Shown here in pieces: positions 1 through 64,000 of a stretch of DNA of 64,000 nucleotides. Numbering within the stretch: position 1 is the stretch's first letter; each line of letters begins with the position of its first letter. A model generated the notes under the pieces. The model saw only the letters and a program-made list of their open reading frames with translations, made no database searches and was not told where the DNA came from. The translations under genes were made by a program, and so were the position numbers. The DNA lies in the NCBI RefSeq assembly GCF_031458325.1, contig NZ_JAVDYG010000001.1:248001-312000 (forward strand). Reading direction: 5' to 3'. Origin of the DNA: Nocardioides marmoribigeumensis. Its GTDB lineage: Bacteria; Actinomycetota; Actinomycetes; Propionibacteriales; Nocardioidaceae.

Positions 1-148
1 TGAGGCCGCCCTCGGCGACGAGCACGAGCACGCGGAACTGCACGACCGTCAGGTCGACGGGCGCGGACGACACGGAGTGGACGGCCACCGCCACCAGGGC
101 TCGGCTCGCAGTGACGAAGGCGTCGACCAGGGCGTCGTCGCTGACCAT
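1..148 (-). CDS. MarR-family transcriptional regulator, N-terminal part only
   Basis: The reverse strand opens with ATG at 146-148 and stays open to the window edge (about 49 residues). The peptide contains VDLTVVQFRVLVLVAEGG, the helix leading into the winged-helix domain of MarR regulators. A preceding helix (ALVDAFVTASRALVAVAV) matches the usual MarR dimerisation N-terminus. The recognition helix and wing lie outside the window, so the ligand class cannot be guessed. It diverges from the dehydrogenase at 205 across a 56-bp gap, so it may control that operon. The family call is fairly sure; the regulated target is inference. Confidence 0.75.
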   Translation of the reverse strand, partial: MVSDDALVDAFVTASRALVAVAVHSVSSAPVDLTVVQFRVLVLVAEGGL

Positions 149-159
149 CCGCGAACTCT

Positions 160-173
160 ATGCGCAGCCGCAT
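160..173. promoter_or_regulatory. Small inverted repeat in the MarR / dehydrogenase divergent gap
   Basis: The sequence ATGCG-cagc-CGCAT is a perfect 5-bp dyad lying between the divergent starts at 148 and 205. MarR proteins usually bind short inverted repeats overlapping such divergent promoters, so this is a candidate operator. The arms are short and could arise by chance. Confidence 0.25.
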
Positions 174-204
174 GTTCTCTCCACCTTCCGGGTAGTTCAC
201 GACC

Positions 205-1269
205 ATGCGCGCCCTGACGGTCCGTCCGAAGAGTGCCGGCACCATCCGCGTGGAGGACGTCCCCGACCCGGTGGGCGACGGCGAGGTCGTCGTGCACGGC
301 CTGGCCGTCGGGGTCTGCGGGACCGACCAGGAGATCGTGCGCGGCGACTACGGCTGGTCGCCCCCGGGCCGCGACCGGCTCGTGCTCGGGCACGAGTCCC
401 TCGGGCGCGTCGAGAGCGCCCCGCCCGACAGCTCCTTCTCGCCGGGTGACCTGGTCGTCGGGGTCGTGCGCCGACCCGACCCCGTCCCGTGCGGCGCCTG
501 CGCGCGCGGCGAGTGGGACATGTGCCGCAACGGGGAGTACGTCGAGCGCGGGATCAAGCAGGTCGACGGCTACGCCAGCGAGACCTGGACCGTGCCGGAG
601 GAGTTCCTCGTCGCGGTCGACCCCGGCCTGGGGTTGCTCGGCGTCCTGACCGAGCCCACCAGCGTCGTCGCCAAGGCGTGGGAGCAGGTCGACCGGGTCG
701 GCGGCCGCGCCTGGTTCGAGCCCGAGCGGGTGCTGGTCACCGGCGCCGGGCCGATCGGCCTGCTCGCCGCGATGATCGGCGTCCAGCGCGGGCTCGACGT
801 CCACGTCCTCGACCGGGTGACCGACGGCGTCAAGCCGGAGATCGTGCGCGACCTCGGGGCGACCTACCACCACGGCAGCGTCGCCGACGTCGCGGCGCAG
901 GCGCGTCCCGACGTGGTGATCGAGGCGACCGGCGCCGGCCGGCTGGTCCTCGACGCGATGGACGGCACGGGCTCCTACGGGATCGTCTGCCTGACCGGCG
1001 TCTCCCCCACCGGCCACACCCTCCGGCTCGACGCCGGCGGGCTCAACCGCGAGCTGGTGCTGGAGAACGACGCCGTCGTCGGCTCGGTCAACGCCAACCT
1101 GCGGCACTACCGGGCCGCGGCCGACGCGCTCGCCGCCGCCGACCGGTCGTGGCTGCGACGGTTGGTCACCACCGTCCTCCCGCTCGACCGGGCGACGAGC
1201 GCGTTCGACGAACCACCCCAGGACGACGTCAAGGTCGTCATCGCCCTCGACGAGGAGATCACTGCATGA
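205..1269 (+). CDS. Zinc-dependent glucose 1-dehydrogenase-like alcohol dehydrogenase (MDR superfamily)
   Basis: A 354-aa medium-chain dehydrogenase, the usual length for the family. The GroES-like N-terminal part has C38 and GHE (62-64) for the catalytic zinc, and a structural-zinc lobe with cysteines near 96, 99 and 107. The Rossmann motif VTGAGPIGLLAA follows at about residues 178-190. The C-terminal half (LNRELVLENDAVVGSVNAN, around residue 290) is typical of glucose-dehydrogenase C-terminal domains, so oxidation of an aldose or similar polyol with NAD(P) is the best guess. Its stop overlaps the next ATG (ATGA at 1266-1269), so it is translationally coupled to the molybdoenzyme. The exact substrate is not shown by the sequence. 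Confidence 0.8.
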   Translation: MRALTVRPKSAGTIRVEDVPDPVGDGEVVVHGLAVGVCGTDQEIVRGDYGWSPPGRDRLVLGHESLGRVESAPPDSSFSPGDLVVGVVRRPDPVPCGACARGEWDMCRNGEYVERGIKQVDGYASETWTVPEEFLVAVDPGLGLLGVLTEPTSVVAKAWEQVDRVGGRAWFEPERVLVTGAGPIGLLAAMIGVQRGLDVHVLDRVTDGVKPEIVRDLGATYHHGSVADVAAQARPDVVIEATGAGRLVLDAMDGTGSYGIVCLTGVSPTGHTLRLDAGGLNRELVLENDAVVGSVNANLRHYRAAADALAAADRSWLRRLVTTVLPLDRATSAFDEPPQDDVKVVIALDEEITA

Positions 1270-3623
1270 CCCAGGACCGGATCGACGACGTGTGGGGCGA
1301 GCGCACGCCCCACGCCCGCGGGACCGAGTGGCCCACGCGCGTCGACCTCCACCTGCACGACGGGGTGCGCGAGGAGGAGGTCGAGCGGTGGGTGCAGTCG
1401 GCCTGCCTGCTGTGCAGCAACGGCTGCGGCGTCGACATCGCGGTGAAGGACGGCCGGATGGTCGGCGTCCGCGGGCGCGCCACCGACCGGGTCAACCACG
1501 GCCGGCTCGGGCCCAAGGGCCTCTACGGCAGCACCCCCTGGGCCTCCTCCCCCGACCGGCTCACCCGCCCCCTGGTCCGCGAGGACGGCAGGCTGGTCGA
1601 GACCGACTGGGAGACCGCGATGGGCCGCATCGTCGCGGAGTCCACGCGCCTGCTCGAGGAGAAGGGCCCGCTGAGCCACGGCTTCTACACCAGCGGGCAG
1701 CTCTTCCTGGAGGAGTACTACGTCCAGGCCGTCGTCGGGAAGGCCGGCGTCGGCACCCCCCACATGGACGGCAACACCCGGCTGTGCACGGCCACGGCCG
1801 CGGCCGCGTTCAAGGAGTCGTTCGGCACCGACGGGCAGCCCGGCGCCTACGACGACATCGAGCACTGCGACGCGGTCTTCCTCTACGGCCACAACATGGC
1901 CGAGACCCAGACCGTCCTGTGGGCGCGCATCCTCGACCGCACGCGCGGCGAGGACCCCCCGAAGGTCGTGTGCGTCGACCCGCGCCGCACCGCGGTCGCC
2001 GAGGAGGCCGAGCGCACCGGCGGGGTCCACCTGCGACCGCGCGTCGGCACCAACCTCGCGCTGATGAACGCCCTGACCCGCGAGGTGCTCGAGAACGACT
2101 GGGTGGACCGGGACTACGTCGAGGCCCACACGATCGGCTACGACGACCTGGTCGCCACCGTGGCGCCGTACACCCCGGAGGAGGCGGAGCGCATCTGCGG
2201 CACCCCGGCCGACGACGTACGCCGGGCGGCGCGGATCTTCGGCGAGTCCGAGGCGGTGCTCTCGACCGTGCTGCAGGGGTTCTACCAGTCCCACCAGGCG
2301 ACTGCGGCCTCCGTCGCCGTGCACAACCTGCACCTGCTGCGCGGCATGCTCGGTCGTCCGGGGGCCGGTGTGCTGCAGATGAACGGCCAGCCGACCGCGC
2401 AGAACAACCGCGAGACCGGCGCGGACGGCGACCTCACCGGCTTCCGCAACTGGGACAACCCGCAGCACGTGCGCGAGCTCGCCGAGCAGTGGAACGTCGA
2501 CCCGATGACCATCCCGCACTGGGCGCCGCCGACGCACGCGATGCAGATCTTCAGCTATGCCGAGGCCGGCACGATCGGGCTGCTGTGGATCTCGGCGACC
2601 AACCCCGCGGTCTCGATGCCGGAGTCCGCGCGGATCCGGCGGATCCTCGGCGGCGACCAGTGCTTCGTCGTGGTGCAGGACCTGTTCCTCACCGAGACCG
2701 CCGAGCTCGCCGACGTGGTCCTGCCGGCCGCCGGCTGGGGGGAGAAGACCGGCTGCTTCACCAACGTGGACCGCACCGTCCACCTGTCGGAGAAGGCGGT
2801 CGACCCGCCCGGCGAGGCGCGGAGCGACCTCGACATCTTCGTGGCGTACGCCGACGCGATGGGCTTCACCGACGAGGACGGTGAGCCGCTGGTCAAGTGG
2901 CGCACGCCCGAGGAGGTCTTCGACGCCTGGCGGGAGGCCACGCGCGGGCGGCCCATCGACTACACCGGCCTGTCCTACGACAAGCTCCGCGGACCGAGCG
3001 GCATCCCGTGGCCGGTCGACGAGGAGCACCCCGACGGGACCGTGCGCCTCTACGCCGACGGGGTCTTCCCCACGCAGACCGAGGTGTGCGAGACCTTCGG
3101 CCACGACCTGGTGACCGGGGCGGCCCACACCGAGGAGGAGCACCGCGCCCTGCGACCGGACGGGCGCGCCTTCCTCAAGGGGGCGCCGTACTCCCCGCCG
3201 CACGAGGAGCCGAGCGAGGACTTCCCGCTGCGCTACACGACCGGCCGCACCGTCTACCACTTCCACACCCGCACCAAGACCGGCCGCGCCAAGCGGCTCG
3301 ACGACGCCGCACCCGACGCGTGGGTGCAGCTGTGCGCGTCCGACGCCGAGGCGCGGGGAGTCGCGGACGGCGACTGGGTGCTCGTGGAGTCGCCGCGTGG
3401 CTCGATCGAGGTCCGGGCCCGCATCGGCCCGGTCATGGAGGGGGCGGTCTTCGCGCCCTTCCACTACGGGCACTGGGACCCCACCGGTCTGTGCCCCGAC
3501 GCCGAGACCCGGCAGGCCAACGAGCTGACCATGACCGTGTGGGACCCGGTGTCCAAGCAACCGACCTTCAAGACCGCGGCCTGCCAGGTCACCAAGGTCC
3601 GCACCGACGAGCGGAGGCGCTGA
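1266..3623 (+). CDS. Molybdopterin-dependent oxidoreductase (nitrate reductase / formate dehydrogenase superfamily)
   Basis: A 785-aa DMSO-reductase-family catalytic subunit. The N-terminal iron-sulfur site shows C47-x2-C50-x3-C54, but the expected fourth cysteine (about 28 residues later, normally GRLC.KG) is Gly82 in HGRLGPKGLYG. The Mo ligand region NTRLCTATAA supplies Cys174, as in NapA-type enzymes. The C-terminal dinucleotide-binding domain (LRYTTGRTVYHFHTRTKTGR, then NELTMTVWDP) is intact. No Tat signal is visible, so it is probably cytoplasmic. It is coupled to the upstream dehydrogenase and to the downstream 154-aa gene. The substrate is unknown. The missing cysteine suggests a three-Cys cluster or a degenerate one. 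Confidence 0.85.
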   Translation: MTQDRIDDVWGERTPHARGTEWPTRVDLHLHDGVREEEVERWVQSACLLCSNGCGVDIAVKDGRMVGVRGRATDRVNHGRLGPKGLYGSTPWASSPDRLTRPLVREDGRLVETDWETAMGRIVAESTRLLEEKGPLSHGFYTSGQLFLEEYYVQAVVGKAGVGTPHMDGNTRLCTATAAAAFKESFGTDGQPGAYDDIEHCDAVFLYGHNMAETQTVLWARILDRTRGEDPPKVVCVDPRRTAVAEEAERTGGVHLRPRVGTNLALMNALTREVLENDWVDRDYVEAHTIGYDDLVATVAPYTPEEAERICGTPADDVRRAARIFGESEAVLSTVLQGFYQSHQATAASVAVHNLHLLRGMLGRPGAGVLQMNGQPTAQNNRETGADGDLTGFRNWDNPQHVRELAEQWNVDPMTIPHWAPPTHAMQIFSYAEAGTIGLLWISATNPAVSMPESARIRRILGGDQCFVVVQDLFLTETAELADVVLPAAGWGEKTGCFTNVDRTVHLSEKAVDPPGEARSDLDIFVAYADAMGFTDEDGEPLVKWRTPEEVFDAWREATRGRPIDYTGLSYDKLRGPSGIPWPVDEEHPDGTVRLYADGVFPTQTEVCETFGHDLVTGAAHTEEEHRALRPDGRAFLKGAPYSPPHEEPSEDFPLRYTTGRTVYHFHTRTKTGRAKRLDDAAPDAWVQLCASDAEARGVADGDWVLVESPRGSIEVRARIGPVMEGAVFAPFHYGHWDPTGLCPDAETRQANELTMTVWDPVSKQPTFKTAACQVTKVRTDERRR

Positions 3624-4087
3624 TGCCGCACCTGTCGACGTACGTCGGTCTGGCCGACCACAGCGAGGAGACGCTGGCCGACTCCTTCCGCACGATCGCC
3701 GACGGTCATGCCCACGTCGCCGACGTGTTCCACACCTGCCGGATGCTCGCCGGGTGGTGCGACGACCACCGCTCGCGGCTGAGCGAGGCGGTCGAGAGGT
3801 ACGGCGAGCAGGACGACGTCGACGAGCCCGAGCGCCTGCACGCGGCCGGCCTCGCCGAGCCCCGTGAGGGCGAGATCGGGCTGCTGCGGGACCTGCAGGA
3901 CCTGCACGTGCTCGCCACGCTCGTGCAGACCACCTGGGTCGTGATCGCTCAAGGTGCGCAGGGCCTGCGGGACGAGGAGCTGCTCGAGATCGCCCAGCAC
4001 TGTCGCGGCGAGACCGAGCGGCAGCTGTCCTGGCTGACCACCCGCATGAAGACCGCCGCGCCGCAGGCTCTCATCGTCGCGCCCTGA
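3623..4087 (+). CDS. Unknown 154-aa helical protein coupled to the molybdoenzyme
   Basis: The ATG at 3623 overlaps the TGA of the molybdoenzyme gene (TGATG), so the two are co-translated. The protein looks all-helical and is rich in His, Glu and Asp. HAHVADVFHTCRMLAGWCDDHRSRL (shown here as HAHVADVFHTC, then HRSRL), and later a LHVLATLVQTTWVVIAQGAQ helix and a C-terminal ETERQLSWLTTRMK helix, give a four-helix ferritin/hemerythrin-like impression. No definite metal-binding pattern could be confirmed by eye. No signal peptide is seen. It may be an accessory or maturation partner of the oxidoreductase, which is inference from position only. Confidence 0.6.
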   Translation: MPHLSTYVGLADHSEETLADSFRTIADGHAHVADVFHTCRMLAGWCDDHRSRLSEAVERYGEQDDVDEPERLHAAGLAEPREGEIGLLRDLQDLHVLATLVQTTWVVIAQGAQGLRDEELLEIAQHCRGETERQLSWLTTRMKTAAPQALIVAP

Positions 4088-4108
4088 GAGGGGATGGGAG
4101 ACTGCGGC

Positions 4109-4681
4109 ATGAGCCGACCGTCGCCCACCCTGACGGACTGGATCGCGCGCTGGTCCCGCCGGCCCGTCCTCGCCGGCTCCCCCGCCGACCTGGTCCGGCC
4201 GCTGCTGTCGTTCAACCAGGCGACCACCGGACGGGACGGCGACGTCGAGCTGCTGGTCGCCGAGCACCAGGGTGTCTGGCTGTGGGGCCGCGACGACCGC
4301 GGCGCGTTCGTCGAACGCGAGAACACGCCGGGCAAGCCGTGGATGCCCACTGGTGAGGACGAGGCCGCCTTCTGGCTGCACCACGCGGCGTTCGAGTTCC
4401 TGTCCTCCCACTTCCCCGCCTGGCGCAGCACCAACGACCAGACCGAGGACGTCGCCGAGCTCCTCCTGGAGGCCACCGACCCGCTGCCCGTCGGCGAGTG
4501 GCGCTGGCCGGCGAGCCGGCAGCGCATGCGTCACCGCGAGGACTCGCTGGCGATGGTCTGCGACCACGGCGGCCTGTTCTGGCTCGTGGTCGGCGGACCG
4601 GACGAGGCCGCCCTCACCTGGGCCGACGCGCTCGCCGTCACCTGGGACGAGACGGACTCCTGGCGCGAGCACCACGAGTGA
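4109..4681 (+). CDS. Unknown 190-aa soluble protein
   Basis: Two in-frame ATGs exist (4094 and 4109). I chose 4109 (MSRPSPTLTDWIARW) because the purine-rich GGGATGGGAG at 4091-4100 lies at good Shine-Dalgarno distance from it but overlaps the earlier one. The protein is Trp-rich (WLWGRDD, WRWPAS, ALTWADALAVTWDE) with no membrane segment. It somewhat recalls SMI1/SUKH-like or nucleotide-recognition folds, but I cannot place it in a family. It is the last gene of the 205-4681 operon and is followed by a strong hairpin. Confidence 0.55.
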   Translation: MSRPSPTLTDWIARWSRRPVLAGSPADLVRPLLSFNQATTGRDGDVELLVAEHQGVWLWGRDDRGAFVERENTPGKPWMPTGEDEAAFWLHHAAFEFLSSHFPAWRSTNDQTEDVAELLLEATDPLPVGEWRWPASRQRMRHREDSLAMVCDHGGLFWLVVGGPDEAALTWADALAVTWDETDSWREHHE

Positions 4682-4690
4682 GAGACGCAG

Positions 4691-4725
4691 AGCCACCCTG
4701 ACCGGGGCTTACCCGGCGGGTGGCT
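4691..4725 (+). terminator. Strong nested hairpin after the 205-4681 operon
   Basis: AGCCACCC (4691-4698) pairs with GGGTGGCT (4718-4725), and inside it CCGGG (4702-4706) pairs with CCCGG (4712-4716). It begins 10 bp after the stop codon at 4681. There is no T-tract, which is common for actinobacterial terminators. A transcription-ending role is the simplest reading. Confidence 0.6.
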
Positions 4726-4874
4726 CCGCGCTGCTGCTCGCCGGCCCGACAGCCGCCTCTCGGCGAGTGGCCGCTCGAAGCGGCAGATGGTGAGGCCCGG
4801 GGGCATGTAGCGGACCGGCGACCGTCACAACAGGGCCGGCGACCGGATCATTCCCTGCTGCCACACTTGGGTCC

Positions 4875-5239
4875 ATGGCCATCGACCCGACCGGACGCTC
4901 CCTCAGCAGTTCCTCGCCGACGACCCCGACACCCCTGTGGTGATGCTCAACCTGCTGCGCTTCGCCGAGGGCGGGCGCGCGAGCTACGACCAGTACGCCG
5001 AGGCTCTGCGCACCACCTTCCTCCCGAGGTACGGCGGCGAGGTGCTCTACGCGGGCGACGGGGCGACCCCGTTGGTCGCCGAGCACGGCCAGGACTGGGA
5101 CATGGTGCTGCTCGTGCGCTACCCGACCCGCCGCGCGTTCAGCGAGATGGTCGCCGACCCCGCCTACCAGGAGGTCACCCATCTGCGCACCGAGGCGCTG
5201 GTCGAGGCGGTCCTGCAGCCGACCACGCCGCTGGTCTGA
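4875..5239 (+). pseudogene. DUF1330-type protein, apparently frameshifted near its start
   Basis: From 4937 the reading frame encodes VVMLNLLRFAEGG, then a ferredoxin-like alpha/beta fold ending at 5239, typical of DUF1330 (dimeric alpha-beta barrel) proteins. The expected start (ATG 4875, MAIDPTG) lies in another frame. The peptide QQFLADDPDT, which normally links the two, appears in the downstream frame from 4904. One missing base between about 4896 and 4904 explains this. As it stands, only a GTG/ATG at 4937-4943 without an obvious ribosome-binding site could start a roughly 100-aa product. It is either a sequencing indel or a recently broken gene. Confidence 0.6.
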
Positions 5240-5241
5240 GG

Positions 5242-6681
5242 TCAGCGGCTGATCTGCATCACCACGGCCTTGGGCTCGGTGAAGAACTCGCGGCTGAAGT
5301 CGCCGCCCTCGCGACCCACGCCGCTGTCGCCGACGCCGCCGAACGGCGTGCGCAGGTCGCGGATGAAGAAGCAGTTGACCCACACCGTCCCGGCTCGCAG
5401 GCGCGAGGACACCCGGTGCGCGCGCGAGAGGTTCTCGGTGAACAGCATCGCGTTGAGGCCGTAGCGCGTGTCGTTGGCGAGGGCCACGACCTCGTCCTCG
5501 GAGTCGAAGGTGTTGACCACGCAGACCGGCCCGAAGATCTCCTCGCAGTACGCCGGCGCGGTCAACGGCAGGCCGGTCACGATCGTCGGCCGCACGAGCC
5601 AGCGGCCGGTCTCGTCGACCCCACCGGTCAACAGCGTGCCGCCGTCGTCCCCCACGCCCTCGACGTACGACGCCACCTTGTCGAAGTGCCGCTTGCTGGC
5701 GAGGCTGCTGAACTTCGTCGCCGGGTCGAACGGGTCGCCGATCGTGAGCGCCTCGGCGGCCGCGGTGAACCGCGCGAGGAACTCCTCGCGGATGCCGGAC
5801 TGCACGAACAGTCGCGACCCGGCGAGGCAGACCTGGCCGGAGTTGCGGAAGATCGACTCGACCGCCCAGTGCACCGCGTTGTCGAGGTCGGCGTCGTCGA
5901 ACACGATGTTGGCGCCCTTGCCGCCCAGCTCGAGCGACACCGGCGCGAGGTGCGTCGCGGCTGACGCCATCACCAGTCGCCCGGTCTGCGACGAGCCGGT
6001 GAAGGTGACCCGGTCGACGCGCTCGTCGGCGGTGAGCGACGACCCGGCCGGGGCGCCGTGGCCGTTGAGCACGTTGAGCACGCCCGGCGGCAGACCCGCC
6101 TCGACGGCGAGGCGGCCCAGCATCGTCACCGACGCGGGCGTGTCCTCCGACGGCTTGATCACACACGTGTTGCCCCAGGCGATCGCCGGCGCGGCCTTCC
6201 ACGTCGCCATCATCAGCGGGAAGTTCCACGGGCTGATCGCGGCGACGACGCCGGCCGGGCCGTACTCGCTGTAGGAGTGGTGTCCCGAGTCCATCGGGTA
6301 GACCTCGCCGACGTGGTCGCGCTGGTGGTCGGCGAAGAACCGGAAGTTCCACACCGACCGGCCGACGTCGTGCTTGGCCTGGGCGAACGGCTTGCCCATG
6401 TTGGTGCTGTCGAGGGTCGCGAGCTCGTCGGCGCGCGCCTCCATCAGGTCGGCGAGGGCGTGCAGGTGGCCGGCCCGCTCCGCGCGTCCCATCCTCGGCC
6501 AGGGCCCCTCGTCGAACGCGCGACGCGCGCTCGTCACGGCACGGTCGGCGTCCTCGGGGCCGCCCTCGGCGGCTTGGGCGAAGACCTCCTGGCTCCACGG
6601 GTTCCAGACGTCGAAGGTCTTGCCGTCGATCGACGCCACCTCCTCGCCGTCGATGACGTGGCCGAAGAACGTGTCGGTCAT
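5242..6681 (-). CDS. 2-hydroxymuconic semialdehyde dehydrogenase-like aldehyde dehydrogenase
   Basis: A 479-aa NAD(P)-dependent aldehyde dehydrogenase of normal length. Visible catalytic features are PWNF (151-154), the general base Glu251 in SLELGGKG, and the nucleophile Cys285 in NSGQVCLAG. It is the last gene of the catabolic operon and overlaps the tautomerase gene by 4 bp (TCAT at 6678-6681). Together with the tautomerase and decarboxylase it forms the oxalocrotonate branch of a meta-cleavage pathway: semialdehyde to 4-oxalocrotonate, with NADH produced. Aldehyde dehydrogenases are hard to assign by sequence alone; the context makes the call. Confidence 0.85.
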   Translation of the reverse strand: MTDTFFGHVIDGEEVASIDGKTFDVWNPWSQEVFAQAAEGGPEDADRAVTSARRAFDEGPWPRMGRAERAGHLHALADLMEARADELATLDSTNMGKPFAQAKHDVGRSVWNFRFFADHQRDHVGEVYPMDSGHHSYSEYGPAGVVAAISPWNFPLMMATWKAAPAIAWGNTCVIKPSEDTPASVTMLGRLAVEAGLPPGVLNVLNGHGAPAGSSLTADERVDRVTFTGSSQTGRLVMASAATHLAPVSLELGGKGANIVFDDADLDNAVHWAVESIFRNSGQVCLAGSRLFVQSGIREEFLARFTAAAEALTIGDPFDPATKFSSLASKRHFDKVASYVEGVGDDGGTLLTGGVDETGRWLVRPTIVTGLPLTAPAYCEEIFGPVCVVNTFDSEDEVVALANDTRYGLNAMLFTENLSRAHRVSSRLRAGTVWVNCFFIRDLRTPFGGVGDSGVGREGGDFSREFFTEPKAVVMQISR

Positions 6682-6881
6682 GACGTCTCCTTCCCGCGCC
6701 GCTCGGCGATGGTCACGTCGCCCGCGGCCCAGTGCGTCGCCGGCACCTCGCGTACGACGACCCGCACGGTCTCGCGCGGAGCCTCGACGGCTGCGACCGC
6801 GGCATCGGTCAGGCCGGTGATCAGCGCACGCACCTGCTCGGGCGTGCGGCCCTCGACCATGGTCACCTCGATCAGGGGCAT
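6678..6881 (-). CDS. 4-oxalocrotonate tautomerase family enzyme
   Basis: A 67-aa protein starting MPLIEVTMVEGR. After Met removal it exposes the catalytic Pro1, and Arg11 and Arg39 are at the canonical 4-oxalocrotonate tautomerase positions. The usual Phe50 is a Trp here. It converts 2-hydroxymuconate to the 2-oxo-3-hexenedioate isomer, between the dehydrogenase and decarboxylase steps. The gene overlaps the following dehydrogenase start by 4 bp and sits 2 bp after the preceding stop (6884), so it is translated as part of the operon. Confidence 0.9.
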   Translation of the reverse strand: MPLIEVTMVEGRTPEQVRALITGLTDAAVAAVEAPRETVRVVVREVPATHWAAGDVTIAERRGKETS

Positions 6882-6883
6882 GG

Positions 6884-7690
6884 TCAGCCACCCTCGACGG
6901 TGACCGAGCCCAGGTGGGCGAACCGCATCGTCACCGTCGTGCCCGAGGGGATGGGGACGGCGTCGGTCATGCCACCGGTCAGGACCACCCACCCGGGCTC
7001 GATCGCGCGCCCGCGCCTGGCGAGCTCGTTAGCGGCCAGCGCGAGCGCGTCGCCCGGGTGCCCGAGCACGGCCTCGCCGGTCGCGGAGTCGACCTCCTCG
7101 CCGTCCACCTCGACGCCGACACGCTCGGCGACGAGGTCCAGGTCGGCGGGGGCGAGCTCGACGGACCCGGTGGCATAGGCGCCTGACGAGGCGTTGTCGG
7201 CCACCACGTCACCGGCCTTGAACCGGAAGTCGCGGTAGCGGCTGTCGATCACCTCGGCGCCGGCCAGCACCGTGCCGACGGCCGCCATCGCGGCTTCGCG
7301 GGTCACGCCCGGCCCCTCGAGCCGGTCGCGCATCACGAACACGATCTCCGGCTCGATGCGCGGGTGGATCAGCCGGTCCTGCGGGACGGGCGCGCCGGCG
7401 GGCAGGATCATCGCGTCGGTCAGCCACGCCACCAGGGGCACGTCGACCCCCATGCGCTCCTGCTTCGCCTTGCTGGTCAGGCCGAGCTTGACGCCGACGA
7501 GTCTCTCGCCGCGCGCGATCCTGAGCTCCAGCGCCAGGTCCTGGACGGCGTAGCCGGTCTCGAGGTCGAGCTCGGGCCACTCGTCGGTGAAGGGTGTGCG
7601 GTCACGTCGCTCGTCCTCGCAGCTCAGCAGCTCGGCGGCGACGGAGTCGAGGTCCCAGCTGAGGTCGGGGGCCTTGTCGGTGCGGGTCAC
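6884..7690 (-). CDS. 4-oxalocrotonate decarboxylase / 2-oxopent-4-enoate hydratase family protein
   Basis: A 268-aa protein with the family core VGVKLGLTSKAKQERMGV (about 66-83), the metal-binding region RIEPEIVFVM (about 112-121) and GAEVIDSRYRDFRFK. Decarboxylase (DmpH/XylI) and hydratase (DmpE/MhpD) are homologous and of the same size. The tautomerase next door makes decarboxylase the likelier role, but only one copy exists here, so one of the two activities must be encoded elsewhere or shared. It overlaps the reductase gene upstream by 4 bp (7687-7690). Confidence 0.85.
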   Translation of the reverse strand: MTRTDKAPDLSWDLDSVAAELLSCEDERRDRTPFTDEWPELDLETGYAVQDLALELRIARGERLVGVKLGLTSKAKQERMGVDVPLVAWLTDAMILPAGAPVPQDRLIHPRIEPEIVFVMRDRLEGPGVTREAAMAAVGTVLAGAEVIDSRYRDFRFKAGDVVADNASSGAYATGSVELAPADLDLVAERVGVEVDGEEVDSATGEAVLGHPGDALALAANELARRGRAIEPGWVVLTGGMTDAVPIPSGTTVTMRFAHLGSVTVEGG

Positions 7691-8655
7691 AGCTCCAGCT
7701 CCAGTCTCGGGCAGGTCGGTCGGGACACACAGATCATCATCTGGTCCATGGCGGCAGCCTCCCGCTTGGTGAGCACGAGGTCGCGGTGGTCGACGGTGCC
7801 CTCACGGACGCGGGTCACGCAGGAGCCGCAGATGCCGTCGCGGCAGTCGTTCTCCACCTCGATGCCGAGTGCCAGCACGGTCTCGAGGATGTTGGTCTCG
7901 GGCTTGAGGCGCAGCGTGTGGCCGGACTCGGTGAGCACCAGCTCATAGCTGTCGGCGTCGAGCGACGCGCTCTCGGCCGGCTCGATCCCCGCCCGGCTGA
8001 ACAGCTCGAAGCGCACCACGTCCTGGTCGGGCCCGAGCACGTCGTCGGCCGCCTTCTGGACCGCGCGCAGCAGCGGGAGCGGGCCACAGACGTAGACCAG
8101 ACCGCCGTCCGGGAGGTCCTTCACGAGCGTCTCGAGGTCGGGCCGCCCGTCCTGGTCCTCGGCGAGGAACGACACGTGGTCCCCCAGCGCGGCCAGCCGC
8201 TGACGGAACGCCATGGACGAGGCCGTGCGGCCGCCGTACGTGAGGTGGAAGGGGCGTCCGTCGCGGTGCAGCCGCTCGGCCATCGCCATCATCGGCGTGA
8301 TCCCGACGCCGCCCGCGACAAGCTCGTGGTGGGTCGCATCCTCGAGCACGAAGTTGTGCTTCGGGCGCGTGACGAGCAGGCGGTCGCCGACACGCACCGT
8401 GTCGTGGACGTACGCCGACCCGCCGCGACCCTCGGGCTCGCGCAGCACCGCGATCTGCCAGGAGGACAGGTCGTCCGGGTCACCGCACAGCGAGTACTGC
8501 CGCGTGGTGCCGTCGTGGACGTAGACGTCGACGTGGTCGCCGGGCTCCCACGCGGGCAGCGGGTCGTTGCTCTCGATCCGGCTCAACCGCAGGGACAGGA
8601 CGCCGTCGGCCTCCCAGGTCATCTGGGAGACGCGGACCTCACGCTGTTCGACCAT
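7687..8655 (-). CDS. PDR/VanB-type reductase (flavin, NAD and C-terminal 2Fe-2S), partner of the Rieske oxygenase
   Basis: A 322-aa single-chain reductase with three modules in order. The flavin-binding barrel has RQYS (52-55), the NAD(P) domain has GGVGITPM (115-122) and VCGP (189-192), and a plant-type ferredoxin domain has C271, C276, C279 and C309. This module order is the phthalate-dioxygenase-reductase / vanillate-demethylase-reductase type. It moves electrons from NAD(P)H to a terminal Rieske oxygenase, which is encoded three genes upstream in the same operon (9596-10852). The HAD phosphatase gene ahead overlaps it by 17 bp. Confidence 0.9.
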   Translation of the reverse strand: MVEQREVRVSQMTWEADGVLSLRLSRIESNDPLPAWEPGDHVDVYVHDGTTRQYSLCGDPDDLSSWQIAVLREPEGRGGSAYVHDTVRVGDRLLVTRPKHNFVLEDATHHELVAGGVGITPMMAMAERLHRDGRPFHLTYGGRTASSMAFRQRLAALGDHVSFLAEDQDGRPDLETLVKDLPDGGLVYVCGPLPLLRAVQKAADDVLGPDQDVVRFELFSRAGIEPAESASLDADSYELVLTESGHTLRLKPETNILETVLALGIEVENDCRDGICGSCVTRVREGTVDHRDLVLTKREAAAMDQMMICVSRPTCPRLELEL

Positions 8656-9307
8656 CGCCTTCTCCTTCCAGCCCGAGCAGCTTGCGCACCTGCGCGTACG
8701 ACGCGTCGGGGTCGAGCACGTCGAACCACACCGACGGGATGCCGATCGCCTCGGCCCCGCGGATGTTGGTGGCCTGGTCGTCGAGGAAGACCATGTCGTC
8801 CAGCGCGACGTCGAGCCGCTCGCCGAGCAGCTGGTAGAGCCGCGGGTCGGGCTTGAGGAAGCCCTCGACCGACCCGTCGACGATCAGGTCGATCTCGCGG
8901 AGCACGTCCATCTCCGCGAGCCACTGGTCGCTGTGGAAGGCCTTCATGTCGTTGGTGAGGATGCTGACCGGGATGCCGGCGGCCCGCGCGTCGCGGATCA
9001 GCGCCCGCGCCTGGTCGCGGATGAGCTCGGGCCGGGCCGGCTCGAACAGGTGCGCCACAAGGGCTCGGATGTCGCGGCCGACGCCACCCGCCTGGTGCCA
9101 CTCCTCGGACCGGTGCGCCCAGTAGGTGCGCTCGGTGATGCGGCCGGCCTGCAGGTCGTCCCAGTCGGGGTCGGACCCGGGCTGCGCCAGCGGCCCACGT
9201 CCGTGCAGCAGCGCGTGGGCCGGCGTGTCCGGCTCGAGCTCGACCAGCTCGAAGATCGTGAGCAGGACGGGACCGCCGAAGTCGAGGACCAGCGCGGGCG
9301 TGCTCAT
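8639..9307 (-). CDS. HAD-superfamily hydrolase (probable phosphatase)
   Basis: A 222-aa HAD protein with the nucleophile motif LDFGGPVLLT (Asp9; the second Asp of DxD is Gly, as in many epoxide-hydrolase-N-terminal-like HADs). It also has motif II SILTND, the motif III lysine in FLKPDPRLYQ and motif IV VFLDDQ. The helical cap of about 70 residues between motifs I and II fits subclass C1. It lies inside the phosphorylation-linked aromatic operon, between the zinc-ribbon and reductase genes. It may therefore remove phosphate from a pathway intermediate or act on an off-pathway phosphate ester. Its substrate is unproven, and the operon has a second, unrelated phosphatase. Confidence 0.8.
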   Translation of the reverse strand: MSTPALVLDFGGPVLLTIFELVELEPDTPAHALLHGRGPLAQPGSDPDWDDLQAGRITERTYWAHRSEEWHQAGGVGRDIRALVAHLFEPARPELIRDQARALIRDARAAGIPVSILTNDMKAFHSDQWLAEMDVLREIDLIVDGSVEGFLKPDPRLYQLLGERLDVALDDMVFLDDQATNIRGAEAIGIPSVWFDVLDPDASYAQVRKLLGLEGEGDGRTA

Positions 9308-9603
9308 CAGTGCTCCGCCTCCTCGATGACCGCGCGACGGAAGAGCACGACGTTGCCGGTCCACCGGCACTCCGCGCACCAGGTGAGGAAGATGCGCTCC
9401 TCACCGCTCCACCACTCCGAGATCAGGCCACGCTCCAGCGACGAGCCGCAGCCGGGGCAGAACTTCGGCCGGTCGAGCAGGTGGTGCGCGGCGTCCGAGG
9501 CGAACCAGTCCCCCGGCGGCGGCAGCCGGTGGGGGTCGGGCGGCAGCTCCGGCATCGGCCCGTGGTGGGCCGCCCGTCGTGCCTCCTGGTCCAGGTCACG
9601 CAC
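9307..9603 (-). CDS. Small zinc-ribbon protein of the aromatic operon
   Basis: A 98-aa protein with two paired cysteines, FCPGCGS and WCAECRW, about 28 residues apart, giving a classic zinc-ribbon or rubredoxin-like knuckle. I set the start at GTG 9603 because GGGAGAAGG precedes it at a good distance. It then overlaps the Rieske oxygenase stop by 8 bp. An internal ATG at 9555 (MPELPPDPH) is the alternative. No membrane or DNA-binding segment is visible. Being sandwiched between oxygenase and phosphatase suggests a metal or redox accessory role; I do not recognise the family. Confidence 0.65.
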   Translation of the reverse strand: MRDLDQEARRAAHHGPMPELPPDPHRLPPPGDWFASDAAHHLLDRPKFCPGCGSSLERGLISEWWSGEERIFLTWCAECRWTGNVVLFRRAVIEEAEH

Positions 9604-10852
9604 CGGACCCGGCCTTCTCCCGCGCCTCGGCCGCGTCGTGGTGCACCTTGAGCAGCTCCTCGCGGATCGGCGAGTAGCGCATCGAGCCACCGTTGATCCA
9701 CTGGTCGACGAAGGCCGTGCCGGCGCCGAACTTGTCCTTCTCGCACGGCAGGTCGATCCGGTCGTGCTTCTCGCGCACGGTGCCCGGCGGGTCCTCGCCG
9801 TCCTCGACCATCGCCATGGCCTCCTTGAACATCTTGCGCAGCATCGCGACCCCCTGGTCGGAGCGACCGAGGTGCTCCTGGGAGCGGTCGGTGATCGCGC
9901 CCTGCGAGACCCACGCCATGACGTCCTGGCCCTCGACGTAGTCGGTGACGAAGTCGCCGTTCTCGTCGAAGACCTCGTAGTTGTAGACGACCGGACGCTC
10001 CTGCGGCTCCCACGTGCCGCCCTCGGGGTGGTGCACGGAGTAGAAGAGCTTCCAGGTGGTGGTGTCGTCGATCGGCACCCGGATCTGCATCTGGTCGATC
10101 CACTGGCCGCCCACGCGCATGCCGTAGGGGAACATCAGCGGGTGGCCGATGGCCCAGTCGTCGTTGTCCTCTCCGTGGCCCTCGAGCACGCGCCGCTTGA
10201 TGATGCCGTACTCGAACTCGTCGAACGCCACCTTGACGTGCTTCTTCTGGAAGGACTTCGGCGCCTCGAAGCCCTGGGTCTGGCCGAGGAACTCGAAGTA
10301 GGCGCCGTGCAGCCACTCGACGTGGTGCGGGTCGACCGAGTTCTCCATGATCTGCAGCCAGTTGCACGGGAGCGTGGCGACGCCGATGTCACGGATGCCG
10401 TCCATGACGTAGACGTCGAACCGCGGCAGCTCCGGAGCGGGACCCGGGCCGACGTACACCCACACCATCCCGCCCAGGGTCTGGGCGGACCCGGCCTTGG
10501 CCTTGATCTTCTCGCGGAAGGTCGTGTTGTCGTTCTCGGCCGGCTGCTCGATGCACTGGCCCGAGAAGTCATACTTCCAGCCGTGGTAGCCGCACCGGAC
10601 GCCCTCGTCGTCGACGATGCCGTAGGTCAGCGACGCCCGACGGTGCGGGCAGGCCTCGCCGATGATCCCGTAGCGGCCGGACGGCGTCTTGTAGAGCGTC
10701 CAGCTCTCCCCGAGCAGCCGGACGGTCTTGCTGGGCCTCTTGTCGAAGTCCTGCTCGAAGGCGATCGGGTACCAGTAGCGGCGCAGCAGCTCGCCCATCC
10801 GGGTGCCGGGGCCGACACTGGTCAGCTCCTCGTTCTGCTCGACGGTCAACAT
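9596..10852 (-). CDS. Rieske-type aromatic ring-hydroxylating / O-demethylating oxygenase, catalytic subunit
   Basis: A 418-aa terminal oxygenase. The N-terminal Rieske [2Fe-2S] site is C68-x-H70 and C87-x2-H90 (ACPHRRAS, RCGYHGWKY). The mononuclear iron motif is ENSVDPHHVEWLH, with D174, H177 and H182. The opening EELTSVGPGTRMGELLRRYW is characteristic of the phthalate-dioxygenase / LigX-like group. Its electron donor is surely the PDR-type reductase at 7687-8655. Placed between the PEP-synthase-like subunits and the phosphatase/meta-cleavage genes, it plausibly oxygenates a phosphorylated phenol. Direct attack on an unphosphorylated aromatic is equally possible from sequence alone. Confidence 0.9.
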   Translation of the reverse strand: MLTVEQNEELTSVGPGTRMGELLRRYWYPIAFEQDFDKRPSKTVRLLGESWTLYKTPSGRYGIIGEACPHRRASLTYGIVDDEGVRCGYHGWKYDFSGQCIEQPAENDNTTFREKIKAKAGSAQTLGGMVWVYVGPGPAPELPRFDVYVMDGIRDIGVATLPCNWLQIMENSVDPHHVEWLHGAYFEFLGQTQGFEAPKSFQKKHVKVAFDEFEYGIIKRRVLEGHGEDNDDWAIGHPLMFPYGMRVGGQWIDQMQIRVPIDDTTTWKLFYSVHHPEGGTWEPQERPVVYNYEVFDENGDFVTDYVEGQDVMAWVSQGAITDRSQEHLGRSDQGVAMLRKMFKEAMAMVEDGEDPPGTVREKHDRIDLPCEKDKFGAGTAFVDQWINGGSMRYSPIREELLKVHHDAAEAREKAGSGA

Positions 10853-10892
10853 GCGTGGTGTCTCTCTTTCGAAGGGGTCGAGGGGGAAGGGG

Positions 10893-12707
10893 TCAGTCGT
10901 CGAGGACCTGGACCTTGCCGGTGTTGCCGTCGACGCGGATCACCTGGCCGGTCTTGATGGTCTTGGTGCCGAAGGCCGTGCCGGTGACGGCAGGCAGCCC
11001 GTACTCGCGGCAGACGATGGCGGCGTGGCTCATCATGCCGCCGACGTCGGTGACGGTCGCCTTGATCTTCCCGAACACCGGCGCCCACGACGGGGCGGTC
11101 AGCGGGGCGACGAGGATCTCGCCGTCCTCGATCTCGGAGATCTGGTCGGCGGAGAAGATCACCCGCGCGGGGCCCTCGACCAGTCCGGGCGAGGCCGCGA
11201 AGCCGCTCAGCGAGCCGTCGGCCGACTCGTCGCCGGAGCTCAGCCACGCCGACACGGAGTCGGAGGTGATGCCCCACAGCATGACGGTGAACGGCTCGGT
11301 GACGACCTCCGGCGGGATGCCGAGGGCCGGCGGGGCCGACCACTGCTTGAGCGCGTCGTGGATGCCGTGGCGGCGCTCGATCTCGGCGGGCCAGCGACCG
11401 GGGCCGGCGGGCTTGGTGCCGACCGCCCAGGCCGAGTAGAGGTCGAACAGGACGTCGGAGAGCTCGGCCCGCTTGAACATGAAGACGTCCTCGACCTCGG
11501 CGATGAAGCCGGCCTCCACGAGCACGTTGCCGAGGTCGCGCATCTTGCGCCAGATCACCGAGTGCGCCCAGTGCTCGACGTAGAAGTTGTGGTTCTCCAC
11601 GTAGGGGAACACCGTGCGGGACAGGCCCAGCTTGGCGTCGAAGGCCTCGCGGTCCTCGTCGGAGTCGAGGAGCTCGCGGTACTCCCCCACGACCCGGTCA
11701 CGCTCGACGTGCAGCGCTGCGACCGGGCGGTTGAGGTCGACGCCCTCCTTGACCTTGACGATGTAGTCGGCGATGTAGCCCAGCGGGACCTCGACGTTCT
11801 CGATCCAGATCTTGTCGGAGTGATAGAAACCCGAGCCCGTCGAGAAGTTGAACCACGGCTCGGCAGCCTTCTCCCACTCCGCGATCCAGGCGGCGCCGAC
11901 CTCGTCGCTGGCGAGCTTCTCGAAGGTCTGCTCGATCGCGCCGACGTCGAAGCGGTCGTCGACGCCCGAGCTGACCGCGAGCCGGGCGAGGCGCTTGAGC
12001 TCGTCGTCGGGACGGAAGAGGTCGACGTCGACCCCGGCGACCATCTTGGCGATCGCCAGGTCGGGGATCGAGGGGAACGCCGCCTTACAGAAGCCGAAGA
12101 AGTCGAGGTAGGCCGCGTAGCCGAGGTTGAGGAACTCGAAGTGGTACTGCCACAGCGTCAGCGCGTGGTCGAGCAGGCGGTGGTAGGCCGACAGCAGGCG
12201 GTTGCCCGACCCCTGGCCCGCACCGGAGGTGATCACCTCGAGCGGCTCGCGCGACGGGAGGCCGGAGAGGTCGAGCGCGCTCAGCTGCTGCACGAGGTCG
12301 CGGATCTTGACCAGCCAGTCGTCGTACAGGCTGTCCCAGTTCTGGAAGTAGTGGCCCGCCCGCTCGAGGAACTCCGGCACGCGACCCTCGATCTCCTCCA
12401 TCGGCGCGGGCACCGGGCTGAGGTAGACGTAGCCGTTGAGGATCCGGAAGTCGACGCCGAGCGCCGGCGGGATGACGTAGTGCCGGGTGTTGTACTGCGA
12501 GAGCGACGCGATCGCGAACTCGAACAGCGTGGTGTCCCACGGCGTCAGCGCCTCCGGCCAGTGCACGCCGTCGTGAAACCAGAAGCCGCCGTCCTCGTAG
12601 TCGCGACGCGACTCGGTGAACAGCGAGGAGTAGCTGTAGAGCTCCTCCCAGCCCTCCGCGCCCGGAGGTGTCTGGATGTCGTACGGGCTGTCGAAACGGT
12701 CGGCCAT
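10893..12707 (-). CDS. PEP-synthase-like phosphohistidine subunit (phenylphosphate-synthase-type)
   Basis: A 604-aa protein. The last ~85 residues are the swivelling domain of PEP-utilising enzymes, with the phosphorylatable His561 in VGGMMSHAAIVCREYGLPA. The first ~500 residues (Trp/Tyr-rich, mostly helical) do not look like the PEP/pyruvate TIM barrel and may bind the phenolic acceptor. I chose ATG 12707 (MADRFDSPY) over 12713 because AAGGA lies 6 nt before it and abuts the other. The size (~68 kDa), the separate ~40-kDa ATP-grasp subunit upstream and the catabolic setting match phenylphosphate synthase proteins 1 and 2 and, as I recall, CreH/CreI of Corynebacterium. The predicted reaction is ATP + phenol to aryl phosphate + AMP + Pi. 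Confidence 0.8.
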   Translation of the reverse strand: MADRFDSPYDIQTPPGAEGWEELYSYSSLFTESRRDYEDGGFWFHDGVHWPEALTPWDTTLFEFAIASLSQYNTRHYVIPPALGVDFRILNGYVYLSPVPAPMEEIEGRVPEFLERAGHYFQNWDSLYDDWLVKIRDLVQQLSALDLSGLPSREPLEVITSGAGQGSGNRLLSAYHRLLDHALTLWQYHFEFLNLGYAAYLDFFGFCKAAFPSIPDLAIAKMVAGVDVDLFRPDDELKRLARLAVSSGVDDRFDVGAIEQTFEKLASDEVGAAWIAEWEKAAEPWFNFSTGSGFYHSDKIWIENVEVPLGYIADYIVKVKEGVDLNRPVAALHVERDRVVGEYRELLDSDEDREAFDAKLGLSRTVFPYVENHNFYVEHWAHSVIWRKMRDLGNVLVEAGFIAEVEDVFMFKRAELSDVLFDLYSAWAVGTKPAGPGRWPAEIERRHGIHDALKQWSAPPALGIPPEVVTEPFTVMLWGITSDSVSAWLSSGDESADGSLSGFAASPGLVEGPARVIFSADQISEIEDGEILVAPLTAPSWAPVFGKIKATVTDVGGMMSHAAIVCREYGLPAVTGTAFGTKTIKTGQVIRVDGNTGKVQVLDD

Positions 12708-12783
12708 GGTCATTCCTTTGTGTGACAGGGAGGTGGAGTGGATCCCGCCCGAGCGGGTCGGTGCCTGACGGTGACGTGCGCCG

Positions 12784-13887
12784 TCAGGCGGGCTGGGACC
12801 CCTTCCGTGCGTAGAGAGGGTTCACGAGCGTGTCGACGATGGAGGCCATCGAGTCGGCCTTGGCGTGGACGCCGCGGCTCTTCTTGCTCCAGACCGTCTC
12901 GGGGCGTGCCTGCAGGAGCACGACGTTCTCGCCGTCGGGCAGGTCCGCGTCGACGGCCCACTCGATGTCCTGCGGGCAGCAGTAGTGCTTCTCGGCCTGG
13001 CGCGCCATGCGGGCGATCGCCACGATCTCCTCGTCGGTGAGCGAGGGCGCATGCACCTGGTCCTCCGGAAGCTCGACGAGGTCGACCTTCGGGAGACCAC
13101 CGTCGACGCCGTCGACCAGGAGGTGCGCGTGGGTCTTGGGGCTGAGCGTGCGGCGGTTGATCGTCCACATCACCTTGTCCACCAGGAAGTTGTCGGGCGT
13201 GACGTCCCCGGAGACGACGCCCTCGCCGAATCCCCAGGCGGAGTCGATGCAGATGCCCGAGCGGTCGCCGTTGGTCGGGTCGAGCGTGAAGGCCACGCCC
13301 GCCGATCGGGGGCGCACCATCTTCTGCACGGCCACAGCCATGTCGACCTGGGCGTGGTCGTAGCCCATCTGGTTGCGGTAGGCGATCGCGCGCTCGGTGT
13401 AGAGGCTCGCCCAGCAGGCCTTGATCCGGTCGAGCACGTCGTCGATCCCGACGACCCAGAGGTAGGTGTCGTGCTCGCCCGCGAAGGACGCGTCGGGCGA
13501 GTCCTCGGCGGTGGCCGAGGAGCGGACGGCGACGGGCACCTGGTCGAGGCCGCTCAGCGTGCACAGGTCGTCGTACATCCGGCGGATGCAGTTCTCGTGA
13601 CGCTCGGGGATCTCCCAGGAGAGCACGATTTCGCGGGCCGCCTCGGCGCCGACCTTGAGCGCCGCCTGGTCCTCGGGGTGGATGTGCGCCACCAGCTCGT
13701 TGAGGCGCGGCATGAGGCCGCTCGCCTCCTTGGCGTCGGCGAACACCTCGGTCAGCACGGCGAAGCCGGGCGGCACGGGCATGCCGGCCTGGCTCATCGT
13801 GGCGAGCGACGCGCACTTGCCGCCGACCTTGGTGTGCTGCTCGGAGGCGAGGCTGCCGAAGACGACAGCGGTCACGGAGTCGGTCAT
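12784..13887 (-). CDS. PEP-synthase-like ATP-grasp subunit (pyruvate-phosphate-dikinase N-domain)
   Basis: A 367-aa free-standing PPDK/PEP-synthase ATP-binding domain. Visible motifs are VGGKCASLA (21-29), VAVRSSATAEDSP (119-131), AGVAFTLDP (196-204), the GFGEGVVSG loop (219-227) and the terminal QARPE (326-330). Normal PEP synthase carries this fused to the phosphohistidine and PEP domains. Here the chain stops after the ATP-grasp, and the His domain is the next gene, 76 bp downstream. It should autophosphorylate the partner's His561 using ATP. The start ATG 13887 has CAGGAG 11 nt upstream; GTG 13890 is a close alternative. Confidence 0.88.
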   Translation of the reverse strand: MTDSVTAVVFGSLASEQHTKVGGKCASLATMSQAGMPVPPGFAVLTEVFADAKEASGLMPRLNELVAHIHPEDQAALKVGAEAAREIVLSWEIPERHENCIRRMYDDLCTLSGLDQVPVAVRSSATAEDSPDASFAGEHDTYLWVVGIDDVLDRIKACWASLYTERAIAYRNQMGYDHAQVDMAVAVQKMVRPRSAGVAFTLDPTNGDRSGICIDSAWGFGEGVVSGDVTPDNFLVDKVMWTINRRTLSPKTHAHLLVDGVDGGLPKVDLVELPEDQVHAPSLTDEEIVAIARMARQAEKHYCCPQDIEWAVDADLPDGENVVLLQARPETVWSKKSRGVHAKADSMASIVDTLVNPLYARKGSQPA

Positions 13888-13895
13888 CACTGCGG

Positions 13896-14999
13896 TCACT
13901 CCTGGAATCGGGCGTCGTTGGTGGGCGGGAGGGCGTCGAGGTCGGGGACGGAGACCTCCTGCACCCGGTTGCGGTAGAGCACCAGGGCCGTGTGACCGCC
14001 GGAGAGCAGGCGCACGCGGACGAACTCGGTGTTGAACGGCTCGCCCGGGTCGTAGCCCATGGCGAGCGTGGCGAAGGCGCGGATCGGGCCGGAGTGGGTG
14101 GCGACCACGACGCTGCGGGCCTGCGTGTTCTCGTGTGCCGCGAGGATGCCGCGCCAGAAGCGACGCACGCAGGAGACCGGCGGCTCGAAGTACATCATCG
14201 GCATCGTGAGCCAGTGCGTGATCGGGTCGCCGCCGCCCTGCTGGATGCCCCAGAACCGGTCGACGTCGACCAGCCAGCCGGGACGCTCGCCGAGGCCGAG
14301 GCGCTCGTACTTCTCCATCTCGCGGTGGTAGAGCCGGAACGCGCTGGTCACGTCGCGCGGACCGGCGGGCGTGGCCACCTCGAAGTTGCGGAAGTCCGGG
14401 CTGTCGTGGAGCTCGCCGATCTCGGCGTCGCGGCCGAAGAGCCGGAGGTTGTCCAGCAGTCCACGGCGCAGGTGCTCGCCGGTCTGACGGGCGCGGTTGG
14501 TGGGGGCGCTGAGCAGTGCGACCTTGTGGCCGTCCGCCACCCGACGGGCCAGCTCCTGACCACGGCGGTGCGCCTGCCACGAGCCGAGCGGGGTGAGGCC
14601 GGACTCCGAGGAGTAGCCCTGCGTCTCGCCGTGGCGGACGAGGTAGATGTCGCAGTCGACGTCGGCCAGCTGGTCGCGCCGCTCGGGGACGACCTCCTTG
14701 GTGCGGGTGACGTCGGCCCAGGCGCGGGTCGCGGAGATGACGTTGCCGTCGTACTCGATCGTCTCCTCGCGGTGCGCGCGCTCGCGGAACCGGCGGAGGT
14801 AGAGCGGCACGCTCTCGTCGGGGGCGTCCTCGGGCGTGGCCTCCGGGGTCGTCTCCGGCGCCGGGGCGTTGCGCCGACGGGCCTGGTGGCGGGAGAGGTA
14901 CGCCGGGGCGTCCGGCCGCTCGGTGCGCGGGAGGTTCGCGGACTGCGACTGCGGGGACTCGGTCGACTCGGGTGCGTCGGAGTGCGTCTCGATGGTCAT
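13896..14999 (-). CDS. Histidine-phosphatase (phosphoglycerate-mutase-like) with long N-terminal extension
   Basis: A 367-aa branch-1 histidine phosphatase. The catalytic RHG is at 122-124 (IYLVRHGETQGYS), and the second catalytic His is H302 in VVATHSGPIRAF. The first ~110 residues precede the core and are partly low-complexity (APETTPEATPEDAPDESV), which is unusual for this family. The gene lies 8 bp ahead of the ATP-grasp subunit and directly follows the two extradiol dioxygenases. Inferred job: hydrolysis of the aryl phosphate once oxygenation has occurred, releasing a catechol for ring cleavage. A regulatory phosphatase cannot be excluded. Confidence 0.82.
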   Translation of the reverse strand: MTIETHSDAPESTESPQSQSANLPRTERPDAPAYLSRHQARRRNAPAPETTPEATPEDAPDESVPLYLRRFRERAHREETIEYDGNVISATRAWADVTRTKEVVPERRDQLADVDCDIYLVRHGETQGYSSESGLTPLGSWQAHRRGQELARRVADGHKVALLSAPTNRARQTGEHLRRGLLDNLRLFGRDAEIGELHDSPDFRNFEVATPAGPRDVTSAFRLYHREMEKYERLGLGERPGWLVDVDRFWGIQQGGGDPITHWLTMPMMYFEPPVSCVRRFWRGILAAHENTQARSVVVATHSGPIRAFATLAMGYDPGEPFNTEFVRVRLLSGGHTALVLYRNRVQEVSVPDLDALPPTNDARFQE

Positions 15000-15009
15000 C
15001 GCGCCGGCC

Positions 15010-15921
15010 TCAGCTGTGCACCGTGAGGAACTGCTGGTTGACGACGCCGTCGTAGTAGAACATCGCGCGTCCCATCTCGGCCTCGGTCCAGGTGATCGGC
15101 TCGGAGCCCGGGTCCACCCAGTAGCCACCGGTGAACATCTCGTTGCGGTTGCCGACCGGGTCGAAGAAGTAGAGGCACTGACCGCGGGTGGCGCCGTGCC
15201 GCGTGGGGTTCGTCTCCATGTGCACGCCGTGGTAGACGCAGGCGTCGGCGGCGTTGCGCAGGTCGTTCCACCCGTCCACCCAGTAGGCGAAGTGGTGCAG
15301 ACCCCGGTTGGGTCCGGTGATGAAGGCGATGTCGTGCGAGCGGTGCGAGACCTCGAGCCAGCTGGCGATCTGGAAGCCGTCGTCGCCCATCACCTGCTCG
15401 GTGAGGCGGAAGTCGAGGTGCTCGATGAGGAAGCGGGTGTTGGTGTCGACCTCCTCGGCGGTGAGGAAGACGTGGTCGACGCGCGGCGGCGCGATGCCGA
15501 CCAGGCCCATCGGACGCGGCGGCGGGTTGGTCTGCGGCAGCAGGTTGCCGACCTGCTGCATGCCGTAGACCAGCTCCATCTCGTGGCCGCTGGGGAGCTC
15601 GAAGCGGATCGCCGTGCCGTGCCCGGGTGCCCACTCGTCAGCCAGATAGCGACGTACGGCGACGCCGGCCGCCTCGAGCCGCTGCTGGTAGTGGTCGAGG
15701 TCGCCCTCGTCGGTCACCTTGAACCCGAAGTGGTTGACGCCGTGCGTGGGCTCCAGCGTGAGGACCACGCTGTGGTGCTGGTGCTCGTCCCAGCACTTGA
15801 GGAAGACCCGGGAGGAGTCACGGCCGGTCTCGACCATGCCGATCACCTCCTCGTAGTAGGCCGTGGCCAGCTCGAGGTCGGGGACGCGGAGCTCGATGTG
15901 GGACATGCGCAGGATGGTCAT
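15010..15921 (-). CDS. Catechol 2,3-dioxygenase (type I extradiol, two-domain VOC), copy 1
   Basis: A 303-aa two-module vicinal-oxygen-chelate protein. The C-terminal module carries the iron ligands H150 (PPRVDH), H210 or H209 (GLHHFAYW) and E261 (GNRNEMFTGGY). Second-shell residues equivalent to His199, His246 and Tyr255 of XylE are present as H196, H242 and Y251. Spacing matches XylE almost residue for residue, so an active extradiol enzyme is expected, cleaving a catechol to a 2-hydroxymuconic semialdehyde. It overlaps the upstream paralogue by one base (15921). Ring-substituent preference is not predictable here. Confidence 0.92.
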   Translation of the reverse strand: MTILRMSHIELRVPDLELATAYYEEVIGMVETGRDSSRVFLKCWDEHQHHSVVLTLEPTHGVNHFGFKVTDEGDLDHYQQRLEAAGVAVRRYLADEWAPGHGTAIRFELPSGHEMELVYGMQQVGNLLPQTNPPPRPMGLVGIAPPRVDHVFLTAEEVDTNTRFLIEHLDFRLTEQVMGDDGFQIASWLEVSHRSHDIAFITGPNRGLHHFAYWVDGWNDLRNAADACVYHGVHMETNPTRHGATRGQCLYFFDPVGNRNEMFTGGYWVDPGSEPITWTEAEMGRAMFYYDGVVNQQFLTVHS

Positions 15922-17036
15922 CAGGTGTGCACTCTCAGGAAGCGGTCGTTGACCTCGCCCTCGTAGTAGAAGACGGCGCGGCCGATGTTGTCCTCGGTCC
16001 AGGTGACGGTCGGGAAGTCGGGATCGGGTCGGTAGCCACCGGTGAACACCTCGTTGCGGGTGCCCAGCGGGTCGAAGAAGTAGATGGTCGAGCCGCGGGT
16101 GATGCCGTGGCGGGTGGGACCCACGTCGAGCTGGATCCCGTTGTAGGCAAGGACGTCCGCGGCGTCGCGCACGTCGTCCCAGTCGTCGAGCCAGAAGGCG
16201 AAGTGGTGCAGGCCTCCGTTGGGCCCCTGCACGATCGCGAGGTCGTGCGGCGAGTGGGAGCGCTCCAGCCAGGTGCCGAGCTGGTGCCCGTTGCCGTCGA
16301 GGAGCTGCTCGGTGATGCGGAAGCCGAGCACGTCCATGAAGAAGCGGGTGGACTCGCCGACCTCCTCCGCGTTGATCAGCATGTGGTCCATGCGCGGCGG
16401 GGCGATGAAGTCGCGCGGGAAGGGCTGGTCGTCGCTGGCCTTGTCGGGGAGGTGGCGCGGCTTGGTGGTGCCGACCTTCTCCACGTCGGCGACGAGCTCC
16501 ATCACGTGGCCGCTCGGGGTGAAGAAGCGGATCGACTCGCCCTGGCCCAGGGACTCGCCCTTGCCGAGGCGCTCGACCGGGAACCCGTAGCGGGTCACCT
16601 TGTCCTCGAGCTCGGCGAGGTCGTCCTCGTGGTGGACCTTGAACGACATGAGGTCCATACCCATGCGCGGGGCGTAGCGCAGCCGCAGCGAGTGGTGGTC
16701 CTCCTCGTCCCAGCACTTGAGGTAGACGCTGTCCTCGGTCAGGGCGGTGATCTCCATGCCCATCACGCCGGTGTAGTAGGCGGTCGCGAGGTCGAGGTCG
16801 GTGACCGTGACGTCGACGTGGCCGAGGCGGAGGACGCCGCGCGGCCGGCCGATGCTGGTGGCGCGGCCCGCCTGGCGCGAGTCGGAGGGGTCGCGACGGG
16901 GGGTCCCGTCGGGCGGGGCCCACGGGGCGGTGACCCGGCGGGTGCCTGCCGGGGTGCCCTCGGCGAGGTCGACGTGGGCGCCGCCCTCGCTGTCAGGCCC
17001 GCCGAGTGGGGCTGTGACGCCGTTCACAGATGTCAT
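15921..17036 (-). CDS. Catechol 2,3-dioxygenase-like extradiol dioxygenase, copy 2, with N-terminal extension
   Basis: A 371-aa paralogue of the next gene, with iron ligands H218 (PPRMDH), H277 or H278 (GLHHFAFW) and E329 (GTRNEVFTGGY). The XylE-like second shell is H264, H310 and Y319. About 68 extra residues precede the first VOC module; they are rich in Pro, Gly, Arg and Asp and look disordered. ATG 17036 (MTSVNGVTAP) is the first Met, but a later start near LGHVDVTVTD is conceivable. It is first in the twelve-gene operon, so its promoter lies in the divergent gap 17037-17136. Two intact copies suggest different substrate ranges or resistance to suicide inactivation. Confidence 0.9.
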   Translation of the reverse strand: MTSVNGVTAPLGGPDSEGGAHVDLAEGTPAGTRRVTAPWAPPDGTPRRDPSDSRQAGRATSIGRPRGVLRLGHVDVTVTDLDLATAYYTGVMGMEITALTEDSVYLKCWDEEDHHSLRLRYAPRMGMDLMSFKVHHEDDLAELEDKVTRYGFPVERLGKGESLGQGESIRFFTPSGHVMELVADVEKVGTTKPRHLPDKASDDQPFPRDFIAPPRMDHMLINAEEVGESTRFFMDVLGFRITEQLLDGNGHQLGTWLERSHSPHDLAIVQGPNGGLHHFAFWLDDWDDVRDAADVLAYNGIQLDVGPTRHGITRGSTIYFFDPLGTRNEVFTGGYRPDPDFPTVTWTEDNIGRAVFYYEGEVNDRFLRVHT

Positions 17037-17078
17037 GCAACGGACGTTAGGCCGGGGGTCCACGCCTGCCCATAGCCC

Positions 17079-17095
17079 GTTCCGCCATGCAGAAC
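17079..17095. promoter_or_regulatory. Candidate IclR operator in the divergent gap
   Basis: GTTC-c-GC-cat-GC-a-GAAC is a 17-bp interrupted palindrome midway between the divergent starts at 17036 and 17137. IclR-type regulators of aromatic catabolism typically bind short palindromes of this size at such promoters, and an IclR gene lies at 17787. The match is by eye and is inference. Confidence 0.4.
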
Positions 17096-17136
17096 AGAAG
17101 GTGGCGCTGTTCGCTCCAGCGGGACAGGCTGGGGTC

Positions 17137-17790
17137 ATGGACGCGCAGGCACCGACCGGCCCCGAGGGGATGCGGCAGCTCGTGCGCGACTACGTCTGGA
17201 CGGTCCACGCGACGTACCTCGACCACGTCAAGCACCTGCCACCGGGCGTGCGCGCGACCCTCCCCCTGGTCGCCGCCGACCAGCTGACCGTGGCGGCCGC
17301 GGCGGCCCGTCGTCTGCACCTCGTCGCGGTGACGACCCCGCTGCCCGCCGGCGCTCCGCACGAGGTCGCGATCACCGACGAGCACGGTGGGACGTCCTGG
17401 ACGACCCGCTTCTACGACCCGACCGTCCTGCCCGCGCTGGGCGTCCTGGGCGACGACTCCCCCGCCGACGTACGACGGGTGCTCGGCGTCGCCGGCACCG
17501 TCTACCACCTGACCGTCGAGCCGGGCGGCGGACTGGACGCGCACCACGCGCAGCACACCGGTGTCGCGCTGGCCAACCAGCACGCGCGGACCGTGCGCCA
17601 GCTCGAGCGGCTGCGGGTGCTGCTCCCCCACCGGACCGGACTCGTCGACGAGCTCGGCACCTGCGCCGCGCTCGGCCTCGACCACGCCGCAGCACTCCTC
17701 GGCCGAGAGCTCGCCGGGATCGAGCCGGAGCCAGGCACGTCCGCCGCCGACGTGCTGGACGCGGTCGTCGCCCGGGTGGGGCGCCGATGA
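17137..17790 (+). CDS. Unknown 217-aa protein, first gene of the divergent aromatic unit
   Basis: A soluble protein opening with MRQLVRDYVWTVHATYLDHV, with a helical, His-rich centre (GLDAHHAQHTGVALANQHAR). No signal peptide or membrane span is visible. Its stop overlaps the ATG of the IclR gene (GATGA at 17786-17790), so it belongs to the regulator/hydrolase transcript. I cannot assign a family. The size (~23 kDa) is close to the third, stimulatory subunit of phenylphosphate synthase, but the CBS motifs of that protein are not evident, so I do not make that call. Confidence 0.65.
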   Translation: MDAQAPTGPEGMRQLVRDYVWTVHATYLDHVKHLPPGVRATLPLVAADQLTVAAAAARRLHLVAVTTPLPAGAPHEVAITDEHGGTSWTTRFYDPTVLPALGVLGDDSPADVRRVLGVAGTVYHLTVEPGGGLDAHHAQHTGVALANQHARTVRQLERLRVLLPHRTGLVDELGTCAALGLDHAAALLGRELAGIEPEPGTSAADVLDAVVARVGRR

Positions 17791-18557
17791 CGCGGCCCCT
17801 GGCCACCCGGCTCTCCAGCGTCGCGACCGCCGCCCGCATCCTGCGCGAGTTCGACAAGCACAGCACCCAGCTCGGCGTGACCCAGCTGGCCGGCCGGGTC
17901 GGGGTGGGGAAGAGCTCGGCGCACCGCGTGATCTGGACCCTGGTCGAGGAGGGCCTGCTGGAGAAGGTCGAGGAGACCGGGCTGTTCCGCCTCACCACGA
18001 CCATGCGGTCCCTCGGAGCGAGCGCCGAGACCGCGCAGCGCCTGCACGAGGCCGCCACCATCCCGCTCGACCGGCTGCGGGCGCTGACCCCGGGCACGCT
18101 CCACATCGCGATCCTCGAAGGTGGCGACGTGCTCTACATCGAGCGCCGCGAGGGCCCGGGCGCGATCCAGCTGTTCCGCTCGGTCGGCGCTCGCAACGCC
18201 GCCCACGTGACGTCGAGCGGCAAGGTGCTGCTGGCCTTCCTCCCTCCCGACGAGCAGGAGCGGGCGCTGGCGCGCCTGCGGCTCACGCCCAAGACACCCC
18301 GGTCGATCACGTCCCCGCGCGCCTTCGCGACCGAGCTCGCCGCCGTACGACGGCAGGGCTACGCCGAGAACCGCGGCGAGTCCCAGCCCGGCATGTGCTC
18401 GATCGCGGCCCCGGTCCGCGACCCGGTCGGCCGGGTCGTCGCATCGGTCTCGGTCGCGGTGTACGTCGAGGACGTGGACGCCGGCCTGCCCCACCTCGCG
18501 CGGCCGGTGATCGAGACCGCCACCCACATCTCGTCCGGGCTGGGGTGGAGACCGTGA
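17787..18557 (+). CDS. IclR-family transcriptional regulator
   Basis: A 256-aa protein with an N-terminal winged helix-turn-helix (VTQLAGRVGVGKSSAHRVIWTL, here split: VTQLAGRVGVGKSS then AHRVIWTLVEEG) and the C-terminal IclR effector domain (HVTSSGKVLLAFLP, then QGYAENRGESQPGMCSIAAP). It is coupled by 4-bp overlaps to genes on both sides. IclR proteins commonly control meta- and ortho-cleavage operons in response to an aromatic ligand. It probably controls the divergent reverse operon starting at 17036 and its own transcript. Confidence 0.92.
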   Translation: MTRPLATRLSSVATAARILREFDKHSTQLGVTQLAGRVGVGKSSAHRVIWTLVEEGLLEKVEETGLFRLTTTMRSLGASAETAQRLHEAATIPLDRLRALTPGTLHIAILEGGDVLYIERREGPGAIQLFRSVGARNAAHVTSSGKVLLAFLPPDEQERALARLRLTPKTPRSITSPRAFATELAAVRRQGYAENRGESQPGMCSIAAPVRDPVGRVVASVSVAVYVEDVDAGLPHLARPVIETATHISSGLGWRP

Positions 18558-19783
18558 CCGGCGCGTGGGAGCGGGTCTGCCCCGAGGACGACCTGCTCCC
18601 CGACCAGCCGCACGGCGTGCTCGTCGGCGACTCGGGCCAGGACCGCGACCGGGTGTGCGTGGTGCGGCCGGCGTCCGGCGAGCCGGTCGCGATGCTGGAC
18701 CGCTGCCCCCACCGCGACATCGCGCTCTCCGGCGGGATCGTGAAGGACGGACAGCTCGTGTGCCCCGGCCACTTCTGGCGGTTCGACCTGGCCTCGGGAC
18801 GCTGCACCGACCGTCCGCGCCAGTCGGCCTCGGTCTACCCCACCCGCGTCGTCGACGGCTGGGTCGAGGCCCTCGTGCCCGCCCCGGCAGCGCCCCTGTC
18901 CATGCGCGAGCGGCTGCTGGCCGCCGCTGCCACCGCTCCCCCGAGGAGGTCCGCCGTGACCGCTGTCGCCACCAACCCCGAGATCGGCGAGACCGTCTCC
19001 GCAGGAGGCATCCGCACCAACCACCACGACGAGGGGTCCGGTTCGCCCGTCCTCCTCGTGCACGGGTCCGGCCCCGGGGTCAGCGCCTACGCCAACTGGC
19101 GACTCACCCTCCCCGCCCTCGCGCAGCGGTTCCGCGTCGTCGCCCCGGACGTGCTCGGCTTCGGCTACACGGAGAAGCCGCCCGGGACGTCGTACGACGT
19201 GGACACGTGGGTCCACCACCTCGTGGGCTACCTCGACGCGCTGGAGCTAGAGCGGGTCTCCGTGATCGGCAACAGCTTCGGTGGTGCCCTGGCGCTGCAC
19301 CTGGCCACGCGGCATCCCGAGCGGGTCGATCGGCTGGTGCTCATGGGCAGCGTCGGCACCAGCTTCGACCTCACCCCTGGTCTCGAACGCGTGTGGGGCT
19401 TCGAGCCGTCGCTGCCTGCGATGCGCGAGCTGCTCGAGGTCTTCGCCTTCGACACCTCGCTGCTCACCGACGACCTCGCCACCATGCGCCTGCGGGCGGC
19501 GACGCGGCCCGGCGTCCACGAGGCCTATCGGAAGATGTTCCCGGCGCCGCGCCAGCGCAGCATCGACGCGCTGGCAGTCGACGAGCAGCTGCTGCGCGAG
19601 CTCCCGCACCGCACGCTCGTCGTCCACGGACGCGAGGACCGCGTGATCCCCCTGTCGTCGTCCGAGCGCCTGCGCGAGCTGGTCCTCGACTCACGGCTGC
19701 ACGTGTTCGACGGCTGCGGCCACTGGGTGCAGATCGAGCACGCGGACATGTTCAACGAGCTGGTGATCGACTTCTTGTCCTGA
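18554..19783 (+). CDS. In-frame fusion: Rieske 2Fe-2S ferredoxin domain + meta-cleavage product hydrolase
   Basis: One open frame of 409 codons starting at GTG 18554 (GTGA overlap with the IclR stop). Residues 1-110 are a Rieske domain with C51-x-H53 and C70-x2-H73 (DRCPHRDI, VCPGHFWRF). Residues 135-409 are an alpha/beta hydrolase with oxyanion loop HGSGPG (170-175), Ser241 in GNSFGG, Asp362 in GREDRVIP and His390 in CGHWVQIEH, the DmpD/BphD pattern. The hydrolase half has its own strong Shine-Dalgarno and GTG at codon 135. The cell may therefore make both a fusion and a free 275-aa hydrolase. The hydrolase would serve the hydrolytic branch for ketone-type ring-cleavage products. Confidence 0.85.
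   Translation: MTGAWERVCPEDDLLPDQPHGVLVGDSGQDRDRVCVVRPASGEPVAMLDRCPHRDIALSGGIVKDGQLVCPGHFWRFDLASGRCTDRPRQSASVYPTRVVDGWVEALVPAPAAPLSMRERLLAAAATAPPRRSAVTAVATNPEIGETVSAGGIRTNHHDEGSGSPVLLVHGSGPGVSAYANWRLTLPALAQRFRVVAPDVLGFGYTEKPPGTSYDVDTWVHHLVGYLDALELERVSVIGNSFGGALALHLATRHPERVDRLVLMGSVGTSFDLTPGLERVWGFEPSLPAMRELLEVFAFDTSLLTDDLATMRLRAATRPGVHEAYRKMFPAPRQRSIDALAVDEQLLRELPHRTLVVHGREDRVIPLSSSERLRELVLDSRLHVFDGCGHWVQIEHADMFNELVIDFLS
18943..18958 (+). promoter_or_regulatory. Internal ribosome-binding site and GTG start for free hydrolase
   Basis: GAGGAGG (18943-18949), a 6-nt spacer and GTG (18956) stand inside the Rieske/hydrolase open frame, exactly at the domain boundary. It is a near-ideal Shine-Dalgarno, better than the one at the upstream start. 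It suggests the hydrolase was, or still is, translated separately. Confidence 0.6.
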
Positions 19784-19825
19784 GTGCCGGCCTCGATGCG
19801 CGTGTCGACGGGCTCCTCTCGCGGG

Positions 19826-20686
19826 TCAGGTAGCCAGGAACCGCAGCAGGTGCCCGGCGACCACGTCGGGCTGCTCCAGCTGGAGGAAGTGGCCCGCGTC
19901 GGGGACGAGCACGGCCTCCGCCGGTGGCGCGACGCGCGCCTCGAGGACGACGTGGAAGCGCGGGTCGAGGCAACCGTCCCGGTCGCCGTGCAGGTGCAGC
20001 AGGGGCACCACCGGCTCGGCCAGCGCGTCGCGGGTTCCGGCGCTCAGGAGGGCGCGGTAGTAGGAGACCACCGCCCTCGCGTGGGCCCGGTCCGGCACGG
20101 CGTCGGCGAGGTGGGCGAGGTCGTCGGTGGCGTCGTACCCCGGTGACCAGTCGGCCCACAGACGCCTGGTGAGGCGGGCGAAGACCCGCTCGCTCACACC
20201 GGGGACCTGGTTGAGCGCGATGTACCACGAGTGGAACGGCTGCCGGACGACCGCCGCCGCCCAGGGACCGATGGTCGCCCGGGTCGGGTTCACCCAGGCC
20301 AGGGGCGGGACGGCGAGCGTCGCCACCTTGGCGTACGGCGACCGCGGGTCGCCCGCGACCGCGGCGGCCGCGATCGCGCCCCAGTCGTGACCCACGAGCA
20401 CGGCCCGCTCGTCCCCGTCGTACAGCCGGTGGAAGGCGCGTGCGTCGGCGGCGAGCGCTCGGACCGAGTAGTCGTGGTCCGACGGGATCCCCGACGGCGC
20501 GTAGCCACGCAGGAACGGCGCGACGACACGGTGCCCCGCCTCGCCGAGCAACGGCCCGACCCGGCGCCAGGTCCAGGCCGAGTCCGGGAAGCCGTGCAGG
20601 GCCACGACGAGCGGGCCCTCGGGCGGTCCCCACTGCAGCGCCCCGACCTGGTGCGTGGGCAGGGCGTCGAGCAGTCGGCTGGTCAC
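19826..20686 (-). CDS. Alpha/beta hydrolase, epoxide-hydrolase / haloalkane-dehalogenase type
   Basis: A 286-aa hydrolase with HGFPDSAWTW (31-40; HGxP oxyanion motif), the Asp nucleophile D101 in VGHDWGA, and C-terminal HGDRDGCLD and DAGHFLQLEQP for the acid and the His base. Asp in place of Ser marks epoxide hydrolases and dehalogenases rather than esterases. The start GTG 20686 is my choice; GTG 20704 is in frame without a better ribosome site. It converges with the Rieske-hydrolase gene and may or may not belong to the aromatic pathway. Confidence 0.82.
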   Translation of the reverse strand: MTSRLLDALPTHQVGALQWGPPEGPLVVALHGFPDSAWTWRRVGPLLGEAGHRVVAPFLRGYAPSGIPSDHDYSVRALAADARAFHRLYDGDERAVLVGHDWGAIAAAAVAGDPRSPYAKVATLAVPPLAWVNPTRATIGPWAAAVVRQPFHSWYIALNQVPGVSERVFARLTRRLWADWSPGYDATDDLAHLADAVPDRAHARAVVSYYRALLSAGTRDALAEPVVPLLHLHGDRDGCLDPRFHVVLEARVAPPAEAVLVPDAGHFLQLEQPDVVAGHLLRFLAT

Positions 20687-20720
20687 GCCCCCAGCCTGCC
20701 GCACGACGTCGCGCCGGCCC

Positions 20721-21496
20721 TCAGACGACGGGGGTGCGCACGCGTCCGGCGACCACCTTCTGGACGGGGACGCCGGTCGACGACGACGCGGCTGCGGCCT
20801 CGGACTCCCTGGCCAGGAACGCGCCGAGCTCGCCGATCGTGCTCATCAGGGGCGCAGCGAAGACCACCGTGGTGTTCTTGTCCACGTCTCCGAGCGCCGC
20901 CGCGGCCAGGGACTCGCCCTCGGCGTTGATGATCTTGGCCCGCTTCTCGCGCTCGGCCTCGGCCTGCTTGGCCATCGCGCGCTTCATGCCCTCGGGCAGC
21001 TGGATGTCCTTGAGCTCGACCAGGGTCACCTCGACACCCCAATCCACGGTGGTCATGTCGAGGATCCGCCTGATGTCCAGGTTGATCCGGTCGGTCTCCG
21101 AGAGCGTCTCGTCGAGCGTGTGCTGCCCGACCACCTTGCGCAGCGTGGTCGGGCGATCTGGTCGATGGCGGCCCTGACGTTCTCGACCGCGATCACCGAC
21201 TTCACCGGGTCGTCCACGCGGAAGTACGCGACCGCGGACACGTCCACGCTGACGTTGTCGCGCGTGATGATCCCCTGCGACTGGATCGGCATCGTGACGA
21301 TCCGCAGCGAGACCCGGTGCAGCACGTCGACCACCGGGATGATCAGCCGTAGCCCGGGCTCGCGGGTGCCGACGAGACGACCGAGCCGGAACAGCACGCC
21401 GCGCTCGTACTGCTTGACGATCCGGACCGCCAGGGAGAGGCCGACCACGACGACGACCAGGAGGGTGGCCAGCGCCCAGCCTGCCGCCGTGCTCAT
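20721..21496 (-). pseudogene. SPFH/stomatin-like protein (slipin), split by a frameshift
   Basis: The first frame, from ATG 21496, has one N-terminal membrane helix ([18 protein letters not shown]) and the slipin opening [18 protein letters not shown], continuing to [11 protein letters not shown] near 21156. The homology then jumps to another frame ([20 protein letters not shown]) and runs to the stop at 20721, including the [16 protein letters not shown] coiled coil. The expected junction [12 protein letters not shown] would need one more base around 21148-21156. Product if intact: an inner-membrane-anchored scaffold of ~258 aa. It overlaps the DUF5994 gene upstream by 4 bp. Confidence 0.75.
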
Positions 21497-21924
21497 GACG
21501 ACATGCTCCCCCGGGCGTGCGCGATCAGCTCGGGGGCCGATCGCCGGTTGGTGGGGGCCAGCGCCTCGGCGACCAGCTGCTCGGCGGCGTCCGGCGTGGT
21601 CTCCGGCGGGATGACCATGACCTTGAGCTGCTGCTCGCGGGCGAGCTTGAGCAGGACGACGTGGGAGTCGTCGCTGGGGAACGATCCGGTCTTCATCATC
21701 CCGCGTCCGACCTGGATGTGACGCGGATGGGTCTGCCAGTCCGGGCGGGAGAACAGCACCCGGCTGACGCGTCCGACCTCGGGCGGGAAGTGGTCGACGA
21801 GGTCGGCCAGCTCGGTCTCGAGGTCGTGGGAGTAGGGCCACCACGCGCCGTCCAGAAGGCCGTCCGAGGGGTCGGGGGCCAGGTGGAGACGAAGGGGCCG
21901 GGACATGTGGTTCGACGTCGTCAT
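21493..21924 (-). CDS. DUF5994-family protein
   Basis: A 143-aa soluble protein with the features I associate with DUF5994: an early [18 protein letters not shown], then [20 protein letters not shown], and a late [19 protein letters not shown]. Its function is unknown. ATG 21924 was chosen for the GGAAGGCGG upstream; ATG 21906 is in frame. The stop overlaps the start of the slipin gene (TCATGA), suggesting co-transcription. Confidence 0.75.
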
Positions 21925-22020
21925 GACGTCCGCCTTCCGACCGGGTCGAGGGAAGGATCCTGATGAGGCTTCCCGACCGGGTGTCACCCTCAGTCTACTC
22001 CGGTTTTCGCCTCCGCCCGC

Positions 22021-23163
22021 TCACACGAGGGCGTACGGCGGCACGTCGGCACGCCCCTGGAACGCGAGGATGGCGGGGTTGAGCACCTTGCCGTCGAGCA
22101 CCTCGATCGCTCGCCGGACGGTCTCGTCGGCCTCCCAGGACTCGGGTCCCTCGAGCACCCGGCGCAGGAACGGGACGACCGCACTGCTGACCTCCCAGGT
22201 CGCCGAGCTCCAGAGGTAGGACGGGCTGTGGTCCACGCCGTAGTACAGGACGTGGTCGCCCACCTCGAAGGTCGGCTCGTCGAAGGTCGTGGGCCGCGCC
22301 CAGGAGAACCCCATGCCGAGGTCGCAGGACACGTCGACGATCACGCTGCCGCGCCGGAACCCGGCGAGGTCGTCGGTCCTGAGGTAGACCAAGGGGTGCT
22401 CAGGGTCCTGGAGCGTGCAGTTGACGACGACGTCGTTCTCCGCGAGGTACGCCGCCAGCGGCTCGCGGCCGCGCTCGGTGATGACGTGGCTCAGGTGTTC
22501 CCCGCCGGGCTCGTGGTCGAGCTGGCGGATCCGCACCGAGTGGATGGGCGCGCCGACTGCGGCGACCCCTCGATGGGTGAGCACCGCGACCTCGTGGATC
22601 CCGTGCGCATTGAGGGCCGTGACGGCCCCTCGGGCAGTGGCACCGAACCCGATGACCACGGCGCTGAGGCGCCGTCCGTAGTCCCCGGTGAGGCCGGCCA
22701 GCTGGAGCGCGTGGATCACCGAGCAGTAGCCGGCGAGCTCGTTGTTCTTGTGGAACACGTGGAGCCCGACCGCCCCGTCGCGGGTCCAGTGGTTCATCGC
22801 CTCGAACGCGATGAGGGTCAGTCGCCGGTCGATCGCGAGCTGGGTGAGCTCGGTGTCCTGCACGCAGTGCGGCCAGCCCCACAGCACCTGCCCGGGCTCC
22901 AGGGCCGCCACGTCCTCGAGCTGGGGCTTGGGCAGCAGGACGACGTCGGAGGAGGCCAGCAGCTCCTCACGCGAGGCGAAGCCGGCGACCACGCCCTCCA
23001 GCTGGGCGTCGCTCAGGCCGAACCGCTCGGCGTACCCGTGCTCGAGGGTGATCCGCTCGCGCAGGTCGGCGTCGAGGAGCGGCAGGTGATCGGGGTGCAG
23101 CGGCAGGCGGCGCTCGTTCTCCTTGGCCGACGACCCGACCACCCCGAGCCGCAGCAGCGTCAC
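22021..23163 (-). CDS. N5-(carboxyethyl)ornithine synthase / alanine-dehydrogenase-like enzyme
   Basis: A 380-aa member of the alanine dehydrogenase / saccharopine dehydrogenase fold. The opening LGVVGSSAKENERRLPLHP resembles the KENExRxPxHPxH segment of CEOS and alanine dehydrogenase. The catalytic-type KNNELAGY follows, and the NAD-binding Rossmann strand SAVVIGFGATARGA (about 183-196). CEOS joins ornithine and pyruvate reductively; substrate assignment between CEOS and related opine-type enzymes is by resemblance only. The GTG start at 23163 overlaps the stop of the small basic gene upstream. Confidence 0.7.
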   Translation of the reverse strand: MTLLRLGVVGSSAKENERRLPLHPDHLPLLDADLRERITLEHGYAERFGLSDAQLEGVVAGFASREELLASSDVVLLPKPQLEDVAALEPGQVLWGWPHCVQDTELTQLAIDRRLTLIAFEAMNHWTRDGAVGLHVFHKNNELAGYCSVIHALQLAGLTGDYGRRLSAVVIGFGATARGAVTALNAHGIHEVAVLTHRGVAAVGAPIHSVRIRQLDHEPGGEHLSHVITERGREPLAAYLAENDVVVNCTLQDPEHPLVYLRTDDLAGFRRGSVIVDVSCDLGMGFSWARPTTFDEPTFEVGDHVLYYGVDHSPSYLWSSATWEVSSAVVPFLRRVLEGPESWEADETVRRAIEVLDGKVLNPAILAFQGRADVPPYALV

Positions 23164-23300
23164 CTGCGCTTGTCGTGGTGGAGCTTGTCGGCGAGGCTCT
23201 CCGTCGCAGCGGTGGCCTTGTCGCGCTTGTCCGCGCGCTTCTGCTTGAGGGTCTTGTCGGACTTCTTCGATGCGCTCTGCCGCGGCGACTTGTCGCTCAT
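23160..23300 (-). CDS. Small lysine-rich protein, 46 aa
   Basis: MSDKSPRQSASKKSDKTL begins a 46-residue, strongly basic chain (about one third Lys/Arg) with no hydrophobic segment. Its stop overlaps the GTG start of the CEOS-like gene, and GAGAGATCCCC precedes the start. It could be a nucleic-acid-binding or intrinsically disordered protein. No family is recognised. Confidence 0.5.
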   Translation of the reverse strand: MSDKSPRQSASKKSDKTLKQKRADKRDKATAATESLADKLHHDKRR

Positions 23301-23361
23301 GGGGATCTCTCTGAGAGGAGGGCCTGAACGGCTCCCGTCCCACCACCGTACGCCGCTCGGC

Positions 23362-24387
23362 TCACCCCAGCAGCGCGGCGACCTCGTCGGACTCCCAGAA
23401 CGGCTCCAGCTGGGAGCGGACGAGCCGCTCCAGGTCCCCGCCTTCGCGCAGCTCACCGACCACGCCCGGGGCCAGTCGCACGAGGTCGTCGACGACGTCG
23501 TCTCTGCTGATCTCGAGCTCGTCGAGCAGCTGGGTGGGTGTGCGGTCACCGAACCGGTCGAAGAAGGCGGCGACGACCACCTCGCCCACCCGTCCCGCGT
23601 GCTCGCTCGCCGCCGCGCTGGTCACCAGGTCGTGCCCGGCCGTGACCACCCCGGCCAGCTCCTCCCTGCTGAGGTAGTCCCCCAGCCCCTCCACCGGCTC
23701 CTGGGCGACCAGGTCCCAGACCTCCAGGAGCGCCTCGCGGGTGGTGGGGTCGCGCAGCGTCTCGACCAGGATCTTGTTGAGCCGGCGCACGGCGAAGGTC
23801 CCGCCCTTGCCGACCGCGCCCCCGACGAGGGCCTCGACCTGCTTGTCCGCAGCGCCCATCGCCCGGCTCGCGGCGCTGGTGCCCAGCGACACCAGCGAGC
23901 CCAGCCCCGGGACCTTGCCGGCGACGGCCTTGTTGGCCTGGACGACCTCGCCAACCACACGGCCCATGAAGCGCGTGGCCACGGTGCCGACGAGTGGGCC
24001 GTCGCTCAGGCGGTCGAGCGCACGCTCGAGCACCGGGTGCAGGGCGAGCAGCTCGTCGAGCAGGACCTCGACGCGCTCGCGGTGGACGAGCTCGCCCAGC
24101 GGGTGCGGCTCAGCCGGTCCTTCGTGCAGCACGTCCGCGGCGAGCTCGACGATCTCCCGCACCGCACTGCTGCCGGGCACCGTCGCGAGGGCGCGCGCCA
24201 CGATGTCGGTGACCACCGCGCGGTCGACGAGGTCCTCGATGCGGTGCCGTTCCGATGCGGCCAGGAGGCCGGTGGCCAGGTCCCTGACCGTGCCCTCGAG
24301 ACGGTCGCCGGTCAGCCGGTCGAGGTGGTGACGCACCTGGGCGTCGAGCAGCAGCTGGGCGCGAGGTCGGCTCGGGGTCGCGGTCAC
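23362..24387 (-). CDS. Unknown 341-aa helical protein
   Basis: Starts at GTG 24387. It is almost entirely helical, with a central small-residue segment (VAGKVPGLGSLVSLGTSAAS, about 161-180) that could touch a membrane but is not a clear transmembrane helix. Repeated acidic/amphipathic helices follow (VEALVGGAVGKGGTFAVRRL). It is divergent from the membrane protein at 24491. I do not recognise a family. Confidence 0.6.
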   Translation of the reverse strand: MTATPSRPRAQLLLDAQVRHHLDRLTGDRLEGTVRDLATGLLAASERHRIEDLVDRAVVTDIVARALATVPGSSAVREIVELAADVLHEGPAEPHPLGELVHRERVEVLLDELLALHPVLERALDRLSDGPLVGTVATRFMGRVVGEVVQANKAVAGKVPGLGSLVSLGTSAASRAMGAADKQVEALVGGAVGKGGTFAVRRLNKILVETLRDPTTREALLEVWDLVAQEPVEGLGDYLSREELAGVVTAGHDLVTSAAASEHAGRVGEVVVAAFFDRFGDRTPTQLLDELEISRDDVVDDLVRLAPGVVGELREGGDLERLVRSQLEPFWESDEVAALLG

Positions 24388-24490
24388 GGGGTGAACCGTA
24401 CGCGTGGGACGTGCTCGGGATCACGGCGCCCGCCGGAGGCAGGAGTGGGAGCCTGGAGGTGCGGGGGCTCGTGCCCGAGGAGGCGTTGCC

Positions 24491-25618
24491 ATGACCACCG
24501 CAGTCCGTTGGACCGTCGTCCTGCTGCTCACCGTGCACGGGCTGATCCACTTGCTCGGCGTGGTCAAGGGCTTCGGGTGGGCCGAGGTGCCCGCACTCAC
24601 CCAGGACGTCTCGCCGGCCGCGGCCGTGCTGTGGTCGGCGGCGACCGTGCTCGTGCTGGCCACCGCGGCCACGGTCGCCCTGGGCGGACCAGACTGGCGG
24701 TGGGTCCTGGCCGGAGCCGCGGCCGTCGTCTCGGAGGTCGCGATCGTGAGCAGCTGGGCTGACGCCAAGGCAGGCACGGCGGCCAACCTCGTCCTGGTCC
24801 TGGTTTCTGCCTACGGTTTCGCCTCCCTCGGCCCGGGGAGCCAGGCCGCCCAGTTCGACCGCCAAGCCCACGTGGCGCTGAGCCGCACGCCGCACACCGC
24901 CGGCGTCGTCACCGAGGCCGACCTGGCCCGCCTCCCGGAGCCGGTCGCCACCTACGTGCGCCGCTCCGGCGCCGTCGGCCGGCCGCGCGTCACGAGCCTG
25001 CACGCCGACGTGCACGGACGCATCCGCAGCGGACCCGACGACGCCTGGATGCCCTTCCACGGCGAGCAGGTCAACACCTTCGGCGAGGTGCCGCAGCGGG
25101 TCTTCCACATCGACGCGACCATGCGCGGCCTGCCCGTCTCGGTGCTCCACGTGTTCGACGAGCACGCCGCCACGATGCGTGCCGAGCTGCTGGACGTCGT
25201 ACCCGTCGTCCGGGCGCGGGGCCCGGAGATGGACCGCAGCGAGACCGTCACCATCTTCAACGACCTCCTCGTCCTGGCCCCTGCCGCCCTCGTGGACGCT
25301 CCCGTTGCCTGGGAGGTGCTGGACGCGCGGCACGTGCGGGGGACGCTGACGGCCCACGGCCACCGGGTCTCGGCCGACCTGACCTTCGACGAGGCCGGTG
25401 ACCTGGTCGACTTCGTCAGCCGCGACCGGTCCCGCGCGTCCTCCGACGGGCAGAGCTTCCTCGACCAGCCGTGGAGCACGCCCCTCCAGCACTACGCCGA
25501 CCTGCACGGTCGTCGCCTCGCGGTCGAGGGGCAGGGTGTCTGGGACGCACCGGCACCCGAGGGCCGCTTCGCCTACATCGACTTCGTCGTCGACGACCTC
25601 ACCTACAACCCCAGCTGA
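24491..25618 (+). CDS. DUF6544-like membrane protein
   Basis: A 375-aa protein. The first ~120 residues contain about four membrane helices (VVLLLTVHGLIHLLGVV, AVLWSAATVLVLATAATVAL, WVLAGAAAVVSEVAIV, AANLVLVLVSAYGFASLG). The remaining ~250 residues are a soluble domain with LPEPVATYVRRSGAVGRPRV, MPFHGEQVNTF and DDLTYNPS, which I associate with DUF6544. ATG 24491 has GAGGAGGCG just upstream. Function unknown. Confidence 0.65.
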   Translation: MTTAVRWTVVLLLTVHGLIHLLGVVKGFGWAEVPALTQDVSPAAAVLWSAATVLVLATAATVALGGPDWRWVLAGAAAVVSEVAIVSSWADAKAGTAANLVLVLVSAYGFASLGPGSQAAQFDRQAHVALSRTPHTAGVVTEADLARLPEPVATYVRRSGAVGRPRVTSLHADVHGRIRSGPDDAWMPFHGEQVNTFGEVPQRVFHIDATMRGLPVSVLHVFDEHAATMRAELLDVVPVVRARGPEMDRSETVTIFNDLLVLAPAALVDAPVAWEVLDARHVRGTLTAHGHRVSADLTFDEAGDLVDFVSRDRSRASSDGQSFLDQPWSTPLQHYADLHGRRLAVEGQGVWDAPAPEGRFAYIDFVVDDLTYNPS

Positions 25619-25708
25619 CCTGCTGCACGCACACACTGCTGGTCGAGCAGCGAGAGGACGGCTGTCAGCAGAACCAGGAATGTCGGTGGGTCCTGGTGGG
25701 ATGAGGTC

Positions 25709-27219
25709 ATGACAGCGACCGCCGGGTTCACCGCCCCCGCCCCTGAGGACCTGACGTCCCAGGGTCGTGGGTGGCGCCGTGAGGTGCTGCTGTCGGAGGT
25801 CCGTGCCGAGCAGCGCACGATCGAGGCGGCCGAGGCCCGCAAGCTGTCCTCTGTCACCGAGTGGGCCGACCTGCACCGCGCCGACACGGTCGTCCTCGAC
25901 GGCGACACCCTCGCATGTCCGGGGTGCCGGTCGAGGAGTACTGCGTGACCGAGCTGGCCACCGCGCTGCGCACCAGCCACGCCGCGGCGCGGTCGTTGAC
26001 CGAGGACGCCCTGGAGCTCCGTGAGCGTCTGCCCCGCTGCTGGGCCCGCGTCCACGCCGGGAAGTGTCCAGCGTGGAAGGCCCGCACCGTGGCCCAGCAG
26101 ACCCGGACCCTGCCGGAGGAGGCGGCGGACTGGGTCGACCGCAACCTCGCCCCGTTCGCCACCAGCCTGTCGGTGACCCGGATCAAGAACGCCGCCGCCG
26201 CCGCGGTCCTGCGCTTCGACCCCGACCGTGCCGCGGCCGAGGCCGAGGCCGCGAGTGACAAGCGGGGGGTGTGGTTCGACTTCGAGCACGGGGCCGACGA
26301 CCTCGATGATCCCGTCCTGCAGGGCAGCCGACCCGACGGCACCATGCGGTTCGAGGGCCTCGCCTCGGTCCCCGACGGCCTGGCCTTCCGTGACGCGCTC
26401 AAGGCCACGGCCACCGAGCTGGGCATCCTCGGCGACGACTCCCCCGAGCTGGTCCGCATGTCCAAGGCCATCGGGATCCTCGCTGACCCGCAGCATGCGA
26501 TCGACCTGTCCCACTCCGCCGACGCCGTCATCAACGCCGAGACCGGGGAGACCGGGGAGACCGAGGACAGTGAGTTGGTGCCGCGTCGCCGGCCCCACCG
26601 GGCCACCCGGGTGCGGAGCCCGCTGGGGGTCGAGCGCCCCATCCACCTGCACCTGCACACCTCCACCGACGTCGCAAGGATCCAGGCGAGCGGCCTGCCC
26701 CACGCCGCGTCACCGGTCAGCCGGGCCGCGGTCGAGCAGTGGCTCGCCGACCTCGCCCCCGGCACACGCGTGCAGGTCACCCCCGTGATCGACCTCAACC
26801 ACCACCACGCCGTCGACGCCTACGAAGCCCCCGCCCACCTCCGCGCCCTGGTCGACGAACGCGACCACGGCTGCGTGTTCCCCTACTGCACCAACCGAGG
26901 CCGCTACGACCTCGACCACACCGAGGCCTACCTCGACCCCGACGACGGCGGGCCACCCGGGCAGACGAGCAACCACAACCTCGCCAAGCTCTGCCGACAC
27001 CACCACCGAGCCAAGACCCACGGGCACTGGACCTACCGCCGCGTCACCGACCCCTGGGACCTCGACATCGGCTGGCCCGACCCACACCGGGAGGACGAGC
27101 AGCACCCACCCGTGACCTCCACCGCCGACCGCGGCGGACCACCCGCCGCCTACCGCTGGGACTCACCCCTCGGCCACGCCTACCTCGTCACCGCCACCGG
27201 CACCTACCCCCTGGACTGA
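25709..27219 (+). pseudogene. DUF222 / HNH endonuclease-domain protein, broken by a frameshift
   Basis: The first frame (ATG 25709) encodes the start of a DUF222 protein through LDGDTLACPG, then goes out of frame and stops at 25948. The rest (GVPVEEYCVTELATALRTSH onward) is in a second frame running to 27219. A single-base change near 25912-25925 would join them. The C-terminus has an HNH nuclease site: CVFPYCTNRGRYDLDHTEAY and LCRHHHRAKTHGHW. ATG 25915 could start the second frame alone, giving a ~434-aa product lacking ~70 residues. DUF222-HNH genes are abundant and mobile in actinobacteria. Confidence 0.75.
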
Positions 27220-27324
27220 CGACGCGTTCGTGCACGCGGCGACTGCGGCGCGCTCCGCGCGACCGTTTGGGAGACTCGACCCCTCAGCTCAGGCACGGTC
27301 GACGAGACGAGGGATCCCCGCGAC

Positions 27325-28124
27325 ATGGCACTTCCGACGACCGACACGATCGTCACCTACCCCGACGGCGACGTGTCCTCGACGGGCGTCGTCGTGCACG
27401 TCGAGCCCGTGGCCGACGGCAGGTCGGCAGTCCTGCTCGACACCACGGCCTGCCACCCGGTCGACACCGCATGGCCCGACCAACCTGCGGACCGGGGCAC
27501 GCTCATCACGGCCCAGGGACCATTGACGATCGTCGACGCGGTGACGGGCGGCGTCCACGACGGCGACCTGCACCTCGGGGCCGACCTCCCGGTGCGCACC
27601 GGGACGGAGGGCTGGACGTTCGTCGTCGCCCACGTCGTCGACGGCACAGCCCCCGACGTCGGCCAGGAGGTCCGCGTCGAGGTCGACCGCGACCACCGCG
27701 CGGCCCTCTCCGCGGGGCACACCGCCTGTCACCTCGCCGCCCTGGCACTCGACCACGCCCTGGCAGGCGCGTGGACCAAGGAGGCACCTACCGACGCCCT
27801 GGGCAACCCGGCCTTCGACTCCCTCGCGATCGCGTCCTCGCGCATCCACGCGTTCGGGTCGGCCGACACCTACCGGATCGGCAGGTCCATGCGACGCAAG
27901 GGGTTCCCTCCCACGGCGCTGGGCTGTCCGCGCGTCGCACCTGGGTCTGCGGCCTCCCCGAGGGCCGCACCGACATCCCCTGCGGCGGCACGCACGTCCG
28001 GAGCCTCTCCGACCTCCGCCGGGTCGCGGTCTCGCTCGCGACGCGTCCGGTAGAGGGCGGCCTCGAGCTGACGATGGAGACGGCGGTCGAGCCGGTCAGC
28101 CACCACCGCGTCGCCGGGAACTGA
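27325..28124 (+). pseudogene. AlaX-like alanyl-tRNA editing hydrolase, frameshifted and apparently shortened
   Basis: ATG 27325 opens a frame with the editing-domain zinc motif H132-x3-H136 (GHTACHLAALALDHAL). It reaches RIGRSMRRKGFPPTALG, then loses homology near 27920. The next homologous piece, GLSARRTWVCGLPEGRTDIP with CGGTH (second zinc pair, C-x3-H), is in another frame and ends at 28124. Homologues usually have some tens of residues between these two parts; here almost none remain. A deletion rather than a lone sequencing indel is therefore likely. If intact, the protein would hydrolyse mischarged tRNA-Ala. Confidence 0.65.
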
Positions 28125-28151
28125 TCACCACCCCTGGGGCACCATGCCTGC

Positions 28152-28919
28152 ATGGACCTGCGCATGCCCACCGCCATCGAGCTCGTCGGCGTCCCGGTCG
28201 GCGACCACACCGCCGACGCGATCCTGGCCCGGCCCGAGGGCACCGGCCGGTGGCCCGGCGTGCTGGTCTGGATGGACGCCTTCGGCCTCCGGCCACGACT
28301 GGAGGAGATGGCTGCCCGTATCGCCACCGAGGGCTACGTCGTCCTCGTGCCCAACCTCTACCACCGCAAGGGCCGTGCCCCGGTGACGCCGCAACGCGAC
28401 CTCACCACCGACGAGGGCCGCAGCGCGGCGTTCCGGGAGCTCGGTCCGCTGATGAGGTCGCTGACCGCCGAGGTCGTCGAGCACGACGCCGCGGCGTACC
28501 TCAACGCGCTGCTCGCCCGCGACGACGTCCGCGGCCCGATCGGCACCGTGGGCTACTGCATGGGTGGCCGCTTCGCCGTGCGCGCGGCCGCCACCCGTCC
28601 CGACGACGTCGCAGCCGTGGGCAGCTTCCACGCCGGCGGGCTGGCCACCGACGACGAGGACAGCCCGCACCTGCTGCTGCCGCGGGTCCGCGCAGAGGTC
28701 TACGTCGCGCACGCCGACCACGACCGCTCGATGACGCGCGGGCAGCAGGAGCGGTTCGGCCAGGCGCTGGCCGAGGCCGGGCTGGTGCACACCGCGGAGC
28801 TCTACCAGGGAGCCCCGCACGGGTTCACCATGTCCGACACCGCGATGTACGACGCCGCGGCGACCGAGCGGCACTGGGCCGCCCTGCTCCCGCTCCTCGA
28901 GCGGACGCTGAAGGGCTGA
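28152..28919 (+). CDS. Dienelactone hydrolase family protein
   Basis: A 255-aa alpha/beta hydrolase with the family Cys nucleophile in VGYCMGGRFA (about 136-145). The acid is in VAHADHDRSM, and the catalytic His is in GAPHGFTMSD. The MDAFGLRPRLEEMAARIA segment after the first strands is typical. The start ATG 28152 has a second in-frame ATG at 28164. It could act on a lactone of aromatic catabolism, but such enzymes are common and it is 8 kb away from the aromatic operon and on the other strand from most of it. Confidence 0.85.
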   Translation: MDLRMPTAIELVGVPVGDHTADAILARPEGTGRWPGVLVWMDAFGLRPRLEEMAARIATEGYVVLVPNLYHRKGRAPVTPQRDLTTDEGRSAAFRELGPLMRSLTAEVVEHDAAAYLNALLARDDVRGPIGTVGYCMGGRFAVRAAATRPDDVAAVGSFHAGGLATDDEDSPHLLLPRVRAEVYVAHADHDRSMTRGQQERFGQALAEAGLVHTAELYQGAPHGFTMSDTAMYDAAATERHWAALLPLLERTLKG

Positions 28920-28934
28920 GCCCTCCCGGTCGGG

Positions 28935-30401
28935 TCAGCGACGCCCGGAGCTGAACGACGCCGCGCTGTGGCCGCTGCGCGCCGGCTGCGCGGACGGCGT
29001 ACGACGGCCGCCACCCGAGCGAGCCGAACCACCGGACTGCTGGCCGCCCGACGCACCTGCGCCGGACCGCTGAACGCCCGACCCGCCCCGACGGCGACGA
29101 TTGCCGTTGGAGCCAGAGCCGTTCGACGCAGAGCCGGTGGAGCCCGACCCGGGCTTGGAGGAGCGCGACCCGCGTGACCCGCGCGCGCCCCCGGTCGAGG
29201 TGCGCGGCGCCGGCACGGTCTCGGGCATCGGGCCGGACAGGACCCGTTCCCCCGGCGCGAGCTCGCGCAGCACCGGGTGGTCGGAGCCCTGCAGACGCGT
29301 GGTGGTCGGGCTGATGCCGGCGGCGCGGGTCAGGTCGCGCACGTCCTTCTTCTGCTCGCTGGTCATCAGCGTGACCACGGTCCCGGAGTTGCCCGCGCGG
29401 GCCGTGCGGCCGGAGCGGTGCAGGTAGGCCTTGTGCTCGGCCGGCGGGTCGGCGTGGACGACGAGGGCCACGTCGTCGACGTGGATGCCGCGGGCGGCGA
29501 TGTCGGTCGCGACGAGCGCGGCAGCGCTGCCGTCGTGGAAGGCCTGGAGGTTGCGGGTCCGGGCGTTCTGGCCGAGGTTGCCGTGCAGCTCGACGGCGGC
29601 CACGCCGGCCTTGTTGAGCTGGCGGGTGAGCGCCTTGGCGCCGTGCTTGGTGCGGGTGAAGACGACCGTGCGACCGGGGGCACTGGTCAGGTCGACCAGC
29701 ACGTCGAGGCGGTTGTTGCGGTCGATGTGCAGCACGTGGTGGTCCATGGAGGACACCGGCGACTGCGGGGAGTCGGCCTCGTGGGTGACCGGGTCGACGA
29801 GGAACTGGCGGACCAGCTGGTCGACCGCGTTGTCGAGCGTGGCGCTGAACAGCAGGCGCTGGCTGCCCTTGGGGGTCTTGGCCAGCAGGCGGCGCACGGC
29901 GGGCAGGAAGCCGAGGTCGGCCATGTGGTCGGCCTCGTCGATGACCGTGACCTCGATGCCGTCGAGCGAGCAGTGCCCCTGCGAGATGAGGTCCTCCAGA
30001 CGACCGGGGCAGGCGACGATGACGTCGACCCCGCGCTTGAGGGCGTTGACCTGGGGGCCCTGGCCGACGCCGCCGAAGACGGTGCGGGTGCTCAGACCGG
30101 CGACGGCGGCGAGCGGGGCGAGCGAGTCGTCGATCTGGAGCGCGAGCTCGCGCGTCGGGGCGAGGATCAGCGCCCGCGGGCGGCCAGCACGCGGGCGGCC
30201 GCCGTCGGACAGGCGCGCCACGAGCGGGAGCAGGAACGCGAAGGTTTTGCCGGAGCCGGTGCGCCCACGGCCGAGGACGTCGCGCCCGGCGAAGGAGTCG
30301 GGCAGCGTGGCTGCCTGGATCGGGGTCGGGGTCTCGATGCCGAGGCCGGTGAGGACGGAGGAGAGGCGTGCGGGCACGCCCAGCTGCGTGAAGGAGTTCA
30401 A
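28935..30401 (-). CDS. DEAD-box RNA helicase, RhlE-like, with Ser/Gly/Arg-rich tail
   Basis: A 488-aa helicase: Q motif region GIETPTPIQAATLP, Walker A GRGRTGSGKT (44-53), PTREL, DEAD (155-158, VIDEADHMADLGF), SAT (186-188), and the C-terminal RecA motif HRSGRTARAG. The last ~95 residues are low-complexity (RGSRGSRSSKPGSGSTGSAS, then NRRRRGGSG), as in RNA-binding tails of cold-shock helicases. The only start that fits homologues (MNSFTQLGVP) is TTG 30401, without a good ribosome site, so the exact start is uncertain. Role: RNA remodelling, ribosome assembly or decay. Confidence 0.9.
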   Translation of the reverse strand: MNSFTQLGVPARLSSVLTGLGIETPTPIQAATLPDSFAGRDVLGRGRTGSGKTFAFLLPLVARLSDGGRPRAGRPRALILAPTRELALQIDDSLAPLAAVAGLSTRTVFGGVGQGPQVNALKRGVDVIVACPGRLEDLISQGHCSLDGIEVTVIDEADHMADLGFLPAVRRLLAKTPKGSQRLLFSATLDNAVDQLVRQFLVDPVTHEADSPQSPVSSMDHHVLHIDRNNRLDVLVDLTSAPGRTVVFTRTKHGAKALTRQLNKAGVAAVELHGNLGQNARTRNLQAFHDGSAAALVATDIAARGIHVDDVALVVHADPPAEHKAYLHRSGRTARAGNSGTVVTLMTSEQKKDVRDLTRAAGISPTTTRLQGSDHPVLRELAPGERVLSGPMPETVPAPRTSTGGARGSRGSRSSKPGSGSTGSASNGSGSNGNRRRRGGSGVQRSGAGASGGQQSGGSARSGGGRRTPSAQPARSGHSAASFSSGRR

Positions 30402-30536
30402 GGTGTCGCGATCTGTGCGGGTGTCTCGCCGAAACCGGTGGTCCGAGGGGTTCGGGTCGGCTGCGCACGGAGCAGGTGAGTGCTTCGACGTGCGGACAAC
30501 TCGCGGCGAGAGCTCGACGAGCTGAAGACCTCCAGG

Positions 30537-30836
30537 CTAGCGGGTGCGGGAGCGTTCCGACGAATCGACGCGCTCCAGGCGGCTGCGCAGGCGGCGCACC
30601 TCGTGCTCGAGCTCGAGCACGCGCGCGACCCCGGCGAGGTTGAGGCCCTCGGCCAACAGGTCACGGATCCGGTGCAGCACCTCGATGTCGGCCTGGGAGT
30701 AGAGCCGCGTCCCACCGCTGGTCCGGTCCGGCTCGAGCAGCCCCCTGCGCTCGTAGACGCGGAGGTTCTGCACCTCCATGCGCACCATCTCGGCGGCGAC
30801 GGAGATCGCGAAGACACCCTGGGTGCGACCGGCCAT
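30537..30836 (-). CDS. MerR-family / HspR-like regulator
   Basis: A 99-aa protein with a MerR winged helix: [20 protein letters not shown] (8-27), then [20 protein letters not shown], the conserved HspR-type core. A C-terminal coiled coil follows ([20 protein letters not shown]). HspR represses heat-shock genes in actinobacteria. This gene diverges from hsp20 at 30948 over a 111-bp gap containing a good promoter and a perfect dyad, so it very likely controls hsp20. Confidence 0.85.
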
Positions 30837-30840
30837 GGAC

Positions 30841-30869
30841 TTGATCTTGCCTCATGGATGGAATATAAG
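30841..30869 (+). promoter_or_regulatory. Promoter for hsp20
   Basis: TTGATC (30841-30846) and TATAAG (30864-30869) are separated by exactly 17 bp and point toward hsp20. This resembles a vegetative sigma-A promoter and stands out as AT-rich in very GC-rich DNA. The -10 is about 79 bp before the ATG, and the dyad at 30872-30893 covers the likely transcription start. Confidence 0.6.
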
Positions 30870-30871
30870 AA

Positions 30872-30893
30872 ACCTGTAACCGTTGATACAGGT
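30872..30893. promoter_or_regulatory. Perfect inverted repeat, probable operator for the MerR/HspR-like regulator
   Basis: ACCTGTA (30872-30878), an 8-nt spacer and TACAGGT (30887-30893) form a perfect 7-bp dyad starting 3 bp after the -10 box. A repressor bound here would block hsp20 initiation. It differs from the classical HAIR element (CTTGAGT-N7-ACTCAAG), so the regulator may recognise its own variant site. Confidence 0.6.
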
Positions 30894-30947
30894 ACGACGG
30901 GCTCACGCAGACCCGTCGACCGCGACACGAACCGTCAGGAGGCACCC

Positions 30948-31391
30948 ATGCTGCTGCGCACCACCGACCCCTTCCGCGACCTCGACCGCCTGGCCCAGCA
31001 GATGCTGGGAGCTGCCGGCACCACCAACCGCCCGGCCGTCATGCCGATGGACGCCTGGCGCGAGGGTGACCGGTTCGTCATCGAGTTCGACCTTCCCGGC
31101 ATCAGCCGCGAGTCGCTCGACATCGACGTCGAGCGCAACGTCCTCACGGTCCGCGCCGAGCGCGTCGCCCGCAACGGCGACTGGGAGCGACTGGCGTCCG
31201 AGCGGCCGACCGGCGTCTTCAGCCGCCAGCTCGTGCTGGGCGACAACCTCGACCTCGACCGCATCGAGGCGAGCTATGACGCCGGCGTCCTGCGCCTCGT
31301 CGTCCCCGTGGCCGAGCGGGCCAAGCCCCGCAAGGTGACGGTGACCGGTCTCGAGACCGGCAAGGACGAGCAGGTCTCGATCGAGAGCTGA
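30948..31391 (+). CDS. Small heat-shock protein, Hsp20/alpha-crystallin family
   Basis: A 147-aa chaperone. The alpha-crystallin domain spans about residues 32-135: [20 protein letters not shown], then [14 protein letters not shown], with the closing [18 protein letters not shown] holding the V-x-V/I-like tail contact. AGGAGG lies just before ATG 30948. It holds unfolding proteins during stress. Transcription is probably governed by the divergent MerR/HspR-like gene, and a strong terminator follows the stop. Confidence 0.92.
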
Positions 31392-31402
31392 CCCCCAGGA
31401 GA

Positions 31403-31434
31403 GGCCCCGGGCCCGGCGCGCCGGGCCCGGGGCC
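31403..31434. terminator. Bidirectional terminator between hsp20 and the converging phosphatase remnant
   Basis: GGCCCCGGGCCCGG (31403-31416), loop CGCG and CCGGGCCCGGGGCC (31421-31434) make a perfect 14-bp stem. It starts 11 bp after the hsp20 stop and ends 8 bp before the stop of the opposing gene, so it can serve both strands. Confidence 0.8.
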
Positions 31435-31442
31435 CTCCCCTC

Positions 31443-32371
31443 TCAGCGCCCCCCGGCGGCGACCGCAGCGGCGAGGTCGTTGACGGAGGCGTCGCGTGTG
31501 CCCAGCGGCTCGAGCCCGAAGCTGCGCTCGATCGTCGCCAGGATCGACGTCGTGTCGTAGCGGGTGTGGTCGACGCCCGACCGCGTGAGCGACCGACCGA
31601 TCACCATCGCCGGGATCCTCGTGCCCGGCCCCCACGCGTCCCCGGTGGGCGGCGAGACGTGGTCCCACTGGCCGCCGAACTCGTCGTAGGTCACGACCAC
31701 GAGCGTGTTGCCGGCCGACCCGCCCTCGACCACCGCGCGGACCAGCTCGACGAGGTTGGCGCTGCCGAGCGGCTCGCTGGCGTAGCCCGGGTGCTCGTTC
31801 TCCGACGCGTAGGGCTTGACGAAGCTCACCGTGGGCAGGGCGCCTGCCTTCGCCGCCGCCACGAACTCCTCGCTGTCGCGCAGGTGCGCCCGCCCGGGCG
31901 TCCCCGGCGCGTAGTCCTCGAAGTAGAGGAACGGCTGGTGGTGGAACTGGAACTGCGGCACCTTCGACGGGTCGCTGTTCACCTGGTCCCACCCACCGGC
32001 GTACCACGCCCAGGAGATGCCCGCGTCGCTCAGCCGGTCGCCGATGTTGGGGTAGACGTCGTCGTCGATCAGCGGCATGAAGCGGGCGTTGGCGTTCGTC
32101 GTGTTGTACGGCGGGCTGGAGGGCTGGGCGGTGTTGACCACCCAGTCACCGCAGGCCGCGTCGTACGACGAGGGCGCGCCGCCCGGGCAGGCTCTGGTCA
32201 TCTCGAAGTCGCTGACCTTCGACTCCGTGCGGTAGAGCGGGTAGCTCGACACCGGCATGCCGAAGTCGTCGATGACCGAGGGACGCACCCGCAGCTTCCC
32301 GGAGGGCAGCTCACCCAGCGGGTCGGCGTACGGCGTGCGGGCGGCGATCAGCCACTGGTGGTTGCAGGCGC
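31443..32371 (-). pseudogene. Phospholipase-C/acid-phosphatase-like phosphoesterase, 5' half missing
   Basis: The reverse frame encodes the C-terminal part of a secreted phosphoesterase of the alkaline-phosphatase fold: NHQWLIAARTPYADPLGEL, PNIGDRLSDAGISWAWYAGG, LVVVTYDEFGGQWDHVSPP, and a typical end at 31443. Homologues are much longer and begin with a signal peptide and a metal/nucleophile segment (usually EENHSFDN-like); none of that is present. Homology stops at about 32371. Beyond it the frame runs antisense through a LuxR fragment. It looks like a deletion or rearrangement remnant, without a plausible start codon. Confidence 0.7.
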
Positions 32372-32388
32372 GCATCCTCGAGCAGCGG

Positions 32389-32622
32389 GGACCGGCGACC
32401 ACGGACAGCCTGACGGGTCGCGAGCGCGCCACCCTCGCCCTGCCGGCCGACGGCCTGACCGCCGTCGCGATCGCCCGTCGGCTCGCGGTGTCGCCACGCA
32501 CGGTCAACAAGCACCTGGAGCACCTCTACCGCAAGCTCGGCGTGCGCGATCGTCTCCAGGCCGTCCTCGTGGCGCGGGACGCCGGGCTGGTGTGCGCGGG
32601 GGGTGGGGGGCTGGCGCGATAG
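32389..32622 (+). pseudogene. LuxR-type regulator remnant (C-terminal HTH only)
   Basis: The forward frame holds only a GerE/LuxR DNA-binding domain: LTGRERATLALPADGLTAVA, then IARRLAVSPRTVNKHLEHLY and RKLGVRDRLQAVLVARDAG, ending at 32622. No receiver or effector domain precedes it, because the sequence just upstream is the opposite-strand phosphatase remnant. The frame stays open back to 32257, but that part is antisense of the phosphatase. A free HTH could in principle be made, but no ribosome site is evident. Confidence 0.65.
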
Positions 32623-32659
32623 CCGGTCAGCGGGGCGCCGGCCGTGGTCCAATCGCCCG

Positions 32660-35254
32660 GTGAGCGCCGACGACGCCCTCGAGGAGATCCTCCGCCACGG
32701 CCGCTGGGCCGAGCTCCGACCGTGGCTGGAGGCCCCGGCAGACAGCGTGGAGGGCAAGGAGCTGCGGGCGTGGTACCGCTCCCGTCGGGCCGCGCTGAGC
32801 AAGGAGAACCGGTGGGTCTCCTCGCGCGCGGCCACCGACGTCGACCACCCCGGCTGCCTGCGCCTGCTGGGCGCCGCCCTCGCTCCCGCCGACCGGGCCG
32901 CCCGTTGGCTGCCGGCCGTCGGCTGGGGCTGGCGTGGCGACGGGTCGGGCTCGGACGACCTGCTGGTCGCGACCATGCTCGGGCGCGGCCCGGACTGGTG
33001 CCAGGCGTTCCTCGACGCCGCGGCGCAGGACACCGTGCGCAAGAACGGCGAGCACGAGGTCGCCTGGCTCGGCAACGTCGCTCGTGAGCTGGTCGGGGCC
33101 GGGGCTGCACGGCTCCCCCGCACCCCCACGATGGCGACCGCCTGGGCCGCGGCGTACTCCACCGGCGCCGCCCACGCCAAGTGGGTCAAGTGGCGCGAGG
33201 CGCAGGGCCAGGAGGTGGACCCCAGCCAGGACGGCCTCGCCGACCTCCTGCGCCGCGACCCGGCCGTCGCCGACGGCGTGAGCCTGTTGCTCAGCGGCCC
33301 CGGTGCCGTGGGCCAGCTGGAGTACTTCCTCTCCGCGCGCTGGGACCTCGCCGCCGCGCTCGCCGAGCTCGTCGCGGACGGCCTGCTCGACCGCACCCGC
33401 GTGCTCGAGGACACGCTGGCCGCGCTCACGCGCCAGGACACGGCCGGCACCCAGAAGGGCCTCGCCCGGATCCTCACCGCCCTCGGCCTCTCGGGCGAGG
33501 ACCTGCGCGGCCGGCTCCCCCTCGCCCAGGGACTGCTCGCGACCGGCCGCGGCCCGGTCACGGCCGCCCTGCTCCCCGCGGTCCTCGAGGTGGCTGCGCC
33601 CGAGGACCTCGACGAGGTCGCCCGCACGATCTTCACGCGCACCGAGAAGGCCCAGCAGAAGACGCTCCTGGCGGCGCTCACCGCCAAGGACGCCGTCGCG
33701 CGCTGGGACCGCCCCTCGGTCGTCGCGGCCCTCGCGGTCGCCGCCGACGTGCCGGACCCCCGGCTCGCCGCGCGAGCGACCACCGCCCTGGAGAAGCTCG
33801 GCGAGTCCACGCCGGAGGCCCCGCCCGAGGCACCGGTCGACGACCTGTGGGCACCACCCCCGCCGGTCACCGTCGGTGCACCGGTCACCGCGGTCGCGCC
33901 CCATGCCCGCAGCCTCACCGAGGCCGCCTCCCGCTTCGGTGTGGCCGCCACCCCCGCCGACGCCGCGCTCCTCACCGACGCCCTCGTGCGGTGGTGCGCG
34001 ACGGACCCGCACGCGGCCCGTGAGTGGGCGTCGTCCGCGGTCCCCCAGGCCACGGTGTGGTTGCCCGCGCTGGTCTACGCGGTCCACGAGGGCCGTCGCC
34101 CGTCGCTGGAGGACTTCCGCACCCGCAACGAGCAGGTCAGCGCCCACCTGACCAGCGGCAAGCGGCCGCGCTTCGACGACATCTCGTGGAACCTGTACTC
34201 CCGCTCGGCCCCCGGTGTGCTGCACGACGGCGTCAACGCCGAGACCGCGGTCCGCCTCGGCGAGGTCCCCTTCCTGCTCAGCACGCCGACCCACGAGGAC
34301 GGCTCTCTGGCGTTCGACGCCCTGATCGCGCGGCTGAGGGAGTACGCCGTCCCGGCCGGCCCGCTCGACCTCACCCTCGCCCTCCTGCGGCTGCAGCCCG
34401 TGGACCCGGGACGCGCCGCCGACCTCGACGGGCTGTCCCTCCCGCTGTGGAGCGCGGAGAAGTCGGGCCTGCTGCGTCGCCGACCCCGCACGCGCGACGC
34501 CGTCGACGCCGTCCGGGAATGGGTGACCTCCGGCGGTCTGCCGCCCTCGACGGCCCACCACCGGGGGGCGCACGTCCTCGTCGACCCCGCGCACCTCCCG
34601 GCAGGGGTCGGCGACATCCCCGGCGTGCCGGGCGCCCTGTCCTCCGGGCACGACCCGGACCTGCACGACGAGTACGACGAGTACAACCTCTCGGTCGAGG
34701 CCGGGACCGGCGTCGTGCCGGCCTGGGTCGACCTGCTCGCGGCGCGGCTGCAGAAGCAGTTCGACCAGTCCTCCCGCGGGGCGCCGCGGTGGCTCGCGCC
34801 GATGGCCGCGAGCCCGTCGCCCGGACTCGCGGTCACCCACGCCGTCGCCCAGACCCTGTGCCACGCCGACGAGGACCACCGCCTCGTCGCCGTGGACGCC
34901 GCGCTCGTGCTCATGGGCCGGGGGCGCTGGGTCCCCGACGACTACACCGCGTGCTGCCTGCACCAGCTCGCCGACGGGGAGCTGCGGCTGACCCGGCTCT
35001 CCCACGCCTGGGAGCAGCTGGCGCTCGGTGGCGGGCTACAGCCGCTGTGGCCGACCGTGCTCGCGGTGCTCGACGCCGCGTGCGCCCTCAACCGCAAGCC
35101 GCCGGGCCTCGCCGACCTGCTGGCCGTCGTACGCCGGCTCGCCCCGGCAGTGCCGGACGTGCGGCTGCCCGGGTCCGTGCGGACCCTGGCCGGATCGAAG
35201 GGAGGCAGCAAGGCCCGTCTCGAGGCCGTGGCCCTGGTGGAGGCCGTCTCGTGA
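32660..35254 (+). CDS. Large DUF6493-like protein paired with a SWIM zinc-finger protein
   Basis: An 864-aa soluble protein starting at GTG 32660. It is built of helical repeats (HEAT-like impression: LGRGPDWCQAFLDAAAQDTV, ALAELVADGLLDRTRVLEDT, LTRQDTAGTQKGLARILTAL), with a Pro-rich linker at about 400-420 (DDLWAPPPPVTVGAPVT). I associate this architecture and its pairing with a downstream SWIM gene with DUF6493/DUF5691-type proteins. The stop overlaps the SWIM gene GTG by 4 bp, so the two form one unit. Molecular function is unknown; the MoxR ATPase and VWA genes that often accompany such pairs are not here. Confidence 0.65.
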   Translation: MSADDALEEILRHGRWAELRPWLEAPADSVEGKELRAWYRSRRAALSKENRWVSSRAATDVDHPGCLRLLGAALAPADRAARWLPAVGWGWRGDGSGSDDLLVATMLGRGPDWCQAFLDAAAQDTVRKNGEHEVAWLGNVARELVGAGAARLPRTPTMATAWAAAYSTGAAHAKWVKWREAQGQEVDPSQDGLADLLRRDPAVADGVSLLLSGPGAVGQLEYFLSARWDLAAALAELVADGLLDRTRVLEDTLAALTRQDTAGTQKGLARILTALGLSGEDLRGRLPLAQGLLATGRGPVTAALLPAVLEVAAPEDLDEVARTIFTRTEKAQQKTLLAALTAKDAVARWDRPSVVAALAVAADVPDPRLAARATTALEKLGESTPEAPPEAPVDDLWAPPPPVTVGAPVTAVAPHARSLTEAASRFGVAATPADAALLTDALVRWCATDPHAAREWASSAVPQATVWLPALVYAVHEGRRPSLEDFRTRNEQVSAHLTSGKRPRFDDISWNLYSRSAPGVLHDGVNAETAVRLGEVPFLLSTPTHEDGSLAFDALIARLREYAVPAGPLDLTLALLRLQPVDPGRAADLDGLSLPLWSAEKSGLLRRRPRTRDAVDAVREWVTSGGLPPSTAHHRGAHVLVDPAHLPAGVGDIPGVPGALSSGHDPDLHDEYDEYNLSVEAGTGVVPAWVDLLAARLQKQFDQSSRGAPRWLAPMAASPSPGLAVTHAVAQTLCHADEDHRLVAVDAALVLMGRGRWVPDDYTACCLHQLADGELRLTRLSHAWEQLALGGGLQPLWPTVLAVLDAACALNRKPPGLADLLAVVRRLAPAVPDVRLPGSVRTLAGSKGGSKARLEAVALVEAVS

Positions 35255-36570
35255 GCTCCTACCGTGCCGCCTCGACGCTCGTGCCGGGCGAGACCGCCCG
35301 GCTCGGGCTGGAGACCGCGCTCGGCGCCACCCCGCGCGGCCTCGTCGAGCACCCGCGCTTCTTCTCCGGGATGCTCGCCCGGCCAGACGTCGCCGCCGCG
35401 GCGCTCCTGGCGGTCGCCGACGTGGCCGGCAGCCGCTACTTCGACGCCGGGCTGATGCAGCGCCTCGCCAACCTCGACCCCGTCCTCACCGCGTCGGGTG
35501 ACCGGCTGCGCGTGGAGTCCTTCTCGCTGTGCAACGGCGTCCACGCCCGGCTCGACCTGCTGGCCGACGGCATCGACTCCGGCGAGCTGTCCCACGGCAC
35601 CACCAACGTCGACGTCAACCAGCCGCTGCGCACCGCCCTGTCCGGGATCGGGCGCACCGACCTCGTGCACCTCGACGTCGGCACCGACGGGCTGTCGGTC
35701 GCGACCCTCGACGGCACCCACCACGAGCGCAAGGTCGACCTGCCCGACCGCTGGGTGCGTGGCTTCGCCGAGACGCCCGTGCTCGCCTCGCGGATGACGC
35801 TGCGCGCCGAGATGACCGGCCCCGTCGCCGCCCGCTGGCTGGCCTCGCTCCCCCGCGCCACGCCCGGGCCGTCGTACCACCTGGTGCCGGGGCCCGGCGG
35901 TCTGCGTCAGTCGCTCCGGCCCACGCCGACCTCGGTCCACCTCGCCGGCGCGGGACGCCTCGGCGCGGCGGGTCGCGTGGCGCGGTTCGCCACGTCGCTG
36001 CAGGTCTTCGGGTCCGACGACGACGCGAGCGCCTGGGTCCTCACGCTCCCGGGAGCACGCCTCACCCTGCTGCTCTCACCGCAGCCCTACCGCGGCTTCT
36101 CCGGCGAGGGCGGGCTGCTCACCACGCTGACCGCGGACTCCGCCGAGGGCTCGGCCGCCCGCCTGCTCGAGCACCTCGCGTGGGAGCCCCTGATCGACCC
36201 CGCCGCCCTCGCTGCGGCGACCGGCCTCGCCGCGACCGACGTGGAGGCGGGTCTCGGCTTCCTCGCCGCGACCGGCAAGGTCGGCTTCGACCTGAGCGAG
36301 CAGACCTGGTTCCACCGCGAGCTGCCCTGGGACGCCGAGCGCGTGGAGCGCGACAACCCGCGACTGCGCGACGCCCGCCGCCTGGTGGCGGAGGACGCGG
36401 TGCGCCGCACCGACGACGGCTGGGAGGTCCGCACCGGCGACCACCGGCAGTGGGTCACCCCCGACGGCGAGGGCTGGCGCTGCACCTGCCCCTGGTGGGC
36501 GAAGTACGCCGGCGCGCGCGGCGCCTGCAAGCACGTGCTGGCCGTGCTGCTGGTCACGCGGGGCGACTGA
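35251..36570 (+). CDS. SWIM zinc-finger domain protein
   Basis: A 439-aa protein. The C-terminal SWIM finger is CTCPWWAKYAGARGACKHV (about 411-429; CxCx(n)CxH zinc ligands), preceded by the beta hairpin WEVRTGDHRQWVTPDGEGW. The large N-terminal part is mixed alpha/beta with a winged-helix-like piece (DPAALAAATGLAATDVEAGL). SWIM domains bind DNA or proteins. Coupled to the 864-aa gene by GTGA, it is presumably its partner. It converges on the gas-vesicle operon with only 6 bp between stops. Confidence 0.8.
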   Translation: MSSYRAASTLVPGETARLGLETALGATPRGLVEHPRFFSGMLARPDVAAAALLAVADVAGSRYFDAGLMQRLANLDPVLTASGDRLRVESFSLCNGVHARLDLLADGIDSGELSHGTTNVDVNQPLRTALSGIGRTDLVHLDVGTDGLSVATLDGTHHERKVDLPDRWVRGFAETPVLASRMTLRAEMTGPVAARWLASLPRATPGPSYHLVPGPGGLRQSLRPTPTSVHLAGAGRLGAAGRVARFATSLQVFGSDDDASAWVLTLPGARLTLLLSPQPYRGFSGEGGLLTTLTADSAEGSAARLLEHLAWEPLIDPAALAAATGLAATDVEAGLGFLAATGKVGFDLSEQTWFHRELPWDAERVERDNPRLRDARRLVAEDAVRRTDDGWEVRTGDHRQWVTPDGEGWRCTCPWWAKYAGARGACKHVLAVLLVTRGD

Positions 36571-36576
36571 GGCGCC

Positions 36577-36798
36577 TCAGACGACGAGGTCCTTCAGGCG
36601 GTTCATCATCGAGACGCTCGGGAACCGGTCACGGCGGATCTTGTCCTGCAGGAGCAGCACGTAGGCCGGGATCTCCTCCTCGGTGAGCAGCTCCTCGACC
36701 AGGTCCATCATCGTCGACGACGGGTAGGGATCGTCCTGGATCTTCTCCAGCAGCGCGGTGAGCAGCGCGCCGCGCGCGAGATCGGGGTCGGTGGCCAT
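36577..36798 (-). CDS. Small acidic protein at the end of the gas-vesicle operon
   Basis: A 73-aa helical protein, MATDPDLARGALLTALLEKI. It has two similar segments, IQDDPYPSSTMMDLVEELL and IRRDRFPSVSMMNRLKDLV, each with the pattern DxxPSxxMMxxL, which suggests an internal duplication. CGAGGAGG lies upstream of ATG 36798. It is the last gene of the gvp operon, 32 bp after gvpK. Its function is not known to me. Confidence 0.6.
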   Translation of the reverse strand: MATDPDLARGALLTALLEKIQDDPYPSSTMMDLVEELLTEEEIPAYVLLLQDKIRRDRFPSVSMMNRLKDLVV

Positions 36799-36830
36799 GG
36801 TTCCTCCTCGAGATGGGTGGGCGGTGCGGC

Positions 36831-37139
36831 TCAGGCCTCGGACAGCAGGGTGCCGAGAGGTCCGAGATCGATGTTGAGGTCGGCGGTGGTCAGGTCGTAG
36901 CGGGCCTTGAGCTCCTCCATCGCCTCCTCCAGGCGACACAGCCCGAGCCCCAGCGCCTCGACCTGCTCGTCGCTGAGGTCGCCCTCGTCGACCCGGCGCA
37001 GCGCCTGGGCCTCCATCAGCTGGCGGACCAGCTCGATGACGGTGAGCACGAGCTTGAACAGGTCGCGCTCGACCGAGTCGGGATCGGTGTCCAGGCGCTG
37101 GGTGAGGAGCTTGGCGGCGTTGTCGCCCGGCGCGCTCAC
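36831..37139 (-). CDS. gvpK: Gas vesicle protein GvpK
   Basis: A 102-aa protein with the GvpK core: RDLFKLVLTVIELVRQLMEA, then LSDEQVEALGLGLCRLEEAM and DLNIDLGPLGTLL. GvpK is an essential accessory protein of gas-vesicle assembly. GTG 37139 overlaps the gvpS stop; GTG 37142 is directly adjacent and possible. Confidence 0.92.
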   Translation of the reverse strand: MSAPGDNAAKLLTQRLDTDPDSVERDLFKLVLTVIELVRQLMEAQALRRVDEGDLSDEQVEALGLGLCRLEEAMEELKARYDLTTADLNIDLGPLGTLLSEA

Positions 37140-37384
37140 CACGGGTCCCCCGGGATCAGGTCGTCGCGCAGGTGCCGGGGCACCGGCATGTCCGCGCGGA
37201 CGCTGGTGATCAGCGCGTGCAGGCGCACCTGCACCAGGTCGACCCCGGCCAGGGAGATCAGCACGTCACCGGCGAGCACGACCCCGGTGCCGAGCAGCCG
37301 GTCGAGCAGGTCGACCAGCGAGATCCGCGAGGCGTCGCCCATCGTGGTGAGCTCGGCCTCGGCCTCGGTCTGCAGCACGGTCAT
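37136..37384 (-). CDS. gvpS: Gas vesicle protein GvpS (GvpA/J family)
   Basis: An 82-aa GvpA-fold protein: SLVDLLDRLLGTGVVLAGDV, then LISLAGVDLVQVRLHALITS. The amphipathic helix-strand-strand-helix of GvpA is recognisable but divergent, as in the minor shell protein GvpS of actinobacterial clusters. ATG 37384 overlaps the gvpL stop by 4 bp. Confidence 0.85.
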   Translation of the reverse strand: MTVLQTEAEAELTTMGDASRISLVDLLDRLLGTGVVLAGDVLISLAGVDLVQVRLHALITSVRADMPVPRHLRDDLIPGDPW

Positions 37385-38151
37385 GCCCGCTCCAGGGTCG
37401 CGAAGGAGTACGCCGGCCAGGGACCCGCGAGCTCGGCCGTCACGACCCCGCCACGGAAGTCCAGACCGCTCACCGCGGCCTGGAAGTCCTCGGCGTCGGA
37501 CACCGGCACGAGGAACGCGGCGTTGAGCACCATCGGCTCGCGTCGGCCGGTCAGCCGCGGGTCCTGCGGGGCGAGCCGTCGCGCGGCCACCGCGTGCTCC
37601 CCGAGCGTGCGGTAGGCAGCCTCGGCCAGCTGGGCCGCCTGCTCCCCGCTGTGGCGCCGCTGCTCGGCGGCCTGCTTCTTGCGCTGGAGGTAGGCCGCAC
37701 CCGAGCCGCTGCTCCCCGCTGCGGGGGCCGTGGGGGCGGGCTCGGCGGGGGCAGGCGCGGCGTAGACCTTGAGGCTCCACTCCTGGCAGCCGTCGACGGC
37801 GTCGAGGCTCGCGGCGAGGTGGGTCCGGTGGTCGGCGAGCATCCGCGCCACGCTCGCGTCACCGGCGAAGATCGTGACCAGCCGCGCGGGAGCGGTGGTG
37901 GCCTGTTGGGCGGTCTGCCAGACGACGTCGTTGTGCCGCCGGGCCACCTCCTCGACCCACGCCAGGTCCTCGAGGTGCGCGGTCAGCGCGGCCTCGCCGA
38001 ACTCCGTCAGGTCGACGTCGCACACGACCGCCTGGAGGTCGCCGTCCTCGACGACCCGCAGCGGCGCGGACCTCAGCCCCTCGCTGCCGGCCAGCACGGC
38101 GGGGTCGAGCCCGCGCGCGACGGCGAAGAGGTAGGCCCCGGGCTCACTCAT
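37381..38151 (-). CDS. gvpL: Gas vesicle protein GvpL/GvpF family, second copy
   Basis: A 256-aa GvpF/L protein: AYLFAVARGLDPAVLAGSEG at the N-terminus, VVCDVDLTEFGEAALTAHLE, and the ARLVTIFAGDASVARML region. An Ala/Pro-rich linker (residues ~134-150) and a Lys/Arg-Gln helix (YLQRKKQAAEQRRHSGEQ) precede the second ferredoxin-like domain. GvpF/L proteins interact with GvpA during nucleation. The start at 38151 overlaps gvpJ by 8 bp. Confidence 0.88.
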   Translation of the reverse strand: MSEPGAYLFAVARGLDPAVLAGSEGLRSAPLRVVEDGDLQAVVCDVDLTEFGEAALTAHLEDLAWVEEVARRHNDVVWQTAQQATTAPARLVTIFAGDASVARMLADHRTHLAASLDAVDGCQEWSLKVYAAPAPAEPAPTAPAAGSSGSGAAYLQRKKQAAEQRRHSGEQAAQLAEAAYRTLGEHAVAARRLAPQDPRLTGRREPMVLNAAFLVPVSDAEDFQAAVSGLDFRGGVVTAELAGPWPAYSFATLERA

Positions 38152-38479
38152 CGGAGCCCCCGCCCTCGAGCTCCTCGATCCGGCGGCGCAGCTCGCGGTT
38201 CTCGGACTGCAGGTCCTGCTCGCCCGAGCTGAGCATCGGGTCGTGGCGCCACCAGTCGATGCCCATCTCCATCGCCTTGTCGACCGAGACCACGAGGAGC
38301 CGGATCTTGATCGTGAGCAGCTCGATGTCGAGCAGGTTGACCTTGATGTCGCCGGCGATCACGATGCCCTTGTCCAGCACGCGTTCGAGCACGTCGGCGA
38401 GGTTGGACGGCGCCGGGCCGTAGTCCGGCCGCTCGAGACCGCCGTACCCCCGGCTGCCGGTGGCCGGTGTCTGGCTCAT
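38144..38479 (-). CDS. gvpJ: Gas vesicle protein GvpJ (GvpA family)
   Basis: A 111-aa GvpA-like protein: NLADVLERVLDKGIVIAGDI, then KVNLLDIELLTIKIRLLVVS, with the family's DKG-IVI and LLTIKIR patterns. A C-terminal coiled coil follows (LQSENRELRRRIEELEG). It is a minor shell or tip protein. ATG 38479 is preceded by GGGAGGGGAG-type purines. Confidence 0.9.
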   Translation of the reverse strand: MSQTPATGSRGYGGLERPDYGPAPSNLADVLERVLDKGIVIAGDIKVNLLDIELLTIKIRLLVVSVDKAMEMGIDWWRHDPMLSSGEQDLQSENRELRRRIEELEGGGSDE

Positions 38480-38480
38480 C

Positions 38481-38879
38481 TCACTCCCCTCCCGGAGTGC
38501 CACGCGTGTAGCGCCGCAGGCGGCGGTAGCCCATCAGGTCACCGTGGTCGTCGGTGGTCACCTCGTAGAGCGCCAGGACGTCGGTGGTGTTGGGGATGCG
38601 CCGGACCTCGACGACCTCGACCTCGACGGTCCACCCGTCGTCGGCACGGCCGAGCCCGGTCACACCCTCGGCCTCCTTGCCGGTCAGCTCGAGCAGCTGC
38701 TGCGCGGCGCGGGCCGCGACCTGCGTCGCGGTGGCACGCCTCGGCGCCTCCGCCTTGGGCGCAGCCCGCTTGGCCGGGGTCTTCCTGCTCGGCGCCTTCT
38801 TGCTCGGCGCCTTCCTGGAGGACGCGCCGTCGTCCCCGTCGCTGCTCGACTTCCTCGCACCCGTGCGCTTCTCCGCCAT
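38481..38879 (-). CDS. gvpO: Gas vesicle protein GvpO
   Basis: A 132-aa protein. The first ~50 residues are Lys/Ser/Ala-rich (SSRKAPSKKAPSRKTPAKRA). The GvpO domain follows: ARAAQQLLELTGKEAEGVTG, then WTVEVEVVEVRRIPNTTDVL and ALYEVTTDDHGDLMGYRRLR. GvpO is required for vesicle formation. The basic N-terminus resembles the Lys-rich tail of the operon's first gene. ATG 38879 overlaps the gvpG stop. Confidence 0.9.
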   Translation of the reverse strand: MAEKRTGARKSSSDGDDGASSRKAPSKKAPSRKTPAKRAAPKAEAPRRATATQVAARAAQQLLELTGKEAEGVTGLGRADDGWTVEVEVVEVRRIPNTTDVLALYEVTTDDHGDLMGYRRLRRYTRGTPGGE

Positions 38880-39127
38880 CACTGCCTCCCATCGAGCCGG
38901 TCACGTGCGACGAGGAGCCGTTCGACCAGCTCCTCCTCCCACGCCTCGGCCTCCTCGTCGGTCAGCTGCCCATCCTGTCGCCGTCGCTCGACGTCCTCCA
39001 GCTGGGCCCGGATGCGCACCGGGTCGTAGAGCTCCTCCTCCGCCTGCCGCTGCACCTGCTCCGCGGCTGCCACGACGCCGCGCAGGGGCGCGATCGGCAG
39101 CGTGAGCAGACCGGTGATCAGACCCAC
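38879..39127 (-). CDS. gvpG: Gas vesicle protein GvpG
   Basis: An 82-aa helical protein opening [20 protein letters not shown] (GvpG signature), then a coiled-coil acid/Arg region AQLEDVERRRQDGQLTDEEA. It is an assembly accessory. The GTG start at 39127 overlaps the gvpF stop by 10 bp. Confidence 0.9.
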   Translation of the reverse strand: MGLITGLLTLPIAPLRGVVAAAEQVQRQAEEELYDPVRIRAQLEDVERRRQDGQLTDEEAEAWEEELVERLLVARDRLDGRQ

Positions 39128-39879
39128 GAGCGGTCCTCCACGAAGTCGTACGGCGGCACGGGGCCCACCAGCCGCAGGCGCACCCGCGGGTGCACCTCGG
39201 CAGCCAGGTCCTCCAGCCGCTCCTCGACCGCGACCAGGTGCTCGCGCTCCACGAGCAGGGCGACGTCGAGCAGCCCGTCGGTCCCGCCGACCTGGCGCAC
39301 GCGCACCGCCTCCGCCAGCGGCTCGACCTCGGCGAGCAGCTCGCCCCGGTCGTGCTCGCGCACCTGGTCCAGCGCCATGGAGACGCGCTCGCCGAGCCGC
39401 ACGAGGTCGGGGTGCATGGTCCCGGCGGGCAGGTCGCGCGTGCGGCGTCGCAGCTCCGCCACGACCGGGTCCGACTCGACCACCTCGGCCAGGACCTGCT
39501 CCTCGACGTACGTCGCGCGCAGGTTGAGCTGGACGACGTGCCGCAGGCGCTCGAGGAGCGCGACCAGGTCGCGCCCGTCGGAGAGCACCTCGTCGAGGGC
39601 GGCCTCCTCGTCGAGGACGACCGAGCCGAACCGCACGGGCACGACGGGTCCGACCGCGGCGAGCGCGTCGACCACCCGGCTGTGCGCCAGGAGCTCGGCC
39701 CGCCGCGCCGGCGGCCGGTCGAGCGCGAGGGGGCTCACCACGACGGCGACCTCACCCGCGTCGACCAGGTGGACGGGCTCGTCGTCGACCCCGAGGACGC
39801 CCTCGACCACCGCACCTGTCGGCACGACGCCGTAGACGTAGCAGCCGGTCTCGTGGGCCGGCGCCATCACGTCAGGCAT
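39118..39879 (-). CDS. gvpF: Gas vesicle protein GvpF
   Basis: A 253-aa GvpF/L protein: [13 protein letters not shown] near the start, [40 protein letters not shown], and the final [13 protein letters not shown] motif common to the family. I chose ATG 39879 because GAGGAGGAGG precedes it at 10 nt; ATG 39867 is an in-frame alternative. It overlaps gvpA by 8 bp. GvpF is thought to help nucleate GvpA. Confidence 0.92.
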
Positions 39880-40297
39880 CCGAGGACTGCCTCCTCCTCG
39901 ACGACGAGCTCCGGCGACGCGAGCTGCTGTCGTCCTCATCGTCGTCGTCGCTGGACGTGGCGCCCTTGATCGCCTTCTTCACGCCCTTGATCGCGCCGCT
40001 GGTCTTCTTCGACGCGCCACCCTCCTGGAGGTCGCCGATGGCCTCGGTGAGGTCCTTGCCGCCCTTCTCGTAGAGGTCGAGGCGGTTGGTCGCCTCCGCG
40101 AAGCGGAGGTAGGTGTCGACGCTGGCGATCACGATGCGGGCATCGATGGTGAGCAGCTCGATGCCGACGAGCGAGACCCGGACGTAGGCGTCGATGACGA
40201 TGCCCTTGTCCAGGATGATCTCGACGACGTCGGCGAGCCCGCTCGGGGCGGGGCGCTCGAGGTAGCCGCCGGAGCGGCGCTGGGCGGATGCGGTCAT
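39872..40297 (-). CDS. gvpA: Major gas vesicle structural protein GvpA
   Basis: A 141-aa protein. Residues ~18-65 carry the conserved shell core: [20 protein letters not shown], then [22 protein letters not shown]-terminal extension follows, first Lys/Gly, then an acidic stretch (DDDDEDD), then a Ser/Arg repeat ([14 protein letters not shown]). Actinobacterial GvpA are often longer than the ~70 aa of cyanobacteria. The charged tail is notable because it would line the vesicle surface if retained. Confidence 0.95.
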
Positions 40298-40330
40298 GCG
40301 TGGGTCCTCTCGGTCCTCAGGGGGGTGGGA

Positions 40331-41344
40331 TCAGCTGGCCCGGCGTTCCTCGTCGGGTTCCTCGTCCTCGTCCTCGTACTCGTCCTCCGCTTCGTCCTCG
40401 GAGTCCTCGGAGTCCTCGGAGTCCTCCGGCTCCTCGGCCTCGTCGTACTCGTCCTCGGGCTCGTCCTCGGGCTCGTCCTCGTCCTCGTCGTACTCGTCCT
40501 CGGGCTCGTCGTAGTCCTCGCCGTCCTGCTCCTGCTCGGACTCCTCCTTCTCGACGTGCTCCTCGTGGGTCTCCACCACCTCGCCGTCGTGGATCACGCC
40601 GCGCCATCCCTCGACCTCGTCGGCCTCGAGGATGGTCTGGGTCATCACGTGGCGTCGGAAGTGCTTGAGCTCGAGCCTGGCACGCCGGCCCTGCGCGCGC
40701 CAGAGATTGCCGGTGCGCTCGAACAGCCCCTGGGGGTGGTACTCCAGGACCACGAGGATCCGGGTCAGCGACGGAGCGAGCTCGTGGAAGGTGACCGCGC
40801 CGTTGACGTAGCCCTTCTCGCCCTTGGACCGCCAGACGATGCGCTCGTCGGGGACCTGCTCGAGGATCGTGGCCTCCCACTGCCGGTGGGAGAGGAAGAT
40901 CTGGGCCTTGAAGGTGATCTTGTTGTCGTCCTCGGCCTCCGCCTTCTCGACCTTCTTCATCATCGTCGGGAAGTCGTTGAACTGGGTCCACTGGTTGTAG
41001 GCCACGGAGATCGGGACGCCGACGTCGATCGACTCGATGATGTTCGTGGACTTGGTGCCCTTGCCACCGCTGCCCTTGCCCCCGCCGCCGGTGATCTTGT
41101 CCTTGACGCCGCCGGCGAGGCCCTTGAGCCCGCCCATCACGGGGTTGTCGCCCTGGGCGGCACTCTCCCCGGCCTTGCCGGCCGCCTTGCCGAGCATGCC
41201 GCCGCCCTCGGAGACGTCGCTCAGCTTGTCGGTGAGGCCAGAGATCTTGTCGTTGACGGTGTCGAGGGCCTTGTCGCCCAGGTTGCGGAACAGGTCCTGC
41301 CCGGCTCCCTTGAGGAGCTCCAGTCCGTTGTCGTTCTTCGCCAT
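40331..41344 (-). CDS. SRPBCC-domain protein of the gas-vesicle operon, with acidic tail
   Basis: A 337-aa protein. The N-terminus is Gly/Lys-rich with amphipathic helices ([20 protein letters not shown]). The middle (about 100-245) is a START/polyketide-cyclase (SRPBCC) domain: [40 protein letters not shown]. The last ~80 residues are almost pure Glu/Asp with Ser/Pro/Tyr ([18 protein letters not shown]). SRPBCC genes are standard in Streptomyces-type gvp clusters (often called gvpZ or gvpY), where the role is unknown. The acidic tail resembles that of the neighbouring first gene. Confidence 0.8.
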
Positions 41345-41349
41345 GTCGA

Positions 41350-42594
41350 TCAGCTCCTGGATCGCGAGCGGGAGGTGGACTTCTTGGCCGCGGACTTCTT
41401 CGCGGTCGCCTTCGTCGTCTTCTTCGCCGGTGTCTTCTTGGCCGGCGCCTTCTTGGCCGTCGACCTCGTCGCCGCCGACTTCTTGGCCGGGGCCTTCTTG
41501 GCCGTCTTCTTGGCGGCGCCGCTGCTCGAGGAGGACTTCTTGGCCGCCGACTTCTTCGCCGGGGCGGACTTCGCGGCCGAGCTGCTCGACGACTTCTTGG
41601 CCGCGGAGGTCGACCTGCTGGAGGACTTCTTCGCCGCCGACTTCTTCGCCGGGGCGGACTTCTTGGCCGAGCGGCTCGACGACGTGTCGTCCCCGGAGGA
41701 GGACCTGCTCGAGGACTTCTTGGCAGGGGCCTTCTTCGCCGACTTCTCGGCGGTGCGCTTGGACGGACTGCGCTTGGACGGCGTGCGCTTGGACGGAGTG
41801 CGCTTGCGCGACTGCGAGGACCGGCGCCGGCGTGGTGGCTCCGGCTCCTCCTCGGGCTCATCGGGCTCGTCCTCGGGCTGGTCGTCGGCCTCGTCCTCAG
41901 GCTCGTCCTCCGGCTGGTCGTCGGCCTCGTCCTCAGGCTCGTCCTCCGGCTCGTCCTCGCCCTCCTCCGGCTCCTCCTCGCCCTCCTCGCCGTACTCGTC
42001 CTCAGGCTCCTCGGACTCGTCGCCCTCCTCGCCCTCCTCCTCGTACTCGTCCTCAGGCTCCTCGGACTCGTCGCCCTCCTCGCCCTCCTCGCCCTCCTCC
42101 TCGTACTCGTCCTCAGGCTCCTCGCCGTCCTCCGAGTCCTCAGCCTCCTCGGAGTCCTCGCCCTCCTCCTCGTACTCGTCCTCAGGCTCCTCGCCGTCCT
42201 CCGAGTCCTCCGAGTCCTCCGAGTCCTCGCCCTCCTCGTACTCGTCCTCGGGCTCGTCCTCGTCGTACTGGTCCTCGGGCTCCTCGTCCTCGTCCTGGTC
42301 GACGACCTGGCCGTTGACCAGCCGGTCGTTCCACGAGTCGACGCGACTGGTCGCCGACGACAGCGCGGCCTGGCGCGCGGCCTGCATCAGCTCGCCGGTG
42401 ATCCTCTGCTGGAGCTTGGCGAGCTCCGGGTTCTTCTCGATCAGCTGGCTGGCCTGCTTGATCATCCCGACGGGGTTGGTGGCCACCCGTTGGCCGGCCA
42501 GCATGCTCCCGACCGTGATCGCGAGGCGGAGCTTCTTGGTGCGGCCCAGCAGATAACCAGCGGTTACGCCGAGGCCGATCTTGGCGGCGGACAT
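41350..42594 (-). CDS. First gas-vesicle operon gene: acidic-repeat and lysine-rich (histone-H1-like) protein
   Basis: A 414-aa protein in three parts. Residues 1-~95 are helical and conserved in actinobacterial gvp clusters ([20 protein letters not shown], then [20 protein letters not shown]). Residues ~95-255 are low-complexity Asp/Glu/Pro/Tyr repeats ([20 protein letters not shown]). Residues ~260-414 are Lys/Ala/Ser repeats ([16 protein letters not shown]) like eukaryotic histone H1 tails. The opposite charges of the two halves suggest self-association or nucleoid binding. Function is unknown. ATG 42594 begins the operon; GAAGAGGGAG lies just upstream. Confidence 0.8.
41832..42290. repeat. 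Tandem low-complexity repeats encoding the acidic region
   Basis: Imperfect tandem units are visible on the plus strand. A ~36-bp unit repeats at about 41868-41955 (core ggctggtcgtcggcctcgtc), and a ~55-60-bp unit at about 41995-42130 (core gtactcgtcctcaggctcct). They lie within the gvp first gene and are coding, not an array of spacers. Such repeats are prone to length change by slippage. Confidence 0.75.
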
Positions 42595-42645
42595 CGCACT
42601 CCCTCTTCGAAGGCACCCACCGAGCGTGGTGCTTCCCGAGCACCC

Positions 42646-42674
42646 GACCGCGCGTCGTCCTGAGACGCGCGGTC
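42646..42674. promoter_or_regulatory. Perfect 11-bp hairpin upstream of the gas-vesicle operon
   Basis: GACCGCGCGTC (42646-42656), loop GTCCTGA and GACGCGCGGTC (42664-42674) form a perfect stem-loop in the 147-bp gap between the SDR stop (42742) and the gvp start (42594). It may terminate the upstream transcript, act in the gvp leader as an attenuator, or be an operator. There is no T-run on either side. Confidence 0.5.
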
Positions 42675-42741
42675 TCCCTCGAGGGCACTCACCGCACTGG
42701 TGCCCGCACCCGGCTGTGACAAACACCACTCCGGGGTGTGA

Positions 42742-43557
42742 TCAGACCGACCCACCCGTGATCTCGATGTTCTGCCCGGTGACGTACGACGAGCGCGGGC
42801 CCGCCAGCCACGCGACGACATCCGCGACCTCGGAGGGAGTGCCGCACCGACGCAACGGGATCATGCCGATCATCTGGCGAGAGACCTCGTCGGGGTCGGT
42901 GGAGAAGTACTGGCTGCCGACCGCGGCCTGTGCGGCCACCTGGTTGTTCCACATCACGCCCGGTCCGATGAAGGCCGGCGAGATCGAGTTGACGCGGATC
43001 CCGTGCGGGGCAAGGTCCTTCGCCGCACTCCGGGCCAGGCCGATGACCGCCGCCTTGGACGCGGAGTAGGCGCTCATGTTGGGTGCACCGGACACCCCCG
43101 CCATCGAGGCGAGCAGCACGATCGAGGCGGGACGATCGGCCTCGGCGAGGATCGACCCGACCGCGGCGAGGACCGAGAAGGTGCCCACTACGTTGACCTC
43201 GAGCACCCGGGCCGCGTCGGCCACGTCGTACTCCTGGATCGGGCGGAACGGCCCCTGGACGCCGCTGCTCACCACGACCGCACCCGGGACGCCGTGCTCG
43301 GCCGCCAGGGCTCGCAGCGTCACGGAGACCTCCTCGGCATCGGTGACGTCGAACGCGGCGGTCACCACCTGTCCGGCGCCCGCCTCCGCGTCCTCCCTGA
43401 GCGCGGCCGCGACGTGCTCCAGGGGGTCGGCCCGCGAGGGGTGGTCGGCGACCAGCAGGGACCAGCCCTCGACCCGGAGGGCGCGCGCGATCGCGGAGCC
43501 GAGATCGCCGGCCGCGCCGACGACAAGAGCCCAGCGGCCCACCCGGGGACCAGTCAC
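42742..43557 (-). CDS. Short-chain dehydrogenase/reductase (SDR)
   Basis: A 271-aa classical SDR: NAD-binding WALVVGAAGDLGSAIARAL, a catalytic Ser in IVLLASMAGVSG, YxxxK in SAYSASKAAVIGLA, and the C-terminal SSYVTGQNIEITGG. The substrate is not predictable. The GTG start at 43557 overlaps the stop of the 56-aa gene upstream, so both are one unit. Confidence 0.88.
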   Translation of the reverse strand: MTGPRVGRWALVVGAAGDLGSAIARALRVEGWSLLVADHPSRADPLEHVAAALREDAEAGAGQVVTAAFDVTDAEEVSVTLRALAAEHGVPGAVVVSSGVQGPFRPIQEYDVADAARVLEVNVVGTFSVLAAVGSILAEADRPASIVLLASMAGVSGAPNMSAYSASKAAVIGLARSAAKDLAPHGIRVNSISPAFIGPGVMWNNQVAAQAAVGSQYFSTDPDEVSRQMIGMIPLRRCGTPSEVADVVAWLAGPRSSYVTGQNIEITGGSV

Positions 43558-43724
43558 CGCAGGTGGTCCGAGAGTGCCCCCTCCTCGACACCGAAGTGGT
43601 GGAGCAGGGCCGCGTCCCGCTCGGTGTCGACCTGCGTCGGCAGCATGCAGGTGGCGACCATCGCCTGGTCGTGCTCTCCTCGTCCACGCAGCAGGTGGAC
43701 GACGTTCTCTCGCGTCGTGACCAT
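43554..43724 (-). CDS. Small 56-aa protein ahead of the SDR
   Basis: MVTTRENVVHLLRGRGEHDQ begins a 56-residue chain containing ATCMLPTQVDTERDAALLHH and ending in LSDHLR. ATG 43724 is preceded by AGGAAG. It overlaps the SDR start by 4 bp. No family is recognised. Because the frame is open farther upstream, the start could be earlier, but the upstream part is Arg/Gly-rich and unconvincing. Confidence 0.5.
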   Translation of the reverse strand: MVTTRENVVHLLRGRGEHDQAMVATCMLPTQVDTERDAALLHHFGVEEGALSDHLR

Positions 43725-43856
43725 GACGCGACCACTTCCTCTCCCTCTCCTGGTCCGGCTCTCCCAGCCGCCCGTCCCGACCGTGATACGCCTGCTGCTC
43801 TCCCCAGAGGAGGCGCCACGCCGGGACAATGACCTCTTCCCCGCTGAGCGGGTGGG

Positions 43857-46847
43857 CTACCCCCCCCAGAACACCCGCTCGACCACGGCATGGGCGCGCC
43901 GGGTCACGCGCAGGTAGTCGTTGACCAGCGCGTCGGCCTCGTCGGGTGAGTAGCCCATCAGCACCGACAGCGCGGTCAGCTCGCCGGTCTCTCGCGGCAG
44001 CTCGTCGCTCGGCTTGCCGCGGACCAAGGTGATCAGGTTGCGGATGCGGCTGACCATCAGCCAGGCCTCGGTCATCATCTGGGCGTCCTCGGCCTCGACG
44101 AAGCCCTCCTCGACCGCCGCACGGAGTGCTGGCAGCGTCCTGGTCGTCCGCAGCCCGGGGCTGTTGTGGGCGTGGCGCATCTGCAGCAGCTGCACGGTCC
44201 ACTCGATGTCGCCCAGGCCTCCGCGCCCGAGCTTGAGGTGGGTCTTGCGGTCCGCCCCGCGCGGCAGGCGCTCGTTGTCGACGCGGGCCTTGATCCGGCG
44301 GATCTCTCGGACGTCGGCGAAGGACAGCCCCTCGCCGGGGAAGCGCAGCCGGTCGACCAGCTCCATGTAGTGGCCGCAGACCCCCTCGTCGCCGACCACC
44401 GCCTCGGCACGCAGCAGCGCCTGCGCCTCCCACACCGCCGACCACTTGCTGTAGTAGGCGGCGTAGGACTCGACGGTGCGCACCAGCGGCCCGCCCTTGC
44501 CCTCGGGGCGCAGGTCGGCGTCGACCTCGAGCGCCGGGTCGCTGCCCGCCGTGCCGAGCAGCCGGCGCAGCTCGTTGGCCACCGCCTGCGCGGCCCGTGC
44601 CGCGTCCTCGGGCTCGGCGCCCTCCACGGGCTCGTGCACGAACAGCACGTCGGCGTCGCTGCCGTAGCCCACCTCGTGCCCGCCGAGCCGGCCCATCGAC
44701 ACGATCGCCAGCCGGGTCGGGAGCGGAGTCTCGCGCTGGCTCCCCACCCGTCGTACGGCGATCGCGAGCGCCGCCTCGAGGGTCGCATGGGTGAGGTCGG
44801 TCAGCGCCTCGCTGACCTGCTCCACGTCGTCCACCACCCCCGACAGGTCTGCTGCGGCGATGCGCAGCAGCTCCCGCCGGCGCACGCCCCGGACCAGGCC
44901 GATGGCGGCGTCCCCGTCGCTCTGCCGCATGGCCGCGGCCAGCATCTCGGTCTGCAGCGTCTCCCGGTCCTGCGGCACGAGCTGGTCGCCGGCCAGGAGC
45001 TTGACGCCGTTGGGCTCGCGCTGCAGCAGGGAGGTGGCGTAGCGGCTCGACGCGAGGATGCGCGCCATGCGCTCGGCGACCTCGCCCTCGTCACGGAGCA
45101 TGGAGAGGTACCACGGCGTGCGGCCGAGGGCCTCGCTGATCTTGCGGAAGCCCAGCAGGCCCGCGTCGGGGTAGGGCGCGTCGGCGAACCACTCGAGCAT
45201 GACCGGGAGGAGCGTCCTCTGGATCGCGGCGGTGCGCGACGTGCCCTCGCTCAGGGCGGCGAGGTGGCGCAGGGCCGCGTCGGGGTCGAGGTAGCCCAGG
45301 GCGGAGAGCCGGTCCTTGGCGGCCGCCTCGCTCAGCGAGCCGGGCGCCCTGACCACCGAGGCGAGCAGCGGCCGGTAGAAGAGCTTCTCGTGCAGGCGGC
45401 GCACCTCGCGGCGACGCTCCTTGAGCGCCTCGGCGAGCTCGTTCATCGGGTCCTTGAAGAAGCCGAGCGAGCGGCCCAGCCGGCGCAGCGACTCCTCGTC
45501 CTGCGGGATCAGGGCCGTGCGCCGGAGCCCGAACAGCTGCAGGCGGTGCTCCACGGTCCGCAGGAAGCTGTAGGCCTCCAGCAGGGCCTGCCCGTCGGGG
45601 CGACCGATGTAGGCACCCTCGGTGAGCGCCTCGAGCGCCGCCATCGTGGTCGGGATGCGGATCGACTCGTCGTGTCGCCCGTGGACCATCTGGAGCAGCT
45701 GGACGGCGAACTCCACGTCGCGAAGGCCACCGCTGCCGAGCTTGAGCTGGCGGTCGGCCTCCTTGGCGGGGATGTGCGCGACCACGCGCCGGCGCATGGC
45801 CTGCACCTGGCTGACGAAGCCCTCGCGCTGCGCGGCCTCCCAGACCATCGGGTGGAGCGCCTCGACGTAGACGTGTCCGAGGTCGAGGTCACCGGCCACG
45901 GGGCGTGCCTTCAGCAGCGCCTGGAACTCCCAGGTCTTGGCCCACCGCTCGTAGTAGCCGACGTGGCTGGCCAGCGTCCGCACCAGCGGCCCGTGCTTGC
46001 CCTCGGGCCGCAGGCCCGCGTCGACCGGCCAGATCGTGCCCTCGGGCGTGTGGTCGGAGCAGATCTTGACCAGGTGGGAGGCGAGCTGGGTCGCGACCCG
46101 GTGGGCCTGCTGCTCGTCGGCCCCCTCGGCGGCCTCCGCCACGAAGACCACGTCGACGTCGCTGACGTAGTTGAGCTCGTGCGCCCCGCACTTGCCCATC
46201 GCGATCACGGCCAGGCGCGCGGTCGCCGCGTCCTCCGCGCCGACGCGCTGCCGAGCGACCGCCAGCGCGGCCTCCAGGACGCCGGCGGCCAGGTCGGACA
46301 GCTCGGCGGCGACGTCGGCCATGCCGAACCGATGGGCCAGGTCGCGGGCGGCGATCCCGAGCAGCAGCCGCCGGTAGGTCACACGCAGGACGTCGCACAG
46401 CTCGGCGTCGTCCCCCTGCGCGACGGGCACGTCGGCGGCCGGGTCCGCGCCGACCGCCTCCAGCAGCCGGGCGCGGACGGCGTACGCCGCGGGGCGGGCC
46501 GAGTCGAGCAGCGGGTCGGCCAGGTCCTCCCAGTGGTCGGGATGGCGCAGCAGGTGGTGACCCAGGGCGTTGCTCGCCCCCAGGACGCGCAGCAGCCGGT
46601 GGGCGGTCAGGTCGTCGCGCGCGAGCAGGCGCAGCATGGCGACCCCCGCCCCGTCCTCGCGCTGGTCGAGGCAGGTGGCGAGGTCGACCAGCCGGTCGAG
46701 GGCCAGGTCGGGGTCGGCCGTCGAGCCCAGGTCGCCCAGGAGGACCGAGGCGTGCTCACCGAGCTTCTCCAGCGCGCGCTCGCTGCGGTCGAGCTGCTGG
46801 AACCCCAGCCGGCGGAGCTGGCCCCGCGGGGTCTCCTGCCGGCTCAT
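43857..46847 (-). CDS. glnE: Glutamine synthetase adenylyltransferase / deadenylase GlnE
   Basis: A 996-aa bifunctional nucleotidyltransferase with two homologous halves. Each has a GlnE-type active site: HELNYVSDVDVVFVAEA in the N-terminal deadenylase half and HEVGYGSDADVLFVHEP in the C-terminal adenylylase half. Each also has its companion LRPEGKHGPLVRT / LRPEGKGGPLVRT and LGSGGLRDVEF / LGRGGLGDIEW segments. It adjusts glutamine synthetase activity to nitrogen status. ATG 46847 overlaps the amidotransferase stop. The arrangement with glnA2 upstream matches mycobacteria and relatives. Confidence 0.96.
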   Translation of the reverse strand: MSRQETPRGQLRRLGFQQLDRSERALEKLGEHASVLLGDLGSTADPDLALDRLVDLATCLDQREDGAGVAMLRLLARDDLTAHRLLRVLGASNALGHHLLRHPDHWEDLADPLLDSARPAAYAVRARLLEAVGADPAADVPVAQGDDAELCDVLRVTYRRLLLGIAARDLAHRFGMADVAAELSDLAAGVLEAALAVARQRVGAEDAATARLAVIAMGKCGAHELNYVSDVDVVFVAEAAEGADEQQAHRVATQLASHLVKICSDHTPEGTIWPVDAGLRPEGKHGPLVRTLASHVGYYERWAKTWEFQALLKARPVAGDLDLGHVYVEALHPMVWEAAQREGFVSQVQAMRRRVVAHIPAKEADRQLKLGSGGLRDVEFAVQLLQMVHGRHDESIRIPTTMAALEALTEGAYIGRPDGQALLEAYSFLRTVEHRLQLFGLRRTALIPQDEESLRRLGRSLGFFKDPMNELAEALKERRREVRRLHEKLFYRPLLASVVRAPGSLSEAAAKDRLSALGYLDPDAALRHLAALSEGTSRTAAIQRTLLPVMLEWFADAPYPDAGLLGFRKISEALGRTPWYLSMLRDEGEVAERMARILASSRYATSLLQREPNGVKLLAGDQLVPQDRETLQTEMLAAAMRQSDGDAAIGLVRGVRRRELLRIAAADLSGVVDDVEQVSEALTDLTHATLEAALAIAVRRVGSQRETPLPTRLAIVSMGRLGGHEVGYGSDADVLFVHEPVEGAEPEDAARAAQAVANELRRLLGTAGSDPALEVDADLRPEGKGGPLVRTVESYAAYYSKWSAVWEAQALLRAEAVVGDEGVCGHYMELVDRLRFPGEGLSFADVREIRRIKARVDNERLPRGADRKTHLKLGRGGLGDIEWTVQLLQMRHAHNSPGLRTTRTLPALRAAVEEGFVEAEDAQMMTEAWLMVSRIRNLITLVRGKPSDELPRETGELTALSVLMGYSPDEADALVNDYLRVTRRAHAVVERVFWGG

Positions 46848-47590
46848 GCGACGCCGTCCCGGACCAGGCCCGCGAACGCGTCGGCCAGCGGCTCCCACTG
46901 GGTCCGCAGGTCCTTCTCCTGCTGCTCCATCTCGGCGACGTAGCGGTTGAGCGGCCCGCGGCTCGGCTCGTCGGCGACCCGCGGCAGCTCCTCCTCCACC
47001 CAGGTCCGCACGATCGCGGCGTCGACCTCGGGGTGGCACTGCACGCCCCACACCGTGTCGGTGAGCCGGGCGATCTGGACGGCCCCGTCGGCGCTGCGGG
47101 CGAGCACGACCGTGCCGTCAGGGAGCTCGGTCAGCACGTCGGAGTTCCAGTGCGCGACCGTCGTCGCTCCCGTGGAGGACCTGATCAGCGGGTCGGCCGC
47201 GGCCTCGGGCAGCCATCCCACGGCCTGCAGCCCGACGGTCGCGCCGCCCGGGTTGCGCTCGACGCCGCCGCCCAGGGCGAGGCCGGCGAGCTGGTGCCCG
47301 AGACAGATCCCCAGCGCCGGGGTGCGGGTCGTGGCGGCGGCACGCACGAGGGCGCGCACCGCCGGCAACCACGGGGTGCCCTCGTCGTCCCAGGAGTCCA
47401 TCGCCCCGCCCAGCACGAGCAGGCCGTCGTACGACGTCAGGGGCGGGAGCGCGTCGCCGGCGTAGGGCCGTCGTACGTCGAGCCGGAGACCGGCCGCCTC
47501 CAGGTGCTCACCGAACCACCCGGCGGGGGCACCGTCCTCGTGCTGGACGACCAGGACGGACGTCGGCCGGGCCCCTTCTGAGTCGGCCAC
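46844..47590 (-). CDS. Type 1 glutamine amidotransferase-like protein
   Basis: A 248-aa class-I GATase domain with the nucleophile elbow GICLGHQLAG (Cys ~97), YDGLLVLGGAMDSWDDEG, and the catalytic QCHPEVD His-Glu. It starts at GTG 47590 and sits between glnA2 and glnE. It is similar to stand-alone GMP-synthase-like amidotransferases. Its acceptor is unknown; its position in a glutamine operon suggests glutamine or gamma-glutamyl turnover. Confidence 0.85.
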   Translation of the reverse strand: MADSEGARPTSVLVVQHEDGAPAGWFGEHLEAAGLRLDVRRPYAGDALPPLTSYDGLLVLGGAMDSWDDEGTPWLPAVRALVRAAATTRTPALGICLGHQLAGLALGGGVERNPGGATVGLQAVGWLPEAAADPLIRSSTGATTVAHWNSDVLTELPDGTVVLARSADGAVQIARLTDTVWGVQCHPEVDAAIVRTWVEEELPRVADEPSRGPLNRYVAEMEQQEKDLRTQWEPLADAFAGLVRDGVA

Positions 47591-47593
47591 CGC

Positions 47594-48931
47594 TCAGATG
47601 ACCGGGAGCATCTGGTCGCGCTCCCAGATCGAGACCTGGCCGCGGTAGGCGTCCCACTCGGCGCGCTTGTTGCGCAGGAAGAAGTCGTAGACCCGTTCCC
47701 CCAACGTCTCGGCGAGCAGCTCGCTCTCCTCCATCACCGCGATCGCCTCGTAGAGGGTCTTGGGCAGCGGCTGGATGCCGAGCGACTTGCGCTCGCGGTC
47801 GGTCAGCGACCAGACGTCGTCCTCGGCCTCGGCGGGCAGCTCGTAGCCCTCCTCGATGCCCTTCATGCCGGCCGCGAGCACGACGGCGAAGGCGAGGTAG
47901 GGGTTGCATGCGGCGTCGATCGTGCGCAGCTCGACACGGGTCGACTGGCCCTTGTTGGGCTTGTACATCGGCACGCGGACCATGGCGGACCGGTTGTTGT
48001 GACCCCAACAAATATAGGAGGGGGCCTCGCCGCCGCCCATGAGCCGCTTGTAGGAGTTGACCCACTGGTTGGTCACGCAGGTGATCTCGGCGGCGTGGCG
48101 CAGGATGCCCGCGATGAACTGGCGCCCGGACTTGGAGAGCTGGTACTCGGCGCCGGCCTCGAAGAACGCGTTGCGGTCGCCCTCGAACAGCGAGACGTGC
48201 GTGTGCATCCCGGAGCCGGGGTGCGTGGTGAACGGCTTGGGCATGAAGCTGGCCCACATGCCCTGGCTCAGCGCCACCTCACGGACCACCGTGCGGAAGG
48301 TCATGATGTTGTCGGCGGTCGACAGGGCGTCGGCGTAGCGCAGGTCGATCTCCTGCTGACCGGGACCGCCCTCGTGGTGGGAGAACTCCACGGAGATGCC
48401 CATCTGCTCGAGCATCGTGATCGCCTCGCGGCGGAAGTTGGAGCCGCGGCTGGTGGCGGTGTGGTCGAAGAACCCGCTGCGGTCGACCGGCACCGGCTCG
48501 ACGCCCGGCTCGGGCTGGTTCTTGAACAGGTAGAACTCGATCTCGGGGTGCGTGTAGAAGGTGTAGCCCTGCTTGGCGGCGTTGCTCAGCGTGCGCTTGA
48601 GGACGTAGCGCGGGTCGGCGTACGACGGAGAGCCGTTGGGCATGACGATGTCGCAGAACATGCGCGCGGTGGACGGCCCCTCCCCCCGCCACGGCAGGAT
48701 CTGGAACGTCGAGGGGTCGGGCTTGGCCAGCATGTCGGCCTCGTAGACCCGCGCGAAGCCCTCGATCGCCGAGCCGTCGAAGCCGATGCCCTCCGCGAAG
48801 GCGCCCTCGAGCTCCGCCGGGGCGATCGCCACCGACTTGAGGAATCCCAGCACGTCGCTGAACCAGAGCCGGACGAACCGGACGTCACGCTCGTCGAGCG
48901 CTCGGAGCACGAAGTCTTCCTGCTTGCCCAT
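47594..48931 (-). CDS. glnA2: Type I glutamine synthetase (GlnA2-like)
   Basis: A 445-aa enzyme: GFDGSAIEGFARVYEADMLA, the metal/ammonia region EFSHHEGGPGQQEIDLRYA, the ATP-site MPKPFTTHPGSGMHTHVSLF, and VELRTIDAACNPYLAFAVVL. The adenylylation motif NLYDLPPEE of GlnA1 is absent; the same place reads LTDRERKSLG, as in the non-adenylylated GSI-alpha type. Thus its neighbour glnE probably acts on another synthetase. It makes glutamine from glutamate, ammonia and ATP. Confidence 0.95.
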   Translation of the reverse strand: MGKQEDFVLRALDERDVRFVRLWFSDVLGFLKSVAIAPAELEGAFAEGIGFDGSAIEGFARVYEADMLAKPDPSTFQILPWRGEGPSTARMFCDIVMPNGSPSYADPRYVLKRTLSNAAKQGYTFYTHPEIEFYLFKNQPEPGVEPVPVDRSGFFDHTATSRGSNFRREAITMLEQMGISVEFSHHEGGPGQQEIDLRYADALSTADNIMTFRTVVREVALSQGMWASFMPKPFTTHPGSGMHTHVSLFEGDRNAFFEAGAEYQLSKSGRQFIAGILRHAAEITCVTNQWVNSYKRLMGGGEAPSYICWGHNNRSAMVRVPMYKPNKGQSTRVELRTIDAACNPYLAFAVVLAAGMKGIEEGYELPAEAEDDVWSLTDRERKSLGIQPLPKTLYEAIAVMEESELLAETLGERVYDFFLRNKRAEWDAYRGQVSIWERDQMLPVI

Positions 48932-48950
48932 GGCCCCATCCTCGCAGGCG

Positions 48951-50984
<2,034 letters not shown>

Positions 50985-51002
50985 GCGCCGACCGTAGCCA
51001 GG

Positions 51003-51425
51003 TCAGCGAGTGACCGCAGTCTGCACCGCCGACGCCGCGTCACCGGCCTTGGAGGAGATCGCCGAGGCCGCGTGACCCGCGGCGATCTGGCCGCGACCCA
51101 GGATCAGGGCCGCCGCGACCGCGGCCTCCGCCGCCAGGACGCCGCGGGTGAGGTCGGAGGCCTGGCCCTCCTGCGCGATGCTCGCCGCGCGGCCCGCCGC
51201 GGTGCCGGCCATGAGGGATCCGATGGTGCCCGCGCTGCTGGGACGCACCACCAGCAGGCCCGCCATCGCCAGGCACGTGCCGCCGTACACCGCCCGCACC
51301 TCGGTGCGGGCGTCCGGCGTCTCCGCCTTGCCGCCGTGGAGCGCGGGGATGCGCTCGGGCTGGGCGATGGCGACGCCGCCGATGCCGGCGAGCGCGAGGG
51401 CACTGAGCTTGATGAGTCCGTTCAT
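51003..51425 (-). CDS. Small membrane protein of unknown function
   Basis: A 140-aa protein with hydrophobic stretches ([45 protein letters not shown]) and an Arg/Glu loop between. A C-terminal Ala-rich helix follows ([19 protein letters not shown]). It recalls DUF4267/DUF4345-type integral membrane proteins. It diverges from panB. Confidence 0.6.
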
Positions 51426-51447
51426 GGGTAGACCCTTCCCCTCGTGT

Positions 51448-51464
51448 CGGCGGTCACACCGCCG
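51448..51464. promoter_or_regulatory. Perfect inverted repeat in the panB upstream gap
   Basis: CGGCGGT-cac-ACCGCCG is a perfect 7-3-7 dyad midway between the divergent starts at 51425 and 51494. It could be a repressor site or an RNA hairpin in the panB leader. GC-rich dyads of this length are not rare here, so support is moderate. Confidence 0.35.
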
Positions 51465-51493
51465 CCTCCGTCACACGGGTCTATCGTCGGTCC

Positions 51494-52354
51494 ATGAGCG
51501 ATGCCGAGCAGCCCGCGCCGTACGGTGGCGCCTCCTCCTCCGCCCCCGCGACCTCCACCCGCCGCAAGGTGCGCACGCAGCACCTGCGCGAGATGAAGCA
51601 GCGCGGCGAGCGCTTCGCGATGCTCACCTCCTACGACATGTACACCGCGGCCACGTTCGACGAGGCCGGCATCCCCGTGCTCCTCGTGGGCGACTCGGCC
51701 TCCAACAACGTCTACGGCAACGAGACCTCCCTGCCCGTCACCGTCGACGAGCTGATCCCGCTCGTGCGGGCGGTGACCCGGTCGACGCGTTACGCCCTGG
51801 TCGTGGCCGACCTGCCGTTCGGGTCCTACCAGGCGTCCCCGGAGCAGGCCTACCTCACCGCGGTGCGCTTCATGAAGGAGGCCGACGCCCACTGCGTCAA
51901 GCTCGAGGGCGGCGCCGAGATGGCACCCCAGGTCGCCAAGCTCGTGCAGGGCGGCATCCCCGTGATGGCGCACATCGGCTTCACCCCGCAGTCCGAGCAC
52001 ACGCTCGGCGGCTACCGCGTCCAGGGCCGCGGCGACGCCTCGTCCAAGGTGCTCGACGACGCCCTGGCCATGCAGGACGCGGGGGCGTTCGCGGTCGTGA
52101 TGGAGATGGTGCCCGGCGACGTCGCGGCCGAGGTGACGGCCAAGCTCGAGATCCCCACGATCGGCATCGGCGCCGGCAACCGCTGCGACGGCCAGGTCTT
52201 GGTGTGGCAGGACATGCTCGGCCTGCGCACGGGCCGGATGCCCCGCTTCGTCAAGCAGTACGCCGACCTGCACGGCGTGATGCTCCAGGCCGCGCAGGCG
52301 TACGCCGCCGACGTCGCGTCGGGCGAGTTCCCCGGGCCCGAGCACACGTTCTGA
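51494..52354 (+). CDS. panB: 3-methyl-2-oxobutanoate hydroxymethyltransferase (ketopantoate hydroxymethyltransferase)
   Basis: A 286-aa TIM-barrel enzyme, a normal size. Signature segments are [77 protein letters not shown] and [18 protein letters not shown]. It adds a one-carbon unit to ketoisovalerate, the first committed step of pantothenate/CoA synthesis. The N-terminal ~25 residues are a Ser/Ala-rich extension. Confidence 0.97.
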
Positions 52355-52360
52355 CGCGGG

Positions 52361-52726
52361 TCACCCCCAGCCGAGCAGCACGGCGCCGCCGTACAGCACG
52401 GCGAGCCACAGCGCGACCATCGCGACGGGCAGCGCGAGCACGCGCCCCGGGTGGGTCATGAACCACCGGGCGCCCTGCAGGAGCGCGGCGACCCAGACGA
52501 CGGTCAGCAGCGCGAGCCCCCACCAGGGCACGACCGCGCCCGAGGCGAGGATCAGGAACAGCACCATCGCCATGCACGCCATGCCGATGAACGACGCCCG
52601 CTGGGGACGCGCGGTCGCCGGGGGCGCCGTCCAGCGGTCGACCGACGACCTGTCGAGAGGTTCGGTCCGCGGCAGCTCCCCAGTGCCGTCGACGGGTGGG
52701 TGAGGGGCCGGGTCGGGGTCGCTCAT
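52361..52726 (-). CDS. Small predicted membrane protein
   Basis: A 121-aa protein. The first ~45 residues are polar and Pro-rich, then three hydrophobic helices follow (FIGMACMAMVLFLILASGAV, LALLTVVWVAALLQGARWF, VLALPVAMVALWLAVLYGGA). It ends 6 bp from the panB stop in convergent orientation. Function unknown. Confidence 0.65.
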   Translation of the reverse strand: MSDPDPAPHPPVDGTGELPRTEPLDRSSVDRWTAPPATARPQRASFIGMACMAMVLFLILASGAVVPWWGLALLTVVWVAALLQGARWFMTHPGRVLALPVAMVALWLAVLYGGAVLLGWG

Positions 52727-52761
52727 GGCCCGATCATGCCCTGTGGGTCACGCGCGCACGC

Positions 52762-52956
52762 TCACTCGGGGGCGTTGTCGCCGGTCCACTTGGGGTCCTG
52801 GTCCCAGTCCTCGTTGCGCTGCTCGACCTTGTCGAGCGCGCTCGAGGCCTCGGCCTCGGTGGAGTAGGGACCGAGACGGTCCTGGTTGCGGCAGCCCTCG
52901 CGGGGCTCGACCGTGTGGTGCTTGAGGCAGAACCAGTACTCCTGCTCGTCGGACAT
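52762..52956 (-). CDS. Small SPOR-like acidic protein
   Basis: A 64-aa protein starting [20 protein letters not shown]. The pattern [10 protein letters not shown]...GC and then [20 protein letters not shown] recalls small SPOR-domain-like proteins widely found in actinobacteria. It is acidic and cytosolic, with two conserved-looking cysteines (C10, C22). It diverges from map, and its start is supported by GGGAGATG just upstream. Confidence 0.65.
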
Positions 52957-52999
52957 CTCCCGCTCCTCCGTCTCGCGGCCCGTGCCTAGACTCGCGCCC

Positions 53000-53851
53000 G
53001 TGACCGTCCTCGCTCCTGCCAGCATCTCTCCCCGCCGGTCCGTCCCGCCACACATCGCCCGCCCGGAGTACGTCGACCGGCCCGCGCCCGCGCCGTACGA
53101 CGGTCCCGAGGTGAAGGACGCCGAGACCATCGAGCGGATGCGGGTCGCGGGTCGGCTCGCCGCGCAGGCACTGCAGGAGGTGGGCCGCCACGTCGCTCCC
53201 GGGGTGACGACCGACGAGCTCGACCGGGTGGGTCACGAGTTCCTCTGCGACCACGGCGCCTACCCCTCCACCCTGGGCTACCGCGGCTTCCCCAAGTCGC
53301 TGTGCACCAGCGTCAACGAGGTGATCTGCCACGGCATCCCCGACAGCCGACGGATCGAGGACGGCGACATCGTCAACGTCGACATCACCGCCTTCCTCGA
53401 CGGCGTCCACGGCGACACCAACGCGACCTTCCTGACCCCGGGGGTGCGGCAGGAGACCCGCGACCTCGTCGGGCGCACCGAGGAGGCCCTGCGACGCGGC
53501 ATCAGCGCGGTCAAGCCCGGCCGGCGGATCAACGTGATCGGGCGCGTCATCGAGGCGTACGCCGGCCGGTTCGGCTACGGCGTCGTGCGCGAGTTCACCG
53601 GGCACGGCATCGGCACGGCGTTCCACTCCGGGCTGGTGGTCCCCCACTACGACGACCCGGCCTACGACGACCTCATCGAGGTCGGCATGACGTTCACCAT
53701 CGAGCCGATGCTGTGCTTGGGCACGCCCCAGTGGGACATGTGGCCCGACGGCTGGACCGTCACCACCAAGGACAAGCGACCGAGCGCGCAGTTCGAGCAC
53801 ACGCTGCTGGTCACCCCTGACGGGGCCGAGGTCCTCACCACCACCGGGTGA
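53000..53851 (+). CDS. map: Methionine aminopeptidase, type I
   Basis: A 283-aa metallopeptidase with a ~40-residue N-terminal extension ([11 protein letters not shown]). Metal and catalytic residues are visible: VICHGIPD (His), [20 protein letters not shown] (two Asp), [13 protein letters not shown] (His), FTIEPML (Glu) and AQFEHTLLV (Glu). The SH3-binding-like Pro extension is usual in actinobacterial MapB. It removes the initiator Met. It starts at GTG 53000. Confidence 0.95.
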
Positions 53852-53866
53852 GCCTCGTCGGCGGGC

Positions 53867-54016
53867 TCAGGGGGCGTAGCGCAGGAGGAAGTCGCGATCG
53901 GTGTCGCGACCGCTCTCGGGGTCGGGCGCCGGAGTGGTGTCCTGGGACGCGATCGTGTCGTCGAGCGAGACCGGCTCGGGCAGGGTGGTGAAGCGGGACT
54001 TCCTGGTCTCGGCCAC
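53867..54016 (-). CDS. Small acidic 49-aa protein with a strong ribosome site
   Basis: GTG 54016 is preceded by AGGAGG at 7 nt, which is the main reason for calling it. The peptide reads MAETRKSRFTTLPEPVSLDD, with an acidic Pro/Asp-rich middle and the end DTDRDFLLRYAP. It has no signal peptide or membrane helix. I know no function. It converges on map. Confidence 0.5.
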   Translation of the reverse strand: MAETRKSRFTTLPEPVSLDDTIASQDTTPAPDPESGRDTDRDFLLRYAP

Positions 54017-54164
54017 GGGGCGCCTCCTGGCTGACGTCGTGCTCCCATGCTCGCTCCACGAGGAGGGGCGCGGCAAGGACCGGACGGGGACGTTGGCCAC
54101 TGGTCGGACTCGCCCCGGTCCGACCAGGATCGTCCCAACCTGGGACCCGAGGGGGGAACACACC

Positions 54165-56162
54165 ATGGCGCACCACGTGCTCGGTCTCGTCGCCACGCTC
54201 ACCACGCTGCTGCTGTCGGGGGGCCTGATCGCTCCCCCGGCACAGGCAGCGGTCACCCGCACGATCACGCTGTCGACGAGCGCGTCGACCATCTCGCTCG
54301 GCCAGACGGTGACCCTGAAGGGCGCGGTGACCCGGTCACCCGTCGGGACCCCTGTGATCATCGACCGCAGGACGAGCACGGGCTGGGCCAAGGTCAAGAC
54401 GGTCCGCACGACCACGTCGGGAGGTGCCTACCGCACCGGGGTCAAGCCGTCCTCCGCCGGCACCAAGACCTACCGGGCCCGCGTGGTCGCCGCCACCGTC
54501 AACGGCCGGAGGCTCTCCGGGGCGATCTCGCCGTCTCGACAGGTGAGGGTGACGTCCGTGATCGCCCGCACGATCACGCTCGACCTCCCGCCCGCCCTGG
54601 TCGCCTACAAGACGATCAAGGTGTCCGGGACGATCACGAGGACGCCGGCGGGCCAGCTGGTGTCGATCGAGTGCAAGGACCCGACGTACGGCTGGGACGC
54701 CTGTGGCGCCGGCAAGGTCACGAGCGCCGGCACCTTCACCGACAGCGAGTTCCAGGTGCAGGAGGTCGGTGTGGTGCCCGTGCGGGCCCGGGTCCCGCGG
54801 GTCACCACCTCCGCGGGCACGCTCGCGGCGGCCACGTCGACCACCCACCAGCTCGAGGTCTACGGCGCCGACAACTCGGGCCCGACCAAGCTCGTCTCGG
54901 TCACCCCCAAGCGCAACTACCCGTCCGAAGGCGAGTCCCTGGGCTCGAGCATCTCCGACAGCGGCCGCTACGTCGCCTTCGTCTCCGACGCCGCCGACCT
55001 CGTCCCCGGTGTCGACCCCCAGGGGCACCGCAACGTGTTCGTCCGCGACCTCCAGGCCGGCACCACCCGTCTCGTCTCGGTCGCGCGCTCCGGCGGTCCG
55101 ATGAAGCAGGTCAACTGGTACGACCGGGTCGAGGCCGAGATCTCGGGCAACGGCCGCTACGTCGCCTTCGCCACCTCCTCCCCCGACCTCGTGGCCGGTG
55201 ACACCAACGGTCGCGACGACGTCTTCGTCACCGACCTCGTCGGGGGCACCACCGTGCTGGCCTCCCGCACCGACGGCGACGCGCTCGTGACGGGCGACCC
55301 GGTGCAGGAGTACTCCAACCTCGCGATCAGCAACGGCGGTCGACGGGTGCTCTTCAGCAGCCCGTTGGACGGGCTCGTCCCGGAGGACACCAACGGGAGG
55401 TACGACGCCTACGTCCGCGACCTCGACGCGGGGACGACCACGCTGGTGAGCCGCAACGGCGCCGGACAACCGCTCAGCGGCGGTGGCGGCTTCTACGCCG
55501 ACATGTCCGGCAACGGCGGCTGGGTGGTCTTCTCCAGCACCTCCGACGACATCGGCCCGGCCGGGGGCACCGACCGGCGTGGGCTCTACCGGCGCAACCT
55601 CAGCACCGGCGCCGTCGACCAGGTCTACTTCACCCAGGGCGACCCCTACACCGGCTTCCCGAGCGGAGGGCTCGACGTCTCCGACGACGGCAGCGCGGTG
55701 GTGTTCTCCGGCAACGTCCGGACCCTCGACGACCAGGACGACCCCTACTTCTCCCCGACGTACCTCTGGCGGGCCGGCAAGGGCACGGTGGCCCTCTCCC
55801 GCAACCGGTCCGGCGTGCTGGTCTCGGCCACGGCGCCGGTCATCTCCGGTGACGGCTCCACGGTGGCGTTCACCAGCGACGCCGACGACCTGGTGGCCGG
55901 CGACGACCGTCGCGACAAGGAGCCGGGTGCCTACTTCCACGCCGAGGCCTACGTCCACGACGTCGCCGGCGGCACGACCGCCCTCGCCTCGGTCACCGAC
56001 CGCGGCTCGTGGGGTGGGGCCGGCTACTTCGCCGGCGCGTCGGTGGCGACCGGGCTGACGTCGACCGGGTCCCGGGTGACGTTCGACTCCGGCTCGCAGT
56101 GGCTCATCCCGGGCTCCGACACCAACTACCGGTTCGACGTCTTCACCCGCGCGCTGGGCTGA
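54165..56162 (+). CDS. Secreted TolB-like / WD40-like beta-propeller protein
   Basis: A 665-aa protein. The N-terminus is a signal peptide (VLGLVATLTTLLLSGGLIAP, cleavage after AQA at about 28). Two Ig-like/beta-sandwich segments follow (TITLSTSASTISLGQTVTLK, TITLDLPPALVAYKTIKVSG). From about residue 260 it has at least five blades with the repeated pattern ISxxGRYVAFxSxxxDLVxGD and VFVRDLxxGTTxLVS, a TolB-type propeller fold. The repeated sugar/peptide-binding style suggests an extracellular binding or surface protein; the ligand is unknown. Confidence 0.8.
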   Translation: MAHHVLGLVATLTTLLLSGGLIAPPAQAAVTRTITLSTSASTISLGQTVTLKGAVTRSPVGTPVIIDRRTSTGWAKVKTVRTTTSGGAYRTGVKPSSAGTKTYRARVVAATVNGRRLSGAISPSRQVRVTSVIARTITLDLPPALVAYKTIKVSGTITRTPAGQLVSIECKDPTYGWDACGAGKVTSAGTFTDSEFQVQEVGVVPVRARVPRVTTSAGTLAAATSTTHQLEVYGADNSGPTKLVSVTPKRNYPSEGESLGSSISDSGRYVAFVSDAADLVPGVDPQGHRNVFVRDLQAGTTRLVSVARSGGPMKQVNWYDRVEAEISGNGRYVAFATSSPDLVAGDTNGRDDVFVTDLVGGTTVLASRTDGDALVTGDPVQEYSNLAISNGGRRVLFSSPLDGLVPEDTNGRYDAYVRDLDAGTTTLVSRNGAGQPLSGGGGFYADMSGNGGWVVFSSTSDDIGPAGGTDRRGLYRRNLSTGAVDQVYFTQGDPYTGFPSGGLDVSDDGSAVVFSGNVRTLDDQDDPYFSPTYLWRAGKGTVALSRNRSGVLVSATAPVISGDGSTVAFTSDADDLVAGDDRRDKEPGAYFHAEAYVHDVAGGTTALASVTDRGSWGGAGYFAGASVATGLTSTGSRVTFDSGSQWLIPGSDTNYRFDVFTRALG

Positions 56163-56177
56163 GCTCGCCCGCGCCGC

Positions 56178-57767
56178 TCAGCTGGCCGGGACCGAGTTGG
56201 TGCGTGGCAGGTCGAACGCCCCGACGTTGGGACGCGCCGGGTGGAGCCGCCCCGCCGGTCCTCGGGCGAGACCGTGGAGGACGTTGGCGGTCACCCGTCG
56301 CACGAACTCCTGGGTCCGACGACCGAGGGGCTTGTCGCAGACGTCCCACACCGCACAGCCCCACCGCAGCGTGCCCGCCGTGAACACGCCGGCGCCCGAC
56401 GCCGTGGTGAACCAGACCGACTGGGAGGTCGTCGGCACGCCGCGGCAGACGTACGGCGCGTGGCTGAGCACCTGCAGCCGCCGCGGCGAGGCCGGACCCG
56501 GGTAGACCCGGTCGGCCTCGTTGCCCACGAGCATCGGGAACGACGAGCCTGCGCGGACACCTGTGCCTCGGAACCCCCACCAGCGCGGGGACACCACCGT
56601 GTAGTCGGCGTCGGCCGGGTAGCACTCGTAGAGCATCCCGGTGAGCGAGTTCTCCGGGTGCGCGGCGGGCGGGTCGCGGAAGCGCGCCGTCGCCTCGGCC
56701 GGGGAGGTGTCGAGCGCCGGGTCGGCGACCGCGTCGCTGCGGTAGCCGACGACCAGGCGGTCGGGACCCGTGCCCGTGCGCCCCAGTCGCACCCGCCAGT
56801 AGGCGGTGTTCGCACCGAGGAACGCCAGGTTGGTCCCCCGCGCCCTCGCCCGCTGCACGGCGCGTCGGATGCCCGGGGTCCAGTACTCGTCGTGACCCAG
56901 CGACACGTAGGCGCGCGCGCCGGCCAGCAGCCCCGGCCGACGGTCCAGCTGCACGTTCGCGACGTACGACAGGGGCACGTGCGTGGCCTCGCTCCGCACC
57001 ACCAGCGGCACGACGGAGGTGCGGAAGTCGTTGAAGCCGTTCACACCGAAGTACGGCCGGTCGAAGCTCACCGCGTGCGCGCGCTGGTCACCGCTCAGGC
57101 TCGCGTAGAGGCTGTAGCCGCCCCAGAGGTTGTAGGCCTGCCAGGTCAGCACCGGGACGCCCAGCACGACCGTGCCGGCGGACGACCGCGACGACACGAC
57201 GTAGGGCACCTGGAAGTCGGTCCCCGAGCGGGTCGTCAGGCGCAGGACGTAGAACCCCGGCGGCCAGCCGTAGGTGTCGGCGATCAGGCTGGTGCGCCAG
57301 GGAGCCTCGATCGTCCGGGTGCGGTACGCCGCGAAGCGTGGCTGCGGCTGGACCGTGCCCGCCACCCAGCCCGAGCGCCACACCAGGCGTGAGGTCCCGC
57401 CGCGATAGGCACCGATCCGGTAGGCGCCGGCACGGAACGACCGAGCGGCCGTGGACACCTTGAGCACCAGCGGCGTGCCGGGCGGCGCCCCCGCGCGCGT
57501 GGTGAAGCCCTGGATCTCCTGGTGCTCCGCGGGCCGGTCGGCTCGCCACTCGGTGGTGCCGGGTCGGGTCCACTCGGGACGGGTCACCGGAGGACCAGGG
57601 CCCGTCACGCCGGTGCCCGCGGGCCGGCTGCTCGTCCGGGCCGTCGGGGTGGAGTGGTGCCTGGCGTTCGTGTCGGTGTCCGGGTCGACGGTGCACCCGG
57701 CGAGCACCAGGGCCGCCGCGGCCACGCCCCCGGCGAGCGCGGGTGCGAGGACTGTCGCGACCGTCAT
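56178..57767 (-). CDS. Lipoprotein with N,N-dimethylformamidase-like C-terminal domain
   Basis: A 529-aa protein with a lipobox VLAGC (Cys25), so a predicted lipid-anchored exoprotein, followed by a Thr/Pro-rich linker. From about residue 80 it resembles the N,N-dimethylformamidase large-subunit fold: GAPPGTPLVLKVSTAARSFR, YGWPPGFYVLRLTTRSGTDF, YNLWGGYSLY, FDRPYF, YVSLGHDEYWTPGIRRAVQ, LAFLGANTAYWRVRL, PRWWGFRGTGVRAG. Stand-alone versions are common in actinobacteria, sometimes with other domains. Amidase activity is not established. Confidence 0.75.
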   Translation of the reverse strand: MTVATVLAPALAGGVAAAALVLAGCTVDPDTDTNARHHSTPTARTSSRPAGTGVTGPGPPVTRPEWTRPGTTEWRADRPAEHQEIQGFTTRAGAPPGTPLVLKVSTAARSFRAGAYRIGAYRGGTSRLVWRSGWVAGTVQPQPRFAAYRTRTIEAPWRTSLIADTYGWPPGFYVLRLTTRSGTDFQVPYVVSSRSSAGTVVLGVPVLTWQAYNLWGGYSLYASLSGDQRAHAVSFDRPYFGVNGFNDFRTSVVPLVVRSEATHVPLSYVANVQLDRRPGLLAGARAYVSLGHDEYWTPGIRRAVQRARARGTNLAFLGANTAYWRVRLGRTGTGPDRLVVGYRSDAVADPALDTSPAEATARFRDPPAAHPENSLTGMLYECYPADADYTVVSPRWWGFRGTGVRAGSSFPMLVGNEADRVYPGPASPRRLQVLSHAPYVCRGVPTTSQSVWFTTASGAGVFTAGTLRWGCAVWDVCDKPLGRRTQEFVRRVTANVLHGLARGPAGRLHPARPNVGAFDLPRTNSVPAS

Positions 57768-57794
57768 GACCGATCCCCGGGTCCGGCTCCGGCC

Positions 57795-59582
57795 TCAGGT
57801 CACGCTGAGGCCGAGGGCGTCGACCTTGACCAGCTTGCCGTCGGACAGCACCCGCACCGTCACCGTGCCGGTGCGCGTGGAGAAGGCGGGCAGGTTGAAG
57901 ACCCGTCGGGCCAGGGGGCCGCTGAGGTCGACCACCCCGATCCTCGTCGCCCCGAGCCGGACCTCCACCTTGCCGCAGGTCGGGCAGCGCTGCGCCACCA
58001 GCGCGATGCGGCGCGTGGTGGCGTCGATGACCAGGTTCTGTCCCCGGGTCCGGGTCGACGACGCGGTGCCGCGGAACCAGCTGGAGGGCTGCGTCCTGGT
58101 CCACCCGCTCGACCAGGAGAGGTCGCGGTCGTCCCACGGCACCGCCGTGCAGCGCGGGACGGTCCACGCCGAGACGTTGCCGCGGGCGTCCACGGCCTGG
58201 GTCGCGAAGCAGTAGGTCCGACCGCGACGCAGCCCGGTGAACGTGCGCGCCGTCGCGGTGCCGGCGCTGGTGACCGGCGTGCCCCACGTGCTCCACGCCC
58301 CGTTGCGCCCGGCGCTGCGGAACCTGGTGCGGTACGACGCCACGGCGGTCGTCGCGTCGCTCCCGGACCACCTCACCGTGACGCTCGACCCGAGGGTGAA
58401 GCGCTTGGTCGGGGCGGTGAGGGCGACGGTGGGTGAGGTCGTGTCGACGACCACGTCGGAGGTCCCGGTAGCCTCCCGCCCGTCGTCGGTGGTCACCTTC
58501 ACCGTCAGGCGGTGGACACCGTCCGGGAGCCCGGTCGCGTCGTACGGGCTGGTGCAGGAGAACGGTGCCTCGCTCGTCCCCTGGGTCACGTGCTCGACGG
58601 TGCACGTGTAGGCCATCTTGTAGAAGCCGCCGGATGCCGGGTCGGTGGCGCTCCACGTCCAGTGAGCAGCGCCCGACCTGCTGTCGGGCCAGGGCTGACC
58701 GGCGACGCTCACGGTCGGGTTCGCCGCCGGCAGGCACTCCACGCGGGTGTAGACCTTGCCACCGGCGAGGGTCTCGGTGGTCGCGGAGTAGCTGTTGCCG
58801 GACACGTGGCCCAGGATCGAGATCGCTCCCCACGCACCGTCGATGGTGAAGATCCCGTCCTGCATGGTGCTGCCGCCGATCGCCGTCATGCCGCTCGGAC
58901 AGCTGACCGTGACCGGGGTCGCCCACCGACCGTCCAGGGAGTCGGTGTGGGCCGTCGAGTAGAAGGCGGGCACCTCGGCGAAAGGCACGCAGGTGACGGT
59001 GACCGTCATCTTCACGCCGGCCGTCTCGTTCCACCCCTCGACGTGCCACGCCGAGTGCTCGTTGGTCCTGCCGGCGGCCAGCAGCGTGCCCGGGCTGTCG
59101 AAGCTCACCGTGGGCTGCAGTGCGAACCAGCTGTCCGTCGGGCACGTCGCCCCGCCGAAGTTGCGCTGGTCCGGCGGGTTCCCCGCACCCGAGCCGCTGT
59201 AGCTGGATGTGCTGACCTTGGTCGACGTCGAGAAGTACGACGTCGGCACGCACAGCACGGTCAGCGTCACGACGTCGGAGGCGCCGGTGTCGTTGTTGTC
59301 CAGCCGGACCTCGTAGTAGCCGCCCTTGCCGAACTCCAGCCGCTCCGAGGCGCGTCGCAGGTCGAGGCCGTTCTGCGAGGAGTAGCCGCCCGAGATCGGG
59401 GTGTACTCCCCCACCGGGCACGCCACCTGGAAGGTCTTCGACGCCCCCGCGTCGATCGGCCCCGAGGCCGTCCCCGTCACCACCGACCAGACGTGCTGCA
59501 CCGTCGCGCCCGCCACTCGCGGCCACGACAACGGCGCCGCCAGCAGGACGAGCGCCGCGAGGACCTGGATCCCGCGCCTCAC
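57795..59582 (-). CDS. Secreted Ig-like-domain protein of unknown function
   Basis: A 595-aa protein; GTG 59582 gives a clean signal peptide (MRRGIQVLAALVLLAAPLSW, then RVAGA). Three repeats follow, each with paired cysteines and the frame TFQVACPVGEYTPISGGYSS / FGGATCPTDSWFAL / TVSCPSGMTAIGGSTMQDGI. An Ig-like/fibronectin-like part comes next (TSPTVALTAPTKRFTLGSSV), and a C-terminal beta domain has CPTCGKVEVRLGATRIGVVD. It probably faces the cell surface or medium. A longer start at GTG 59615 is possible but lacks a ribosome site. Confidence 0.7.
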   Translation of the reverse strand: MRRGIQVLAALVLLAAPLSWPRVAGATVQHVWSVVTGTASGPIDAGASKTFQVACPVGEYTPISGGYSSQNGLDLRRASERLEFGKGGYYEVRLDNNDTGASDVVTLTVLCVPTSYFSTSTKVSTSSYSGSGAGNPPDQRNFGGATCPTDSWFALQPTVSFDSPGTLLAAGRTNEHSAWHVEGWNETAGVKMTVTVTCVPFAEVPAFYSTAHTDSLDGRWATPVTVSCPSGMTAIGGSTMQDGIFTIDGAWGAISILGHVSGNSYSATTETLAGGKVYTRVECLPAANPTVSVAGQPWPDSRSGAAHWTWSATDPASGGFYKMAYTCTVEHVTQGTSEAPFSCTSPYDATGLPDGVHRLTVKVTTDDGREATGTSDVVVDTTSPTVALTAPTKRFTLGSSVTVRWSGSDATTAVASYRTRFRSAGRNGAWSTWGTPVTSAGTATARTFTGLRRGRTYCFATQAVDARGNVSAWTVPRCTAVPWDDRDLSWSSGWTRTQPSSWFRGTASSTRTRGQNLVIDATTRRIALVAQRCPTCGKVEVRLGATRIGVVDLSGPLARRVFNLPAFSTRTGTVTVRVLSDGKLVKVDALGLSVT

Positions 59583-59687
59583 GCGCTCAGTGTCGACCTG
59601 CTCCCTTGCGTGCACAGCGGACCAAGGGCCCGGTTTCGGACGGATGAGCCGACCTGGAGGTCGGGTTCCGCCGTCGCTCCCGCGGCC

Positions 59688-60713
59688 TCACGGGCGCGGC
59701 AGGACGTCCTTGACCGCGTCGGCCACCTTGGCCGCCACGGGCCGCTCGTCCCCGCCGCTCGCCCACACCGGGTCCTGCGGCATCGGGCCCATGGGGTCGG
59801 CGTCCTCGGGGCTCGACACCGGCTCGGCGAGTGCCCGCCGGAAGGCCTCCTCGAGCCCGACGAGCCGGTGGCTGTCGGACAGCAGGCGGAGGAAGTCGTC
59901 GTCCGCGGCGACCATGTCGTGGTGGAGGCTCTCCACGAGTGCCTCCACCGTCAGCTGGGGCACGTCGGTCAGGCTGCCGACCAGCTGTCCGACGAGTGCG
60001 GTGGGCAGCAGTGGCACCTCGACCTGGGGCCGCTCGAGCCCGGCGTGCTTGGTGTACTGCTCGATCAGGGCGCCGTAGCGCAGCTGCTCGGGCCCTCCGA
60101 CGTCGTAGTGCCGGGAGGGGCCCTCGTGGTCCAGTGCCCCGGCCAGCGCCTCGAGCACGTCGACCACCGCGATCGGCTGCACGAGCGAGTCCATCCAGGT
60201 CGGCACGGTGTGCACGGGCAGGCGCTCGCTGACCTGGCGGATGATCTCGAAGGACGTCGACCCGCTCCCGACCAGGACGGCGGCACGCAGGACGACGACG
60301 GTGGCGGGTGTGTCGCTCAGGATGCGCTCGACCTCGCGGCGGGACGTGATGTGCGCGGACAGCTCCTCGTCGTCCACCTCGGGCACGAGTCCGGACAGGT
60401 AGACCACCCGGCCCACGTCGTGCCGGCGCACGGCGTCCGCCATGTTGGTCGCGGCCTCGCGGTCCGTCCGGGCGAAGTCCTCCCCGCCCATCCCGTGAAT
60501 CAGGTAGTAGACCGCGTCGACGCCCTCGCACGCGTCCGCGACCTGCTGGGGGTCGAGGGCGTCCATGACGACGGTCTCCACCCGGTCGGCCCACCACGGC
60601 TGCTCGCGGTCGGGACTGCTGGTCGTCGTACGCACGTCGTGGCCGCGGTCGAGGAGGACCGGCACGAGCCGGCCGCCGACGTAGCCGGTCGCTCCGGTCA
60701 CCAGGATCTTCAC
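59688..60713 (-). CDS. NAD(P)-binding SDR/NmrA-type epimerase-like protein
   Basis: A 341-aa extended SDR-like protein: KILVTGATGYVGGRLVPVLL (Rossmann start), DALDPQQVADACEGVDAVYY, RVVYLSGLVPEVDDEEL, and RHYDVGGPEQLRYGALIEQY near the middle. The last ~60 residues are Glu/Asp-Pro-rich. No complete catalytic YxxxK is evident (YLSGL replaces it), so it may be a non-catalytic NmrA-like sensor or an atypical reductase. GTG 60713 follows a GGAGG. Confidence 0.8.
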   Translation of the reverse strand: MKILVTGATGYVGGRLVPVLLDRGHDVRTTTSSPDREQPWWADRVETVVMDALDPQQVADACEGVDAVYYLIHGMGGEDFARTDREAATNMADAVRRHDVGRVVYLSGLVPEVDDEELSAHITSRREVERILSDTPATVVVLRAAVLVGSGSTSFEIIRQVSERLPVHTVPTWMDSLVQPIAVVDVLEALAGALDHEGPSRHYDVGGPEQLRYGALIEQYTKHAGLERPQVEVPLLPTALVGQLVGSLTDVPQLTVEALVESLHHDMVAADDDFLRLLSDSHRLVGLEEAFRRALAEPVSSPEDADPMGPMPQDPVWASGGDERPVAAKVADAVKDVLPRP

Positions 60714-60818
60714 GGTTCCTCCGCTCTGTGCGCAGTGGTCGGTGCCTCGTCGGGCGGCTGCCCGACCGAACCTAGCGCCGCGCTGGTGAACCGCCGCGGC
60801 CCGTAGGCTCTGAGCACC

Positions 60819-62480
60819 ATGAAGCTGCGAATCGATCCTGCCCACGCCACGCGCTACCGACAGATCGCGCTGCTGCTGGTCCGCCACGGTCGCGGCGACC
60901 TGGTCAAGTCGGCCGGCATCGACTCCGGGCTCGACGAGATGGGCCCCGACGGTGACCCCGCGGCCGCCGAGCGTCTGGCCGACGACCTGGAGGAGATGGG
61001 GCCGGCCTTCATCAAGCTGGGCCAGCTCATGTCCTCCCGGGTGGACCTGCTCAGCCCGGTCTACATCGAGGCCCTCTCCCGCCTGCAGGACGACGTGGCC
61101 CCCTTCTCCTTCGAGGAGGTCCGGGAGATCGTCGCCGACGAGCTGCAGGTGCGGCTGTCGCACCTCTTCCCCACCTTCGACCCCACCCCGCTGGCCGCGG
61201 CCTCCCTGGGCCAGGTCCACCGCGCGACGATGCGCGACGGCCGCGAGGTCGTGGTCAAGGTGCAGCGACCCGGGATCCGCGAGCAGGTGCGCCAGGACAT
61301 GGAGGTGCTGGCCGAGCTGGCGACCTTCTTCGACGAGCACACCGAGACCGGCCGGCGCTTCGGGTTCGTCCCGCTGCTCGAGGAGTTCCGCAAGGCGCTG
61401 GTGGACGAGCTCGACTACCGCCGCGAGGCGGACAACCTCGCGCGCATGCGCGAGATGGTCGCCGGTCAGGACCTGATCGTCGTCCCGGAGCCCTACCCCG
61501 ACCTCACCACCGGCAAGGTCCTGACGATGGAGTTCGTGGAGGGGCGCAAGGTGACCGACCTCGGTCCGCTGGCCCGGCTCGAGCTCGACGGCGCCCCGCT
61601 GGCCGACCAGCTGTTCAAGACCTACCTCGACCAGGTCCTCGTCGAGGGCGTCTTCCACGCCGACCCCCACCCGGGCAACGTCTTCGTCACGCGGGACGGC
61701 CGGCTCGTCCTGCTGGACATCGGCATGATCGCTCGCCTGGCACCCGCGGTGCGCGACAAGCTCGTCAAGCTCTTCCTGGCCCTGGCCGACGCGCGCCCCG
61801 ACGAGGTCACGCGCATCGCGATCACGCTGGGGGACGCGCGCCCGGAGTTCGACGAGGCCGCGTTCGAGCGCGCCGTCGCCGACCTGGTCGGACGCACCGC
61901 CGACGCCTCCGTCTCCGACCTGGACATCGGGGCGCTCGTGCTGCAGCTGACCCGCACCGCGGGCGAGACCGGGCTCCGCATGGACCCCGAGCTCGTGATG
62001 CTGGGCAAGACCCTGCTCAACCTCGACCAGGTCGCCGGCACCCTCGACCCCGACTTCCAGCCCCGCGACGCGCTGCAACGGCACATGGCCGACCTGATGC
62101 GGTCGTCCATGCGCACGACACCGGCGTCGGTCATGGCCTCGATGCTGGAGGCCAAGGAGTTCGTCGAGGAGCTGCCCGGCCGGGTCAATCGGGCCTTCGA
62201 CGCCGTGGGCAAGGGCAACTTCGAGCTGCGGATCAAGGCGTTCGACGAGGACGAGTTCCTGCACGGGCTCCACAAGCTCGCCAACGTCCTGTCGGCCGCG
62301 GTGGTCCTGGCCGCGATGATCCTGGCCTCCGCGCTCCTCGCCAGACCGTCGAGCGACGGCTCGTCGGTCGAGAACCGCATCGCCCTGGTCGTCTTCGTCG
62401 TCGCCGTCCTGGTCTCGCTCGGCATGCTGGCCCGCATCGCCCTCACCACCCGCAAGGTGCGCATCCAGCGACGGGGCTGA
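60819..62480 (+). CDS. ABC1/AarF/UbiB family atypical kinase
   Basis: A 553-aa protein with the UbiB signature: KxGQ-type LEEMGPAFIKLGQLMSSRVD (the KxGQ motif), the A-rich loop PLAAASLGQVHRATM, the VVVKVQRPG Lys, the catalytic HADPHPGNVFV and the metal-binding DIGMIARL. Two membrane helices at the C-terminus (VLSAAVVLAAMILASALLA, ALVVFVVAVLVSLGMLARI) anchor it. It probably assists isoprenoid quinone or lipid metabolism in the membrane; the substrate is unknown. Confidence 0.92.
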   Translation: MKLRIDPAHATRYRQIALLLVRHGRGDLVKSAGIDSGLDEMGPDGDPAAAERLADDLEEMGPAFIKLGQLMSSRVDLLSPVYIEALSRLQDDVAPFSFEEVREIVADELQVRLSHLFPTFDPTPLAAASLGQVHRATMRDGREVVVKVQRPGIREQVRQDMEVLAELATFFDEHTETGRRFGFVPLLEEFRKALVDELDYRREADNLARMREMVAGQDLIVVPEPYPDLTTGKVLTMEFVEGRKVTDLGPLARLELDGAPLADQLFKTYLDQVLVEGVFHADPHPGNVFVTRDGRLVLLDIGMIARLAPAVRDKLVKLFLALADARPDEVTRIAITLGDARPEFDEAAFERAVADLVGRTADASVSDLDIGALVLQLTRTAGETGLRMDPELVMLGKTLLNLDQVAGTLDPDFQPRDALQRHMADLMRSSMRTTPASVMASMLEAKEFVEELPGRVNRAFDAVGKGNFELRIKAFDEDEFLHGLHKLANVLSAAVVLAAMILASALLARPSSDGSSVENRIALVVFVVAVLVSLGMLARIALTTRKVRIQRRG

Positions 62481-62838
62481 CCAGCGGGACGTCGGCCCCA
62501 GCGAGGGTCGGCGCTGTCCCGTCGTGGCGACGCCTCACCTCGTCGCGGCCGCCCGCCCGAACCCGTGCCAGCCGTTGAGGACGACGACGGAGTTGCACGT
62601 GTCGATCTCGGCGCTGTGTCCGACCCAGGGCGTACTTCTCGGTCGCCGCTGCGTCAGCAGCCAGCCCCCCAACCAGGTGTCCCACGGGGATGCGCAGCGC
62701 GACGGCTCCACGGGCAGATGGTCCCTGCGCCGCTAGTCATTCGATGTCATGGTCATTGGACATTCGAGGGTCCAACTTGGCTGCATCGGATCGTCTCGGG
62801 CCGTCGGGGGCCTTGATCCACTAACTCGGGGGGCCCAC
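62481..62838. other. 358-bp gene-poor stretch before the PKD-type secreted gene
   Basis: No convincing gene was found. A reverse-strand frame from GTG 62711 to the stop at 62535 would give 58 residues (core PWVGHSAEIDTC, then NSVVVLNGWHGF). This reads more protein-like than the other frames and might be a remnant or a small gene. The last ~100 bp (62740-62838) are less GC-rich and likely hold the promoter of the gene at 62839. Confidence 0.35.
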
Positions 62839-64000
62839 ATGGGAAACCGACTGCACCTGTTCGCCGCGAGCCTGACGGCCGCCATGGTCACCGTCGGCGC
62901 ACCAGCACTCGCCGCCATCAACGTCACCAACACTGGTGGGTTCTCCGACGCCACGCCGGCGACCTCGGCCTCGTCCTCGCAGCTCGCCTACTGCGGCGGT
63001 GGATCCTCTCAGCCGGCGTGCCCGGGTGGCACCCCGCCCTACCAGGTCAAGTGGGGCCAACCGGCGGGCAGTGGCGGACAGAGCGCCCTCGGCTACACCC
63101 CTCACGTCGCCAACGACGTCGGCGCGGACCCGTTCGTGATCGGTACGCTCAAGCACACCAACCTGCCGATCTACGGCGGCACCGAGATCACCTCGGTCAA
63201 GCTCCGCATCGCCACGACGGTCGCCGACACCACCCGCACGGTGACCTTCAACGACGCGGTCACCTTCACCCTGAACGTCGACGAGGTGCCCAACGAGGTC
63301 TCGAACTGCCCAGGCAGCGCCAATCCGTGCCCGGACTTCATCCGGCTGCCCGCCGGTGGGGTTGCCTTCGACCCGGTCGACCTGGGCAACATGCGCTACC
63401 AGCTCACCCTGCTCGGGTTCCGGGCGCCCGGCAGCAGCGTCGTACAGACCACGATGACCAGCCAGGAGGGCGGCTCCAGCACCGTCGAGCTGGTCGGTCA
63501 GGTCACGAAGCAGTCGCTGTTGGACGCGGACGCCGGGCCCGACCAAGCGGTCGACGAGGGCGACGCGGTCACGCTCGACGGCACCGGCTCCCAGGTCAGC
63601 GGGCTCGACTACACCTGGACCCAGACGGCAGGCCCGACGGTCACGCTCAGCGACCCCCACGCCGCGCAAACGACCTTCACCGCTCCCGAGGTGGCCTCCG
63701 ACCAGACGGTGAGATTCCAGCTCACGGTGGCCGACCAGCTCGAGCCCACGTACACCGACACCGACGCAGTGGACGTGCTGATCCGGCAGGTCAACAAGGC
63801 TCCCGTGGTCTCGGCCGGCGGCCCCTACTCCGGCGCCGAGGGCAGCCCCGTCGCGCTCATCGGGACCGCCACCGATGGGGACCACGACCCGCTCACCCTG
63901 GCCTGGACCTACACCGCAGGGCCTGACGTGGACCCCGGCGCAACCTGCACCTTCAGCGACGCCTCAGCGGTGGACCCGATCCTCACCTGCACCGACGACG
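62839..64000 (+). CDS. Secreted PKD/REJ-domain protein, C-terminus beyond the window
   Basis: ATG 62839 opens a frame that runs without a stop to the window end (387 codons seen). The signal peptide is HLFAASLTAAMVTVGAPALA (about 6-25). Residues 26-~225 resemble a choice-of-anchor beta domain (TLKHTNLPIYGGTEITSVKL, FTLNVDEVPNEV). PKD/REJ-like modules then follow: DADAGPDQAVDEGDAVTLDG, TQTAGPTVTLSDPHAAQTTF, and VVSAGGPYSGAEGSPVALIG. It is probably a surface or extracellular adhesive protein. Confidence 0.8.
   Translation, partial: MGNRLHLFAASLTAAMVTVGAPALAAINVTNTGGFSDATPATSASSSQLAYCGGGSSQPACPGGTPPYQVKWGQPAGSGGQSALGYTPHVANDVGADPFVIGTLKHTNLPIYGGTEITSVKLRIATTVADTTRTVTFNDAVTFTLNVDEVPNEVSNCPGSANPCPDFIRLPAGGVAFDPVDLGNMRYQLTLLGFRAPGSSVVQTTMTSQEGGSSTVELVGQVTKQSLLDADAGPDQAVDEGDAVTLDGTGSQVSGLDYTWTQTAGPTVTLSDPHAAQTTFTAPEVASDQTVRFQLTVADQLEPTYTDTDAVDVLIRQVNKAPVVSAGGPYSGAEGSPVALIGTATDGDHDPLTLAWTYTAGPDVDPGATCTFSDASAVDPILTCTDD

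Follow-up and report, generated by a model that had tools for sequence, protein, structure and literature searches.

The window, by which I mean the whole 64,000-nucleotide stretch of Nocardioides marmoribigeumensis DNA analysed here, contains twelve minus-strand genes from position 5242 to about 16.9 kb. They overlap or lie at most 70 bp apart, with gaps from -17 to +70 bp. The order in this reverse operon is C23O1, C23O2, histidine phosphatase, KIN_I, KIN_H, Rieske oxygenase, an 82-aa CxxC/CxxC protein, HAD protein, PDR reductase, decarboxylase, tautomerase, and aldehyde dehydrogenase. These genes and the divergent ones are listed below by position.

5242..6681, minus strand: aldehyde dehydrogenase of the 2-hydroxymuconic-semialdehyde type (Pfam Aldedh, 1.4e-160 on the longer ORF 5242-6891; TIGR02299, 493.9 bits, and TIGR03216, 492.1 bits, both below the equivalog cut-offs)
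6678..6881, minus strand: 4-oxalocrotonate tautomerase (PF01361, 1.3e-16; TIGR00013, 57.0 bits, cut-off 56.9)
6884..7690, minus strand: 2-oxo-3-hexenedioate decarboxylase, DmpH-like (best NCBIfam match TIGR03218 dmpH, 245.2 bits, below the cut-off of 350.55)
7687..8655, minus strand: PDR-type reductase (NAD-binding PF00175 at 112-201, then C-terminal plant-type [2Fe-2S] PF00111 at 244-314)
8639..9307, minus strand: HAD-IA family phosphatase-like protein (PF00702, 8.4e-13 on the longer ORF; best NCBIfam match TIGR02247, below cut-off)
9307..9555, minus strand: 82-aa protein with two CxxC motifs, which accompanies this Rieske lineage
9596..10852, minus strand: Rieske oxygenase alpha subunit, phthalate/isophthalate dioxygenase-like (Pfam Rieske and LigXa_C)
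10893..12713, minus strand: KIN_H, phospho-histidine (swivel) and substrate-binding subunit of a two-component dikinase (NF006150, 862.7 bits, cut-off 650; motif TDVGGMMSH)
12784..13887, minus strand: KIN_I, ATP-grasp subunit of the dikinase (PPDK_N, 1.8e-105)
13896..14999, minus strand: histidine phosphatase with an N-terminal extension of about 110 aa (PF00300, 1.9e-13 on the longer ORF)
15010..15921, minus strand: catechol 2,3-dioxygenase C23O2 (TIGR03211, 362.4 bits, cut-off 320.2)
15921..16895 (start approximate), minus strand: catechol 2,3-dioxygenase C23O1 (TIGR03211, 363.0 bits, cut-off 320.2)
17137..17790, plus strand: 217-aa divergent protein without a Pfam or NCBIfam match
17787..18557, plus strand: IclR-family regulator (PF01614 and PF09339)
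18545..19783, plus strand: Rieske ferredoxin domain (PF00355 at 8-95) fused to a meta-cleavage alpha/beta hydrolase (PF00561 at 168-400)

Profile searches of the window genes bore out the parts of the operon named in the first-pass annotation, and also its divergent IclR gene and hydrolase. Overlooked there were the N-terminal Rieske-ferredoxin domain on the hydrolase ORF and the 217-aa gene between the operon and the IclR gene. Among relatives, the Rieske ferredoxin and the hydrolase are either fused or separate. Relatives of the 217-aa protein have weak, scattered Pfam matches, and the model of the window copy (pLDDT 92.6) has no Foldseek match under 1e-3.

KIN_I and KIN_H are encoded by separate, adjacent genes for the ATP-grasp and the swivel/substrate subunits, which is the layout of the two-component phenolic dikinases CreHI, HpeHI, and PpsAB. 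According to the available sections of PMC12167813, these enzymes phosphorylate phenols, and their motif is T/SxxGGxxxH with a Met replacing the regulatory Thr at position -2; the Met is also found in rifampin phosphotransferase. KIN_H has this motif with a Met two residues before the His, and both this Met and the catalytic H563 are kept in 83 of 83 copies, including the window (residue counts here and below take stop-free copies of at least 90% of the window protein plus the window itself, and some genomes are repeated). The best PDB match of KIN_I is 9goj, titled phosphoenolpyruvate synthase. Neither a PEP synthase nor a rifampin phosphotransferase can be the whole answer, given the split subunits, the catabolic neighbours, and, as against PEP synthase, the Met two residues ahead of the His. 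Among H subunits, the Cre-type ones share 55-56% identity with KIN_H, the Pps-type 50%, and the Hpe-type 45%. With NF006150 exceeding its cut-off and Cre-type pairs nearest among the typed references, the earlier assignment to the split dikinases of the phenol-phosphorylating family holds. I infer from these sequence features that KIN_H and KIN_I would phosphorylate a phenol in an ATP-dependent manner.

The predicted structure of the Rieske oxygenase (pLDDT 90, pTM 0.91) has isophthalate and phthalate dioxygenases as its top Foldseek matches. It resembles these enzymes (7v25 and 9ina) in fold, domain order, and Rieske and iron ligands, and a PDR-type reductase is encoded in the window. In contrast to them, it is linked to a kinase, and it is only 25-28% identical to them (TM 0.64-0.68, rmsd at least 5 Å). 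In an alignment of 52 rows (the window and 51 of the 77 listed copies), C68, H70, C87, and H90 as well as D174, H177, H182, and D310 are invariant; by analogy, I take these to be the Rieske and iron-site ligands. H205, K219, R220, R221, H237, and R258 are invariant as well. The window enzyme has the CxH/CxxH Rieske motif, the bridging Asp, the 2-His-1-Asp iron site, and the fold of phthalate-dioxygenase-like enzymes. What it does not have is the carboxylate-binding Arg of phthalate and isophthalate dioxygenases proper, which is R244 in PDO and R234 in IPDO in the available part of PMC12445078. The position is A234 in the window enzyme, as mapped by HMMER alignment with an inferred tag offset of 23, and the 52 rows have Ala in 24 (window included), Lys in 26, Arg in 1, and Thr in 1. 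The four Cys residues of the 82-aa protein are kept in 32 of 32 copies, and its homolog adjoins kinase-free or kinase-unseen Rieske genes in loci L173 and L166. A Rieske relative without a kinase, the closest one in the plasmid collection, adjoins a 3,4-dihydroxyphthalate decarboxylase gene (299.9 bits, cut-off 200). Because of this neighbour, the Rieske lineage may handle aromatic dianions.

Is the gene combination conserved elsewhere? Loci L018-L097, the best 80 of at least 378, were picked by KIN_H similarity alone. Of the 77 among these with enough sequence, 74 have the Rieske gene as the next gene after KIN_H, and KIN_I directly precedes KIN_H in 74 of 74. The comparison across actinobacterial genomes that the first-pass annotation had proposed thus found the cluster conserved, and since the gene order is kept over many genera, chance is an untenable explanation. 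Carriers among the matches listed are named Nocardioides, Kineosporia, and Micromonospora genomes and many actinobacterial MAGs; Nocardioides psychrotolerans (L022) and N. zhouii (L023) are cultivated examples. The 217-aa gene is present in 40 of the 56 full-length loci among the best 80 of at least 378. In a family sample of 197 genomes, the Rieske gene was found in 8, all of which have the kinase; the 2 further kinase genomes have a Cre-type cluster and a contig ending inside KIN_H, respectively. In a phylum sample of 296 genomes, 13 have the Rieske gene, 18 the kinase, and 10 both. The 3 Rieske genomes without a kinase match comprise two with Rieske matches of 535-537 bits (49% identical; L163 and L164) and one with a contig-end fragment. 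Of the 8 kinase genomes without the Rieske gene, 6 have a biotin-carboxylase gene beside the kinase and 1 a UbiD gene, while G307 has no typed partner for its two kinases, both of which exceed the family cut-off. Some genomes recur: 6 of the 7 loci L011-L017 come from genomes also in L018-L097 (linkage counts use L018-L097 only), a few phylum-sample loci are also among L018-L097 (for example, L127 and L032 share a genome, as do L134 and L074), and the neighbour-family counts, kinase tree, and residue counts include some repeats. The largest blast-network group mixes fused or overlapping ORFs and was excluded from the counts.

In the kinase tree, the kinases linked to a Rieske gene group together on a single branch (SH-aLRT 95), separate from the P450-linked (Cre), carboxylase-linked (Hpe), and UbiD-linked (Pps) kinases; the tree comes from a quick search with no bootstrap that used 64 of 106 rows, left out every second Rieske-linked row, and has some genomes repeated. 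Of the 45 rows on this branch, 42 have the Rieske gene, 1 has Rieske and P450 genes, and 2 have no Rieske gene in the locus.

A histidine phosphatase accompanies all 54 Rieske-bearing full-length loci among the best 80 of at least 378; it lies in the locus or, in 5 cases, elsewhere in the genome beside a C23O pair. The window protein has the RHG motif, the second Arg, and the second His of its superfamily: R122, H123, R169, and H302 are kept in 65 of 65 copies (window included), and 57 of 64 relatives retain all three RHG residues. D9 of the HAD protein is kept in 54 of 54 copies. Candidate phosphatases elsewhere are an HD protein in Cre-type clusters and a HAD protein in the Hpe-type one; the incomplete gene table of the Pps locus lists none but has a NUDIX gene. 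Taken together, the comparative evidence strongly supports one predicted functional unit of kinase, Rieske oxygenase, phosphatase, and extradiol cleavage.

Both C23Os can be assigned as putative catechol 2,3-dioxygenases by profile and by their His/His/Glu ligands, which are kept in 61 of 61 and 62 of 62 copies (one count per paralog, window included). The two are 48% identical to each other. The window shares C23O, semialdehyde dehydrogenase, tautomerase, decarboxylase, and hydrolase with the Dmp/Xyl-type meta-cleavage lower pathway but differs in having two C23O paralogs and in the Rieske ferredoxin domain that its hydrolase carries. Genes for a hydratase, an aldolase, or an acetaldehyde dehydrogenase were not recognised in the operon. 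Diol-dehydrogenase-like families are rare (one SDR family in 7 and another in 4 of 87 loci, by crude ORF calls with six genomes counted twice), so that the Rieske product probably re-aromatises by itself. Guaiacol-type O-demethylation was also considered; no formaldehyde gene was recognised by eye among the recurring neighbours.

How does the locus compare with known dikinase pathways? The Cre pathway for 4-cresol in Corynebacterium glutamicum uses CreHI and a P450. Like the window, it is actinobacterial and aerobic and has an IclR gene, adjacent I and H genes, and an oxygenase beside the kinase. The Cre chemistry follows works cited in PMC12167813 and PMC9618137, along with general background. 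The clusters on the Rhodococcus plasmids NZ_CP021355 and NZ_CP129900, labelled Cre-type here from their gene content, have a P450, ferredoxin, FAD reductase, SDR, HD protein, and ALDH, whereas the window has a Rieske oxygenase, histidine phosphatase, and C23Os. Cre membership was rejected, as the profile matches of the window genes include no P450 and a Rieske oxygenase takes its place. The Hpe pathway for acetovanillone (HpeHI, HpeCBA, and HpeD; Rhodococcus rhodochrous GD02) likewise has a dikinase first and a phosphatase later, but its upper pathway is a biotin-dependent carboxylation with no oxygenase, and carboxylase-linked kinases branch apart. AcvAB and the single-component kinase MarK (PMC13101465) are comparable systems. 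With no biotin-dependent carboxylase among the profile matches of the window genes, Hpe membership was rejected as well. The phenylphosphate synthase/carboxylase system (PpsAB, Ppc), for example in Azoarcus KH32C (L123), shares a two-component kinase, there acting on phenol, but has UbiD-type carboxylase subunits and a CBS protein, and the stretch covered there contains neither a Rieske nor an extradiol enzyme; the window genes gave no profile match to a UbiD-type carboxylase, and this membership was also rejected. The idea of the first-pass annotation that a Rieske oxygenase replaces the Cre P450 is borne out as far as gene content goes, since the kinase belongs to the phenol-phosphorylating family and its nearest typed references are P450-linked Cre-type ones. 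Among the matches listed for the open-licence PMC literature, with subscription papers and preprints mostly outside its scope, none described the kinase and Rieske combination. The conserved cluster is apparently undescribed.

I regard it as somewhat probable that this is a catabolic operon for a phenol-like compound, starting with ATP-dependent phosphorylation, in which the Rieske oxygenase acts on the aryl phosphate and a phosphatase then frees a catechol for meta-cleavage. KIN_I would bind ATP, and KIN_H would pass the phosphoryl group via H563 to the phenolic hydroxyl, so that an uncharged phenol becomes an aryl phosphate dianion, which the Rieske lineage can hold with the phosphate as a binding handle. 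The Rieske enzyme would receive electrons from the PDR reductase, and possibly also from the Rieske ferredoxin domain, and would oxygenate the ring next to the phospho-oxygen by hydroxylation or O-dealkylation. From the resulting catechol monophosphate, the histidine phosphatase would release catechol, perhaps together with the HAD protein. Ring opening would fall to the two C23Os, and the later steps to the hydrolase or the dehydrogenase-tautomerase-decarboxylase branch. It seems rather probable that this Rieske clade has an aryl phosphate as its natural substrate, kinase-made dianions having allowed a phthalate-dioxygenase lineage to be recruited and the phospho-catechol being dephosphorylated for meta-cleavage. 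Of the phosphorylation-first pathway proposed earlier, the functional unit stands on comparative evidence; I infer the substrate, the action of the Rieske enzyme on the phosphorylated form, the survival of the phosphate through oxygenation, and with it the timing of phosphate loss and the order of steps. Several observations count against the preferred reading. The carboxylate-Arg position is mostly Ala or Lys, and phosphate binding by the Rieske enzyme is accordingly only presumed; the PDR reductase is in only 15 of the 56 full-length loci among the best 80 of at least 378; the HOA aldolase is absent from the 64-kb window, with a copy found 1.9 Mb away; the MAG L091 has the kinase, phosphatase, and C23O2 with no Rieske gene found anywhere in the genome; and in the phylum sample some Rieske genomes have no kinase match and some kinase genomes no Rieske gene.

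A less likely course, though one to be taken seriously, is a dioxygenation in which the Rieske enzyme places one oxygen atom on the phospho-carbon and the other on the adjacent carbon. The unstable 1-phospho-cis-diol would then lose Pi spontaneously to give catechol, and the phosphatases would have no role beyond rescuing aryl phosphate that has stalled. Aniline-type and sulfobenzoate dioxygenases carry out such an ipso dioxygenation, in which a leaving group is lost. The closest structures and the kinase-free relative with annotated neighbours are of the phthalate-dioxygenase type, and most loci have no recurring diol dehydrogenase. The phthalate relatives of the lineage are dioxygenases, which suits an ipso attack that expels the phosphate directly at least as well. 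The constant company of phosphatase and Rieske gene, even where unlinked, speaks against it, as a dispensable enzyme should have gone missing more often.

It is improbable that the kinase only traps or concentrates the substrate, or tags another molecule, while the Rieske enzyme works on free phenol; the phosphatase would then precede the oxygenase. The authors on HpeHI do propose phosphorylation as a trapping and scavenging device (available sections of PMC12167813), but the next Hpe enzyme accepts phosphorylated compounds only (available part of PMC9618137). Moreover, the Rieske gene is tied to the kinase, and its kinase-free relative lies in a cluster of the phthalate type, where the aromatics handled are charged.

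Aniline operons have a similar layout of activating enzyme, Rieske oxygenase, reductase, and C23O, which favours an aromatic amine as the substrate. An aryl phosphoramidate would then be formed and oxygenated to catechol, much as aerobic aniline degradation begins by activating the amine, and anilines are kept as candidates because Desulfatiglans anilini has a two-component synthase of this type that phosphorylates aniline as well as phenol; still, this is very improbable, as the alpha subunit of that synthase is only 27% identical to its own phenol paralog (both in the available part of PMC7500099) against the 55-56% of KIN_H to Cre-type subunits, and the phosphatase would have no obvious need.

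Why the catabolism of these phenols starts with phosphorylation is unclear according to the discussion in PMC12167813, as far as available. The Rieske partner offers a testable answer: the phosphate may act as the handle for substrate binding in an oxygenase lineage that serves aromatic dianions too. If the preferred reading is true, an aryl-phosphate-acting Rieske enzyme would be a new tool for selective phenol oxidation, and phenol dikinases, with P450, biotin carboxylase, and UbiD as their three other classes of partner, would have a fourth in the Rieske oxygenases, distributed over Actinomycetota. Given the named genera and the many MAGs that carry it, the cluster could provide phenolic or lignin-derived carbon with a route that has escaped attention so far.

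A minus-strand operon of 12 genes spans 5242 to about 16.9 kb, and its intergenic gaps range between -17 and +70 bp. An ORF listing and profile searches bore out the overlapping twelve-gene reverse operon and the main parts named in the first-pass annotation, from which the ferredoxin domain, the 217-aa gene product and the CxxC protein listed here were absent.

Minus strand, operon in transcription order: C23O1 and C23O2 (catechol 2,3-dioxygenases), histidine phosphatase, KIN_I and KIN_H (ATP-grasp subunit, and phospho-His subunit with substrate domain, of a putative two-component phenol dikinase), Rieske oxygenase, CxxC/CxxC protein, HAD protein, PDR-type reductase, DmpH-like decarboxylase, 4-OT tautomerase, semialdehyde dehydrogenase
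15010-16895, minus: the two catechol 2,3-dioxygenases, 48% identical to each other
9307-9555, minus: 82-aa CxxC/CxxC protein
17137-17790, plus: 217-aa protein of no known family, divergent from the operon
Plus strand: IclR regulator, divergent from the operon
18545-19783, plus: Rieske ferredoxin domain joined to a meta-cleavage hydrolase in one ORF, divergent from the operon

Elsewhere in the window, the AT skew at 40001-42000 (-0.385) is far more extreme than in any other 2-kb step.

KIN_H scored 862.7 bits against the family NF006150 (cut-off, 650). Its motif is TDVGGMMSH, and the catalytic His and the Met at -2 are kept in all 83 KIN_H sequences. PMC12167813 places Met at -2 in rifampin phosphotransferase and phenolic kinases, and Thr in PEP synthase, PPDK, and PtsI. 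Compared with H subunits from annotated plasmids, whose type names were assigned here from neighbouring genes, the window KIN_H is 55-56% identical to the Cre type (P450 neighbour), 50% to the Pps type (UbiD), and 45% to the Hpe type (biotin carboxylase). Among 14 control genomes, NF006150 matched only Corynebacterium glutamicum, the known Cre organism.

Is the linkage of kinase and Rieske genes conserved? Genome contigs were scanned with an eight-sequence KIN_H alignment, and the best 80 of at least 378 confirmed relatives (60-85% identical) were kept. In these 80, KIN_I directly precedes KIN_H in 74/74 loci with at least 1.2 kb upstream. The first-pass annotation had suggested a comparison of genomes for co-occurrence; in 77 loci that extend at least 1.3 kb downstream, the gene immediately after KIN_H is the Rieske gene in 74. 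It is not so in L075 (close to a UbiD gene), L088, or L091. Full-length loci, defined by a minimum of 4.5 kb of sequence upstream and of 1.8 kb downstream, numbered 56 in the same best 80 of 378; they carry Rieske (54), histidine phosphatase (50), the two C23Os (51 and 50), HAD (47), CxxC protein (44), 217-aa protein (40), and PDR (15) matches. Carriers among the matches listed include Nocardioides, Micromonospora, Kineosporia, many actinobacterial MAGs, and two MAGs labelled Acidobacteriota.

Whole genomes were also compared. In a sample of 197 genomes of the Nocardioidaceae, 8 have the Rieske and 10 the kinase, including all 8 Rieske genomes. Of the other two, G147 has a Cre-type cluster with a P450, and in G118 the contig breaks off within KIN_H. 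In a sample of 296 genomes of the phylum, 13 have a Rieske profile match, 18 the kinase family, and 10 both; Rieske is present in 9 of the 10 genomes whose kinase exceeds the cut-off. The three Rieske matches without a kinase are two at 535-537 bits (49% identical) and a contig-end fragment; every one of the eight full-length Rieske matches from kinase-bearing genomes reaches at least 678 bits. Eight kinase genomes have no Rieske match: a biotin carboxylase adjoins the kinase in six and a UbiD gene in one, and G307 has two kinases over the family cut-off with no typed partner. The genes make a strong case that kinase, Rieske, phosphatase, and C23O form one unit.

By marker genes within 4.5 kb, 106 KIN_H rows were typed as linked to Rieske (85), biotin carboxylase (8), UbiD (3), P450 (2), Rieske plus P450 (1), or none (7). 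A quick maximum-likelihood tree, with SH-aLRT as its only support measure, was made from 64 of the 106 rows (every second Rieske-linked row was dropped and all others were kept). One branch (SH-aLRT 95) unites 45 rows: 42 Rieske-linked, L056 with Rieske and P450, and two whose loci lack a Rieske, L060 and L088. The L060 locus breaks off 288 bp past KIN_H, and its genome has the Rieske on another stretch; the L088 genome has only a weak match elsewhere (186 bits). L091 and L075 branch just outside, and the P450-linked, carboxylase-linked, and other UbiD-linked rows lie further out. Since one Rieske-labelled row, L128_1 (an additional kinase close to a main cluster), falls outside too, the Rieske label needs five changes, against a shuffled mean of 17.9. 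The deeper joins are unsure because of several long terminal branches (such as L061_0 and L141_0).

Some loci are unusual. In L056, whose kinase cluster is of the Rieske type, a P450 match lies within 4.5 kb and a second KIN_H match (44% identical) lies downstream, which suggests both pathway types side by side. In L061, a second, divergent kinase pair (from 4289 and 5320; 38% and 28% identity) adjoins the main cluster on the opposite strand. L088 of Pseudonocardia asaccharolytica (3844-6788 and 8930-11794) has a Rieske-branch kinase, but its locus lacks the Rieske gene; read by eye, a gene upstream resembles a diiron monooxygenase subunit, perhaps another oxygenase partner of the kinase.

The Rieske model, built from 52 orthologs (mean pLDDT 90, pTM 0.91), had isophthalate and phthalate dioxygenases as its top Foldseek matches (TM 0.64-0.68, rmsd at least 5 A). 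All 52 rows share the Rieske ligands, the mononuclear iron ligands, and H205, K219, R220, R221, H237, and R258. Where phthalate-type dioxygenases have a carboxylate-binding Arg (PMC12445078), the residue is Ala in 24/52 rows including the window and Lys in 26/52; by that test the window enzyme is not a phthalate dioxygenase. The nearest plasmid relative, from Peribacillus (48% identical), has no kinase marker within its 19-kb stretch. Its downstream neighbours are a CxxC protein homolog and a gene that exceeds the cut-off for 3,4-dihydroxyphthalate decarboxylase. This suggests that the kinase-linked Rieske clade may derive from an aromatic-dianion lineage, with the phosphate monoester as the new dianion.

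The 82-aa CxxC protein accompanies Rieske genes of this lineage also at sites with no kinase in view (L173 from Peribacillus and the fragment L166), so it may assist the oxygenase as an accessory subunit or in maturation. In 17 loci (some from the same genome), the ferredoxin-hydrolase ORF has the fused length in nine, and the ferredoxin part has no attached hydrolase in seven (e.g., L018, L020, L023, L027, L028). In the 217-aa protein, H61, E76, W88, R91, D94, H124, H136, H140, and H149 are invariant in 39 rows. A Foldseek search with its confident model (pLDDT 92.6) found no PDB fold match under 1e-3. The protein may be a metal-dependent enzyme.

The Rieske enzyme would hydroxylate or O-dealkylate the substrate with the phosphate kept, and a catechol would follow. 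Alternatively, ipso dioxygenation with phosphate loss would likewise yield a catechol. A histidine phosphatase or HAD gene is present in each of the 54 Rieske-bearing full-length loci (from the best 80 of 378). Five of them (L047, L048, L070, L071, L072) lack the histidine phosphatase in the locus, and all five genomes have it elsewhere, adjoining a C23O pair (for L070, on the stretch L175, taken from G104:C1, a contig of equal length). Thus, the C23O1-C23O2-phosphatase and KIN_I-KIN_H-Rieske modules are kept together even when unlinked. No histidine phosphatase of this kind was found in the L088 genome at E 1e-20. Where the window cluster has a histidine phosphatase, there is an HD protein in Cre-type clusters and a HAD protein in the Hpe-type cluster, and I take these to fill the same role; the HD protein is presumably a phosphatase. 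HpeD is a demonstrated phosphatase (PMC9618137). In the Pps type, by contrast, phosphate leaves during carboxylation, and the incomplete gene table of the one locus read lists a NUDIX gene and no phosphatase. Because of this comparison, retention of the phosphate through oxygenation, followed by hydrolysis, is favoured.

Among recurring neighbours in 87 loci (crude ORF calls, six genomes counted twice), SDR families occur in 7 and 4, and most loci have no diol-dehydrogenase-like gene; thus, the Rieske product probably re-aromatises alone. Both C23Os exceed the catechol 2,3-dioxygenase cut-off, with metal ligands complete in 61/61 and 62/62 orthologs. About a third of the same crudely called loci have HOA aldolase (33) or acetaldehyde dehydrogenase (29) genes; in the window's genome, an HOA aldolase (79%) lies 1.9 Mb away.

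Phosphorylation-first and related systems were compared through PMC12167813, PMC9618137, PMC7500099, PMC12445078, and PMC13101465. No description that combines a Rieske oxygenase and a phenol dikinase was found in the open-access literature searched, partly as top-ranked results. The proposed chemistry is a good hypothesis. The cluster itself is real and conserved, and as a variant of phosphorylation-first catabolism of aromatics it has apparently not been described before.
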